From positions 2,950,001 through 3,014,000 of the forward strand of contig CM067526.1 in the NCBI GenBank assembly GCA_034509925.1: a stretch of DNA of 64,000 bases. The letters are read 5' to 3'. The notes under the pieces were generated by a model. It did not search any database. It had not been told where the DNA came from and saw only the letters and a list, made by a program, of their open reading frames with translations. Source of the stretch: Hirudinaria manillensis. Taxonomy: Eukaryota; Annelida; Clitellata; Hirudinida; Hirudinidae. A program made the translations under genes and the position numbers. This document shows, in pieces, positions 1-64,000 of the stretch (within the stretch, counting starts at the first letter, position 1; every line of letters starts with the position of its first letter).

Positions 1-170
1 TATTTATAAATAATTCATATCCATCATTCTTGTGCAAATCTCTCCAAATTTCCACAACTTGGTTTGAACATCCACGTGATCTAAAATGTCTAAGACCTAA
101 AAAAAATTTATTGCTGCTCGTAAAGAGATTACAAGTCTTTTCTAACAGACCAAAACATCAAAGACAAGTC

Positions 171-854
171 TCAGCGCCTTGAATGGCGGCCCCTGCTCCG
201 TGACCTTCTACGCCTATGACCTTCGTTCCTGTCCCTTGGTGACCTTGACCTCGATCTCCTCTTCTCTCTCGATCCCTTGTCCTGCCCGCTGAAGAGAGCT
301 CTCTTGAGATCCCTCGAGATGGGTTTAATGTGCATGAAGTTGCAGAAACCCGCTCTGGTGCACTCCAAGGTCTTATGCTGGCTGCACGATGCTTCCCTGT
401 AGTCTGTGACTGGCGACAGGTCCGCATAAACCGGTCGGCCGTTGAACCAGCGTTGATTGAGGCCTTCGACTGCCTTACCGGCGCATTCTTCGGTCTCGAA
501 CGTTACGTAAACGTTGCCCAACAAATGGTCACCTAGATTCTCACAAACGTGCATCTCTTCAATCCTCCCGTACTTCTCGCTGAGGTCCCTGAAAACTTCC
601 TCGTAAAAATCTTCGAATTCCTGCTTGTCCTGGTTGGGAGTCGGTACCTCTTTCTCGGCCGAAAGGCCGGTGATGGTGGCCGCGTTCGTCTGACTGATGT
701 AGAAGTTCTTCAGAAGAATAGTTTGACTGAACGTTGGCATCGTGTGCAATCTGGAACATTTGTCTCCGTGGCGGCACGCTCCGGTCTTATAGTAAAAGGA
801 GCAGTTAACTTTGTCCTTTTCAGTTCCGTAAATGGAAGCCAAATATTGAGCCAT
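171..854 (-). CDS. U2AF1: U2AF 35-kDa subunit-like splicing factor, copy 1
   Basis: Intronless 227-residue protein, the usual length range for U2AF35, which recognises the AG of 3' splice sites in the nucleus as partner of U2AF65. In order: a first CCCH zinc finger (residues about 17-37, VNCSFYYKTGACRHGDKCSR), a UHM/RRM domain with RWFNGRP carrying the Trp that docks U2AF65, a second CCCH finger (ECTRAGFCNFMH), and an Arg/Ser-rich tail. The frame stays open 20 codons upstream, but the ATG at 854 opens the family-conserved MAQYLASIYGTEKD and is preferred. Ser34 is kept (KCSRLH). Lack of introns suggests a retrocopy or a lineage that lost introns; the second copy is at 4852-5535. Identity is very clear from sequence; function is inferred from the family. 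Confidence 0.93.
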   Translation of the reverse strand: MAQYLASIYGTEKDKVNCSFYYKTGACRHGDKCSRLHTMPTFSQTILLKNFYISQTNAATITGLSAEKEVPTPNQDKQEFEDFYEEVFRDLSEKYGRIEEMHVCENLGDHLLGNVYVTFETEECAGKAVEGLNQRWFNGRPVYADLSPVTDYREASCSQHKTLECTRAGFCNFMHIKPISRDLKRALFSGQDKGSREKRRSRSRSPRDRNEGHRRRRSRSRGRHSRR

Positions 855-914
855 TGCTAAGTTTTCTCTGAGGCGTTGTTTTTTGGATCGTAATTTTTGA
901 TTGTGCTGTGCCAA

Positions 915-2046
915 GAAAAGTCGAGTACGAGCCCTAACTTGGACACAAAAGATTCTAAATAATGATGATTATTAAAATTGTAAAAATAATCAATCTTATT
1001 AAAATTTTATTAATAAAGTAAAATTTATGCAATAATTCAAGAATTATTAAATTAAAAATTATTTAAATAAAAAATCGAAAAATTATTTCTTAAACTCGCA
1101 GAAATGTGCAGAAAAAAAAATACTCACAAGAAATTGTCAGGCCAATGCAATTTTAAGTATTTTAAATACCCAGCTCGTATATATGAAACTCACTAGGTCT
1201 CAAATTGGCACATTGACGGCTGTGACCAATTGGAGCGCATCGTACAATCCATTGTGAGCATGTTTCACTTATTTATAACTGCATATTAAAAGCATAAACA
1301 GACAAGATAAAAAGGTCATGTAATATCGGAACCCTTCTGTCTTGAGGCAGGCCCTTTGAGTTTAACTGAATATAGTTTCTTTGAAGATGTATATAACCGT
1401 CTATTTTGGTTAATTTTTCTTTTATTTTCGAGCAGGGAATCTGGTTGTGGATGATTGTTTTTATTTCGAATAAACTCAACAAACAATCGAAATGAACCAC
1501 AAAGCGTATTTCCATAACCGTGATTGAACAACATCAGAACCACTAACGGTACAAGTTGAGGATGTTTATGCTTCATTTCACAGACTCCCCCTGGCACTCC
1601 ACGCAGCCTGACACGACATTCCAGTTCTCTGAGCATCAGAAGTTCCAACTCTGCTCTCAACAAACGTCCCCATTCCCAGTTGAATAGACAAGAACAGGGA
1701 GATGGACAGGTGTCGCTTTGTTGGATAATTTTTTTTAAATTTTAATTTATTTATTGAATCCATTTAATCAGACGTTGGAATAACAAAGTTTATATTCAGT
1801 TATAAAATTTATAATATGAACAATAAATATATAAATAATGTTAACTATATGACTTCTCAGTCTCTCATATCGAACTCTGCATCGACAACAAACGCATTCG
1901 AAACTGATTCCATGTTGTCTCAAGACACCCTTGTGAGATTCTTTATATCATCTTTTCTTAATTAATAACATTAATTTTAATCATTTCTAATAATAATCTC
2001 TGATAAATAAATAAATTAATTAATTAAAAATCATTACCCATAATAG
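915..2046. other. intergenic, no gene seen
   Basis: AT-rich sequence with scattered short open frames. The longest (1316-1663, minus) has no recognisable domain. I see nothing else that I can support. The right end would contain the upstream exon(s) and promoter of the following gene, whose first recognised exon starts at an acceptor AG near 2045. Confidence 0.4.
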
Positions 2047-3770
2047 ACCAGAGACCAGTCGATTAAACCTGCAAGTAGTCCGGCAAACACTTCGACAACA
2101 TCCACGATCGTCAACAGCACGAGTCCCAGCAGCGACAGCAAGAATATCTTCTCGAGCGAATCGACCATTCCGTTTCCACCTCCGACGTCGTTCACGACAT
2201 TCGGAGCCGACAGACGATCCTTCACAAACTCCCACGACTCCCTGGCACGGAAGAAGCAGAACAAACCCTCTCCTCAACTGAACGCCGCTGGAGTTGAGGA
2301 TGCTGAATTGTTGCTGGCACATCGTAGCGACTCCAGTCGATTCTTTAACAGAGGAATGGCCATCAGGAACAGCGTTGCAGTAACCAACAAGCACCAACAA
2401 CAACAACAGCAGCAACAACCAGCTGTCCAAGCACTCGATTCTCCTGTCAGACCAGGAAGGAAAAACGACAAGCGAGCAACTATCGGTTATTCCAACGACC
2501 CACGTCAGACTGACTACGGACACGCGAACTACTCCTACGGTTCCTCAGCCTATGCAACTCTCGGAAGAAGCAGCTTCAAATCTGGTTCCGTGAAAGCCAA
2601 TTTCTACGGCGGAAACTACTCGACAGGGAAGATCAGTCACAACACACCGACGTCTCCACCCCCTCCACCTCCTCCTCTGCCTTCAATCCAGAACAACGGA
2701 AACCACAACGGCGTCCAATCTCCGACTAGCGACCAATACGAAGCCCTACTCAGGTCAGGCTCGAAGAAATCGTCTGCACCGCTTCCGCCCAAGCAGACGA
2801 CTCCAGTTCTTTCAGTTCCAGCCGAGGTTCAAGGCCGAACCTCCTCGTTCAGTTACAATCCGCAGTTTTCGCTCGTGTCGAGCACCAATCAGAGCAATTC
2901 CAACGCATCGAAGTATCGTCCTCCATTAAACATCACCATTCCATACTACAAGTCGCAGACTTCGGCAAGTGACAAAGGCGTCACCCCCTCTTCGAGTAAT
3001 GTCAACCCGACCCCCATGGAGACAGCGGTCGAAACTCCCGACAAAAAAAGCGAATCTCCGGCTTTTTCGATAAGGATATTCAAAAAGTATCCTGAAGGAC
3101 TGGTTACGCGTTCGTATAAATTAAGCTGTTTTAATTTATTATTCGTAACTCTTACGCAATCTTATAATAAAATATTTAACTTTTTAATTTACATATTATT
3201 TTAATAGTACAGTATAAGAATAATAAGAATATAGCAATGAGAAGCACTATTATAAACCAGTGGCTGTGATTTTAAAAATCGGTCATCTTTATTAAACATA
3301 GTAGAAATATATCTGAGCAAACAAATTCAATTTAATTAATTTAACTGTCTCAGCTCCTGCATCGAAGAATGCCAACCTGGAGATATCGGCTCCCCCGAAA
3401 CCCCCTCCGCCAGCCAGGAATTCATCGATGGGTGAGTAAATTGTTCACAAAAAAAAACAATTAATAAGCACAAACTTTTTTGACTGGGACAAGCGATATG
3501 AGTTCAACCACAAATTCCACTTCAGCTGCAGAACAAAGTGCCTCTGAATCTCAAGCGAAACGACAACTGAGTAGAACTCCATCTTTTAAGCAGCAGGGTG
3601 CACCCAAAGACTGCCCTCCCCTGCCTAAGGCGACCCCTCTGACCATAGGTGACCAAAGCAACACCAACAACAACAACAATAGCAACAACAACAACAGCAA
3701 CCCATTGGATGCTAAGAATAACAACGAAAACAAAAACTCGACTGATCGCATTCAACCTTCAGACTTTTAA
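2047..3770 (+). CDS. low-complexity Pro/Ser/Asn-rich protein, at least three exons
   Basis: I do not recognise the product. A long open exon runs from an acceptor at about 2046 (frame open through 2308) to a donor somewhere in 3090-3120. It encodes a KHQ8 tract, an eight-proline run (SPPPPPPPLP), KKSSAPLPPKQ and many Ser/Asn/Tyr. A second exon at about 3352-3430 (donor GTGAGT) can be read as APPKPPPPARNSS, an SH3-ligand-like stretch; another frame is also open there. A third exon from about 3500 ends at stop 3768-3770 after an Asn-rich stretch made by CAA/AAC repeats. Proline motifs suggest a cytoskeletal or signalling scaffold, but this is only compositional. The exact splice phases of exons 1 to 2 are unresolved, and the start codon is not seen. 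Confidence 0.5.
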
Positions 3771-4851
3771 AGTTCACTCCTTAATTATTTATAAACTAAT
3801 GAATATTACATGAGTTGTTCACAATAGATTCTTTGGTTTGGTTCAAGTCTTGCAATTGCTTGTACCTTGCTTCTCCAATTCCAAAAATACATCTGCTTAT
3901 TGTTGAATTTTTTGCCTAAGAACCTGTTTCAACAAGTACAATATTTGACGCGTTGATCTGCTTTTGATAATTTATTTAGATTATTTTATGCCTCCTCCTA
4001 CAACCGTCCTCCATCATTATTCCGGATTAATCGTTAAACGTGATTCTTTGGAGTTGGCGGTGCTTATTTTCGATTTTCTCGTTCAAAGAATTGAAATTTA
4101 AAACTTGAAATTTCTTGTTCCGGAGATTTAGGGCGTCCAATGTAGTGGACTTTGTAAATAAAAATCCACGTTTCTTCTTTACCTGCAATGGTTTTCGTGC
4201 TACAGACTTATTTTAAATGACTTGACATTTGCTGTAGAAAATTTACTTAATACTGTAATCACAAATGACTAACAATACATGAGTTGAGGTTCGGTAATGT
4301 CGGAGGAATGGCTTTTGCATCATAACTTTGGCTGGGGTTTCTTTGTCTAGAAGTTTTGTCCTAAAGATATTTTATTCTAAATTACATTTCCCTTTTCAGC
4401 TACTTTTACAAATAATTTTTTAAATTACTTTATCAAGAAATTTTGACACGAATGTGGCAGACATTATAATTTTGTGGTGTTTAAGATTTTAAAGCATTCT
4501 CTTTTGTGATTTAGGTCGAATCTATTTACATACGTTTCTCATTCCTAGCCTTCGTAATTTTCAGCAATATATTTTATTTTATTTTATTTACCGGATTATT
4601 GAACTATATTTTGATTACCGAATATAGTTGAGGAAAATTTGTTTTCTGCTTGGAAATATTCTGTTTCGTCTGGAATAAACGCCACATTAGCTTAGTTTTC
4701 CTGATGCAAGACGTAATTCTTCTACAAGGTAAAAAAATAATAAGGCAGCCTGAGTAAACCATTTATATCCGCATTTTGCATTTAATGAAATTTATTGATG
4801 CAAGAGAATAAATTACAAATCATTAAAAAAAATTCCAATAGGAATAGACCA
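3771..4851. other. intergenic, no gene seen
   Basis: AT-rich DNA without a supported open frame. It probably holds the 3' UTR of the Pro-rich gene and the 3' flank of the second U2AF1 copy, which face each other. Confidence 0.4.
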
Positions 4852-5535
4852 TTAGCGCCTGGAGTAGCGATCCCTGCTTCTGGACCTTCTGCGCCTGTGA
4901 CCTTCTTGCCTGCCCCTAGGTGACCTTGACCTGGATCTCCTCCTCTCGCTTGATCTCTTGTTCTGCTCGTTGAAGAGAGTTCTTATTAGATCCCTCGAGA
5001 TGGATTTAATGTGCATGAAATTGCAAAACCCAGCTCTGTGACACTCTTTGGTCTTATGCTGGCTGCACGATGCTTCCCTGTAGTCGGTGACTGGCGACAA
5101 ATCCGCATAACACGGTCGACCGTTGAACCAGCGTTGATTGAGGCCTTCGACTGCCTTACCGGCGCATTCTTCGGTCTCGAATGTTATGTAAACGTTGCCC
5201 AGAAGATGGTCACCGAGATTCTCGCAAACGTGCATCTCTTCAATCCTCCCGTACTTTTCGCTGATTTCCCTGAAGACCTCCACGTAGAACTCTTCGAAAT
5301 CTTGCTTGTCCTGGTTGGAGGGTCGCTCTGCTTTCTCGGCCGAAAGGCTGGCAATGGTAGCCGTACTTGCCTGATTGATGTAGAAGTTTTTCAGGAGAAT
5401 AGTTTGACTGAATGTAGGCATGATGTGCTGCCTGTCACATGTGTCTCCGTGGCGGCATGCCCCGATTTTATGGTAAAAGGGGCAGTTGACTCGGTCTTTC
5501 TCAGTTCCGTAAATTGAGGCTAAATATTTAGCCAT
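4852..5535 (-). CDS. U2AF1: U2AF 35-kDa subunit-like splicing factor, copy 2 (D34 variant)
   Basis: Intronless, 227 residues, same domain order as the copy at 171-854: CCCH finger 1 (CPFYHKIGACRHGDTC), UHM with RWFNGRP, CCCH finger 2 (ECHRAGFCNFMH) and an RS tail ending RDRYSRR. Start at the conserved MAKYLASIYGTEKD. All zinc ligands and the UHM Trp are present, so the protein should fold. The odd point is residue 34: the family has Ser in CSRLH, here CDRQH (S34D and L36Q). Residue 34 lies in the finger that reads the base next to the 3' splice-site AG, so specificity may differ from copy 1. Copy 1 keeps Ser. Family assignment is very secure; altered specificity is inference. Confidence 0.93.
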   Translation of the reverse strand: MAKYLASIYGTEKDRVNCPFYHKIGACRHGDTCDRQHIMPTFSQTILLKNFYINQASTATIASLSAEKAERPSNQDKQDFEEFYVEVFREISEKYGRIEEMHVCENLGDHLLGNVYITFETEECAGKAVEGLNQRWFNGRPCYADLSPVTDYREASCSQHKTKECHRAGFCNFMHIKSISRDLIRTLFNEQNKRSSERRRSRSRSPRGRQEGHRRRRSRSRDRYSRR

Positions 5536-6084
5536 CTCTTGCTGCTCTAATGAGATGTTTTTTATTAGGTTTTTATTAGGATATTTTCTTAGATTGATGT
5601 TGATTAATGTTTGATAGGAAAATGCGAATACAGGTCCTAATTTGAAAATAAAAGATTCTACATTTATAAAGAAAAAGTTGGGTTAATATAATTAATATCA
5701 TTATGCTAATTTTTTAATAAATTAATTTTTATTATTAAATAAAACATAATCTCCAACTCTGCCCTCGATAGGCGGCCTACATCCAGCCTTTATATATCGG
5801 TTATAAATATTACATTGTGATATAAAATTTTAATGATACAAAAATGTTTAAAAAAACCATCTGTAGATTTTTAAACTGTAGATTTTTGAACAGTTTAAGA
5901 CTTTCAAATATATTTTCTTTGTTTTCGTAGTTATTACTGTGATCGATAGATAAACAAACAACAGAATACTTGTGCAAATAATCACGCTTGATATTCTCAA
6001 AATTTCGCGATTGTATCTTGCAAATTCTAATTTTGACGTGCAAATTTGAGCAGAGCAAACGCTTTGAGAACTTAAAATCAAAAT
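5536..6084. other. intergenic between divergent genes
   Basis: About 550 bp between the 5' ends of the U2AF1 copy 2 (-) and the zinc-finger gene (+). It must hold both promoters. It is AT-rich and I see no distinct element. Confidence 0.35.
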
Positions 6085-7784
6085 ATGGACTCTGCAAAAT
6101 TGACTGCTAGCCTGACAGAACTGGTCAAAAAGTTTGTAATATCATTTTGCGAAGTCAACGTCGGTTACCACGACAGACTTGATGTGTTCGGAAGCATTCA
6201 TGTTAGATCAGATGACAGTGACGTAGTTGCCTTTGTACTCAATGAACATTGTTACAAAAAGACTTCCGAGGGATTAAGCGATGATGACGATGAAAATGAA
6301 ACAGTTAGAGGCCTTTATATAATTTCGTTTAGCTGTTGTATGTTGAATTTGCATGAGTTACCAATGGTGCAATTTAATGTACTTAACACTGCTGCATGTT
6401 GATGCAATTCATTCACTCACATGCCAATAACAATGAAATAGCAGAGTAAAACAATTGATTTTACTATATATCCAATTTAAACAAAATATACAATTATGTT
6501 GCAATATATAAATATATGTTGTGATTATGCATAAACAATCAAATTAGGTTGGAATAAAATTAATTTCTTAGACATTGTGATCTTCAGTGAATTTGAGACG
6601 TTACTAAGTCCTGCAATTAAAAAAAAGATTCTTATTACATTTACAATACATTATTAATAAATATGAAAATGCTATCCTTTAAACTTTTAAAGCATTTTCA
6701 TTGGAATGTTTCCTGACAGATGGAACTCAATAAGTCAAAAATCAGACAACAAGCAGACGATTGTCGCATCGGGACGACCGTCAAAACAGAATCGGGTCTC
6801 GACGAAGGCTACCAAAACCACGTCAAGCGGGAAACGAACTCGGTAGCAGACGACAACGTCATCGACATCTACTCCGACGGAGAGGACGTCAACAAGGAGT
6901 CACAAAACGTCGGGGACGTCGATCAGAACTTCATTGACCGCCTGCTGGAAGTGAAGGTCGAAAGAAGCTCTCGACCCGAAGATCTTGCCGTGCCCAGGAG
7001 GCCTCGCGGTCGACCGAGACACTGCCATCAGTCTCAGAGGAGGACCTTCCACGAGACCACGCCTCGACGGTCAGACGTCGGATGCTACCAGGAGCGAGGG
7101 GAATTCGGGAATTCCGAGGTGGAGTTCCACAACAACGACGGATTCGCGAGCGGAGATGCGGACTACGCTCCGGAAACTGCCGACGAAGAGTTCCAGTTCG
7201 GAAAAGGTCCTTCGACGGGTCAGAGGAAGGGGAGGAAGAGGACATCTGCCTCTCTGAATTCTCTGGAAGGGAGCTATTTCCAGGTTGGTTTGAAATACTT
7301 AATTTCACAATTTTGCTTTTAATAAGTTATTAAATTATTCTAAGTAATGATTAATATTAATTGCTTGAAATAATCTGTGAAATTCCAATTTTGCATTCTA
7401 TAGAGGTGAAATTTTTTTTATTTTCTCTACTGAGACAAGCTGGTTTTCATTTCACAAAAGCATATCCTCACTGCACTTCCAAAGCATGTGAACATGCATG
7501 TTTGATGTCCACACCATATCTTTTAAACCACGACCAACATTTTTTTATTTGCATTCAAGTTTGAGTCGACTTACACTTGCACGGCGTGCGGATGTCGTTT
7601 CAAGAGCATGGACGGCCTCAAATGTCACGTCAACTCGAAGCACCTCCAACAGAGGGTCTATTCCTGTCAGTTCTGCTCTCAGACGTTCCTGACGAGACAG
7701 GCCTCCTACTCGCACAGGATCAAGTTCCACAATTTCAGTCGGCGAAAGCCGGCGCCTCCTCTCGGAGAATTGGATTTCAGTTGA
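6085..7784 (+). CDS. C2H2 zinc-finger protein with SUMO-type motifs
   Basis: Three phase-0 exons give 335 residues: 6085-6303, 6720-7283 and 7560-7784 (stop TGA 7782). Exon 1 encodes a short acidic-ended domain I do not recognise (ends SDDDDENET). Exon 2 is hydrophilic and holds three psi-K-x-E sites (VKTE, VKRE, VKVE), a SUMO-interacting-like VIDIYSDGED and an AT-hook-like PRRPRGRPR. Exon 3 encodes two C2H2 fingers: CTACGCRFKSMDGLKCH..H and CQFCSQTFLTRQASYSH..H. A nuclear DNA-binding regulator, probably sumoylated, is the natural reading. The first donor (ACA/GTTAGA) is weak but frame-consistent; the other junctions are good. No named orthologue recognised. Confidence 0.78.
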
Positions 7785-9202
7785 CGGGAAGACCTCCTTT
7801 CCATGCCTAAAGGAACTTTGCTTCGGCCCCTGAATTCCTACCGACTCTCAACACTCAGGAGATGTTATACTCCGATTTAAGAGGCTTCAGAAGAGATTAA
7901 GGCTTTGTGCTGGACGAGATGGGACTGAGAGACCGAGTGGAAAAGTATTCGCGATTGTCACATGCTCCTTAGGATTTTTTTTCTTTTTTTTCCCCTATAC
8001 TTGTTTGGTCTATATTGAAATTGTAATTGTTTTTGGAAATGTAAATAATTAATAATTATTATTAGTGTAATTATTATTGATGTTATTTCTCGTAATCCTT
8101 TGTGTGGTTGATCATATTGAAGCATAAAAATCAGAAAAAGTTAATATAGAGCTTTGATTGAGCTTTTTTTAAGGCTTTGGTCTCCAAGCTTTGCAAGATA
8201 TTTTCAGGACAGACAGATACAATTGTGTTGTTGTGAGAGTGATTTGAAGTTTTTTACTTATTTTTGATTTTGTCTCACCTTTGTTTGTTTCTTACAATCA
8301 GAATCAGTCTTAATTCTTTTGTATAGCTATTTCGCTAATTATTTTCCAAATATTTTACATTTTCATATGATGCAAGTTTTATAATACATTTGATATTATT
8401 ATTATTATTAATATTATTATTATTATTTTCACATTGTGATTGTCAGTTAGTCGTGAATTCTCAATAACATGCTGTTTTGCCAAAGATCATATTATTTGTT
8501 TAAACATTTTTTAAAAATTGCCAGAGAGTTGGACTCGATTATTCAGAAAACATAACAAATAAAATTAAAGATAATTGTTTTTAAATTCACTTAAATTTCT
8601 GACGAAAGGATGATATAAACACCTATGAGTAATTTTTTTCCAATAATAATAATAATATATTAATCCCTGACTAAATGAGAAACTATTAAATTGATTATCT
8701 TACCAGATATTGATAATAAATCTTCATTTTCTCCAAATAAACCATCGAATTACATTCTATCTTCAATGTAAATTTTATTTATTTATTTATTGTTTATAAT
8801 TGGCATCCTGCTTTGATGTAAATGTCAATGATATTCAGTTAATAAATATACTGTATTATCTGAATCTGTTGCTATTTTAATGAGCTATAATTCTCAAGAG
8901 AATAGGAGCATGTTGTGGTGAATAGGAAGAGAATCTTAAATCACATCAGCAAATCTAAAACATTAACTAATAACTTAATTATGTTACAATCAGCTTACGA
9001 GAAAATCTTCACGTTTTTATATAGACCGATTATTATTATTAACAGGATGACCTCCTGAATTACGATTAACTTTTTAACTTCCGAGATTATGCTTCATGAA
9101 TATTCCACAATAATCTAATATAGCTTCTAAGAATTAAGTAATCATTAATTAAGTTGCAAGTTTATACATCAATCGGTTGCAAGAACAAAATAAAACGGTG
9201 AA
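7785..9202. other. 3' UTR and intergenic, no gene seen
   Basis: AT-rich sequence following the zinc-finger gene. It includes a short broken (ATT)n tract at about 8396-8427. No open frame with a recognisable domain. Confidence 0.4.
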
Positions 9203-9288
9203 ACATTTTTATGAGAACGTTTTTTTTATTTAAATAGCGATAATTGCAAGGACCCTTAAATAACATATTTGAATAACAAGTTTCTTTT

Positions 9289-11355
9289 TTAAGCGAGCTG
9301 GAAATCTCCTTTACCGCATTCGAAAGCCTGCTTGAATTTCTTTCTGAGTTTCTCTGGTGAACTGTAGCGAGGTATTTGCAGCAGGTTGACGCAAGTCATG
9401 GCCATTGGCATGTAATCGTCTGGGTCACCATTGACGTTCATGGGACCGATGGTCAAGCCTGGATTAAGATTTTCAAAGCCCCCTAAAGGTAAGGATGAAG
9501 AGCCGGTAGTGAATTGGAGGAATTCTGCTTGTTCCTCTGAATCGAATGAGGACAATACTCGAAGCAAGTAATCGATAGTTCGATCTTCCAACGTCGACGC
9601 ATCGATAAATCTAAAACAATTACTCATCATATCGTATGTCCAAGGTTTGTGGGTTTCTCCTCTGAAAATGTTTATCAACTCCTCACTCCTAAACATCTTG
9701 AAGTAAATCAAAGGAAAAAACGAATTGAAACCCGTTTTTAAGCATTTGAGTTTCTCCTGTGGACCTTTGTACAACATCCACCACACCAAAAGTTGTAAAT
9801 ATTCCTCGATATTTTCGGGGGATAAAATAACGTCTATGCCACCCTCCTTCATCTCGATTTCGGGAAAACCTGGCAGGGTGAAATTGACGCACAGATCTTC
9901 AAAGGGGCATCCGTCGTATTCCAGATTGGCTATGGATTTTGATTTTTCTTCTGAACTCAGTGAATCATCCTCGTTGATTTTCCATTTCATTTTGAGTACG
10001 TCAACGAGTTTTTCGACAAACGAATTGACGGAAGGTGAGACATCTTTGAGGTCAGCCAGAGTTAACATTTGCCTTTTCGGTTCCAATAAAGCAGCGAAAG
10101 TTGCTCGGCTGAAGTGGATATTCATCTGTCTGGAATCCAATACTGACTTTGCCATTACTCTGCCGATGGCAATCAAATGAGCTCCGGATTTCTTCGGAAG
10201 GATCGAGCATGGAGAAGGAAACAAACCTGTCGGTGCTTGAGAGTAAGACAAGCCATCCGACGAAGTGCAGGGTTCGCCATGCCAGAGATCCAGCTCATGT
10301 CCATAACATTCGCGAGAAAACATCGTGAAAAACTCCTTGGTTGGTCCGACACCAGCCCCCACTTCATTCTCAAACGAAACGAACCACACAGGTTTGGGAC
10401 AATCGGGGAAGCGCTTGATAACTTCGGAAATCAGGTTATTTCTTGGAACTGTATATGTTAAAGATGCTAATATCGAATCTAACTCTTCATCGTAAAGGAC
10501 GTACGGAATATTGTCTAAATGCTTCGACTTCCAATACCCCAGAATGGACATGCGCATTTCAAAAGAAACTAAGAAGGGATATTGCTTGATATGGTTGGCT
10601 ATCAGCCTCAACATTCCTTGATGATTACTTTCAATGATGTCCGCCATTAGCTTTTCCAATGGAGCATTTCTGAATGTTTCAAAAGGTAATAATTTATCAC
10701 TTTGAAGATTTTGAAACAGAACGCCCCAATGCTCGTTGACGGCATAGAAAATCGTCAACAGTCTGAGGGCTTCTCTGTTGCTCAGCGAAGCCAACAAGGT
10801 AGGATATTTGGATTTACTGAGAGCTCTTGAAAGCGCTGGACATTGTTGCAGTCCCAAATCTATGTCACTTGGAGATTTGGGTTCATTGAACAGCAATCTA
10901 TCATCGACAATGTCAAGAAAACTATCCCTTAATGAATTTAGGTTCCTTCTCTCTATGAATCTTAAAACAAATGTCACAATATCTCGGAACACTTCAATTC
11001 TTTGCGATTCTACTTTTAGTTTTCCCGACTGATAACTGTCATCCTTGGTTACGTTGAGTACAATCCCGACAAAGGTTCGAAGTCTTGAATAGCGTTCTTG
11101 CAATGTCTCCGAAGTTTCATTGTTGCTCAAATTTACCATGATGAAATCAAAGATATCATCGATAATCTGACGCTGGTTATCTTCAGGATCGTCTTTTGAT
11201 GTCTTTATGCTTTGCAACAAGTTGTTAATCAACTTTATTTCATCCACCGATTCAGTTTTGTCACTTTCTTGTAAAATGTTCTGCGTTATGTTTTCACAAA
11301 TATTCGATGGCGTTCTGATCATCGTGATCAGTTGATCCGAAATGACATTCTCCAT
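9289..11355 (-). CDS. TRIP12/UFD4-type HECT E3 ubiquitin ligase, short paralogue
   Basis: Intronless, 688 residues. The C-terminal half is a HECT domain of the TRIP12/UFD4 branch: FVSFENEVGAGVGPTKEFFT at the HECT N-lobe start, the DSRQMNIHFSRATFAALL segment, LPLGGFENLNPGLTI, and the catalytic Cys655 in MAMTCVNLLQIPRYSS. It ends GKGDFQLA, like the family's short aromatic C-tail. HECT enzymes take ubiquitin from an E2 onto this Cys and pass it to substrates. Compared with the 975-residue neighbour it lacks about 287 residues directly after KILQESD-like N-terminal sequence, in frame, removing the helical-repeat region. The residues shared upstream of the HECT domain are clearly diverged, while the HECT part is almost identical. 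Likely catalytically able, with changed substrate choice (inference). Confidence 0.88.
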   Translation of the reverse strand: MENVISDQLITMIRTPSNICENITQNILQESDKTESVDEIKLINNLLQSIKTSKDDPEDNQRQIIDDIFDFIMVNLSNNETSETLQERYSRLRTFVGIVLNVTKDDSYQSGKLKVESQRIEVFRDIVTFVLRFIERRNLNSLRDSFLDIVDDRLLFNEPKSPSDIDLGLQQCPALSRALSKSKYPTLLASLSNREALRLLTIFYAVNEHWGVLFQNLQSDKLLPFETFRNAPLEKLMADIIESNHQGMLRLIANHIKQYPFLVSFEMRMSILGYWKSKHLDNIPYVLYDEELDSILASLTYTVPRNNLISEVIKRFPDCPKPVWFVSFENEVGAGVGPTKEFFTMFSRECYGHELDLWHGEPCTSSDGLSYSQAPTGLFPSPCSILPKKSGAHLIAIGRVMAKSVLDSRQMNIHFSRATFAALLEPKRQMLTLADLKDVSPSVNSFVEKLVDVLKMKWKINEDDSLSSEEKSKSIANLEYDGCPFEDLCVNFTLPGFPEIEMKEGGIDVILSPENIEEYLQLLVWWMLYKGPQEKLKCLKTGFNSFFPLIYFKMFRSEELINIFRGETHKPWTYDMMSNCFRFIDASTLEDRTIDYLLRVLSSFDSEEQAEFLQFTTGSSSLPLGGFENLNPGLTIGPMNVNGDPDDYMPMAMTCVNLLQIPRYSSPEKLRKKFKQAFECGKGDFQLA

Positions 11356-11561
11356 TATTAAATTTTATGGCGAAATTATTTCTATATGCCAGTCAAGAGG
11401 TAACTAATAGTGTCTAATGTAAATGTGAGTGAATTAATGTTAGTGTCTGAAATTGATGGCTGGATTACTTATTTCATGTTCCGCTGGTACCAAAAAATGA
11501 GTCTGAATATAAAGATTTATCGAATTAGTTTTCGCCTAAATAATACTTATTAAAAATATTT

Positions 11562-11683
11562 TAATATCGAATCTAACTCTTCATCGTAAAGGACGTACGG
11601 AATATTGTCTAAATGCTTCGACTTCCAATACCCCAGAATGGACATGCGCATTTCAAAAGAGACTAAGAAGGGATATTGCTTGA
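11562..11683 (-). repeat. 122-bp duplicated fragment of the HECT coding sequence
   Basis: Bases 11562-11683 repeat 10468-10589 of the short HECT gene with a single visible mismatch (AAAGAAACT versus AAAGAGACT), in the same orientation. It lies about 200 bp upstream of that gene's start codon. No terminal repeats or target duplication are seen. Confidence 0.93.
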
Positions 11684-12182
11684 ACAAAAGTTCCTATACA
11701 ATTAATTACACGAATATCAACCAAATGTGCAAATTATTAATTAAAAAATATTGAGCATTTTAAAAATCACACGACCTTTAAATCTGTATTTAATTAATTT
11801 GAATAATATTTCCGCGTTATTATTCCTGTGTAAGATGGGGGAATTATTACTTATGTAGTAGACAATAACCATATTTCGCTTTTCATACCGAGGCAAACTC
11901 CATTGGCACAAATCATCCTAATAGGATTTCATGCCATTTTAGAGGATGGGTTTAGCCCATACTAATATGGAAAATAAGAACAAGTGGTTTGCTTTACCAT
12001 GTGGAGAAGTTGAAACGACGTCTACAACTCATTATCGAATGAAGAATGATAAACTTTAACGGCTTTTGAGTTACAACGTCCAGAATCCCTTCAATTTTCT
12101 CTCCAAAACTTACAAAATAAATTCACATAAACTGCAAGGATATTGTAAGATTGATTAATGGTTTTGTTTATATAAAAGCAAA

Positions 12183-12297
12183 TAAATGGGTATCAAGTAA
12201 ATAATCATGCATTTACAGTGAGTTACATTTTAAAAGATTAATTAAAGTCGTTGAGGACTCAAAAATTTCATCAGATTGGCCAACATTGCTTCTCAAG
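12183..12297 (+). pseudogene. decayed copy of a THAP-domain exon
   Basis: Aligns base for base with exon 2 of the THAP-Kelch gene (17090-17210): W, SCIYSELHF for SCICEVHF, and PTLLL for PTLF remain readable. An in-frame TAA and loss of the second zinc-ligand Cys break it. The donor context AAG/GTAAGC survives. It is the far end of duplication unit 1. A very weak echo of exon 1 may lie at 12060-12175. Confidence 0.75.
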
Positions 12298-12440
12298 GTA
12301 AGCATCATTGATGATATAAAATGATAACAATAAATTAAAATAAAACTTTTAAAACATTTTTATGAGAACGTTTTTTTTTATTTAAATAGAGATAATTACA
12401 AGGACCCTTAAATAACATATTTGACTAACAAGTTTCTTTT

Positions 12441-15368
12441 TTAAGCGAGCTGGAAATCTCCTTTACCGCATTCGAAAGCCTGCTTGAATTTCTTTCTGAG
12501 TTTCTCTGGTGAACTGTAGCGAGGTATTTGCAACAGGTTGACGCAAGTCATGGCCATTGGCATGTAATCGTCTGGGTCACCATTGACATGCATGGGACCG
12601 ATGGTCAAGCCTGGATTAAGATTTTCAAAGCCCCCTAAAGGTAAGGATGGAGAGCCGGTGGTGAATTGGAGGAATTCTGCTTGTTCCTCTGAATCGAATG
12701 AGGACAATACTCGAAGCAAGTAATCGATAGTTCGATCTTCCAACGTCGACGCATCGATAAATCTAATACATTTACTCAACATATCGTATGTCCAAGGTTC
12801 GTGGGTTTCTCCTCTGAAAATGTTTATCAACTCCTCACTCCTAAACATCTTGAAGTAAATCAAAGGAAAAAACGAATTGAAACCCGTTTTTAAGCAACTA
12901 AGTTTCTTCTGTGGACCTTTGTACAACATCCACCACACCAAAAGTTGCAAATATTCTTCGATATTTTCGGGAGATAAAATAACGTCTATGCCACCCTCCT
13001 TCATCTCGATTTCGGGAAAACCTGGCAGGGTGAAATTGACGCACAGATCTTCAAAGGGGCATCCGTCGTATTCCAGATTGGCTATGGATTTTGATTTTTC
13101 TTCTGAACTCAGTGAATCATCCTCGTTGATTTTCCATTTCATTTTGAGTACGTCAACGAGTTTTTCGACAAACGAATTGACGGAAGGTGAGACATCTTTG
13201 AGGTCAGCCAGAGTTAACATTTGCCTTTTCGGTTCCAATAAAGCAGCGAAAGTTGCTCGGCTGAAGTGGATATTCATCTGTCTGGAATCCAATACTGACT
13301 TTGCCATTACTTTGCCGATGGCCATTAAATTATCGGCTGAATTCTTCGGAAGGGTCGTGCATGGAGAAGGAAACAAACCTGTCGGTGCTTGAGTGTAAGA
13401 CAAGCCATCCGACGAAGTGCAGGGTTCGCCATGCCAGAGATCCAGCTCATGTCTATAACATTCGCGAGAAAACATCGTGAAAAACTCCTTGGTTGGTCCG
13501 ACACCAGCTCCCACTTCATTCTCAAACGAAACAAACCAAACAGGTTTGGGATTATTGTGAAAGCGTTTGGTAACTTCGGATATCAGGTTATTCCTTGGAA
13601 CCGTATACTTTAAAGCTGTTACTGGTGAATCGTCTTCTTCATTATAAAGGACACATCGCATATTATTGAAGTAGTTCATCTTCCTGTACGCCAGAATTGA
13701 CATGCGCATTTCAAAGGAGACAAAAAAGGGATAGTGCCTGACATGATCGATAATATCCTTCAATCCTTCATAATCTTTATTTGCGAATATATCGGCTAAT
13801 AGATTATCCAATGGTGCATTTATGAATGTTTCAAGAGGCAGTAATTTATCGCTTTTCAGATTGTGAAACAGAACACCCCAGTTCTCATTGACGGCATAGA
13901 AAATCGTCATCAGTCTGAGGGCTTTCATGGTGATCAGCGAAGTCAACAAATTTGGAATTTGAGATTCGCCGAGAGCTCTTGAAAGAGCTGGACATTGGTG
14001 CAGTCCCAGATCTATCTCACTTGGAGATTCGGGTTCGTTGAATCCGTCATCCAGAGTGTCAAGGTAACAACTCGTTACTGAATTCAGGTTTCTTCTTTCT
14101 ATGAATCTTAAAATAAATGTCACAACATCTCGGAACACTTCTATTCCTTGCGATTCAACTTTCAGTTTTCCTGGCTGATAACTGGCATCCCTTGTTATGC
14201 TGAGTACACTTCCAATAAAGATTCGGAGTCTTGAATAACGCCCTTGCAATGTCTCCGAAGTTTCATTGTTGCCCAAATTCACCATGATGAAGTTAAAGAT
14301 ATCATCGATAATCTGGCAATGTTCATCTTCAGAGTAATCTTTTGCTGCTTTTAGATTTTTCAGCAAGTCTTTAATTGACTTTGCTTCATCAACCGATTCA
14401 ACTTTGCAAGACTCGGATTGGTTTAAGGTGACTTGATTGGTGAACTTGACCCCTAAGTTTGAAGCCATTCGTTTGAGGGACATTTTTAATGCGTCACTCT
14501 GTCCAGTTTCAATTAATCTTATTTGATGTACATTTTTGTGAAGACCTGCACGATACATCGCCTTAACCGCGGTGTCGTTATTTAGAAGCAGTTTGATCGC
14601 TTCCATTGCAACCATGGCAGGAACATCATTTGAATTCAGTGCCTCTTCCAAGTAAGCTACCAATATTTCGTTGTTTTCCAGTAAGTCGGTCATGTTCGGG
14701 TCTTCTCGAATCCAATGCATCATCTTCAAGAGCAGGATGTGATACTGGTGAAGCTTCAAATAACTCGACTTCTGACATAGTCTAAACACCGTCGGAAACA
14801 GATCCGTTATGACTTTTGTCGTAAGTTGTTGCATTTGTGGTTTGCCGTACTCTAAGGAGAAACCATTCTGAAGCAGACCATTATCTACCATCTTCAGCTC
14901 CTCGTAGCATCCGCTTGCGGATAACCTAGGAACGAAGTGACAAATCAAATGGGGAATGGTGAGCACGAATCCATCAACCGAGATACTTACTGGTCTCCCC
15001 GACTTTTCCTCTTCTTCCATGAGATCCACGAACTTCATGTCAATGTCCAACTCGAGCAATCTAGTCGTCACTGCCGGACACTTGACACTCAACTCGGACA
15101 TTATTTCGTGGATGTCTACGAATATTTGTTCGCTCCTCGATAGGACTTTCCAGTCCATTCTTCCCAGTATCAATTCCAGGAAATTGTCAGAGGCGAAATA
15201 TCTTGACATCATCTTTCTGTTGATCTTACAACCCATTATAACGTCCTTGACTCCTCTCAGGAAAGTCATTCCATCACTTTCCTGTAAAATTTTCTGCTTC
15301 AGTTTCTCATAAACGTCCGATGGCGCTCTGATCAGCGTGTTCAATTGATCCAAAATGATTTTATCCAT
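12441..15368 (-). CDS. TRIP12/UFD4-type HECT E3 ubiquitin ligase, long paralogue
   Basis: Intronless, 975 residues. Residues about 190-290 (for example LCQKSSYLKLHQYHILLLKM) resemble the ARM/HEAT-type helical repeats that precede the HECT domain in TRIP12 and UFD4. The HECT domain occupies roughly the last 380 residues, with GAGVGPTKEFF and catalytic Cys942 in MAMTCVNLLQIP, ending FQLA. It is much shorter than vertebrate TRIP12 (about 2000 residues), and no WWE domain is seen. The start at 15368 begins MDKIILDQLNTLIRAPSD, which is matched by the start of the short paralogue. The gene is divergent to the THAP-Kelch gene. Absence of introns beside intron-rich neighbours suggests an origin by retroposition followed by tandem duplication. 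Confidence 0.88.
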   Translation of the reverse strand: MDKIILDQLNTLIRAPSDVYEKLKQKILQESDGMTFLRGVKDVIMGCKINRKMMSRYFASDNFLELILGRMDWKVLSRSEQIFVDIHEIMSELSVKCPAVTTRLLELDIDMKFVDLMEEEEKSGRPVSISVDGFVLTIPHLICHFVPRLSASGCYEELKMVDNGLLQNGFSLEYGKPQMQQLTTKVITDLFPTVFRLCQKSSYLKLHQYHILLLKMMHWIREDPNMTDLLENNEILVAYLEEALNSNDVPAMVAMEAIKLLLNNDTAVKAMYRAGLHKNVHQIRLIETGQSDALKMSLKRMASNLGVKFTNQVTLNQSESCKVESVDEAKSIKDLLKNLKAAKDYSEDEHCQIIDDIFNFIMVNLGNNETSETLQGRYSRLRIFIGSVLSITRDASYQPGKLKVESQGIEVFRDVVTFILRFIERRNLNSVTSCYLDTLDDGFNEPESPSEIDLGLHQCPALSRALGESQIPNLLTSLITMKALRLMTIFYAVNENWGVLFHNLKSDKLLPLETFINAPLDNLLADIFANKDYEGLKDIIDHVRHYPFFVSFEMRMSILAYRKMNYFNNMRCVLYNEEDDSPVTALKYTVPRNNLISEVTKRFHNNPKPVWFVSFENEVGAGVGPTKEFFTMFSRECYRHELDLWHGEPCTSSDGLSYTQAPTGLFPSPCTTLPKNSADNLMAIGKVMAKSVLDSRQMNIHFSRATFAALLEPKRQMLTLADLKDVSPSVNSFVEKLVDVLKMKWKINEDDSLSSEEKSKSIANLEYDGCPFEDLCVNFTLPGFPEIEMKEGGIDVILSPENIEEYLQLLVWWMLYKGPQKKLSCLKTGFNSFFPLIYFKMFRSEELINIFRGETHEPWTYDMLSKCIRFIDASTLEDRTIDYLLRVLSSFDSEEQAEFLQFTTGSPSLPLGGFENLNPGLTIGPMHVNGDPDDYMPMAMTCVNLLQIPRYSSPEKLRKKFKQAFECGKGDFQLA

Positions 15369-16728
15369 TGTTTTAAGTTGAACGAAACTGTTTCAATCTG
15401 TTAATCTGAATGTGATTTTTTTGGAGACTAATCTAATGACTGACTGTACGCGTGATTGAATAGTGACTGAGATTGATGGTTGGATTATTATTATCAGGCG
15501 CCGCAGGTACTAAAAAAAGATTCTGAATATAAAGACTTATTTAATTAATTTTTTTTGTTTGGATATTAATTTATAAAAAAAAATTTTTTTCTTAAAAAAT
15601 ATTTTAAAAAATTTAAAATTTATTTAAAAAAATAATTGTATTAATTAAATATTCATTAAAAATATAAATTATAAATTAGTAAATAACAGACGTTTTTCAA
15701 ATCACACTACCGTTACATTGCATCGTAAAGCCTATAATTAATGATTTTGAATAATTTTTAGATTGGCACATTTAATTGATTGTAGCGGAATCATTTTTGT
15801 ATTTAAAACGTTATAAGATGCAAATTCCTATTAATGTGAGTTTTAATGGGAGAATTTCTGTCGAACTATGCTGGTTATATTCGAGAATATTATAAAGTGG
15901 TTCCAACAAACTGGTTTTAACCATCACCCCTCTATGCTGAGAAAAGATTTTTTTTTTTTTTGAGTTTATGAGTTTATTGAACAAACAGTTATGTACACAA
16001 ACGAAACAAATGAAACTTAAAATACAAAATAAACTCATAGGGTCAGTCTTAAGGAAGCGCAAGCTTCCGCTATATAAATACAACCATGTAAACTCAAACA
16101 GCTCTCACTAGATGAGATTTATACAATTTTTTACATAAAATGTCCAATAATTATGAATATAACATTTTGGTGATGAGGATGAATGTTTATGGACCGATTG
16201 TATTTGACTCTAGTGTCGTACGTATATCTATAGCTGTAATGCTGAAATTTGTACAATATAATGGAAAATTATTGCTTGTGTGGTAGATAAGGATCATCTT
16301 TTGCTTTCCGTGAGGTAAAAAGCATCCTCAGCGATTGCCATGGATATAATTTTGTAGGAGGGGCATGTGGTTCCTGGTGAGAAACAGTAAATAGCCACGT
16401 CGTTGGGTGTGTCTCCCTCTGGAGAAAAGCTGAAATGACGTCCATTATCAAATGGAACGCAAAAACACTCGCTAAAACAAGATGAATATTGAAAGTCTCG
16501 CTATTTTTTTTTATAAATATAACTAACGCTTTGAGTTAATCTAAACTTATTTCTTTGGTTGTTTAAATTACTTTATTTAGAACGCATGGTATGTCTAGGT
16601 TGTTTACTTTTAAATAGATCAAAGCTGTTTTGCTTGGAGCGGGTCCAAATGAATATTTGCAAAATTATGATGTAAATTAGTAACGTAGTAGTAGCTGAAT
16701 AAACAAAGCAAATAAATTATACTTGAAT
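15369..16728. other. divergent intergenic region
   Basis: Between the 5' ends of the long HECT gene (-) and the THAP-Kelch gene (+). It contains a very AT-rich stretch (15540-15680), a retroelement-like 3' end (15949-16060), and 16270-16460, which matches the 5' flank of the other HECT copy. No gene seen. Confidence 0.4.
15949..16060 (-). mobile_element. non-LTR-type 3' end with poly(T) (minus-strand insertion)
   Basis: A run of T followed by GAGTTTATGAGTTTATT. The same junction occurs reversed at about 26629-26657 (AATAAACTCATAAACTC then poly-A). Two copies sharing a 3' end plus poly-A suggest a LINE/SINE family ending AATAAACTCATAAACTCA(n). The 5' limit is unknown. Confidence 0.5.
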
Positions 16729-18591
16729 ATGCGTTGCTGCTCAGTACCAGGTTGTTCAAACAACTCCAATAAGTGCCCGAAAGGATTCAAGTTCTATTCA
16801 TTTCCTAGCGGTTCGAGGGACCAAAACAATCGCAAGGACTTATGGATTAAAGCCGTCAATAAGAAATAGTTGGTCATTTAAGTTTTTTACTAAAACAATT
16901 TAATTTACATTAGCATTTGAGTGTATTTGTCTTGCATACATTCACGCAAGAAACATGAAATCGTGTAGAAATACCTAAGGTTAAGAAATATTATTTAAGG
17001 CATTTAATTCTTGAGCAACTTCATTTTTTTTTAATGTTTTGCAACAATGTTCAATTAAAATATATATACATGTACATCACTCATTTCAGCTCTAATGGGA
17101 ATCCTTGGGTACCAAGTCAATATTCATGTATCTGTGAGGTGCATTTTGTAGGCAATAAAGTCAATGAAGATCCAAAAAGTTCATCATATCTGCCAACGTT
17201 GTTCCTCAGGGTAGGCATCTTTATCATTTTAATTGTCTTTCTTTAGATTTTAAAATGGTTGCACTTGTTTGATCTTTAATGTTTCTGGTTTTAGTCTATG
17301 CTTTGATTTAAAAAAGTAGAAAATCATCAAAGAATTATTATTATTGTTATTATTATTATTATTATTATTACTATTATAAAGAAATAATTATCATTATCAA
17401 AGAATACGAACTACTAGGATGGCAATTTAACCAATTTCAATGTTCCCGACAGAAAGAGGTATCTTATTGTCGCAACCCCCGAAGAACAGCCGTTGATCTG
17501 CTCATGAACAGGAGATTCGGTCAAGCTTTTCCGGCGAAGCTTGACAACGACTCTTCGTCCGATCTGAGACTGATATCGAAGAAGGTCAAGAGAGATTCTC
17601 TCGAGGAGGACGGACACTCCCTCTTGTCCGTGGTGGCTGGTGGAAATTCTGTCCACAGGTACGTGGCCACGCAGTCCCTGTCCATTGTCAACAAGATCAG
17701 TGAGTTGTTTATGTTTTGTCACCGATTTTGGTTCTGGATTTTGCAATGTTTTTTGTTTCTATTTGATTTTAGCTTGTTAAATTTGAATTTGTTATTATTT
17801 TTTGAAATAGCTATTGAATGAAGACCAATTTTGTGCTTAATCAGTTGATTGTGGCATTAGCCATTTATTGGTTATCATCGTCAAGACAATTTATTCAAAT
17901 TTATTATTAAATTTTTTTATGCAGGACCCACAGCAAGATGGGGTCATTCTGTGACAATGATAAGCGAGGAGGCACTTCTCCTGATTGGTGGACAAGGAGA
18001 AAAGGATGCACTAAACAAGGATGCTTTGTGGAAACTGGATCTGAGTAAGTGGCCGATTGATTGAACAAATCACTTAACTAGTAAATAACATAAATAAAAT
18101 AAAAATTCATATTTCTTAATCAAATATTTCTTTATGCCAGAAATGTGCAGATATTGAGTTAACTAATTAATTTCTATTTACATAGTTTATATAGCTAGTA
18201 ATAAATATAGTTCTCAGATTACAAAACATTTACTATAGCAAGTTAAACGGGAGCTAATGCCTTTTAGGTTCAGGACCTCCCTTTGAGTATGCGCTTATTA
18301 ACCCAAACCCGTTCAAACTATCGTTCAGACAATTGCTTAACTTCCAAAGCCCAGGCCAAATGGTCCTTGTCGGAGAGCAGCGGTCAGAGGCCCGAGTCGC
18401 GGATGGGACACACGGCCGTTTACAGTCCCATCCTGAGGTACCTCTACCTGTTCGGAGGTTCAAAGAAGAAGAAGTGGTTCAATGACGTTTACGTACTTGA
18501 CGTTGATGAATTTCGATGGAGACTTGTTGAGGTTCAGTGACGTGATGTTTTGGAAATATTTTACAATTAAATTGCATTTTTTTAGATGAGG

Positions 18592-18646
<55 letters not shown>

Positions 18647-20249
18647 GTGAATAAATGAATAAATATGCCTTTTACAATCACTGGAAAAGTGACATTAAAT
18701 AGTATGCCAGTAAATGCTGGGATGTACTTAGTAAATGAATGAGATTAGCATAGCTGGATGTATAATACACACACTGTTTCATCTTGTTATTTTTTGGTGG
18801 ATATAAATATGCAATCAAAAGTCTATGTTACAAAGGATCGATAATAGAAAGTTAACACTGATAAGCAATATGAATGTGATATCACTGACAAATTCCTAAT
18901 GACTCAATTATAATAATTCTGATTCAATTATTTAATTGCTAATTTCAAATCGAGACCTTTTGCCAACTTTTCAGACGAAGGGTTTGACTCCGCCTCCACG
19001 TTCATACCACTCTTGCGTTCTTTACGATCATCAATTGTGGATCTTCGGGGGCACGAAACCCTGTCCCACCATGGAGCAGGACGAATGCACCAATGACCTT
19101 TTCTTATTCAACTGCCTCGATGAGAAGTGGGTTCACCCCGAGATTGAAGGCGTTAAACCGAGACCGAGATCGGGGCAAGTTTTTAATTCGTTAACAAATT
19201 TCTAACGTAATTATGCAACCAGGATGGAAGTCGTGATGATGATGATGATAACGATGATGATTTTGTAACTTTGGTTTTGTTTATTTGACTGATTGAATGC
19301 TAAGACTAATTTTGAACTTAAATTACTTTAAATTTATTCCATGAATATTTTTTTTTTTGAAATCTTTTGCAGACATTCAGGTTCTTTGGTCCAAAACAAG
19401 ATGGTGATTTTTGGAGGTTGGGATGCACCGGTCTGCTTCAATGATGTGCACATCCTTGATATGGGTCAGTGGGAGGAGCTAATTGTTTTTGTTTTGACAT
19501 ATTTGCATATTTAACGTTAAATATTTCATTTTGTTTTTATTTCGTGTTATTTATCAATTCGTTTTTCAAATTGTAGCTCAGAAAGTTTGGTTCCAACCAG
19601 CAATCAGTGGCATGCCACCAAGTCACAGAAGGTGAATATTGTTCTCTATGACTTTATAAAGCTTTATTTGGATTTATCCTTCAAGTCTGCATTTTTTTTG
19701 TATATGTTTTGATTTCTTGAATAATTAATTGCATTTGAAGTTTTTTGATTGCTTTTCAATTCATTAAATCGAATTTGTCTCATCAGTTGGCACTCCTCGT
19801 GCATCCTATCAGGCTGCAGGATACTCATTCATGGAGGATTTGATGGGGAACAAGCCCTAGATGACCTCTTCATTCTTGATATCAGTGGGTTATTTTTAGC
19901 AATAAAATAAGTTTATTTTTAACCACTGTCTCTATAACAAATTTTGTCTGCGTTTAGCTTTTAACAATGAATTTTAAAGCATCCAATTTGTCTTCTATTT
20001 GACAAATCTTTACTGCAATTACAATTGAAAATTTAAAAAATCAATAACTTCAAACCCACCTGGACAGATCACCTCACCTGGATGAATCTCCAGCTGCAGC
20101 CGTCTCTGAGCCGTCGAACTGGCCATACGACCATCTGCCTCCCCTACCGGCACGAGAACGAAAGACGAGACCAGGTGCTGATGTTTGGAGGAGGAGACAA
20201 CGAAGACTCCTTCTACCAGGATCTCATCAACGTCATGGTTCCATTTTGA
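16729..20249 (+). CDS. THAP domain-Kelch propeller fusion protein
   Basis: Ten exons join in one frame to 478 residues: 16729-16868, 17090-17210, 17453-17699, 17925-18044, 18350-18531, 18975-19174, 19373-19464, 19577-19631, 19787-19884, 20068-20249. Exons 1-2 encode a complete THAP zinc finger (CSVPGC, FYSFP, W, WVPSQ, CEVHF, YLPTLF) that binds DNA. Exon 3 is a linker. Exons 4-10 give six Kelch blades, each with a GHS/GHT-like start and a GG doublet (RWGHSV..LLIGG, RMGHTA..YLFGG, RSYHSC..WIFGG, SGHSG..VIFGG, WHSSC..LIHGG, RTGHTT..LMFGG). The donor of exon 1 (TA/GTTGGT) is weak, and the intron after 19174 uses GC-AG. An alternative is two genes, with the Kelch gene starting at the Met at 17504. 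A nuclear regulator is inferred. Confidence 0.8.
17338..17374. repeat. (TTA)n microsatellite in THAP-Kelch intron 2
   Basis: Short imperfect trinucleotide tract inside the intron between exons 2 and 3. Confidence 0.85.
18594..18646. repeat. (TTA)n microsatellite in THAP-Kelch intron 5
   Basis: About 17 uninterrupted TTA units just downstream of the exon 5 donor at 18532. Confidence 0.95.
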
Positions 20250-21183
20250 CGACAAACTTTTTCAAGCTGCCGGCTGATCAACTGTTGCTAATGTTTTAAG
20301 ATCTTGAGTTTTAATAGGAAGTATGAGTTTCTTGTATGTAACCATTAAAGTTGAACACAAGTACTTTAATTGTCCATTGTTGGTTAAAGTTACTAATTGG
20401 TGGTAATTAATTAACTCAAACTCTCTTTTATGTGAAACGAGGAACAAGTTAAGAACTGCTGCTGACAGCCATATTTTTGAGATGTGATAACCTTATTTTA
20501 TTCATTGCAAGCAGTTTGTTAAGGTATTGAGACCTGAGATATTTTGGGTTGTTCATCTGTTACTACTGGATGTAGTCAGCCTTGGAATTGTAATTGCTTT
20601 TGCATTGGCAACCTTGTTAATTAATAGTTGCTAATTATGTCCCATTGGTCCCTTTAAAGTTTCCACTTCTCAGATGCATTATTGCAGTAATGGTTTTCAA
20701 TTAGTGTTAATAATGTTTCACTAGTATTTGAGGCTAATAATAAGGTTTCTGTGGAGACAAAATGCTGAAGGTAATAATTTGTGAAATGATGACATCGACA
20801 GACATCATATAATACTCTATCTCAATTATTTTCTAGTTAGTTTCAATATGAGGCAGCAATAGCCATCTTTAATAGCTGTCAGGGGAAGCCCTTACAAAAG
20901 TGCACCTTAGAAGACTGTAATTATACTTTGAAATTCTTTTGAAGACTTCATGGTGGATCCAGGACTTTATAATTCAAATTCAACTTCTTAATTGGGACCG
21001 AAAAGCACACCGTGGGAAAACTAGTATTTTATAAGACGAGCGGTTATAAATAAGATTAGAAATTACCCTTAGGCCAGTCTAAAATATCGTGGTTCATTAC
21101 ACATTCTCTAATGAGTTTCCATGAAAAAGAAAGCTTATATTGAACGGAGTTTAAATTAGTCGAGACTTAACTTTAGAACTGAA
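20250..21183. other. 3' UTR and intergenic, no gene seen
   Basis: Border between the housekeeping-type genes and the Ig receptor cluster. No supported open frame or repeat. Confidence 0.4.
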
Positions 21184-23134
21184 ATGGTGGTGGAAATGTT
21201 AAATGTGAAAAAGGTCTTTGCTTTTTCAGTGTCTGTTGCTTGTTATCAAGGTTAGTCAACTTTTAAATATCTTAATACTTTGATAATAAATGAGAACTGT
21301 TAAAAAAAATTGAGTTTTATCTTGACTGAGAGAGCGTTTCCTATAATAATTCATTTTTTTAGGTTATTCTAATACCATATTACAAATCTTTGTAAGATTT
21401 TTTCCCCTTTCTAAGCATTTGTCTCAGGATTAACGTTTTCAATTGATATAAACAACCCTGGAGAGGATAAAATATTGAAATGTGATCATAAGGCTGCTTA
21501 TTGGAAGAGAGGATATGTGGATATTTTTGACGGAAATGAAATCGAGAAGTCGTACAACAAAACATTCGAAATTGACAACGCAACCTTCAACAATGACCTT
21601 AGAATTAATAGAATAACCTTTCAAGATGCTGGTGAATATTCATGCATTTCAGAAGATCCCGGAGTGACGTCATTGGTTAATATCATAGTCATTGGTATGT
21701 CTGCTACTGTTACGAAATTAGTTTTGTACAATTGCAAAAAATAAGTTTGAAAATAAGTTAAGAAATAATAAATTTGGTGTCCAAGATGTTAAAAATATAT
21801 TCAAAGGCAAATACCGAATTTATGATAAAGCATTCATATTTTACTTCAGATAAAAATATATCATGTAACTTATCTTCGTCGTCATCAAATTTTTCATTAT
21901 CTTTGCAAACAAAAGAAATTTTGACCATAAATTGCACAATAACACTGAATGCAAGCAATGTGTGCAATGTTAAACCATTATGGACTGAAAAGGTATCTAA
22001 TAATAACCTAACAACTGAGATATCCTACGGATACAACAATGGTTACATGTGGCTCATTACAAATGGAGACAATGATTTCAAAGGAGGCAACAAATTTTGG
22101 TTGAGAATTATTTTCACTTGCAATTTGTCAGCAACTACTGGAAAGGAATGGAAAGTTGTTGAATCTGTTTACGACACCAACTACATTTCTCCAGAAATAA
22201 TGTTTCCACGTAATTGTTTTTGTACTCTTTCTTCTCAAAAAATATAATAAAAGTTTACTCAATTTTCTGTTTACCAGATTCTACACCGTGGCTGTCGGAT
22301 GGTGATAAGCATATTCAGATATTTAATTATATAACATATTTATATTTTATATAACATTTTATTTAATTTAATAGTATCATTCCAGGTAATTGGATCATGG
22401 TGGCGATCACAGCGGTATTACTTTTGCTGTCAGTGTTCTTGATTATCTTCATTATTCATCAAAAATATCAAAAAAGTAGAGAAGAAATCTCAACAATAAG
22501 TAATAAATCCCTTTTAATTTGTTGACGTTGCATAACACAATTCCACATAACTATTCCTTCCACCTGGGGCAATAAAAACTTGATTTGAAGTCGAAATTTA
22601 TGAAAATTAAGGGAATAGGACTTTTTGGGTGATAATTTAGAACTAAAATCATCAGATAAAGTGATAACCATCAAAACTGATGTTAGTCTCGTCATGCCAA
22701 TGTAAATTAGAACAGGCAATTAACATAACACCAGTCATTTCAAATTCATCCTACACCCATGGCCTCTCCCAACTTCATAATGCGCTATAACGTTGAACTA
22801 TCACAGGCGGCATAATAGTGAGATGTTACTGTATATATTATTTTTTCTATCATAGAAAGGCATTTGAAAAGAAATTATTAAACTCTTTAAAGGAAAGAGG
22901 CCTCTTCCAAGCGTCCCAGAATTTCGAAGATACATTAGAAACAGCATAGCTAGGAATCCATTTTTAAGTCATCGAAGGATTGAAGAAGCTCAAGTAACCA
23001 CAAGTAGGACATCTTTAAAATTTGCAACGGCCAGGTTCAGTTCCATCTCCAGATCAAAAAGTAGATCAAATGCAGCCATAAAACCAAATGAATCCAACAT
23101 TTCAGAATATAACATGGAAATGACCTTAAAATGA
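21184..23134 (+). CDS. Ig receptor A: two Ig-like domains, TM, basic tail
   Basis: Six exons, all junctions phase 1, 364 residues: 21184-21250 (signal peptide MVVEMLNVKKVFAFSVSVAC), 21428-21694 (Ig1), 21850-22209 (Ig2), 22278-22301 (8-residue stalk), 22386-22499 (TM, VLLLLSVFLIIFIIH), 22872-23134 (tail). Ig1 has the canonical Cys, Trp and DAGEYSC. Ig2 is unusual, with Cys in ISCN, INCT, VCN and FTCN. N-glycosylation sites NKT, NIS and NCT point to an outer-surface role. The tail is basic, has PLPSVPEF and ends ISEYNMEMTLK, which looks like a degenerate form of the ISEYEIV motif of gene E. The tail acceptor (AAAAG at 22871) lies past an earlier AG but is the only one keeping the frame; decayed copies elsewhere keep the same AAG. 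Ligand unknown. Confidence 0.8.
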
Positions 23135-23724
23135 AATTTGAAATTTCATGTGCTGATGTTTTTGAAAGCATGTATAATAAAGTGAATTGTTCTAACTGAT
23201 TCTACAGGGAGCTTATGCTTTGATGCACGTAAGAAACAAGTTATTTTAGGATGTATTTATGGTCGCAGCTTTTACTACGGAAAAACAAAAATAAACTATG
23301 ACTAGTTAGATAAATGTGCTGAAGCAAGCTAAGAAAACAAAAGAGTAAAATAAAAAGAGACTTCTAAAAGCTTAGAAAATACTTTGGAAAGGAATGGAAA
23401 AAACAAAAATATATTCAATAAACCACAAAACAGTGCAAATTAAAAAACAGATTTCAAAAGAAAAGCACCAAACACCTTGATAAATATTTTCCAATCAAAT
23501 TCATGCAAAATTAGTTTGTCTCAAAGACATCATGCATAAAGTGGTACTAGTGGTAGAAAAAATAATTTTAAAAATAATATATATATATAATAAAATAATA
23601 TATATATTTCTTGACTAGGAAAATAATAGAATAATGTGACTAATGTAGGTTATTGCACATAAATCTAGTTAGATTCAGATGTCTATTAGATGTACATCAG
23701 ATGTGGTACTCCGTTATTGCCAGG
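23135..23724. other. convergent intergenic between receptors A and B
   Basis: 3' flanks of A (+) and B (-). Copies of this stretch lie at about 45600-46300 and 55080-55520. No gene seen. Confidence 0.5.
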
Positions 23725-25305
23725 TTACTGCTTGTGACTACCACTGTGGTCTCGTCTTGATGCACTGAGAAGTGGAAAAATATTAAAAAATAATTTCAAG
23801 ACTAATATTTTATTTATTTCAAGTATTTTATTGAGTTTTAAAATAATGTTTAATTATTGAATATTAAATTAATAAATTATTTATATTCCATGTTTGCCTT
23901 GACCTATTGACTACAATAAGAAATACAATCACAGTTTCAAAAATACTTACAAGAAATAAACCTTTAAGGCCACCACTGCAACCAACAAGAGGCACAAAAT
24001 TGTTATTACAGCAATGTAAGCTTTTTCATCTGCAGATAAGAATGTAATATAATACAATAAGAGCCAGAAATAAGAAATGTTTCAGATTCAAATTCTAAAA
24101 ATATTATCAATGTACAGTACTTATGAATTTCAATATCCTTATTAATTTAATTATCTAATAATATTATTATTATTCACATCTTTGAGGATTCCTGACATAA
24201 TTAATCAATCGGTTACTTACTATGGTGTTCATTTAAATTGAAACTAATCACAATTCCAGATGTGGTGCATTTTTCTCCAGTCACAAACTGACAAGAACCT
24301 TTGCATATATAATCTCCAGACAGAGCCAAGTGTTCTTTGCTGAGATGTTGTGATTGTATCTTATATTCTGTGTCCTTTTGATTCAGGAGCCAATAATAAG
24401 AGCATTCTAAAGATTCACTTTTGTTCAAAGTACACGAAGCATTTGAAAATGCATCAGAATTTGTCAATGATATATGTTGATTGAGAGTTTGCACATCTAA
24501 TTTGTAAAAAATAAAATAATAAACTTCAACATATTTCATTTTAAAATATACAGAATTAAAACATTACATTGCACAGTAACTGGTGATAATTTGCAAGGAG
24601 TAATAAGACCGTATCCTTCCAAGGAACATTCAAATGTTATTCCTTGCATGTCATTCATCACCTGAAAGTCATCATTGACACTCGAAATTCTTTTATTTCC
24701 CTGTGATTCCTCTTGAACATTTGTCAAAATGTTGTGCCTTAAAATAATATCTTCAGTTATTTTTTTCAACCAAATAAATCTCAAAGGACCAATATTTCCA
24801 CGATGATGGAATGAACAGGATCTGTGTATAGTATCAGGTTTAACTGGGCAGTCATTTTTACCAACTATTACTTGGTTACTTCTGATAGTTGAAGAACAAT
24901 TTAAATCTGTTATGAATGTTGAAAAAAACTATTAAATTTTAAATATGCAATTGACATCTATACTGCCACTAAACATCAAAATTCACTTACTTCCAATAGC
25001 CAGCTCATAGGTGCAAACATGTATCATATCCTCTCCTCTATCTCCAAATTCAAATCTGTACCTTCCAACCTTGTTCATAGTGGCATTCATAAGGAGATTG
25101 CAATAACTTTGGCTTTGACTGCAATCACCAACATAGCCTGGATAATTTCTGATTTTGTTATCATAGACATATACTTCTTTCCCAACAGAATTTTCCTGGA
25201 AAAACCATCGCATCCTGTCTGCTCGACCAGTAAAGTTGCAATTAAGAGAGACTAATTTATTCTCATTGGTGTAAGCGTAAGTGTAATCTTTTTTTGAATT
25301 ACATT
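23725..25305 (-). CDS. Ig receptor B: three Ig-like domains, TM, short tail
   Basis: Read on the minus strand: V-like exon 25305-24991 (315 nt), D2 24906-24568 (339), D3 24496-24221 (276), TM 24029-23951 (79; VITILCLLLVAVVAL), tail 23764-23725. Exons 1-3 join at phase 1 and the TM exon ends phase 2, leaving a 14-residue tail (ASRRDHSGSHKQ) without tyrosine. The V-like exon has B-strand Cys (SLNC) and Trp (MRWFFQ), but the F-strand Cys is replaced: GRYRF instead of YxC, with extra Cys in YCNL and HVCTYEL. A possible leader exon is 25452-25365 (hydrophobic, phase 1, weak donor A/GTTCTC). With no signalling motif it may be a ligand, adhesion partner or adaptor-dependent receptor. Confidence 0.78.
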
Positions 25306-25452
25306 CTGCAAAAAAATCAACTCACTAAACAAAGCAATTTATGCATTTCCGAAGTTGTGAGAACTTAACAGGGCTTTCTTAAAAATCATAATAAATCTAA
25401 TAAAAATTAATATAAAGAAGATTCCTGGGTAACCATTTATACAGAAAAACAT

Positions 25453-26662
25453 AGAGATAATAGCTTGTAAAAACACGGCAGGAAGAAACACTCTCCATCG
25501 GGTTTTCCTGGCCATAACTTCGTCGGAGTCGAGTGAATCAAAAATAATATATATTAACTATATATATGTATATATATATGGTATTCCCGATCGATAAGCC
25601 CTCTCTATTATCGCTCACAACAATGGAGCAACCATAGCTCCACCCCCCATACATAATTTATTAATGTAGCTCCTCCTCCTGCTAATTTGTAAAAAAAATT
25701 GTATATATTTTCTTTAAAAATATATTATTATATTTAAAAATATACGTTCAATATTTTAAAAATACTCAATCAAATTAAAATCAAATAAAACAACACGTAG
25801 CTCGGCTAAAGTGAACAATGACAAAAATTGCGCGGGAGCTGACCGTTTTAGAGCACCTTATACCGGAGCGGCAGTGTTGTCTTTTACATTTTCTGGAATG
25901 TATTTTAACGTGCTATTAGAATGCATAAAAAGATTTTTGGCACAAATCATAGTGAGGAGAGGAAAGATTGCCCAACGATGTTAAGACCTGATGTGGATTG
26001 CTGGGAAACGTTTATATAAGGTCGAATAAGCTCAGAGAGCGTCTTAAACCGATGCCATATAATTGTATCGTATATTTTCTGAAAGGTCTATTTGCATTCT
26101 TTTTAAATATGTTGATGATTTTTTCGCATTTGATTGCGCTGCCTCATTTTGTAACTTCGGTGACTTGCTCAAGCAAAAGATGCTTAATGATAATTTAAAT
26201 AATTTTTCTAACAATTATGTCATATTATAATGATATGAACTATTTCTACTATATATCTTTTGTTAAAATTAGAAACATTTGTTAAATTTAGCGCATTCGT
26301 TATCTTCCGTTCTCAATGTGAACAAATTTGAGGGAGCTTTCGGATTTAATTTAATTTGAGGTGCTCTGACCGATGGCGAAATGTCGAAACCTTTTTTTTT
26401 ATAAAGATAATTCAATGCAGATTCTGAATTCGATTTTTCACACAAAGCTTCGTTTTCCGGGAAATCGGCTTTGAGCATTGGCCACTTGTACTAAATTTCC
26501 CTTTAAAGATAAATCTTTTTATTATATCCACATAATTTCTGTGATCATTATCCATCAGGTGAAAAAAGAATTTTGGTTCTAGCTCTTTCCGTTCAGGAGA
26601 TATTTACGTTTCAGTTGCTTTGATACCTTAATAAACTCATAAACTCAAAAAAAAAAGTTTAC
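25453..26662. other. intergenic, low-copy repeats only
   Basis: No gene supported. About 25481-25530 (GGCAGGAAGAAACACTCTCC and following) is similar to 56742-56790. A TA-rich stretch lies at 25545-25582. A poly-A retroelement end is at 26629-26657. Confidence 0.4.
26629..26657 (+). mobile_element. poly-A 3' end of a non-LTR-type element
   Basis: AATAAACTCATAAACTC followed by a run of A, matching the reversed poly-T junction at 15949. The 5' end is not seen. Confidence 0.45.
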
Positions 26663-26837
26663 CGAAAGATTGCCAACTTCACCGTCGTCCTGCTTCTCCC
26701 GATATATGTTTCTTAAGACAATATTACTCATGGGAATCACAAAAGCAAGTTGAATAGTCAAGTTGAAAAAGAATGACATTAAAATGCTTATTAGCAAACC
26801 AGCTGCACCCAGGAACACATGGCGCAATCTGGATAAA
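26663..26837 (-). CDS. orphan exon encoding a membrane segment
   Basis: On the minus strand a 175-nt open block lies between a good acceptor (TTGCTTTTCAG before 26837) and a donor (TTTCG/GTAAAC). It encodes two hydrophobic stretches (VFLGAAGLLISILMSFFFN and IQLAFVIPMSNIVL) then a hydrophilic end. I do not recognise the family, and no companion exon was found nearby. It could be one exon of a gene with large introns, or a stranded fragment. Confidence 0.35.
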
Positions 26838-27347
26838 CTGAAAAGCAATGGAAAAGCACACTTTCGTAAATGAAATCATTCATCTAATTGAGTGCAATGT
26901 TGTGTAACAATTTCAAAGCAATCAGTGAAGAACTTTCAGAGAAAAATGATTAGATACAATTACAGAGTTACATTTTTATTTATATAGACTGGCCAAGCAT
27001 TGCTCAGTCTTATTAAATTGAAAAGAAAGAAATGAAAATAGTTCACACTTTTACAATTTCACAATGTGTGGTTAACTGTAGAGATTGCCAAGTTAGCTGA
27101 CTATCAACATGCAACATACAATTGTCCATGTGGAAGCAATATCTGCCAAGATCTAAACTAGTGAACGACCGGGGACCCCGGACCCGGCTGAACCCCGGCC
27201 TTTTTTACCACCGGGGTCCCGGCCCCGGCCCCGGTCCCGGCTTTTTAACATTCCCCGGCCCCGGTCCCGCCCCGGCTTAAATTCAACCGGGGTTTAGCCG
27301 GGGGTAAACAAAAGTCGAATTTTTAGCTTTGTCAACTTAAATAAAAT

Positions 27348-27734
27348 TTATTCATCATCCGACGAATCATAAAATATATCGTTCGGAGAGTTAAAGTCCT
27401 CAGGTACAGCCGGCAAATTAGTGGAGTACGATAGAGCTCTTAAGTTATACTTAATGAATACTAAAGCTTCAACATTTTTGGGCAACAGTCTAATTCTCCC
27501 TTTTTGAATAGACTGTGCCACTTTAAACTCCCGTTCACTATCACTTGAACTGGGAGGTGGGCTTAGGTAAATCCTTGCCAGCTTCGCCAAGCCTGGTAAC
27601 TCGCTCCTGTAAATTTTCCAGTAGGCCAGTGGGTCATCCGTTCTATTTATGTGCTTTTTTGAAAGGTAAGCCTCCAATTCCCTCTCTGCTTCGGGTGCTT
27701 TCTTTCCCGTAATTTCGGAAGCTTCTTCTCTCAA
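27348..27734 (-). pseudogene. hAT transposase C-terminal dimerisation domain fragment
   Basis: 128 open residues with the classic hATC signature: DPLAYWKIYRSELPGLAKLA, then LSPPPSSSDSEREF, then RIRLLPKNVEALVFIKYN. The N-terminal BED finger and the catalytic region are absent; upstream sequence is cut short and then replaced by Tc1-derived DNA. It cannot encode an active transposase. Confidence 0.9.
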
Positions 27735-27894
27735 TACTTCTTCTCACAGGTCGTTGTCCTTGCTTGAATGACCCTCCTCTGTTCCTGAACAAGATGCAGG
27801 CACCCTCCCATCGAAAGGAGCCTAAGAAAGTTTCCTTAACTCGATGGAGTTAAATAAACATCATTGGCTGGAAACTGGTATGATGTCCTTAAAA

Positions 27895-28177
27895 CTATGA
27901 GTTTTAAAAAAATTACCGTTTAACTTTCATTACTATGGCCTTCACAAAACAGTAATCAATTAGTATTCAATAAGATTTGATTTTCATGAGATTCCATCAA
28001 CGATTTAATGTTTCTCTAAGTTTTCGCAACGGAGCGTGGAAGAGTTGTCGTTGTGAAAAAATTTTTTTATTACAGGTTTTACAGAATCTCTTTGACATAA
28101 TAAGCATACTTATATATTATTTGACGTTTACAACATGTTTAGAAAATAAAAGCACCATTAGTTAACGTTATTATAGA
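27895..28177 (+). mobile_element. fragment of a Tc1 element's 5' region inside the hAT
   Basis: Resembles 39395-39677 of the complete Tc1 copy: shared pieces include TTAGTATTCAATAA, ATTACAGGTTT, ACATAATAAG and TAACGTTATTAT. It stops at the position of the transposase start codon and lacks the terminal repeat, so it is truncated at both ends. Confidence 0.75.
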
Positions 28178-28330
28178 TGGCCTCCCCAACCCCGGCTTCA
28201 ACCCCGGCCCCGGCTAACCCCGGCCCGCCTGAACCCCGGTCCCGGCTGCCCCCGGCAACCGCTACCCCTACCCCGGCCCCGGCCCCGGTCCCGGCTAAAA
28301 TTGTCGCCCCGGTCGATCACTAATCTAAAC

Positions 28331-28922
28331 CACACAATTCTAAAAATTGCACATATTACAACAAAGGCCACAAATTAAAATAACTTATTCAATACTTCAG
28401 AACCAAAAATGACTTTTTCTAGAATGTGAAGATGATTTGGACGAAAACGAGACTAAAAAATAATTAAAACATTTTTTACTAGATGAGACAAATCTATTTC
28501 TCCATCCAAAAAATAACCAATAATTCAGGCACCTCCACTGTGCCACAATGATCCACAATCAACACTGCAAGCATACCATTTTAATGAGGAAGCGACTAGT
28601 TAGATAAATGTGCATGGATGTGTAAACATGTGCCGAAGCATGCTTTAAAAAAATGAGAGTATAATGCAGAGTGACTTCTAAAAGCATAGAAAATACTTTG
28701 GAAAGACAATGCAAATGAGACTTTCGTATTGCCAAAGGTTTCCAAAATGAAAACGATATCTTAATTAGAGATGTAATTCATTGATTAAAATCTAATTAAT
28801 AACATTAATAAAAGGTAACATTTGGTCCTAAATGAGGCTTTGCCATGGACTAGATTTCCCAAACATATCAAACATACTTTAAAGAATTGCACAAACAATA
28901 AGTTTTGAATCAGAACCAAAAT
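28331..28922. other. intergenic, no gene seen
   Basis: 3' flank of receptor C and right flank of the hAT element. Around 28600-28710 there are short matches to the 3' flank of receptor A (about 23300-23395). Confidence 0.4.
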
Positions 28923-30673
28923 TTAAATGTGGGCTGAGTGTTGCCTCATTATTCGATTTTCTTGTAATTGAGATTTTTTCCTCCTTAAATTGAAGCTGAA
29001 AGCATTTTTCCCAGTTAAGATGTAATGCAATCATATTTTAAGATGTAATGCTAACACATTGCAGGAGATAATACTAACATATTATATTTAAGATGTAATA
29101 CTAATATATTATATGATATAATACTAACATATTATATGATATCGTGTACTTGTAAAAATTGTATTATAATAATAATAATCAGAAGTGGCAATATTGTAGA
29201 ATTATAATACATTTTCAAGAAACTAACAGTTTCACAGCACAGGCGGTTAGACAAACCAAAAGGACACACAAAATGACTATAGAAACTATATAGCCTGTTG
29301 CATCTGAAAAGATTTCATTAAAATTAATGATTAAATTTATTTTCAATTTAAAACAAATTCACAAATTATAACTATATATGTAGTATATGTAACTAAATAT
29401 ATGTAGCTACATCAGCTCATCCAGAAAGTGGTCATACTTCTTTTTAAAGCAACACTTACTAAAAGATCCCTCTTTGATGAATGAAATAACATTTCCTGAC
29501 ATAAAACATTCTTCACCACTAGAAAACTGACAGTGACCCAAACATTTAAAATCTCCTGACATGACTAAATGTTCCTTGCTGATATTCTGAGACTGGATTT
29601 TGAGTTCAGACTTTTGGTGATTCAGAAGCCAGTGATATGAACATTTCAAAGATTGACTTTTGTTTAAAGAGCAGGTGATAACCTGATTATCACTCAAACG
29701 TGTTATGTTCACTTTTGGCCGTTCGTATCTCTTCACAACTTTAAATGATAAAATAAACTGATTAAAACAAAAGCTTAATTAATAAATGGAAAGTCATAAT
29801 TAAAAATAAACTTTGTTATTAGTATTACATTCCACAGAAACAGGGGGCAATTTGCATGGGATGATATGTCTGTATCCTTCCAAGGAACATTCAAATGTTA
29901 TTCCTTGCATGTCACTTGTTACCAGAAAGTCATCATTGACACCCAAAATTCTTTCATTTCCTTGTGATTCCTCTTGAACATTTGACAATATTTTGTGCCT
30001 TAGAATGGTATCTTCAGTTATTGCTTTCAACCAAACAAATCTCAGAGGACCACCAATATTTCCACGATGATGAAATGCACAGGATCTGTGTATAGTATCA
30101 GTTTTAACTGGACAGTCACTTTCACCAACCATTACTTGGTTTCTTCTTATATTTGAGCTACATTCTAAATCTGAAATATTAGTAAATTTAAAAGTAACAT
30201 TAGATTAAACTGCAATAATAAGGCTACTCTTTCAAACTATTTCATGCTAATACACTACTAATCTTTACATAAAAGTTTCTGAGTAACAAAATAAATATAT
30301 CTCAAAAGGGTAGTCAAACAGAATATTCTATTTAGACAATCATGAAGAAAATATTTACCTCCAACAGTCAGCTCATAAATACATCCTGGCTTCATGTGAT
30401 CACCTTTCTGTCCAAATTCAAATCTGTATCTTCCAGCCAAGTCTTTTGTGGCTACACTGATATTGAGGTTACAGAAACGTTTTCTTCCATCACAATGTCC
30501 TTCATAACCTTCATAAGGAAGGATATTACTATCAAAGGCAAATGTTTCTTTTTCTCCAGGATTTTGTTGAAAAAACCATCTCATCTTGTCAGCCTCTTCA
30601 TTGAAAGTGCATGAAAGAGTCACAGCTTTATTGGTGTTTACATGCATATATTGGATCAAATTTGCACCATGAC
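28923..30673 (-). CDS. Ig receptor C: three Ig-like domains, TM, basic tail
   Basis: Minus-strand exons: V-like 30673-30359 (315 nt), D2 30170-29829 (342), D3 29738-29460 (279), TM 29303-29228 (76; IVSIVILCVLLVCLTACAV), tail 28995-28923. The frame closes exactly and the tail is FNLRRKKSQLQENRIMRQHSAHI with no tyrosine. The V-like exon has TLSC, MRWFF and YEGYEGHC, while the F-strand reads AGRYRFEFG in place of YxC. D2 has HRSC, FVWLK and GITFEC; D3 has ITCS, YHW and FKCLGHC. The signal-peptide exon upstream was not found. It is head to head with receptor D across about 1.8 kb. Confidence 0.78.
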
Positions 30674-32120
30674 CTGGTTGGATGATATATGATTTTTAAT
30701 AAATATTAAAATCTTCTGAAAATATGTTCATAAATGAAGTAAAAAATACCGATAAATCAGTACTTGCAGAACTGACGATCAAATAAATGTCAAGATGATA
30801 AATGATATTAAGTTTATCTTAAATTATTTGATAAACACCTTATTGATTTAACATTTCAGAGATCCAACTTGAATGCTTATCATGAAGCGTATTATCTATG
30901 CACATAAATATATAAAAAACTTAATATTTATTAAATCCAAATTTACAAGATTTCTAGTCAAATGCAATTTCTTATTCTTGAAATTCCCGTATTTAACAAG
31001 GGATTTATTAATAAAGTAGTCTAATCGCATTTTTGGTTCGTCAAACATTTATAGAATGATTGTTGAAATTGAGTTTCGGAGTTGTTTTTAATTTCCTTCA
31101 AGCATTCTTACACCGATTACATAAGATGATATTTATTCGATTATTATTAATTCGATTTGAAGTAAAAAATAAATAAATTGCAACTAACTGTGTTCTGATA
31201 TCGCGAATATTATAAAAGTAATTGTAAACATTATTTGTTATATATTTACATCCAGCACATCAGTTCATGGAAATACCCACATCAATGTTGCAGATGCTGC
31301 GAAGCACATGACAAATGGTTATCTTTTTTTTGAGTCATTGTTCATTCAAATAAACAAAGCTCTTTGTCGTCTTTTTAAATAAAATCGTTTTGAAACAAAA
31401 ATATTCAGTTTCAACCAGAAAGCTGGGAGCTACAAGTCAAGACATATTAAATGCATTTATTAAAATTGAGGTAATAGAGGAAATGAAGTAAAGATGGTTA
31501 AGTAGTTTTCTAACGCACAAAATATTTAATGTCGTTGAGATAGGAATATTAATAGCGTGAAGCAATAAAAGTAATAAAATTAAAAAAATATATATTAGCC
31601 GACCGTTTCTTATAAATATATATACTATGCGATATCATTGTCATTCACCTGTGACCGTTATAACCCGACGCTGACTTAGGCGGTGATTGCTGTACTTGAA
31701 TTTTTATTGTAATATCTTAGTTATGGTTATTTTAAAATAGTGTTGATATTCGACCAAATTACAGCTTAGTTTATTATATTTTATAAAATTAAAAAAAAAT
31801 CACGTACTTTTATGATATAAGATATAACACATCACCTTTTATCGATTTTTAGAGAATATCCAATAAAAAACGTCTACTGAATTTTACCTTAAAGCAATTG
31901 TAACTCTAACGAATTACATGGTTAACAAATTGCATTTAGTTACTTTGTTATTTTTTTATAACTAATTAACTAAATTTTAGTTAGCTAACTATATTGCTTT
32001 TTTTTGCAAAATAACTTTGCATTCACCGGTTACAAGTAATTATCTTCAAGTGACTTGCTCTTCTTTATAATTAAACGAAAGATCGGTTTCTCGATAGATC
32101 CAAAGCTAGATCATTATTAC

Positions 32121-32187
<67 letters not shown>

Positions 32188-32467
32188 ATTATTATTATTT
32201 GGTTTCGTTTTCTTTTCACGAGATAAAAATTAGCTGAACGAAGTGTAACTGAATAAATATTGAACCAATAATAGTTGCTCGTCAGGCGAATAAGCCATCT
32301 GAACGATCGAAAAAGAGGGCATTCAAAAAGTTATTAAAAAATGTTTACTCTGCTAAAAGGATAAGTTAGAAGCAAAACAAATCGTTTACCTATATAGTAT
32401 AACGACCACTAAAGGAAGAGATTATATAGCAAGTGTCTATTATTAAGTGTCTTATTAAATTTAATTC
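30674..32467. promoter_or_regulatory. shared upstream region of divergent receptors C and D
   Basis: About 1.8 kb between the first C exon (-) and the D leader (+), kept nearly unchanged in two other copies (34109-36342 and 48094-49846). It has a TATA-like CTTATAAATATATATA near 31609, and an (ATT)n tract that varies between copies. It probably holds both promoters and the unseen C leader exon. Inference from position and conservation. Confidence 0.4.
32112..32200. repeat. (ATT)n microsatellite, copy 1
   Basis: Imperfect ATT tract, present at the same place in each copy of the divergent upstream region with different length and interruptions. Confidence 0.9.
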
Positions 32468-34049
32468 ATGAATGAAGTTGATTGGACCGAGAAATTGAAG
32501 AAATGCAAAAGAAGAAAGCTTATGATTTTTGGAGCATTATTCTTCAAAGGTTAATGAGTATTTAGTCAAGTTTAATGAATTCTTTTTACTAATTAATAAA
32601 ATTATTACTAAAAGTTATGCGGAATGCCGAGAGAACGGAAATTGAAAGATAATTTAATACATGAAATCAATCAAATAATTTTATTATTAGGATGAAAAGT
32701 TAGCACCGTTTGTTGGCATATAACAAAACATTTAGGCCGATCAACCGTTTCATTGTCATAGGATGACCTTTATTATATTTTAAAAATTTATCTTTTATAC
32801 AAAGTGCTTGATATCAGCGTTTCTGGATCAACATTTTATATTGAAATCGTAAACTCTGGAGAGGATAAAATATTGAAATGTGATGACGTGCCCAAGTATT
32901 GGAAGCGAGGATATGAGGATATTTTTGACGGGAATATCACCAAGGCATACAACAAAACATTCGAAATCGACAACAACGATCTTAAAATTAACCAAGCAAC
33001 TTTCGATTTAGCTGGTCAATATTTTTGTCTCACAAAGAACCACAATCATTCATCTGCCGTAGAAGTCATTGTTATCGGTATGTTTGACATTGTTTCTAAA
33101 ACATCAATTTTCATTTACATAATTTAACGAAATTTTCAAGTTTCAAAAATTAATGATATCTGAAAGGGAATCTCTCCTTTAAACATTCTTTAAAAATGTT
33201 TTTTTTTTATAAAACTTAATCTATGGAATTTATTACAGATAAAAATATTACATGCAACGTGTCAATGTTTCTTCTTCAATCAAATTTTGTCATAAATTGT
33301 TCGTTCATATTCAACGCAAGTAACACATGCAGAGCTAAACCATTATGGACTGAAAAAATATCCAACATAAATGTTACCTCTGGATTAACTGCATACAACA
33401 ACGGCTATGTAGGGCTCGATTTAAATGGAAGCAACGGTTTTAAAGATGGCAACAAGTTCTGGCTGCGAATTCTTTTCACCTGCAACATTTCATTTTATCT
33501 CGATCCAAATTTAAAAAATAATTGGACACTTGTTGAGTCGATATACGACACCAAGTACATCTCTGAGGAGATCAAGTTTTCAAGTATTCGTTTTATTAAT
33601 TACTCCATCTCAGTCTAACTAAATTCAATATTTTTATCCACAGAACAACAAAGGCTTCTTTACAGTAATAATACTCCACAATAACATTTATGAGCATTTT
33701 ATGAACATAATTCTATATATTTTAATTTCCAGGCAAGTGGATCATAATAATAATTTTTGTGATTTTATTTACAATCATGAAGAAAATATTTACCTCCAAC
33801 AGTCAGCTCATAAATACATCCTGGCTTCATGTGATCACCTTTCTGTCCAAATTCAAATCTGTATCTTCCAGCCAAGTCTTTTGTGGCTACACTGATATTG
33901 AGGTTACAGAAACATTTTCTTCCATCACAATGTCCTTCATAACCTTCATAAGGAAGGATATTACTATCAAAGGCAAATGTTTCTTTTTCTCCAGGATTTT
34001 GTTGAAAATACCATCTCATCTTGTCAGCCTCTTCATTGAAAGTGCATGA
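32468..34049 (+). CDS. Ig receptor D: two Ig-like domains, TM, antisense-derived tail
   Basis: Exons 32468-32549 (leader, KLMIFGALFFK), 32805-33077 (Ig1), 33239-33583 (Ig2), 33644-33664 (stalk) and 33733-34049. All junctions are phase 1, giving 345 residues. Ig1 has LKCD, YWKRGY and LAGQYFC. Ig2 has NYxGL (YVGLDL) where all relatives have Trp (YVWLDL). The TM exon starts normally (KWIIIIIFVILFTI), but at 33775 it runs in frame into the reverse strand of a duplicated V-like exon. This adds about 90 residues (from MKKIFTSNSQ to FIESA) and removes the normal donor and tail. The new tail has no known motif. It may be a real chimera or a decaying gene. Confidence 0.68.
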
Positions 34050-34108
34050 AAGAGTCACAGCTTTATTGGTGTTTACATGCATATATTGGATCAAATTTGC
34101 ACCATGAC
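33794..34108 (-). pseudogene. orphan V-like exon of a C-type receptor
   Basis: A complete 315-nt V-like exon, nearly identical to that of receptor C (MRWYFQ for MRWFFQ, KCFCNL for KRFCNL), with acceptor and donor kept. Its D2, D3, TM and tail exons are missing because the duplication began inside the C gene. Its reverse strand forms the tail of receptor D. Confidence 0.88.
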
Positions 34109-34748
34109 CTGGTTGGATGATATATGATTTTTAATAAATATTAAAATCTTCTGAAAATATGTTCATAAATGAAGTAAAAAATACCGATAAATCAGTACTT
34201 GCAGAACTGACGATCAAATAAATGTCAAGATGATAAATGATATTAAGTTTATCTTAAATTATTTGATAAACACCTTATTGATTTAACATTTCAGAGATCC
34301 AACTTGAATGCTTATCATGAAGCGTATTATCTATGCACATAAATATATAAAAAACTTAATATTTATTAAATCCAAATATACAAGATTTCTAGTCAAATGC
34401 AATTTCATATTCCCGTATTTAACAAGAGATTTATTAATGAAGTAGTCTAATCGTATTTTTGGTTCGTCAAACATTTATAGAATGATTGTTGAAATTGAGT
34501 TTCGGAGTTGTGTTTAATTTACTTCAAGCATTCTTACACCGATTACATAAGATGATATTTATTCGATTATTATTAATTCGATTTGAAGTAAAAAATAAAT
34601 AAATTGCAACTAACTGTGTTCTGATATCGCGAATATTATAAAAGTAATTGTAAACATTATTTGTTATATATTTACATCCAGCACATCAGTTCATGGAAAT
34701 ACCCACATCAATGTTGCAGATGCTGCGAAGCACGTGACAAATGGTTAT

Positions 34749-35018
34749 TAGGGTGCCAATGAAAAAAGTTTTTTTCAAAATTGTTTATTCCCGTTCCAGA
34801 AATTTGTTCCTTTTACATTTCTAAGGCTATATACAAAATTTTAGGTAAATCAAACGTCATTTAGAACTGTCTCAAGCATCTTGAACATCCCAATGCTTAA
34901 ACATTGCGTATAAGTGAGGAAATTACATGTTGCGCACATTTTACATGGTTGACTTCGATAGCAAGAAATATTTTATATAAAAAAATTGACTAAAATAACT
35001 TTTTTCATTGGCACCCTA
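34749..35018. mobile_element. 270-bp hAT-like MITE
   Basis: Perfect terminal inverted repeats TAGGGTGCCAATGAAAAAAG, flanked by the 8-bp direct repeat ATGGTTAT (34741-34748, 35019-35026). The copy-1 and copy-3 blocks show the empty site (near 31318 and 48732). Non-autonomous, with no open frame. Inserted after the block duplicated. Confidence 0.95.
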
Positions 35019-35075
35019 ATGGTTATCTTTTTTTTGAGTCATTGTTCATTCAAATAAACAAAGCTTTTTGTCGTC

Positions 35076-35212
35076 TGTTAAAATCGTAAATTCTCATTGT
35101 TATACTTTATCTTCGGTTTTCGCTATTGTTCGCGTTGCTTCCTTTGTTTGCCGCGTTGCATTGTTTAGTTGCTGAATAAATTTAGTTTCTTTGGGCTAAC
35201 GAGTTTCCAACA
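35076..35212. mobile_element. 137-bp solo LTR
   Basis: Begins TGTT and ends AACA, flanked by the 5-bp direct repeat TCGTC (35071-35075, 35213-35217). An AATAAA polyadenylation-type signal lies at 35175. The other block copies show the empty site (TTTGTCGTCTTTTTAAAT). This fits a solo LTR left by recombination of an LTR retrotransposon. Confidence 0.85.
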
Positions 35213-35964
35213 TCGTCTTTTTAAATAAAATCGTTTTGAAACAAAAATATTCAGTTTCAACCAGAAAGCTGGGAGCTACAAGTCAAGACATATTAAATGC
35301 ATTTATTAAAATTGAGGTAATAGAGGAAATGAAGTAAAGATGGTTAAGTAGTTTTCTAACGCACAAAATATTTAATGTCGTTGAGATAGGAATATTAATA
35401 GCGTGAAGCAATAAAAGTAATAAAATTAAAAAAAATATATATTAGCCGACCGTTTCTTATAAATATATATACTATGCGATATCATTGTCATTCACCTGTG
35501 ACCGTTAAAACCCGACGCTGACTTAGGCGGTGATTGCTGTACTTGAATTTTTATTGTAATATCTTAGTTATGGTTATTTTAAAATAGTGTTGATATTCGA
35601 CCAAATTTCAGTTTAGTTTATTATATTTTATAAAATTTAAAAAAAATCACGTACTTTTATGATATAAGATATAACACATCACCTTTTATCGATTTTTAGA
35701 GAATATCCAATAAAAAACGTCTACTGAATTTTACCTTAAAGCAATTGTAACTCTAACGAATTACATGGTTAACAAATTGCATTTAGTTACTTTGTTATTT
35801 TTTTATAACTAATTAACTAAATTTTAGTTAGCTAACTATATTGCTTTTTTTTGCAAAATAACTTTGCATTCACCGGTTACAAGTAATTATCTTCAAGTGA
35901 CTTGCTCTTCTTTATAATTAAACGAATGATCGGTTTCTCGATAGATCCAAAGCTAGATCATTAT

Positions 35965-35967
35965 TAC

Positions 35968-36031
<64 letters not shown>

Positions 36032-36055
36032 AAATATTATTATTATTTATTTTTT
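35965..36055. repeat. (ATT)n microsatellite, copy 2
   Basis: Counterpart of the tract at 32112-32200, longer and interrupted differently. Confidence 0.9.
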
Positions 36056-36342
36056 TATTATTATTATAATTATTTGTTTTCCTTTTCTTTTCACGAGATA
36101 AAAATTAGCTGAACGAAGTGTAACTGAATAAATATTGAACCAATAATAGTTGCTCGTGAGGCGAATAAGCCATCTGAACGATCGCAAAAGAGGGCATTCA
36201 AAAAGTTATTAAAAAATGTTTACTCTGCTAAAAGGATAAGTTAGAAGCAAAACAAATCCTTTACCTATATAGTATAACGACCACTAAAGGAAGAGATTAT
36301 ATAGCAAGTGTCTATTATTAAGTGTCTTATTAAATTTAATTC

Positions 36343-38259
36343 ATGAATGAAGTTGATTGGACCGAGAAATTGAAGAAATGCAAAAGAAGAAAGCTTATGA
36401 TTTTTGGAGCATTATTCTTCAAAGGTTAATGAGTATTTAGTCAAGTTTAATGAATTCTTTTTACTAATTAATAAAATTATTACTAAAAGTTATGCGAAAT
36501 GCAGAGAGAACGGAAATTGAAAGTTAATTTAATACTTGAAATCATTCAAATAATTATTTAATTAGGATGAAAAGTTAGCACCGTTTGTTGGCATATAAAA
36601 TAAAACATTTAGGCCGATCAACCGTTTCATTGTCAGGGGATGATCTTTATTATATTTTAAAAATTTATCTTTTATACAAAGTGCTTGATATCAGCGTTTC
36701 TGGATCAACATTTTATATTGAAATCGTAAACTCTGGAGAGGATAATATATTGAAATGTGATCACGTGCCCCAGTATTGGTGGCGAGGAAATGTGGATATT
36801 TTTGACGGGTATATCATCAAGGCATACAACAAAACATTCGAAATCGACAACACAAACGACAACAACGATCTTAAAATTAACCAAGCAACTTTCGCTATAG
36901 CTGGTCAATATTCGTGTCAAACAAAAAACCGCAGTAATTCATCTGCCATAGAAGTCATTGTTATCGGTATGTTTGACATTGTTTTTAAAACATCAATTTT
37001 CATTTACATAATTTAACGAAATTTTCAACAATCAAAATTAAAGATACCTGAACGGGAATCTCTCATTTAAATATTCTTAGAAAATGTTTTTTTTTTATAA
37101 AACTTAATCTATGGAATTTGTTACAGATAAAAATATTACATGCAACGTGTCAATGTTCCTTCTTCAAGATTTTGTCATAAATTGTTCGTTCATATTCAAC
37201 GCAAGTGATACATGCAGAATTAAACCATTATGGACTGAAAAAATATCCAACATAAATGTTACCTCTGGATTAACTGCATACAACAACGGCTATGTATGGC
37301 TCGATTTAAATGGAAGCAACGGTTTTAAAGATGGCAACAAGTTCTGGCTGCGAATTCTTTTCACCTGCAACATGTCATTTTATCACGATTCACATTTAAA
37401 ATATAAATGGGAACTTGTTGAGTCGATATACGACACCAAGTACATCTCTGAGGAGATCAAGTTTTCAAGTATTCGTTTTATTAATTACTCCATCTCAGTC
37501 TAATCATGTTAAGCTCATTATTTTTATCCACAGATCAACAAGGGCTTCTTTACAGTAATAATACTCAACAGTAACCTTTATGAGTATTTTATGAATATCA
37601 TACTATATATTTTAATTTCCAGGCAAATGGATCATAATAATAATTTCTGTGATATTATTTACAATCTCGATGGCTTTAATAACTGTCATCATCTGCGAAA
37701 GATATCGTTCAACTAGACGGAAGCGAGCAAGTAAATGTTCACTATTATTACCCAACTGAATAATTACGAAGCAATTTAAATTCTGAATTGTTACATTATT
37801 TCTTATTATAAACAGATTTTAGTTGCAAAAACCAACAAATTTTCAAAAATCCAGTAGTCAGGCCTTGTATAGCTACCAGATTATATTTAATAATAGATGT
37901 ACTTTAAAATTTATTATCATTACAACAATCTACATTATCTGTTAGTTATCCAGTATCGTTATTATTAAAATATTAATGCAGGAAACATGGAACTCCAAAA
38001 AGTTCCTCAGGCTCGAAAATCTGTCTGTAACAACCTGCTCAGAAATCCGCTTCGAAATGAAAATGAAGAATACAACATCGCTCCTTATTATTCCACCTCT
38101 CAAAAATTTCGCAAAAAACGTGAAAGTTCATCAAAAGTTCAAAGACGAGAAAGAAGCAAATGTGACAATCCGAAAGTACATTTCATGGGAGAAATTTCAG
38201 AATATGAAATTGTAGATTATGACGACCATGATGACGATCATTATGAAATGTGTGATTAA
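36343..38259 (+). CDS. Ig receptor E: two Ig-like domains, TM, ITIM-like tail
   Basis: Six phase-1 exons, 371 residues: 36343-36424 (leader), 36682-36966 (Ig1), 37127-37468 (Ig2), 37534-37554 (stalk), 37623-37730 (TM, WIIIIISVILFTISMALITV) and 37982-38259 (tail). Ig1 has LKCD, a double Trp in QYWWRG, and IAGQYSC. Ig2 carries N-glycosylation sites NIT, NVS, NCS and NVT. The 92-residue tail contains ISEYEIVDY; SEYEIV fits the ITIM consensus (S/I/V/L-x-Y-x-x-I/V/L), which in other animals recruits SH2 phosphatases. More tyrosines occur in EEYNIAPYY and HYEMCD. It is the only class-1 gene in the window with a complete tail of this type. An inhibitory role is inferred from the motif only. Confidence 0.82.
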
Positions 38260-39315
38260 CAGGAACACACTGAAGAGATCGAAATAGAATTTTAAAATCA
38301 ATTATGGAAAATTCCAAAACTATGAAACGTTTTAGCTTCTTTGATCAAGGTGACATGTAGCTGTTTTACAGTTATTCCAGAGCTAATTTAATTTACAAAA
38401 TTACTTAATAAGTTGTAATAATTACTTAATTGTAATAACTAAGTTGTAATAATGCAATTATCACTAATTTAACACTTCCGTATAATTACTGGTAATGTGC
38501 TTCTTGGTGTTCATTATAGTTAATTTGGTTTACCTTTTTATTGTTGAGATATTTTATATATAATATTTGATATTATGTATTAAATTGTTAAAGAAATAGA
38601 ATTTTCACAAACTTCCATTTTTCTTTGCATTAAGTGCTCATCATCTAACAACAATTCAGCTTCAATCACACTTATATTCCAATGTTTTTACACGTTCATA
38701 CTTGGAATAGTAAAATTTAAATTTAAACTGAAAAGTATTTTTAAAAGGTTTTTATGAGAACTGACCTTACTCAGATCATAATGGTCTAGTGGTTAGGATT
38801 CCAGCCTTTCACGTTGGCGGCCCGGGTTCGATTCCCGGTGTGGGAACACGTGTTTATACTTCGCTTGTTAGAAATTATTTTTCTTAAAAACAAATTAAAA
38901 CTACAAAAATACGAAAAATTAATTCACACATTACGCTGTCATTTTTTTATTCAACTCTTCAACATCGATGATACTGAAAGAGGATGTTGATAATTTAACC
39001 CAAGAAACAATTGTTCGGAAGAGTTCTACTTGAGACGACTATTATCGCTTATCACTTTCACCGTCCTTTCTCTCACTTTTTGACTTCTTGGAAATAATTC
39101 TAATAATTAAATTGTTTGACCATTTTGCAACGATCCAAATATTGAAAGCTAAGTTTAACCCAACGCCTAACGCAGTAGACAAATAGGGAGCTCGTTACAT
39201 CCGCAATTTGAAATTTATTCTTTGGCCAATTAGACGAACTTAAGGTAATTTAAAGTGTGCCAATCCTGAAGACAAATTTGACTGAAATAAATAGTAATGT
39301 ATATATATATATATA
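38260..39315. other. 3' flank of receptor E
   Basis: Contains the broken tRNA-Glu. From about 38725 on it matches the 3' flanks at 51330-51970 and 58685-59330, except for inserted DNA. No gene seen apart from the tRNA remnant. Confidence 0.5.
38775..38846 (+). pseudogene. tRNA-Glu(TTC) lacking its 5' acceptor strand
   Basis: The D arm (GGTCTAGTGGTTAGGA), anticodon arm (CCAGC CTTTCAC GTTGG, anticodon TTC), T arm (CCGGG TTCGATT CCCGG) and 3' acceptor strand TGTGGGA are intact. The seven bases before them (ATCATAA) cannot pair with TGTGGGA; the expected strand would be TCCCACA. Paralogous flanks at 51385 and 58740 lack the insert. It is therefore a 5'-truncated tRNA insertion and probably not functional. 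Confidence 0.85.
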
Positions 39316-40936
39316 CAGTGCGCGTCATAAAGATAGGACAGGTACTAGAATCACAAGTTTTCTGTCTCTATCTTTAAAATTACCGGTAAACTTCGGTCAA
39401 AATGCTGATTTTAGCGATCACAAAAGAGTAATTAATTAGTATTCAATAAAAGTTAAGACTAAAATTTGAATATTGATGAGAATCCACCAAGAAACACTTT
39501 AGTTTCAGTTTCTCGGAGTTTCCGCAATGGAGCGTGGGCTCTCTTCCGTTGAGGAAAAAAATTTTTATTACAGGTTTCACAAAAGTTCATTAACATAATA
39601 AGACTCCTTATATATTACTTGATGTCCATAACATGTTTATAGAATAAAATATCTATAGGTAACGTTATTATTGATGGGTTTAGGAAAGCAACTTAATGAC
39701 ATTGAAAGAGGACAAATTCTTGCCTTTAAAGACTTGAATTTGTCAATTTTTGAAATTTCTAGGAGGATGAATCGCTCTAGAAATGTTATTAGTCGTTTTT
39801 AAGTGATCCTCAAAGTTATGGAACGATTTGTTCCCCTGGAAGACCAAAAAAACTGGATGAACGTCAGAGAAGAGTCATCCTTCGCGAAGCTTCCAAGGGG
39901 CTCAGTTCAACAAAGGACCTAAAAAATAGCTTAAACCTAAATGTCAGTAGATCGACAATAATGAGATGTCTCCATGGAAGTGGTTTTCTAAAGTTTGTTA
40001 AGCGTCAGCACAAGCCTCTTCTGACGGAGGCCCACAAGAAGTTCCAACTGAACTGGGCAAAGGAGATGCTGGATTTGGACACCAACTGGAAGTCCGTTAT
40101 TTTTTCAGATGAAAAAAAATTTAACTTGGATGGTCCAGATGGATTCAAATTTCATTGGCATGATGTCAGAAAATGCAAAAACTCATTTTTTAAAAGAAAT
40201 TTTGGAGGTGGCTCAGTGATGGTCTGGGCTGCCATTTCCTATCGAGGTTCTTCAGAACTTGTGTTCTTAGAGGGGAATCAAAACTCGGCCAAATATGTTG
40301 AAACTCTGGACCATCACTTGTTCACATTGTGTGACAAATTTGGAAATGAAAGGGTGATCTTCCAGCATGACAATGCCCCTCTACACACGGCAAAATCAAC
40401 AAAACTTTTTTTCCAGGAAAGGAATTTGGAGGTTCTCAAGTGGCCATCTCGCTCCCCAGACTTGAACCCCATCGAAAACGTGTGGGGATTGCTTGCCAGG
40501 AAAATATATTGTAATGGCAAACAATATTCCAGCGTTCAAGAGCTGAAAGACTCTTTGGAAAAGGCCTGGAAAGAGCTGGACGAAGACAGCCTAAAACCTT
40601 TCCTGGATTCATTAAAAAACAGAATTAAAGAAGTAATTATGAAGAAAGGAGACCAAACTCATTATTGACTTTCATATAAATCATAATTTAAATGTTTAAA
40701 TCCAATAAATTTGAAAATTTATGCTCCACAGTGCTCTTCGTTGATGTGTGCAATTTCGGGAATTTCCAGTGTTTTGTTAAATTCTCACAAAATATTTATT
40801 TTTGCACAATAAATTTGATAAATCCGTAAATGTAACGTGTTTTACTATATCATATACAAAAATGGTTTACATAACTTTACTACTTGGAATGATATCATCA
40901 AAATATGCACCTGTCCTATCTTTATGACGCGCACTG
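39316..40936 (+). mobile_element. Tc1-family DNA transposon, near complete
   Basis: 1621 bp with terminal inverted repeats beginning CAGTGCGCGTCATAAAGATA on both ends (the right end reversed at 40907-40936), flanked by the TA target dinucleotide. It sits in a (TA)n tract. The paralogous flanks at about 51965 and 59315 are empty, so insertion followed duplication or spared those copies. Confidence 0.96.
39674..40668 (+). pseudogene. Tc1 transposase (DD34E) with one frameshift
   Basis: A start at 39674 opens the N-terminal helix-turn-helix region, which hits a stop after a one-base loss near 39798. The remainder is intact in another frame to 40668. Catalytic residues are visible: IFSDEKKF (D1), FQHDNAPLHTA (D2), and PDLNPIENVW (E), with 34 residues between D2 and E. 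The GSVMVWAAIS motif is present. It is a recent copy with a single visible lesion; read as it stands it is inactive. Confidence 0.93.
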
Positions 40937-41957
40937 TAAATAGCAATACATGTAAATAGTAATACAAATAAATTTTAATACATTAGTCTTGCTTTGTGTT
41001 ATTTTTCAATTAAAAAATCTCTTAATGAGATAGTTTTAGCTAAAATAATAATCAAGCATATATGGTCAACACCATGTATATGTGTGTAACTGTTTGAGGG
41101 ATGATTGTGATCAGGCCGTCAAAGTATGCTATCCGCGAGGGAAATTTTAGGGTTTCAGTGGATGCTTCAGAGTTCCGGTGAGAGAGGGAGAGGAATTTGA
41201 TTGTACCAACAAAGTTATAGCTATAAAACCTGAGTGTTCCAAGCCTTTGACAGGCACTGTAGTAATATAGATTATTATATGGAGGTTTTCAACAAATGCT
41301 CCACTCCTTGTTCGCAAAAGTTAGCTTTTGACTTGAACTCCCTCATTCAGAAATCCTTATTTTGCCACTAACAACAAATAATTCGAAACAAATAAAAGTT
41401 TTTGTTACAATTTAATTTGCTAAATTTAAAATAAATCAGAGACAATATTACCATTTTCATTTTCTGATTATATTTTAAGAGCTTAGAACATACTTCCAGC
41501 AATCTTAAATTTGATATGTTTTTGTTCGTTACATATAAAACAAAAAATACTAAATAAATAAATTGTTAAAAGTTAAACATACAAATAGTTTCAGTATTTG
41601 TGCAACTATAAATTTCTTAACTACAAAAATTATTGAAAACTGTCTTTCTTGGGACGCCCACCAACTAATAATGTTTGTTTTAATAACCTGTATTCTAGCC
41701 TCTTTTCATTCACCATCATCAATATCATTTTTATATCCGGGAAGTGACCTTAAAAGTGAAAACATGCTTCGTTCAAGGCATAGTTACAAAACCATTCATT
41801 TTCTTTGAACTGTATATGAATAGTAATTAACTAATAAATAGTAAAATATTAAAATATTTTTCAGGAGTTTTATTTTATTTTGCAATGTCTAGGTTTTCAA
41901 TATTCAAGCAATGAAAAAATTGTCGCTTTATCATTATCATCATCAGCAGGAAGGAAA
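40937..41957. other. intergenic / 5' flank of receptor F
   Basis: No gene. 41090-41300 is shared with 52170-52340 and 59525-59690, which are flanks of F-type remnants. Confidence 0.45.
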
Positions 41958-43805
41958 ATGGAAGTTATAAGAAATCTCTTAGTTTTGCTGATGATCTTGA
42001 AGCGTACGGATTACTATTTTGATTGAAAATGTTATTAAATTTAATTTTACCGTATTGAGTCATTTTATGTATATGTAAATTTACATACTTGGGTGTGTTT
42101 TATTTATATGGATACTTAAATTTTTAGTTCTTTGATTACATTTTTATTTGGAAATTTAGATTTCTGCCTACTATTTTAAGTATTAAATAAATGTATTTCA
42201 TTAATTAAATGCATTTATTCAAGTTAGCGCCAAAAATGCTTCCGGACTGATATTTACAATTGAAATTGTCAACTCTGGAGAGGATAAAACATTGAAATGT
42301 GATCATATGGCTTTGTTTTGGAAGAGAGGATATGTGGATATTTTTGACGGAAATGGAATCAAGAACACATACAACAAAACTTTCGAAATTGACAACACAA
42401 CCTTCAACAATGACCTTAGAATTAATAGATTAACCTTTCAAGATGCTGGTGAATATTCATGCTTTTCAGAAGATCTTGGAGCAACGTCATCTGTTAATGT
42501 CATAGTCATTGGTATGTCTGTTACTGTTACGAAATTAGTTTTGTACAATTTCAAAAAAATCTTTTGAAAATAAGTTAAGAAATAATAAATTTAGTATCCA
42601 ATATATTGAAAATATATTCAAAGGCAAATACAGAATTTATTTACTTCAGATAAAAATATATCATGTAACTTATCTTCGTCCTCATCAAATTTTCCATCAC
42701 CTTTGCAAACAAAAGAAATTTTGACCATAAATTGTACAATAACACTGAATGCAAGCAATATGTGCGATGTTAAACCATTATGGACTGAAAAGGTATCTAA
42801 TAATAACCTAACAACTGAGATATCCTACGGATACAACAATGGTTACATGTGGCTCATTACAAACGGAGACAATGATTTCAAAGGAGGCAACAAATTTTGG
42901 TTGAGAATTATTTTGACTTGCAATTTGTCAACAGCTATTTTAAAGGAATGGAAAGTTGTTGAATTAGTTTACGACACCAACTACACCTCTCCAGAAATAA
43001 TGTTTCCATGTAATTGTTTTTGTACTCTTTCTTCTCAAAAAATGTAATAAAGGTTTACTCAATTTTTGTTTACCAGATTCTACACCGTGGCTGTGGGATG
43101 GTAGTAAACATATTCAGATATTTAATTTTATGACATATTTTTACTTGATTTAATTATTGTGTCATTCCAGGTAATTGGATCATGATGGCGATCCCAGTGG
43201 CATTACTTTTGCTGTCAGTGTTCTTGATTATCTTCATTATTCATCAAAAATATCGAAAAAGTAGAGAAGAAATTTCAACAATAAGTAATACATCTTTTTT
43301 TTGATCTGTTGATATTGCATATCATAATTCCTCATAGCTACACCCTTCCCCTGGCACAATAAATATTGTATTAATGTCGAAATTCAAGGAAGTTATTGGA
43401 TCAGGGCTTTATGGTGATAATTTAAAACCACTTGATTGGATAACCATCACAACTGATGTCAGCTATATCCAATGTATTTTGCAGCAGTTATAGAAATGAT
43501 AGGAAATTGAACAAATCATCCTGGAATCTCATAACAGTGTAACTGCGCAACGTTAAGTAATGTCACAGTGGTCATATCAAATTCTTCATACAAACACTCA
43601 TACTATAATTATATATGCCTTATTTAATTATGATTTATTCATTATATATGCTTGTAGTGTCATAGTCTTTTAAATTATAAATTTCGAAATTTCAGCTTCG
43701 TATGATCAACGTTCACCTGCTGGAGATGGAAAGAATGAAGAGAACTACGAAAGTATTCATTTAGACCAGGTTCAGTGCACTGAATACGAAACATTGTCCC
43801 AATAG
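41958..43805 (+). CDS. Ig receptor F: two Ig-like domains, TM, ITAM-like tail
   Basis: Six phase-1 exons, 313 residues: 41958-42003 (signal MEVIRNLLVLLMILK), 42224-42511 (Ig1), 42650-43009 (Ig2), 43077-43100 (stalk), 43171-43284 (TM, VALLLLSVFLIIFII) and 43696-43805 (tail). Ig1 has TLKCD, FWKRGY and DAGEYSC. Its ectodomain is closest to receptor A. The tail holds EENYESIHLDQVQCTEYETL, that is YxxI-x9-YxxL. This matches the ITAM layout of two YxxI/L units, with a spacer one residue longer than the usual 6-8. In other animals such tails recruit SH2 kinases of the Syk type, so an activating role is inferred. Confidence 0.83.
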
Positions 43806-44912
43806 AACACATTTTTCATTAATTTTGACGTGTTATTAATAGGGGACGCGGGATGACATCAAAAATAAACAAGTTGAAAGAAATACAATTATTAAATTTA
43901 ATATTTGCTGACATGAAACAGTGCAATTAAATGACATTTATAAAAGTCTTTAATGACTTCTCAGTAAAAGCAAAATATGTTCGGACAAGATCTATCAAAG
44001 GAAACTAATATCCCCCTGTCAGTCTAAAGACAAAACATTAATTGTAGTCCAGCGAATCAAAATGATATGTAGAATTATATCACAAATCTTATCTTATGAT
44101 ATCACAAATCTTCATTTTTAAATATTTAAATTTAAAACTGTAAGGCAATATTATGTGTAAATCATTGTATTTAGTAAAATAATTATTTCAGCCTCGAGCC
44201 GAATTGATAATTTATTTCTCTGGCTTGCGTGCTTTTATGAGGCTTGGTTTGAATTTTCGACATATATATGTTTCTTAAAAGTTGAACTTCAGAAAGTTTT
44301 AAAGAGGATTTAACACTGCAAATTTTGCTTATTTTGATTAAAAAATTCATTTCAAACTTAGCCAGCGCTCTTAAAATACCTAAACTACTATTAAAATCAG
44401 CGTCCAATTCCATTACGACCTTGTTACCTCACTACATTTTCAAGGTATTTATTCTAAGAATTATCACTATAGTGATCTTTTTTGCTAATGTGCAAATGTA
44501 AGCGTAATAAATTTCAGTCTGAGGAATCGTGCGTAAAAATTGGCTCTTTTTTGATTCCTTGTCAACAAAAGCTCGCTTTTAAACCGACTCCTCCCCTCCT
44601 TCTTCATTCAAAATTTCTCCATAAAATTTTTACGACTAATTAGTTATAATAAGCTATTATAATTGGAATTTGGCTAAAGTCCGCACTTTGTTAACCCCAC
44701 TAGCACGGAGCTATTTACAGACGAAGCCGGTGCAAGCATTTCAATAAAAATTAATTTCAAAATTATTTTAGGTTTCATATTTTTGTAAAAAGGCTTTGAA
44801 ACTTTTAAGTATAAAAAAACTAGGAGTAATTTTTGCTTTCCAAAGGTGCAAGTGGTTATGAGGCATTACCTAAAAGGTGGCCTCATCCACATAAATGGGA
44901 AAGAGCCGTGAC
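43806..44912. other. 3' flank of receptor F
   Basis: No gene. 43810-44580 is shared with 53318-54060 and 60672-61410, and 44585-44912 with 54063-54390. Confidence 0.5.
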
Positions 44913-45328
44913 ATGAAAAGGGTATTTTCCAATTCACCACTACTGATTCCTTTGGATTGTCATGGGCGCCTTTCTTTAATTCTTTAATCAAGTTTTAAGT
45001 TAATACATAACTTAGGTGCGTCATTGTCCAATGTCCAACTACACGTCTCCAGAAATAATGTTTCCACGTAATTGTTTTTGCACTCTTTCTTCTAAAAAAA
45101 ATATAGTAAAAGTTTACTCAATTTTCTCTTTACCAGATTCAACACCGTGGCTATCGGATGGTGATAAACATATTCAGATATGTAATTATATAACATATTT
45201 TTAATTCATTTAATCGTATCATTCCAGGTAATTGGATCATGATGGCGATCTCAGAGGTATTGCTTTTGCTGTCAGTGTTCTTGATTATCTTCATTATTCA
45301 TCAAAAATATCGAAAAAATAGAGAATAA
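44913..45328 (+). pseudogene. chimeric remnant: G-type leader joined to A-type 3' exons
   Basis: A G-type leader (44913 on) has lost two bases and its donor (GGGCGCC for GGGTACG). About 70 bp later the sequence becomes the end of an A-type Ig2 exon (SPEIMFP), followed by stalk exon 45137-45160 and TM exon 45228-45328, which ends in an in-frame TAA. No Ig exon remains complete. An almost identical copy is at 54391-54806. Confidence 0.8.
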
Positions 45329-46025
45329 ATTCCAACAATAAGAAATAATCTCTTCTAATCTGTTGATGTTGCCTAGCATAATTCCACATAAATATTCCTT
45401 CCATCTGGGCTACAAAAACTTGATTTGAAGTTGAAATTTAGGAGAATTGTTGGAATAGGACTTTTTTGGTGATAACTTTGGTGAAACTAAAAGCATCAAA
45501 TTAAAGTGATAACCATCAAAACTAATGTTAGCCTTATCATGCCAATATAAATTAGAATGGGCAATTAACATAACACCAGTCATTTCAAATTCATCCTACA
45601 TGTGTAATAAAGTGAATTTTTCAAACTGATTCTACAGGAAGCTTATGCCTTATTGCACATAAGAAACAAGTTATTTTAGTTAAGATGTATTTATAGTCTC
45701 AGCTTTTCCTATGCAAAAACAAAAATATATTCAATAAACCACAAAACAGTGCAAATTAAAAAACAGATTTCAAAAGAAAAGCACCAAACACCTTGACAAA
45801 TATTTTCCAATCAAATTCATGCAAAATTAGTTTGTCTCAAAGACTCTACATCATGCATAAAGTGGTGTTAGTGGTAGAAAAATTAATTTAAAAAATAATA
45901 TATATACATTGTAAAGAGATTTTTAAATAAAAGATCATAATAGTGTACATGTTCTTTAACTAGGAAAAGAATAGTGACTAATGTGACTAATGAAGGTTAT
46001 TGCATATAAAACTAACTAGATTCAT

Positions 46026-46112
46026 TTCTATCAAAGAAAAGCATTTAACAAGAAATTATTAAACTCTTTAAAGGAAACAGGCCTCTTCCAAGCGTCCCAG
46101 AATTTCGAAGGT
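46026..46112 (+). pseudogene. fragment of an A-type tail exon
   Basis: Matches the start of the receptor A tail exon (22845-22930: AAATTATTAAACTCTTTAAA and following) including the AAG acceptor, then breaks off after CGAAGGTACATG. A second copy at 55504-55590 is fused to a reversed V-like exon. Confidence 0.8.
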
Positions 46113-46297
46113 ACATGTACATATATGTATATATAATGGTAATAATAATAATAATAATAATTGTAAAGAGATTTTTATATTTCTTGACTAGGAAAGTAAT
46201 AGAATAATGTGACTAATGTTGGTTATTGCATACAAATCTAGCTAGATTCAGACATACATTAGATGTACATCAGATGTGGTACTCCGTTATTGCCAGG

Positions 46298-48093
46298 TTA
46301 CTGCTTGTGACTATCACTGGGGTCTCGTCTTGATGCACTGAGAAGTGGAAAAATATTAAAAAATAATTTCAAGACTAACATTTTATTTCTTTCAAGTATT
46401 TTTTTGAGTTTTAAAATAATTTTTATGCAATATAAACATTATATTAAATTAGGAAATTATTTATATTCCATGATTGCCTTGATAATAATAATAATAATAA
46501 TAATAAGTCATTTATATAGCGCCGAACGCGTGAGCAACAAAGGAATAATATAATAGAATAATAGAATATAATAATATATAATATAATAAGAAATACAATC
46601 ACAGTTTCAAAAATACTTACCAGAATAAAACATTTAAGGCCACCACTGCAACCAACAAGAGGCACAAAATTGTTATTACAGCAATGTAAGCTTTTTCATC
46701 TGCAGATAAGAATGTAATATAATACAATAAGAGCCAGAAATAAGAAATGTTTCAGATTCAAATTCTAAAAATATTATCAATGTACAGTACTTACACAGTA
46801 CTTATGAATTTCAATATCCTTATTAATTTAATTATCTAATAATATTATTATTATTCACATCTTTGAGGATTCCTGACATAATTAATCAATCGGTTACTTA
46901 CTACGATGTTCATTTAAATTGAAACTAATCACAATTCCAGATGTAGTGCATTTTTCTCCAGTCACAAACTGACAAGAACCTTTGCATATATAATCTCCAG
47001 ACAGAGCCAAGTGTTCTTTGCTGAGATGTTGTGATTGTATCTTATATTCCATGTCCTTTTGATTCAGGAGCCAATAATAAGAGCATTCTAAAGATTCACT
47101 TTTGTTCAAAGTACACGAAGCATTTGAAAATGCATCAGAATTTGTCAATGACAAATTATGTTGATTGGGAGTTTGCACATCTAATTTGTAAAAAATAAAA
47201 TAATAAACTTCAACATATTTCATTTGAAAATATACAGAATTAAAACATTACATTGCACAGTAACTGGTGATAATTTGCAAGGAGTAATAAGACTGTATCC
47301 TTCCAAGGAACATTCAAATGTTATTCCTTGCATGTCATTCATCACCTGAAAGTCATCATTGACACTCGAAATTCTTTCATTTCCCTGTGATTCTTCTTGA
47401 ACATTTGTCAAAATGTTGTGCCTTAAAATAATATCTTCAGTTATTTTTTTCAACCAAATAAATCTCAAAGGACCAATATTTCCATGATGATGGAATGAAC
47501 AGGATCTGTGTATAGTATCAGTTTTAACTGGACAGTCACTTTCACCAACCATTACTTGGTTTCTTCTTATATTTGAGCTACATTCTAAATCTGAAATATT
47601 AGTAAATTTAAAAGTAACATTAGATTAAACTGCAATAATAAGGCTACTCTTTCAAACTATTTCATGCTAGTACACTACTAATCTTTACATAAAAGTTTCT
47701 GAGTAACAAAATAAATATATCTCAAAAGGGTAGTCAAACAGAATATTCTATTTAGACAATCATGAAGAAAATATTTACCTCCAACAGTCAGCTCATAAAT
47801 ACATCCTGGCTTCATGTGATCACCTTTCTGTCCAAATTCAAATCTGTATCTTCCAGCCAAGTCTTTTGTGGCTACACTGATATTGAGGTTACAGAAACGT
47901 TTTCTTCCATCACAATGTCCTTCATAACCTTCATAAGGAAGGATATTACTATCAAAGGCAAATGATTCTTTTTCTCCAGGATTTTGTTGAAAAAACCATC
48001 TCATCTTGTCAGCCTCTTCATTGAAAGTGCATGGAAGAGTCACAGCTTTATTGGTGTTTACATGCATATATTGGATCAAATTGGCACCATGAC
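46298..48093 (-). CDS. Ig receptor B': mosaic three-domain receptor
   Basis: Minus-strand exons: V-like 48093-47779, D2 47590-47252, D3 47180-46902, TM 46699-46621 and tail 46337-46298 (ASRRDPSDSHKQ). The frame closes exactly. The V-like exon and the first part of D2 are near identical to receptor C (RRNQVMVGESDCPVKTD), while the rest of D2, D3, TM and tail follow receptor B (PLRFIWLKKITEDIILRH). The switch lies within about 47500-47520. It is therefore a product of crossover between B- and C-type genes. The leader exon was not found. It is head to head with D'. Confidence 0.78.
46482..46585. repeat. (TAA)n-linked insertion in the B' TM-tail intron
   Basis: Absent from the matching intron of receptor B. 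It consists of an ATA/TAA tract, the core CATTTATATAGCGCCG, a short unique stretch, then an AT-rich AATA-type tract. Similar AT-microsatellite plus ATTTATATAGCGC arrangements occur in other invertebrate genomes. Confidence 0.6.
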
Positions 48094-49508
48094 CTGGTTG
48101 GATGATATATGATTTTTAATAAATATTAAAATCTTCTGAAAATATGTTCATAAATGAAGTAAAAAATACCAATAAATCAGTACTTGCAGAACTGACGATC
48201 AAATAAATGTCAAGATGATAAATGATATTAAGTTTAATATCTTAAATTATTTGATAAACACCTTATTGATTTAACATTTCAGAGATCCAACTTGAATGCT
48301 TATCGTAAAGCGTATTATCTATGCGCATAAATATATAAAAAACTTAATATTTATTAAATCCAAATTTACAAGATTTCTAGTCAAATGCAATTTCATATGC
48401 CCGTATTTAACAAGAGATTTATTAATGAAGTAGTCTAATCGTATTTTTGGTTCATCAAACATTTATAGAATGACTGTTGAAATTGAGTTTCGGAGTTGTT
48501 TTTAATTTACTTAAAGCATTATTACACCGATTACATAAGATTATATTTATTAGATTATCATTAATTCGATTTGAAGAAAAAAATAAATAAATTGCAACTA
48601 ACTGTGTTCTGATATCGCAAATATTATAAAAGTAATTGTAAACATTATTTGTTATATATTTACATCCAGCACATCAGTTCATGGAAATACCCACATCAAT
48701 GTTGCAGATACTGCGAAGCACGTGACAAATGGTATTTTTTTTGAATCACTGTTCATTCAAATAAAAAAAAAAGCTCTTTGTCGTCTTTTTAAATAAAATC
48801 GTTTTGAAACAAAAATATTCAGTTTCAACCAGAAAGCTGGGAGCTACAAGTCAAGACATATTAAATGCATTTATTAAAATTGAGGTAATAGAGGAAATGA
48901 AGTAAAGATGGTTAAGTAGTTTTCTAACGCACAAAATATTTAATGTCGTTGAGATAGGAATATTAATAGCGTGAAGCAATAAAAGTAATAAAATTAAAAA
49001 AAATATATATTAGCCGACCGTTTCTTATAAATATATATACTATGCGATATCGTTGTCATTCACCTGTGACCGTTATTGCTGTACTTGAATTTTTATTGTA
49101 ATATCTTAGTTATGGTTATTTTAAAATAGTGTTGATATTCGACCAAATTTCAGTTTAGTTTATTATATTTTATAAAATTTAAAAAAATCACGTACTTTTA
49201 TGATATAAGATATAACACATCACCTTTTATCGATTTTTAGAGAATATCCAATAAAAAAAGTCTACTGAATTTTACCTTAAAGCAATTGTAACTCTAACGA
49301 ATTACATGGTTAACAAATTGCATTTAGTTACTTTGTTATTTTTTTATAACTAATTAACTAAATTTTAGTTAGCTAACTATATTGCTTTTTTTTGCAAAAT
49401 AACTTTGCATTCACCGGTTACAAGTAATTATCTTCAAGTGACTTGCTCTTCTTTATAATTAAACGAAAGATCGGTTTCTCGATAGATCCAAAGCTAGATC
49501 ATTATTAC

Positions 49509-49566
<58 letters not shown>

Positions 49567-51155
49567 ATTATTATTATTTGGTTTCGTTTTCTTTTCACGA
49601 GATAAAAATTAGCTGAACGAAGTGTAACTGAATAAATATTGAACCAATAATAGTTGCTCGTCAGGCGAATAAGCCATCTGAACGATCGAAAAAGAGGGCA
49701 TTCAAAAAGTTATTAAAAAATGTTTACTCTGCTAAAAGGATAAGTTAGAAGCAAAACAAATCGTTTACCTATATAGTATAACGACCACTAAAGGAAGAGA
49801 TTATATAGCAAGTGTCTATTATTAAGTGTCTTATTAAATTTAATTCATGAATGAAGTTGATTGGACCGAGAAATTGAAGAAATGCAAAAGAAGAAAGCTT
49901 ATGATTTTTGGAGCATTATTCTTCAAAGGTTAATGAGTATTTAGTCAAGTTTAATGAATTCTTTTTACTAATTAATAAAATTATTACTAAAAGTTATGCG
50001 GAATGCCGAGAGAACGGAAATTGAAAGATAATTTAATACATGAAATCAATAAAATAATTTTATTATTAGGATGAAAAGTTAGCACCGTTTGTTGGCATAT
50101 AACAAAACATTTAGGCCGATCAACCGTTTCATTGTCATAGGATGACCTTTATTATATTTTAAAAATTAATCTTTTATACAAAGTGCTTGATATCAGCGTT
50201 TCTGGATCAACATTTTATATTGAAATCGTAAACTCTGGAGAGGATAAAATATTGAAATGTGATGACGTGCCCAAGTATTGGAAGCGAGGATATGAGGATA
50301 TTTTTGACGGGAATATCACCAAGGCATACAACAAAACATTCGAAATCGACAACAACGATCTTAAAATTAACCAAGCAACTTTCGATTTAGCTGGTCAATA
50401 TTTTTGTCTCACAAAGAACCACAATCATTCATCTGCCGTAGAAGTCATTGTTATTGGTATGTTTGACATTGTTTCTAAAACATCAATTTTCATTTACATA
50501 ATTTAACGAAATTTTCAAGTTTCAAAAATTAATGATACATGAACGGGAATCTCTCCTTTAAACATTCTTTAAAAATGTTTTTTTTTTATAAAACTTAATC
50601 TATGGAATTTATTACAGATAAAAATATTACATGCAACGTGTCAATGTTTCTTCTTCAATCAAATTTTGTCATAAATTGTTCGTTCATATTCAACGCAAGT
50701 AACACATGCAGAGCTAAACCATTATGGACTGAAAAAATATCCAACATAAATGTTACCTCTGGATTAACTGCATACAACAACGGCTATGTATGGCTCGATT
50801 TAAATGGAAGCAACGGTTTTAAAGATGGCAACAAGTTCTGGCTGCGAATTCTTTTCACCTGCAACATTTCATTTTATCTCGATCCAAATTTAAAAAATAA
50901 TTGGACACTTGTTGAGTCGATATACGACACCAAGTACATCTCTGAGGAGATCAAGTTTTCAAGTATTCGTTTTATTAATTACTCCATCTCAGTCTAACTA
51001 AATTCAATATTTTTATCCACAGAACAACAAGGGCTTCTTTACAGTAATAATACTCCACAATAACATTTATGAGCATTTTATGAACATAATTCTATATATT
51101 TTAATTTCCAGGCAAGTGGATCATAATAATAATTTTTGTGATTTTATTTACAATC
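47756..51155. repeat. segmental duplication, copy 3
   Basis: Third copy of the block at 30341-33774, with the TM exon uninterrupted. It lacks the MITE and LTR of copy 2 and has lost about 24 bp near 49074. Confidence 0.9.
48094..49846. promoter_or_regulatory. shared upstream region of divergent receptors B' and D'
   Basis: Counterpart of 30674-32467, including an (ATT)n tract at about 49508-49577. It presumably drives both genes. Confidence 0.4.
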
Positions 51156-53313
51156 TCTACGGCTCTAACAACTGTCATCATCTGCGAAAGATATCGTTCA
51201 ACTAGACGGAAGCGAACAAGTAAATGTTCAGTATTATTACCCAATTGAATAATTACGATCAAATTTGATTTCTAGATTGCTGCTTTATTTCTTATTATAA
51301 ACTAGTTTTAGTTGAAAAAGCGACAAATTTAAACGGTAAAGTATTTTTGAAAAGGTTTTGATGGGATTTAACCTTAATCAGATGATAATATGTTTAAATT
51401 TCTCTTGTTAGTAGGTATTTTTATAAACAAAAATTAAAACTACAAAAATATGAAAAATTAATTCACACTTTACGCTGTCATTTTTTATTCAACTCTTCAA
51501 CATCGATGATACTGAAAGAGGATGTCGATAATTTAATCAAAGAAACAATTCTTCAAAAGAGTTCTACTTGAGACGACTAGTATCGCTTATCACTTTCACT
51601 GTCCTTTTTGACTTCCTGGAAATAATTCTAGTAATTAAATTGTCTGACCATTTTTCAACGATGCAAAATATAGAAAGCTAAGTTTAAGCCTAACGCATTA
51701 GACAAATAGGGAGATTGTTACATCCGTAATTTGATTAATTTTAGTGATGGCAACATAAACAACAATTTCACACTTTGTCACGAGACAAACTATGGTTTTT
51801 TTTTTGCATTTCACACGAAATAAAAGATTGAAAGTTGCCAATTCATTTCTCCATCCATCCATCCAGAATTTTTTTTTATTCTTTAGCCAATTAGAAGAAT
51901 TTAAGATAATTTAAAGTGTGCCAATCCTGAAGTTAAATTTGTCTGAAATAAATAGTAATATATATATATATATATAAATAGTATTACATATAAATAGTAA
52001 TACAAATAAATATTAATACTCAGTTCTGCTTTGTTTTATTTATTAATTTTTTAATTAAAAAAAAGATAAACATCTCTTAAGGAGATAGCTTTGTGGCTGG
52101 AAACTTAAGTGTTAGCTAAAATAATAATCAAGAACATATTTTGGTCAACACCATGTATATGTATGTAAGTGTTTGAGGGATGATTATGATCAGGCCGTCA
52201 AAGTATGCTATCCGCGAGGGAAATTTTAGGGTTTCAGTGGATGCTTCAGAGTTCCGGTGAGAGAAAGAGAGGAATTTGATTGTACCAACAAACCTGAGTG
52301 TCCCAAGCCTATGACAGGCACTGTACTAATATTAAGGAGGTTTTCAACAAATGCTCCACTACTCGTTCGCAAAAATTAGCTTTTCACTTGAACTCCCTCA
52401 TTCAGAAATCCTTATTTTGCCGCTAACAGAAATAACTCGAAACTAATAAAAGTTTTTGTCACAATTTAATTTATTAAATACGAAATAGAGCAGAGACAAC
52501 TTTCCTATTTTCATTTTCTGATTACATTTTAAGAGCTTAGAACATACTTCCAGCAATATTAAATTTCATACTGTTACGAAATTAGTTTTGTAGAATCTTA
52601 AAAAAATTCTTTTGAAAATAAGTTAATAATAAATTCGGTGTTAAAGATATTAAAAATATATTCAAGGGCAAACACCGAATTTATGATAAAGCATTCATAT
52701 TTTACTTCAAATAAAAATATATCATGTAACTTATCTTCATCGTCATCAAATTTTGAACATAAATTGCACAATAACACCAAATGCAAGCAATGTGTGTGAT
52801 GTTAAACCATTACGGACTGAAAAGATATCTAATAATAATCTAACAACTGAGATATCCTATGGATACAACAATGGTTACATGTGGATCATCACAAATGGAG
52901 ACAATGATTTCAAAGGAGGCAACAAATTTTGGATGAGAATTATTTTCACTTGCAATTTGTCAAGAACACATTGTTGCATAACACAATTATAGAAATGATA
53001 GAAAATTGAACAAATCATTCTGGAATCTCATAACAGTGTAACTGCGTAACGTTAAGTAATGTAACAGTGGTCATATCAAATTCTTCCTACACGTATACCA
53101 TAATTATATATGCCTTATTTAGTTATGATTTATTCATTATATATGCTTGTAGTGTCATAGTCTTTTAGTTTATAAATCTTATAATTATTTTCTGGCATTT
53201 CAGCTTCACATGATCAACGTTCATCTGCTGGAGTTGGAACGAATGAAGAGAACTACGAAAGTATTCATTTAGGCCAAGTTCAGTGCACTGAATACGAAAC
53301 ATTGTCCCAATAG
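49847..53313 (+). CDS. Ig receptor D': D-type ectodomain, ITAM-like tail exon downstream
   Basis: Exons 49847-49928 (leader), 50184-50456 (Ig1), 50618-50962 (Ig2, with Trp in YVWLDL), 51023-51043 (stalk) and 51112-51219 (TM). The E-type tail exon is gone: about 880 bp present after the E TM exon (37840-38720) is missing near 51330. The next usable phase-1 tail exon is 53204-53313 (acceptor TGGCATTTCAG). It encodes NYESIHLGQVQCTEYETLSQ, an ITAM-like tail of F type. The F-type Ig2 remnant between them (52709-52992) has lost its acceptor AG. If spliced this way, the product has 312 residues and an activating rather than inhibitory tail. Ectodomain exons are firm; the long-intron join is inference. 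Confidence 0.65.
52640..52992 (+). pseudogene. F-type Ig2 exon remnant
   Basis: Matches the Ig2 exon of A and F from DKNISCNLSS on, but the acceptor reads TTCAA instead of TTCAG. A deletion removes the FPSPLQTKEI-type stretch, and the 3' part after CNLS is replaced. A near-identical copy is at 59994-60346. Confidence 0.85.
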
Positions 53314-54390
53314 AACACATTTTTCATTAATTTTGACGTGTTATTAGTAGGGGACGCGGGATTACATCAAAAATAAACAAGTTGAAAGAAATACAATTAT
53401 TAAATTTAATATTTGCTGACATGAAACAGTGCAATTAAATGATACTTATAAACGTTTTTAATGACTTCTCAGTAAAAGCAAAATATGTTCGGAAAAGATC
53501 TATCAAAGGAAGCTTTAATATCCCCCTGTCAGTATAAAGACAATACATTAATTGTAGTCCAGCTAATCAAAACTTGGCCAATGATATCACAAATCTTCAT
53601 ATTTAAATTTAAAACTGTAAGGCAATATTATTTGTAAATCATTGTATTTAGTAAAATAATTATTTCAGCCTCGAGCCGAATTGATAATTTATTTCTCTGG
53701 CTTGCGTGCTTGGTTTGAATTTTCATACATACATATGTTTCTTAAAAGTTTTTGAACTTCAGAAAGTTTTAAAGAGGATTTAACACTGCAAATATTTCTT
53801 ATTTTGATTAAAAAAACTATTTCAAAATTAGCCATCGCTCTTTAAATACCTATAATACTAGTAAAATCAGCGTCCAATTCCATTACGACCTGAAAGTCTT
53901 GTTCCCTCACTACATTTTCAAGGTAGTTATACTAAGAATTATCACTATAGTGATCTTTTTTGCTAATGTGCATATGTATGCATAATAAATTTCAGTCTGA
54001 GGGATCGTGCGTAAAAATCGGCTCATTTTTGATTCCTTGTCAACAAAAGCTCGCTTTTAAACCTACTCCTCCCCTCCTTCTTCATTCAAAATTTCTCCAT
54101 AAAATTTTTACGACTAATTAGTTATAATAAGCTATTATAATTGGAATTTGGCTAAAGTCCGCACTTTGTTAACCCCACTAGCACGGAGCTATTTACGGAC
54201 GAAGCCGGTGCAAGCATTTCAATAAAAATTAATTTCAAAATTATTTTAGGTTTCATATTTTTGTAAAAAGGCTTTGAAACTTTTAAGTATAAAAAAACTA
54301 GGAGTAATTTTTGCTTTCCAAAGGTGCAAGTGGTTATGAGGCATTACCTAAAAGGTGGCCTCATCCACATAAATGGGAAAGAGCCGTGAC
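53314..54390. other. 3' flank of D'
   Basis: No gene. Up to about 54060 it is nearly identical to 60668-61410; beyond that it is nearly identical to 44585-44912, which marks a switch between two duplicated sources. Confidence 0.55.
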
Positions 54391-54806
54391 ATGAAAAGGG
54401 TATTTTCCAATTCACCACTACTGATTCCTTTGGATTGTCATGGGCGCCTTTCTTTAATTCTTTAATCAAGTTTTAAGTTAATACATAACTTAGGTGCGTC
54501 ATTGTCCAATGTCCAACTACACGTCTCCAGAAATAATGTTTCCACGTAATTGTTTTTGCACTCTTTCTTCTAAAAAAAATATAGTAAAAGTTTACTCAAT
54601 TTTCTCTTTACCAGATTCAACACCGTGGCTATCGGATGGTGATAAACATATTCAGATATGTAATTATATAACATATTTTTAATTCATTTAATCGTATCAT
54701 TCCAGGTAATTGGATCATGATGGCGATCTCAGAGGTATTGCTTTTGCTGTCAGTGTTCTTGATTATCTTCATTATTCATCAAAAATATCGAAAAAATAGA
54801 GAATAA
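54391..54806 (+). pseudogene. second chimeric G-leader / A-TM remnant
   Basis: Copy of 44913-45328 with the same two-base loss, dead donor and terminal TAA, so it was duplicated after breaking. Confidence 0.82.
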
Positions 54807-55503
54807 ATTTCAACAATAAGAAATAATCTCTTCTAATCTGTTGATGTTGCCTAGCACAATTCCACATAAATATTCCTTCCATCTGGGCTACAAAAACTTG
54901 ATTTGAAGTCGAAATTTAGGAGAGTTGTTGGAATAGGACTTTTTTGGTGATAACTTAAAACTAAAAGCATCAAATTAAAGTGATAACCATCAAAACTGAT
55001 GTTAGCCTTATCATGCCAACATAAATTAGAATGGGCAATTAACATAACACCAGTCATTTCAAATTCATCCTACATGTGTAATAAAGTGAATTTTTCAAAC
55101 TGATTCTACAGGAAGCTTATGCTTTATTGCACATAAGAAACAAGTTATTTTAGTTAAGATGTATTTATAGTCTCAGCTTTTCCTATGCAAAAACAAAAAT
55201 ATATTGAATAAACCACAAAACAGTGCAAATTAAAAAACAGATTTCAAAAGAAAAGCACCAAACACCTTGACAAATATTTTCCAATCAAATTCATGCAAAA
55301 TTAGTTTGTCTCAAAGACTCTACATCATGCATAAAGTGGTGTTAGTGGTAGAAAAATTAATTTAAAAAATAATATATATATATACATTGTAAAGAGATTT
55401 TTAAATAAAAGATCATAATAGTGTACATGTTCTTTAACTAGGAAAAGAATAGTGACTAATGTGACTAATGAAGGTTATTGCATATAAAACTAACTAGATT
55501 CAT

Positions 55504-55902
55504 TTCTATCAAAGAAAAGCATTTAACAAGAAATTATTAAACTCTTTAAAGGAAACAGGCCTCTTCCAAGCGTCCCAGAATTTCGAAGGTACATGTATGC
55601 CAGCTCATAGGTGCAAACATGTATCATATCCTCTCCTCTATCTCCAAATTCAAATCTGTACCTTCCAATCTTGTTCATAGTGGCATTCATAAGGAGATTG
55701 CAATATCTTTGGCTTTGACTGCAATTACCAACATAGCCTTCATAAGGTCTGATTTTGTTGTCATAGGCATATACTTCTTTCCCAACAGAATTTTCCTGGA
55801 AAAACCATCGCATCCTGTCTGCTCGTCCAGTAAAGTCGCAATTAAGAGAGACTAATTTATTCTCATTGGCGTAAGTGTAATCAACTCTGTTTGAATTACA
55901 CT
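55504..55902 (-). pseudogene. orphan B-type V-like exon fused to a reversed A-tail fragment
   Basis: The V-like exon (55902 down to about 55600) is close to receptor B (MRWFFQENSVGKE, SQRYCNLLMNAT) and keeps its acceptor. Its 3' end is cut at GAGCTGGC, and the reverse complement of an A-type tail exon follows (55504-55590), with no donor. The frame runs on to a stop at 55523. D2, D3, TM and tail are absent. Confidence 0.82.
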
Positions 55903-57185
55903 CTGCAAAAAAACAAAGAATCAACGCAATTTAAGCATTTCCTAGGTTGTGAGAACTTAAGAGGGCTTTCTTAAAAATCGTAATAAATCTAATAAAAATT
56001 AATATAAAGAAGATTCCTGGGTAACCATTTATATAGGCAAACATAGAGATAGTAGCTTGTAAAAACACGATCCTTTGAGTTAATTTGAAAAATTTATTTA
56101 GGATATCCATTGGATATCCGCTATCTGCTGGTTATTACAGTGGATAGACCAGCGTCATGAAACATTTAAACAAAGGCAAGACCCGGGACTCAGGTAATAA
56201 ACAAAAACAAATAATCACGTGAGGTCATCCAGGCAATGCTATAATAAATATATGTCATGTTTATATTATATTTTATATGATGTAATAGAGTTTTATATGT
56301 TGTCAAATGTAATATTACAATTATTATTGAAAAAATATGTAAGGTTTTTGAACAAGCGTGTCCATAACTTTAGTTCCCAAACGGGGAGTTCAAAGGTATC
56401 CCACGTCTTTTGAACGTTCGTAAAAAAGATGCGTTTAACTTTTGCCAAAAATATTTACATGACATTGTAAAAGACATGTTGAAGATAATTCTCGCAAAAA
56501 TTCATGACAAAATTTTATAAACGGACTCCAGGATCTCAAAAAAACAAAGGTTGGGCATCCAAGGGTTAAAGTTTATCATGTAACTTCTCCATAGTAGTGG
56601 AAGATTCCACTGGATTCTTAGCGCAATCATAAATTTTCTGAGAAATAGAGTTGAGATGATTAATGTAGAAATTTAATATGGAAATTTCATTAAGATCTAT
56701 CTAGAATAGATTTAAGGATGATCACGTAACTTTTTCGTAGTGGGCAGGAAGAAGCACACTCCAAAGGGTTTTCTTGGCCATGACTTCAACAGAGTTTCCG
56801 AAGAAATTAAAAAAAAATTATTAAATATAAATACATATAAAATTATTTTACAAATACACACACACATTATAAATTATTATTATTATTATTTATTTTTTTA
56901 TTATTATTATAATTATTTGTTTTCCTTTTCTTTTCACGAGATAAAAATTAGCTGAACGAAGTGTAACTGAATAAATATTGAACCAATAATAGTTGCTCGT
57001 CAGGCGAATAAGCCATCTGAACGATCGAAAAAGAGGGCATTCAAAAAGTTATTAAAAAATGTTTACTCTGCTAAAAGGATAAGTTAGAAGCAAAACAAAT
57101 CGTTTACCTATATAGTATAACGACCACTAAAGGAAGAGATTATATAGCAAGTGTCTATTATTAAGTGTCTTATTAAATTTAATTC
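55903..57185. other. intergenic between broken B-type exon and D''
   Basis: 55940-56070 matches the upstream of receptor B. 56080-56740 is largely unique, and includes the perfect inverted repeat GGATATCC-ATT-GGATATCC (56101-56119). From about 56880 it follows the D upstream region. No gene seen. Confidence 0.45.
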
Positions 57186-57237
57186 ATGAATAGTTGATTG
57201 GACCGAGAAATTGAAGAAATGCAAAAGAAGAAAGCTT

Positions 57238-60200
57238 ATGATTTTTGGAGCATTATTCTTCAAAGGTTAATGAGTATTTAGTCAAGTTTAATGAATTCTT
57301 TTTACTAATTAATAAAATTATTACTAAAAGTTATGCGAAATGCAGAGAGAACGGAAATTGAAAGATAATTTAATACTTGAAATCATTCAAATAATTGTTT
57401 AACTAGGATGAAAAATTAGCACCGTTTGTTGGCATATAAAATAAAAACATTTAAGCAGATCAACCGTTTCATTGTCAGAGGATGATCTTTATTATATTTT
57501 AAAATTTATCTTTTATACAAAGTGCTTGATATCAGCATTTCTGGATCAACATTTTATATTGAAATCGTAAACTCTGGAGAGGATAAAATATTGAAATGTG
57601 ATGACGTGCCCAAGTATTGGAAGCGAGGATATGAGGATATTTTTGACGGGAATATCACCAAGGCATACAACAAAACATTCGAAATCGACAACACAAGCGA
57701 CAACAACGATCTTAAAATTAACCAAGCAACTTTCGATTTAGCTGGTCAATATTCGTGTCTCACAAAAAGCTATATTAATTCATCTGCCATAGAAGTCATT
57801 GTTATTGGTATGTTTGACATTGTTTTTAAAACATCAATTTTCATTTACATAATTTAACGAAATTTTCAACAAAAAAATTAATGATATCTGAAAGGGAATC
57901 TCTCATTTAAACATTCTTAAAAAATGTTTTTTTTTTATAAAACTTAATCTATAGAATTTATTACAGATAAAAACATTACATGCAACGTGTCAATGTTCCT
58001 TCTTCAATCAAATGAAGATTTTGTCATAAATTGTTCGTTCATATTCAACGCAAGTGATACATGCAGAGTTAAACCATTATGGACTGAAAAAATATCCAAC
58101 ATAAATGTTACCTCTGGATTAACTGCATACAACAACGGCTATGTATGGCTCGATTTAAATGGAAGCAACGGTTTTAAAGATGGCAACAAGTTCTGGCTGC
58201 GAATTCTTTTCACCTGCAACATGTCATTTTATCACGATTCACATTTAAAATATAAATGGGAACTTGTTGAGTCGATATACGACACCAAGTACATCTCTGA
58301 GGAGATCAAGTTTTCAAGTATTCGTTTTATTAATTACTCCATCTCAGTCTAACTAAATTCAATATTTTTATCCACAGAACAACAAGGGCTTCTTTACAGT
58401 AATAATACTCCACAATAACATTTATGAGCATTTTATGAACATAATTCTATATATTTTAATTTCCAGGCAAGTGGATCATAATAATAATTTTTGTGATTTT
58501 ATTTACAATCTCTACGGCTCTAACAACTGTCATCATCTGCGAAAGATATCGTTCAACTAGACGGAAGCGAACAAGTAAATGTTCAGTATTATTACCCAAT
58601 TGAATAATTACGATCAAATTTGATTTCTAGATTGCTGCTTTATTTCTTATTATAAACTAGTTTTAGTTGAAAAAGCGACAAATTTAAACGGTAAAGTATT
58701 TTTGAAAAGGTTTTGATGGGATTTAACCTTAATCAGATGATAATATGTTTAAATTTCTCTTGTTAGTAGGTATTTTTATAAACAAAAATTAAAACTACAA
58801 AAATATGAAAAATTAATTCACACTTTACGCTGTCATTTTTTATTCAACTCTTCAACATCGATGATACTGAAAGAGGATGTCGATAATTTAATCAAAGAAA
58901 CAATTCTTCAAAAGAGTTCTACTTGAGACGACTAGTATCGCTTATCACTTTCACTGTCCTTTTTGACTTCCTGGAAATAATTCTAGTAATTAAATTGTCT
59001 GACCATTTTTCAACGATGCAAAATATAGAAAGCTAAGTTTAAGCCTAACGCATTAGACAAATAGGGAGATTGTTACATCCGTAATTTGATTAATTTTAGT
59101 GATGGCAACATAAACAACAATTTCACACTTTGTCACGAGACAAACTATGGTTTTTTTTTTGCATTTCACACGAAATAAAAGATTGAAAGTTGCCAATTCA
59201 TTTCTCCATCCATCCATCCAGAATTTTTTTTTATTCTTTAGCCAATTAGAAGAATTTAAGATAATTTAAAGTGTGCCAATCCTGAAGTTAAATTTGTCTG
59301 AAATAAATAGTAATATATATATATATATAAATAGTATTACATATAAATAGTAATACAAATAAATATTAATACTCAGTTCTGCTTTGTTTTATTTATTAAT
59401 TTTTTAATTAAAAAAAAAGATAAACATCTCTTAAGGAGATAGCTTTGTAGCTGGAAACTTAAGTGTTAGCTAAAATAATAATCAAGAACATATTTTGGTC
59501 AACACCATGTATATGTATGTAAGTGTTTGAGGGATGATTATGATCAGGCCGTCAAAGTATGCTATCCGCGAGGGAAATTTTAGGGTTTCAGTGGATGCTT
59601 CAGAGTTCCGGTGAGAGAAAGAGAGGAATTTGATTGTACCAACAAACCTGAGTGTCCCAAGCCTATGACAGGCACTGTACTAATATTAAGGAGGTTTTCA
59701 ACAAATGCTCCACTACTCGTTCGCAAAAATTAGCTTTTCACTTGAACTCCCTCATTCAGAAATCCTTATTTTGCCGCTAACAGAAATAACTCGAAACTAA
59801 TAAAAGTTTTTGTCACAATTTAATTTATTAAATACGAAATAGAGCAGAGACAACTTTCCTATTTTCATTTTCTGATTACATTTTAAGAGCTTAGAACATA
59901 CTTCCAGCAATATTAAATTTCATACTGTTACGAAATTAGTTTTGTAGAATCTTAAAAAAATTCTTTTGAAAATAAGTTAATAATAAATTCGGTGTTAAAG
60001 ATATTAAAAATATATTCAAGGGCAAACACCGAATTTATGATAAAGCATTCATATTTTACTTCAAATAAAAATATATCATGTAACTTATCTTCATCGTCAT
60101 CAAATTTTGACCATAAATTGCACAATAACACCAAATGCAAGCAATGTGTGTGATGTTAAACCATTACGGACTGAAAAGATATCTAATAATAATCTAACAA

Positions 60201-60667
60201 CTGAGATATCCTATGGATACAACAATGGTTACATGTGGATCATCACAAATGGAGACAATGATTTCAAAGGAGGCAACAAATTTTGGATGAGAATTATTTT
60301 CACTTGCAATTTGTCAAGAACACATTGTTGCATAACACAATTATAGAAATGATAGAAAATTGAACAAATCATTCTGGAATCTCATAACAGTGTAACTGCG
60401 TAACGTTAAGTAATGTAACAGTGGTCATATCAAATTCTTCCTACACGTATACCATAATTATATATGCCTTATTTAGTTATGATTTATTCATTATATATGC
60501 TTGTAGTGTCATAGTCTTTTAGTTTATAAATCTTATAATTATTTTCTGGCATTTCAGCTTCACATGATCAACGTTCATCTGCTGGAGTTGGAACGAATGA
60601 AGAGAACTACGAAAGTATTCATTTAGGCCAAGTTCAGTGCACTGAATACGAAACATTGTCCCAATAG
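57238..60667 (+). CDS. Ig receptor D'': D-type ectodomain with shortened leader, ITAM-like tail exon
   Basis: The D-type leader start at 57186 is followed by a two-base loss that puts a stop in frame, so translation would have to start at the internal ATG 57238 (MIFGALFFK). Exons: 57238-57265, 57523-57807 (Ig1), 57967-58317 (Ig2), 58378-58398 (stalk), 58467-58574 (TM) and probably 60558-60667 (tail with YESIHLGQVQCTEYETL). This closes at 300 residues. As in D', the E-type tail exon is deleted and an F-type Ig2 remnant lies in the putative last intron. The D'' TM-to-tail stretch is almost identical to that of D'. A weakened or lost signal peptide is possible. Confidence 0.58.
59994..60346 (+). 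pseudogene. second F-type Ig2 exon remnant
   Basis: Near-identical copy of 52640-52992, with the same dead acceptor and internal deletion. Confidence 0.85.
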
Positions 60668-61744
60668 AACACATTTTTCATTAATTTTGACGTGTTATTA
60701 GTAGGGGACGCGGGATTACATCAAAAATAAACAAGTTGAAAGAAATACAATTATTAAATTTAATATTTGCTGACATGAAACAGTGCAATTAAATGATACT
60801 TATAAACGTTTTTAATGACTTCTCAGTAAAAGCAAAATATGTTCGGAAAAGATCTATCAAAGGAAGCTTTAATATCCCCCTGTCAGTATAAAGACAATAC
60901 ATTAATTGTAGTCCAGCTAATCAAAACTTGGCCAATGATATCACAAATCTTCATATTTAAATTTAAAACTGTAAGGCAATATTATTTGTAAATCATTGTA
61001 TTTAGTAAAATAATTATTTCAGCCTCGAGCCGAATTGATAATTTATTTCTCTGGCTTGCGTGCTTGGTTTGAATTTTCATACATACATATGTTTCTTAAA
61101 AGTTTTTGAACTTCAGAAAGTTTTAAAGAGGATTTAACACTGCAAATTTTTCTTATTTTGATTAAAAAAACTATTTCAAAATTAGCCATCGCTCTTTAAA
61201 TACCTATAATACTAGTAAAATCAGCGTCCAATTCCATTACGACCTGAAAGTCTTGTTCCCTCACTACATTTTCAAGGTAGTTATACTAAGAATTATCACT
61301 ATAGTGATCTTTTTTGCTAATGTGCATATGTATGCATAATAAATTTCAGTCTGAGGGATCGTGCGTAAAAATCGGCTCATTTTTGATTCCTTGTCAACAA
61401 AAGCTCGCTTTTAAACCGACTCCTCCCCTCCTTCTTCATTCAAAATTTCTCCATAAAATTTTTACGACTAATCAGTTATAATAAGCTATTATAATTAGAA
61501 TTTTGCTAAAATCCGCACTTTGTTAATCCCACTAGCACGGAGCTATTTACGGACGAAGCCGGTGCAAGTACTTCAATAAAAATTAATTTCAAAATTATTT
61601 TAGGTTTCATATTTTTTTTAAAAGGCTTTGAAACTTTTAAGTGCCAAAAAACTAGGAGTAATTTTTGCCTTCCAAAGGTGTAAGTGTTTATGTGGCATTA
61701 CCTAAAAGGTGGCCTCATCCACATAAAGGGGGAGGAGCCGCGAC
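60668..61744. other. 5' flank of receptor G
   Basis: No gene. Its copies at 43810-44912 and 53318-54390 lead into broken G leaders. Confidence 0.5.
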
Positions 61745-63433
61745 ATGAAAAGGGTATTTTCCATTGCACCACCACTGATATTCCTTTGGATTGTCATGGG
61801 TACGTTTCTGATTCTTTAATCAAGTTTTAACTTAATAAATAACTTAGGTGCGACATTGTCCAATGTCATCATCGTACAGGACTTCCCAGGCAAATATCTT
61901 TGGTTCATCATCTGGTTACTATGCTTAATGATAATAGAATTTTTGATTATAGCTTGTAATGTATACGGCTTGGAAAGAGTAGTTTTTGTTGGAACGCATC
62001 AAGAAATTACCTTAACATGTGATTTTGGGAAAAGTGCAAACAAAATGAGATGGTATTACACCAAAAATTCACCAAAAGATGAAGATTTTGTGTATGATTT
62101 AAATCTGAAGCCAATTCCTAATTATGTTTCTGAGTGCGACTTAGAGAAACAATACTGCCATCTTCTCATAGTTAATGCCACTAAGGATACAGCTGGATTG
62201 TATAGATTTGAACATGGTCTTAATGGAAAGGATGGAGAAACTGCATGCTTGTACCAAGTGGTTGTTGGAGGTTAAACAGGCTTTTTAGCTTATTTTTATT
62301 TTATCAAAACCAATTGATAAAATTTATTTACTTGATCACAGTCATTTACATCTTTTTTAACTTTATGAAAATAAAACTTCTATAGGATAATATTTTGATT
62401 TGTCAGTCTCTTAGGAGGCCCACAAACAATTCTTGTTATAGATTTAGAGTGCAGCTCCAATGTCAGAAAGAGCCAACTTGTCATTGGTCAGAGTGATTGT
62501 GCGATTGAGCCTGACAAAATCAAGAGGTCCTGCTCGTTTAACTATCATGGGAATTTTGAAGGTCCACTAAACTTTGTTTGGATGGGAAGGAAAGTTTTGA
62601 ACACTTCTATAGACAAATTTCTAAGTGCCACTAATGCAATGCATGAAGGAAATGCAAATACTCTAAAAGTTGAGGAAGAAATCGAAGTGACAAATGACAT
62701 GGATGGGAGACATTTTGAATGCTATTTGAAGGGGCAACGTCATGTCCCATCCTGCACACTACCAAAAATCCATGTTCAATGTTGGTTTAATGTTATTATC
62801 CCAGTATAATGGAGTGGATAAAATATTGATTTATTTGTTAATTTTATTTTTTGAATCAGTTGTGAAGAACACATCAACTCCAATAACTGTTGATGGTGAT
62901 TCTGACAAAACAACTTGCTCAATAGTTAAGAGTGAATCAGTCCAATGCGTTAATCATCACTGGCTGATACAAGACAAAGATAATGTTTTATTCACAGTAT
63001 TTTCAACATCTCTTACCAAGGATCATCTGAAAGTGGATGGTCATTATACGTGTTTAACAGAATGCCATTTTGACACAGGCATAGCCTGCCAATTTCAGGG
63101 AACTCATTTCGAGCAATATAGGACAAATATTTATAGTTAGCTAAATTCTAGTCATGAATGATTGAAGGAAAGTTATTAATGCTAAGCTATTTATTTTCAG
63201 AAAATATTTCATTCAGCTTTGTTGCTGTTATTATTGCCTTAATCATCATCATCATCATCATTGTGCTCAAGCCAAGATGTAGGTTGCACTTCTTTCTTAG
63301 TTTCATGATTGATAAGATAATTGAAAAGTTAGTTCCAATTAATTCCAATCATTCTTGTTCAGTGAGAAGACAGAATTTAACAATGAAAAACATCTTAGGA
63401 TGTAAGAAATCTCCAGATTCTCAATTAGAGTAA
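61745..63433 (+). CDS. Ig receptor G: three Ig-like domains, TM, basic tail
   Basis: Exons 61745-61799 (signal MKRVFSIAPPLIFLWIVM), 61953-62270 (V-like, 318 nt), 62442-62780 (D2, 339), 62860-63135 (D3, 276) and 63201-63433 (TM with an Ile-rich core, VAVIIALIIIIIIIVL, and tail). All joins are phase 1, giving 406 residues. Exon lengths equal those of B and C, so G is the plus-strand member of the three-domain class and the only one with a clear leader. The V-like exon has LTCD, MRWYY and GLYRFEHG, again without the YxC cysteine. The tail has no tyrosine. A GTAAGT sits at 63430, so a further exon beyond 63485 is possible. Confidence 0.83.
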
Positions 63434-64000
63434 GTTGCATCTATTTATTTTTTCAATGATAAAAATGGAGACAATGTTTGTTTTTGCCACCAAATGCAGG
63501 ATCATAATATCAATTTGATTTAGATCTTTACATATATGTTTATGTTAAATAGAATTCATTGTGAAATCATTTTAAAAATATTTCTATGTGAAGATCTGAT
63601 CAGCCTACTACTACACCCATATTACAAGAGAGATCCGAATCTGAAGCAAGCTGACATGAGAAAAATGAGATGAATTACTTAATTCCTTGTTTATTTATCT
63701 TTCTTTCAAATATGAGTTCATTACTATTGGTAAACAAATCTGCTTTGCTTGTGTTTTTATGATATATATTTAGAGACAAATTCACCTATTTTTTGGGGCA
63801 TCTATTTTATTATGGAATCCAACATGATAATGCATGTGATCATAAGTTATTTATGCCAATATTTGGTATGAGTTTTGTGTTTTTCTCTTTTTTGAATTAA
63901 AATTTAAAATTCTCTGATAATGTGCAATAATAACTATTTGAATGTCTTTAGCTGAGTTTATCATCAACTCTTCTTTCTTTCTAGATAGTATCCTTTGTTT
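63434..64000. other. 3' flank of receptor G
   Basis: AT-rich, no supported gene. A possible short last exon of G could start after the AG at about 63500. Confidence 0.4.

Follow-up and report, generated by a model that had tools for sequence, protein, structure and literature searches.

Matched receptor pairs with opposing cytoplasmic tails are a textbook feature of vertebrate immunity. Among the closest described systems are the CEACAM1/CEACAM3-type pairs of mammals and Xenopus, for which gene conversion that keeps the ectodomains matched, together with diversifying selection, has been reported (PMC5112662). These are clustered members of the immunoglobulin superfamily (IgSF) in which similar binding domains are carried either on an ITIM tail or on an ITAM or ITAM-like one, the activating partner bearing its own tyrosine tail. 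The leech locus described here resembles them as a cluster of IgSF genes with similar ectodomains and, as predicted, in its tail types, but belongs to an annelid and presents 11 matched groups; in Xenopus, each subgroup is described as having one pair or two (PMC5112662). Siglec-11 and Siglec-16, likewise inhibitory and activating partners with ectodomain exons homogenised by gene conversion, differ in forming a single primate pair of sialic-acid-binding lectins (PMC5701461). Among invertebrates, the Botryllus FcoR/fester receptors of the fuhc locus are IgSF proteins with ITIM, hemITAM, and core tyrosine motifs, clustered beside a partner receptor family; FcoRs combine sushi and Ig domains and belong to a histocompatibility locus (PMC12065747), whereas the leech genes are two-domain and are not tied to any known phenotype. 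No sushi domain was matched in the subset of leech family exons scanned. The Hydractinia Alr family is also large and clustered (41 genes), with ITIM and ITAM motifs on candidates (PMC11999971, PMC12065747), but consists of cnidarian allorecognition proteins and is set beside the leech family by description only. Oyster CgIgIT2, an ITAM-bearing lophotrochozoan IgSF receptor, differs in having five Ig domains, and no opposing-tail partner is mentioned in the account of it consulted (PMC11999971). Ectodomain homology that would indicate descent from KIR, LILR, Siglec, or CEACAM receptors was not found: D1, the first domain of the leech gene G3, matched only titin (0.0096) and its second domain, D2, matched nothing, and no CEACAM match was returned for either domain in the PDB or for the exons scanned in Pfam.

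Leech genome papers, as far as titles among the matches listed indicate, focus for the most part on anticoagulants and other bioactive substances, and the words "immunoglobulin", "ITIM", and "receptor" do not occur in the main text of the Hirudinaria manillensis genome paper (PMC10671345). Searches on leech graft rejection with immunoglobulin and on leech with ITIM yielded nothing useful or relevant among the matches listed. A protostome array of ectodomain-matched pairs, carrying the DNA footprint of pair-making, would suggest repeated evolution of both ITAM/ITIM-type balance and cassette copying, and the leech array would offer a tractable invertebrate in which to ask why activating partners track inhibitory ones.

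The window analyzed here is a stretch of 64,000 nucleotides of H. manillensis DNA, in which six plus-strand two-domain receptor genes span positions 21184-60667 (G1-G6, taken to be genes A, D, E, F, D', and D'' of a first-pass annotation). The mitogenome of the assembly points to an annelid, on a partial gene order and on AGR at conserved Ser positions, both judged by eye. Exon models with GT/AG borders and phase-1 joins bear out the existence and modularity of these genes proposed in that annotation; the tail exons of G1 and G3 were drawn from open frames and sequence. Each gene is laid out as a signal exon, D1 (an Ig domain), D2 (a second domain), a transmembrane (TM) exon, and a tail exon. 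G3 (36343..38259; exons 36343-36424, 36682-36966, 37127-37468, and 37623-37730, tail 37982-38259) ends in the ITIM-like SEYEIV, located at 38197-38214 as the annotation had read it. G1 (21184..23134; exons 21184-21250, 21416-21694 for D1, 21850-22209 for D2, 22386-22499 for TM, and 22893-23134 for the tail) has a degenerate tail, PLPSVPE...ISEYNME, with ISEYNME at 23099; the tails of G1 and G3 can be aligned from a shared exon join (33% identity), and the weak G1 tail acceptor was chosen because its join matches that of G3. The ITAM-like YESI-x9-YETL, annotated on F and as probable on D' and D'', was located on all three: at 43746 in G4 (41958..43805; exons 41958-42003, 42224-42511, 42650-43009, and 43171-43284, tail 43696-43805), at 53254 in G5 (49847..53313; exons 49847-49928, 50184-50456, 50618-50962, and 51112-51219, tail 53204-53313), and at 60608 in G6 (57186..60667; exons 57186-57265, 57523-57807, 57967-58317, and 58467-58574, tail 60558-60667). 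G2 (32468..33776) retains its signal, D1, and D2 exons and is cut within the TM exon, at about 33762-33776, with no tail exon found. In G6, a 2-base difference in exon 1 (57186-57265) shifts the start frame, and both G2 and G6 may fail to yield full-length products.

In the models of G5 and G6, the ITAM exon lies beyond a last intron of approximately 2 kb, which in each gene contains a plus-strand D2 remnant; the G5 remnant (52690..52992) has lost its acceptor AG, carries an internal deletion, and is cut at its 3' end, and a matching copy lies at 60044-60346 in G6. Both genes lack the plus-strand segment that carries the ITIM-like tail exon in G3 (37843..38850), positions 37842/38851 meeting 51330/51391 in G5 and 58685/58746 in G6, and without this segment the next exon in line is a neighbor's ITAM exon. 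The interval of 21184-63433 given by the first-pass annotation does enclose the two-domain genes, but it also takes in a separate family of interleaved three-domain genes, most of them on the minus strand. Three of these, T1 (23947..25305), T2 (29215..30673), and T3 (46617..48093), all on the minus strand, are modeled with three domain exons, a TM exon, and almost no cytoplasmic tail, while T4 (61848..63433, plus strand) is modeled with three domain exons, a TM exon, and a longer tail in which the Yxx[ILV] motif is absent.

The receptor set of the window is one edge of a far larger two-domain family, mostly on C1: a whole-genome census of D2 exons found at least 47 distinct places, 44 of which lie at C1:2.367-3.033 Mb (0.67 Mb). 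Pfam scans of a subset of family exons returned general Ig models or nothing, together with weak oddities below the cut-off; several D1 exons fell under the cut-off or had no match at all, and the D2 exons that were tested had no matches in Pfam or PDB. The ectodomain tree comprised 41 ectodomains, G2, both D2 remnants of the window, L056, and the places C1:2419650 and C1:3033247 not being included. Tail class was assigned by hand to 32 genes (19 multi-tyrosine, 13 single-class), and nine of the 41 rows carry no label (L026, L027, L031, L032, L039, L051, L052, L071, and L072).

These two main tail classes differ in that one is multi-tyrosine, mostly with an ITAM-like YxxI/L-x6-12-YxxI/L arrangement, whereas the other mostly has a single tyrosine in an ITIM-like or acidic TYxxI motif, often with a PLP or LPxxP stretch. 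The pattern Yxx[ILV]-x6-12-Yxx[ILV] occurs in 17 of 35 family tails, whereas 5000 shuffles averaged 0.8 and never exceeded 5. This excess is an overestimate, since the filter used to choose most of the tail exons beyond the window required Yxx[ILV]. The pattern fits 16 of the 19 multi-tyrosine tails (L058, L061, and L073 deviate in spacing) and also the tail of L034, a single-class gene. The canonical ITIM pattern was found in 10 of 35 tails, a count that is not clearly beyond chance on its own, since shuffles gave a mean of 4.6 and a maximum of 13. Among the 13 single-class tails, the canonical form [SVIL]xYxx[ILV] is confined to G3 (SEYEIV), L053 (STYDVI), and L034 (VPYSTV); Yxx[ILV] is absent from the tails of G1 and L066. 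In genome searches the YESI/YETL tail exon had three copies, every one inside the window, and the G3 tail exon had one, although distant tail relatives may be missed because the G3-tail search did not pick up the diverged G1 tail.

Matched ectodomains are present on both tail classes. The ectodomain tree requires 12 tail-class changes over the 32 labeled genes and contains 11 mixed-class sister groups, 10 with bootstrap values of 100 and the remaining one, G3/G6, with 99/79. Ten of 11 cherries were of mixed class (permutation P 0.005), with P values of 0.019 when all 35 tails were classed by Yxx[ILV] number, 0.026 without L034, and 0.080 after dropping the three tails that lack Yxx[ILV]. By ectodomain DNA, the nearest neighbor belonged to the other class in 25 of 31 genes with a match (22 of 31 with L034 relabeled); by TM-tail DNA, it belonged to the same class in 21 of 27, eight of these 21 matches being short (31-75 bases). 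None of 50,000 label permutations equaled this contrast. With TM-tail matches restricted to at least 100 bases, same-class neighbors numbered 13 of 19 (P 0.15 alone), and the contrast with the ectodomain was reached in 0.03% of permutations. Thus, near-identical ectodomains appear to be joined to tails of predicted different type, as in paired receptors.

In six pairs (L033/L034, L048/L049, L059/L060, L062/L067, L050/L053, and L064/L063), DNA similarity between partners stops near the edges of D1-D2; the D1-D2 intron is 81-99% identical in such pairs, whereas flanks show 46-63%, near background. This looks as if D1-D2 had been copied between tail classes, and on this reading the cluster would combine physical linkage with conversion of ectodomain exons. 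The ectodomain match may have been kept or made by cassette copying or conversion, or by loss and replacement of tail exons. An observation that speaks against the model is that in L029 a truncated I-type exon with an intact acceptor lies upstream of the ITAM exon. Comparisons numbered 13 for D1 and 14 for D2 because D1 of G1/G4 could not be located. In D1, dN exceeded dS in five of 13 comparisons, on small numbers (nonsynonymous to synonymous changes of 11.5 to 0.5 in L029/L030 and 18.5 to 2.5 in G3/G6), whereas dN was at or below dS in eight of 13 D1 and 12 of 14 D2 comparisons.

Candidate signaling partners were also located. L080 is SYK-like, with tandem SH2 domains plus a kinase and an N-SH2 exon matching SYK at 1.3e-14, and two SHP-like loci (C13:7.99 and C8:5.85 Mb) have tandem SH2 and PTP domains, being assigned from domain order only; the leech genome is thus predicted to encode both a SYK-family kinase and an SHP-type phosphatase. 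Two further SYK candidates were rejected on the plus strand tested: L078 (C6:9.96 Mb), with two SH2 matches and no kinase, and L079 (C7:7.83 Mb), which is a PLC-gamma-like gene.

The paired-receptor design proposed in the first-pass annotation is well supported by these sequence features, and the matched groups with differing tails, the cassette-limited similarity, and the SYK- and SHP-like genes extend it beyond that annotation. Its signaling and allorecognition roles remain putative, the inhibitory motif being canonical in only three of 13 single-class tails. We consider it probable, though far from certain, that the cluster represents an extensive family of paired annelid IgSF receptors with two tail classes, cassette-matched ectodomains, and opposing signals. 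D1-D2 would be a putative ligand-binding cassette, exchangeable within a modular phase-1 gene. A Src-type kinase would phosphorylate the tails; the ITAM class would then recruit the SYK-like kinase and PLC-gamma and activate the cell, and the single-tyrosine class would recruit an SHP-like phosphatase and restrain it, so that two receptors with a nearly identical binding face would together balance the reaction to a single ligand, most probably on immune cells. A more ambitious and quite doubtful extension is that the C1 cluster is a leech self/non-self locus, a polymorphic missing-self system independent of KIR and fuhc, with cassettes copied between inhibitory and activating arrays. Each new inhibitory specificity would gain a matched activating partner through continual copying, and the interleaved short-tailed three-domain family could serve as co-receptor or ligand.

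The tail classes may instead not be opposed, the single-tyrosine class being hemITAM-like or carrying a core tyrosine motif, and both classes being activating, with one SH2 docking site or two. An acidic TYxxI-type motif that could be hemITAM-like is common to eight single-class tails, which end as in PEDATYEVI, with acidic residues before the tyrosine; it resembles the third tyrosine motif of the multi-tyrosine tails. ITIM, hemITAM, and core motifs are all reported from Botryllus FcoRs, as noted above (PMC12065747). Given the canonical ITIMs of G3, L053, and L034 and the two SHP-like loci, we regard this alternative as somewhat unlikely. A neuronal or adhesive family, whose tyrosine tails serve the nervous system, in self-recognition or wiring, rather than immunity, would accord with the roles of IgSF families reported in invertebrate neurobiology (PMC11999971), but fast turnover, cassette copying, and tail pairing recall the immune pairs described for CEACAM (PMC5112662) and Siglec (PMC5701461), and we hold it to be unlikely.

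Plain birth-and-death of tandem genes, with tail differences as debris of unequal crossing-over and no selected pairing, would account for the truncated G2, the two D2 remnants, the start-shifted G6, and the interrupted tails of L051 and L052. Class mixing, however, exceeded random labels in three of the four cherry tests (P < 0.05) and in the ectodomain neighbor tests, and both classes retain uninterrupted frames and their tyrosine motifs across many distinct sister groups, which makes this account rather improbable. Stray pieces of TM exon at about 45.2 and 54.7 kb of the window are of the kind that such turnover would leave. An assembly artefact, in which haplotypes placed side by side mimic recent duplicates, is very improbable: the units of G5 and G6 show about 97.5% similarity across 5 kb at a spacing of 7354 bases, but the HiFi reads, with a reported mean of 18.73 kb (PMC10671345), exceed the repeat unit, and gene content differs among the other units.

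The six forward-strand receptor genes of the window (G1-G6) share one arrangement of signal, D1, D2, TM and tail exons, joined throughout in phase 1, as the first-pass annotation had proposed. Its reading of the tails was also borne out: SEYEIV is the C-terminal motif of G3, the G1 tail carries SEYNME, is related to that of G3 and uses the same exon join, and a YESI-x9-YETL tail was modelled on G4, G5 and G6. G2 is interrupted inside its TM exon, and the start of G6 is shifted. D1 is an Ig domain, scoring above the Pfam cut-off in G1 and G4 and below it in G3 and G5; among four D1 exons from the 2.4 Mb block scanned against Pfam, two gave weak V-set matches and the other two no match. The D2 exons scanned had no match in Pfam or PDB.

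Two genome searches with D2 (E cut-offs of 1 and 0.01, 39 matches each) together yielded at least 47 distinct places. The window holds 8 of these, the rest of C1:2.367-3.033 Mb a further 36, C3:7.11 Mb two and C1:7.10 Mb one; the weakest are remote (E near 0.001-0.03). From loci of about 3.3 kb, D1, D2, TM and tail exons were modelled, and tail classes were assigned by hand. A multi-tyrosine tail is present in 19 genes, with ITAM spacing in 16. The single-tyrosine class comprises 13 genes: Yxx[ILV] occurs once in ten of them, is absent from G1 and L066, and occurs three times in L034, which was assigned to this class from its PLPRLPE and VPYSTV. Three further tails lie outside both classes. 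Under the generally known definitions of ITIM, ITAM and hemITAM, 3 of the 13 single-class tails fit a canonical ITIM, and eight share an acidic TYxxI type motif with a resemblance to hemITAMs; L053 shows both features. The single motif (PEDATYEVI and similar) of L049, L053-L055, L060, L063, L067 and L068 is similar to the third (C-terminal) tyrosine motif in the multi-tyrosine L048, L057-L059, L061, L062, L064 and L070, and an LPEIPM-like stretch is kept in some multi-tyrosine tails, which suggests a common ancestral tail behind both classes.

Closely related ectodomains are repeatedly found with tails of different class. Eleven groups of the ectodomain tree contain both classes (L029/L030, L033/L034, G1/G4, G3/G6 with G5, L048/L049, L059/L060, L062/L067, L058/L054+L055, L050/L053, L063/L064 and L065/L066), the L050/L053 group also including L051 and L052, whose tails are broken. 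The tail label changes 12 times on this tree, at the upper end of the shuffled values (mean 10.3; 486/500 as low), and 10 of 11 cherries are mixed compared with a permutation mean of 5.5 (P 0.005; 0.019, 0.026 and 0.080 under alternative label rules). In the DNA of the ectodomain cassette, the nearest neighbor belongs to the other class for 25 of the 31 genes with a match (22/31 with L034 relabelled), whereas in the TM-tail half it belongs to the same class for 21 of 27, a difference reached in none of 50,000 permutations. Eight of these 21 same-class matches span just 31-75 bases; when only matches of at least 100 bases are kept, 13/19 are of the same class (P 0.15 alone), with the ectodomain versus TM-tail difference at P 0.0003 (P 0.003 with L034 relabelled). 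The firmer half of the pattern is thus that ectodomain partners are mixed more often than expected; for the TM-tail half, grouping by class amounts to a trend. The paired-receptor explanation as a whole appears reasonably probable, our confidence being reduced by the short TM-tail matches and the ITIM count. L051 (C1:2448085) and L052 (C1:7101569) have identical ectodomains 4.65 Mb apart; both tails are interrupted by an insert, and similar sequence lies behind L033.

In six pairs (L033/L034, L048/L049, L059/L060, L062/L067, L050/L053 and L064/L063) similarity is limited to the cassette, as a single alignment of 743-821 bases at 90-96% identity running from within or near the D1 start to at most about 50 bases beyond D2; L064/L063 share two additional short pieces elsewhere. 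The D1-D2 intron is 81-99% identical in these pairs, and the 150-base flanks on each side 46-63%, near background. The same-class L048/L059 have TM-tail sequence in common (78% over 844 bases), and L058/L055 are intermediate (957 bases at 88%, flanks 64-70%). In L029/L030, L035/L031, L026/L027, L065/L066, G1/G4 and G3/G6, similarity enters or crosses the TM exon, with the switch point closer to the tail exon. These limits suggest that D1-D2 was copied or converted repeatedly where homology is confined to the cassette, and that tails were replaced in other cases. The break in L029 falls within an I-type tail exon that retains an intact acceptor, so use of the ITAM by L029 is uncertain. D1 shows dN > dS in 5 of 13 comparisons and D2 in 2 of 14, the remainder being equal or lower and G3 being counted twice (against G5 and G6). 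Nonsynonymous versus synonymous D1 changes are 11.5 vs 0.5 in L029/L030 and 18.5 vs 2.5 in G3/G6, a signal of selection that is suggestive only.

Self-comparison of the window indicates how G5 and G6 may have acquired their tails. The G5 block is the G3+G4 block minus several pieces: about 1 kb (37842 to 38851) holding the ITIM-like tail exon of G3, about 1 kb with the signal and D1 exons of G4, and about 0.55 kb with the G4 D2 end and TM exon. The G6 block has the same gaps. Since the ITIM-like exon is missing and the acceptor AG of the D2 remnant is gone, the ITAM exon is next in line for both genes; we infer loss in G5/G6 and not gain in G3. A Tc1-type transposase frame, named by eye, lies at 39793-40668 and is not in the G5 or G6 blocks. 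Its further matches, at least 39, at 95-98% identity over nearly the full 601-base query (40 of 245 candidates scored) indicate that the element was probably active recently.

Candidate signaling partners are encoded in the same genome. A locus at C12:6.8945-6.902 Mb codes for a tyrosine kinase along with two SH2 domains. The first of its SH2 exons has a SYK match at 1.3e-14 (best outside SYK/ZAP-70, 4e-4), and the top PDB rows of the kinase exon are an EGFR entry (2.2e-29), TYK2 (4.3e-19) and then SYK (1.7e-17), so that a SYK-like reading rests on the tandem SH2 arrangement and the SH2 match. Domain matches place tandem SH2 followed by phosphatase on the same strand at C13:7.990-7.993 and C8:5.849-5.853 Mb (putative SHP-like), and L079 is PLC-gamma-like. 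As described in excerpts of the respective sources, Botryllus FcoRs have ITIM/hemITAM tails and Hydractinia candidates ITIM/ITAM (PMC12065747), an oyster receptor has an ITAM (PMC11999971), CEACAM pairs show gene conversion (PMC5112662), and Siglec-11/16 are paired receptors (PMC5701461). Among the papers listed by searches of open-licence literature there was no report of annelid paired receptors. Fusion phenotypes, to which the cluster was to be linked, are unlikely here, the source being an annelid and not a colonial animal.

A three-domain family is interleaved among the receptor genes, with members modelled at 23947-25305, 29215-30673 and 46617-48093 (reverse strand) and 61848-63433 (forward), and partial copies near 33765-34130 and 55523-55930 (reverse). 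Three window members were modelled as stopping almost at the membrane, and D2-type places of this family number at least 42 genome-wide (C1, C11, C13, C2 and C6). Could they be co-receptors or ligands? Also on the reverse strand are two U2AF35-like genes named by eye (171-968 and 4852-5682, the second with CCCH and RRM matches), possible retrocopies since each is one uninterrupted frame; two closely similar tandem HECT ubiquitin-ligase frames (9289-11364 and 12441-15392; HECT match in the first); and a putative hAT-transposase C-terminal frame at 27348-27743.

The assembly, in which the window occupies C1:2950001-3014000, comprises 148.4 Mb in 23 contigs, the longest of 14,755,599 bases and contig 23 being a 15,581-base mitogenome. 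Those of its genes that were named by eye are all on one strand and run cox1, cox2, cox3, trnQ, nad6 ... trnS, nad1, nad3 (the nad6-trnS part unnamed), an order compatible with annelids. For H. manillensis, PMC10671345 reports a mitogenome of 15,581 bp and nine debris scaffolds alongside 13 chromosomes of 14.76-8.30 Mb. A nuclear COX1 stretch (C9:3026446-3027786) scores equal to the mitochondrial copy, explained either by mitochondrial DNA inserted very recently or by a join in the assembly.
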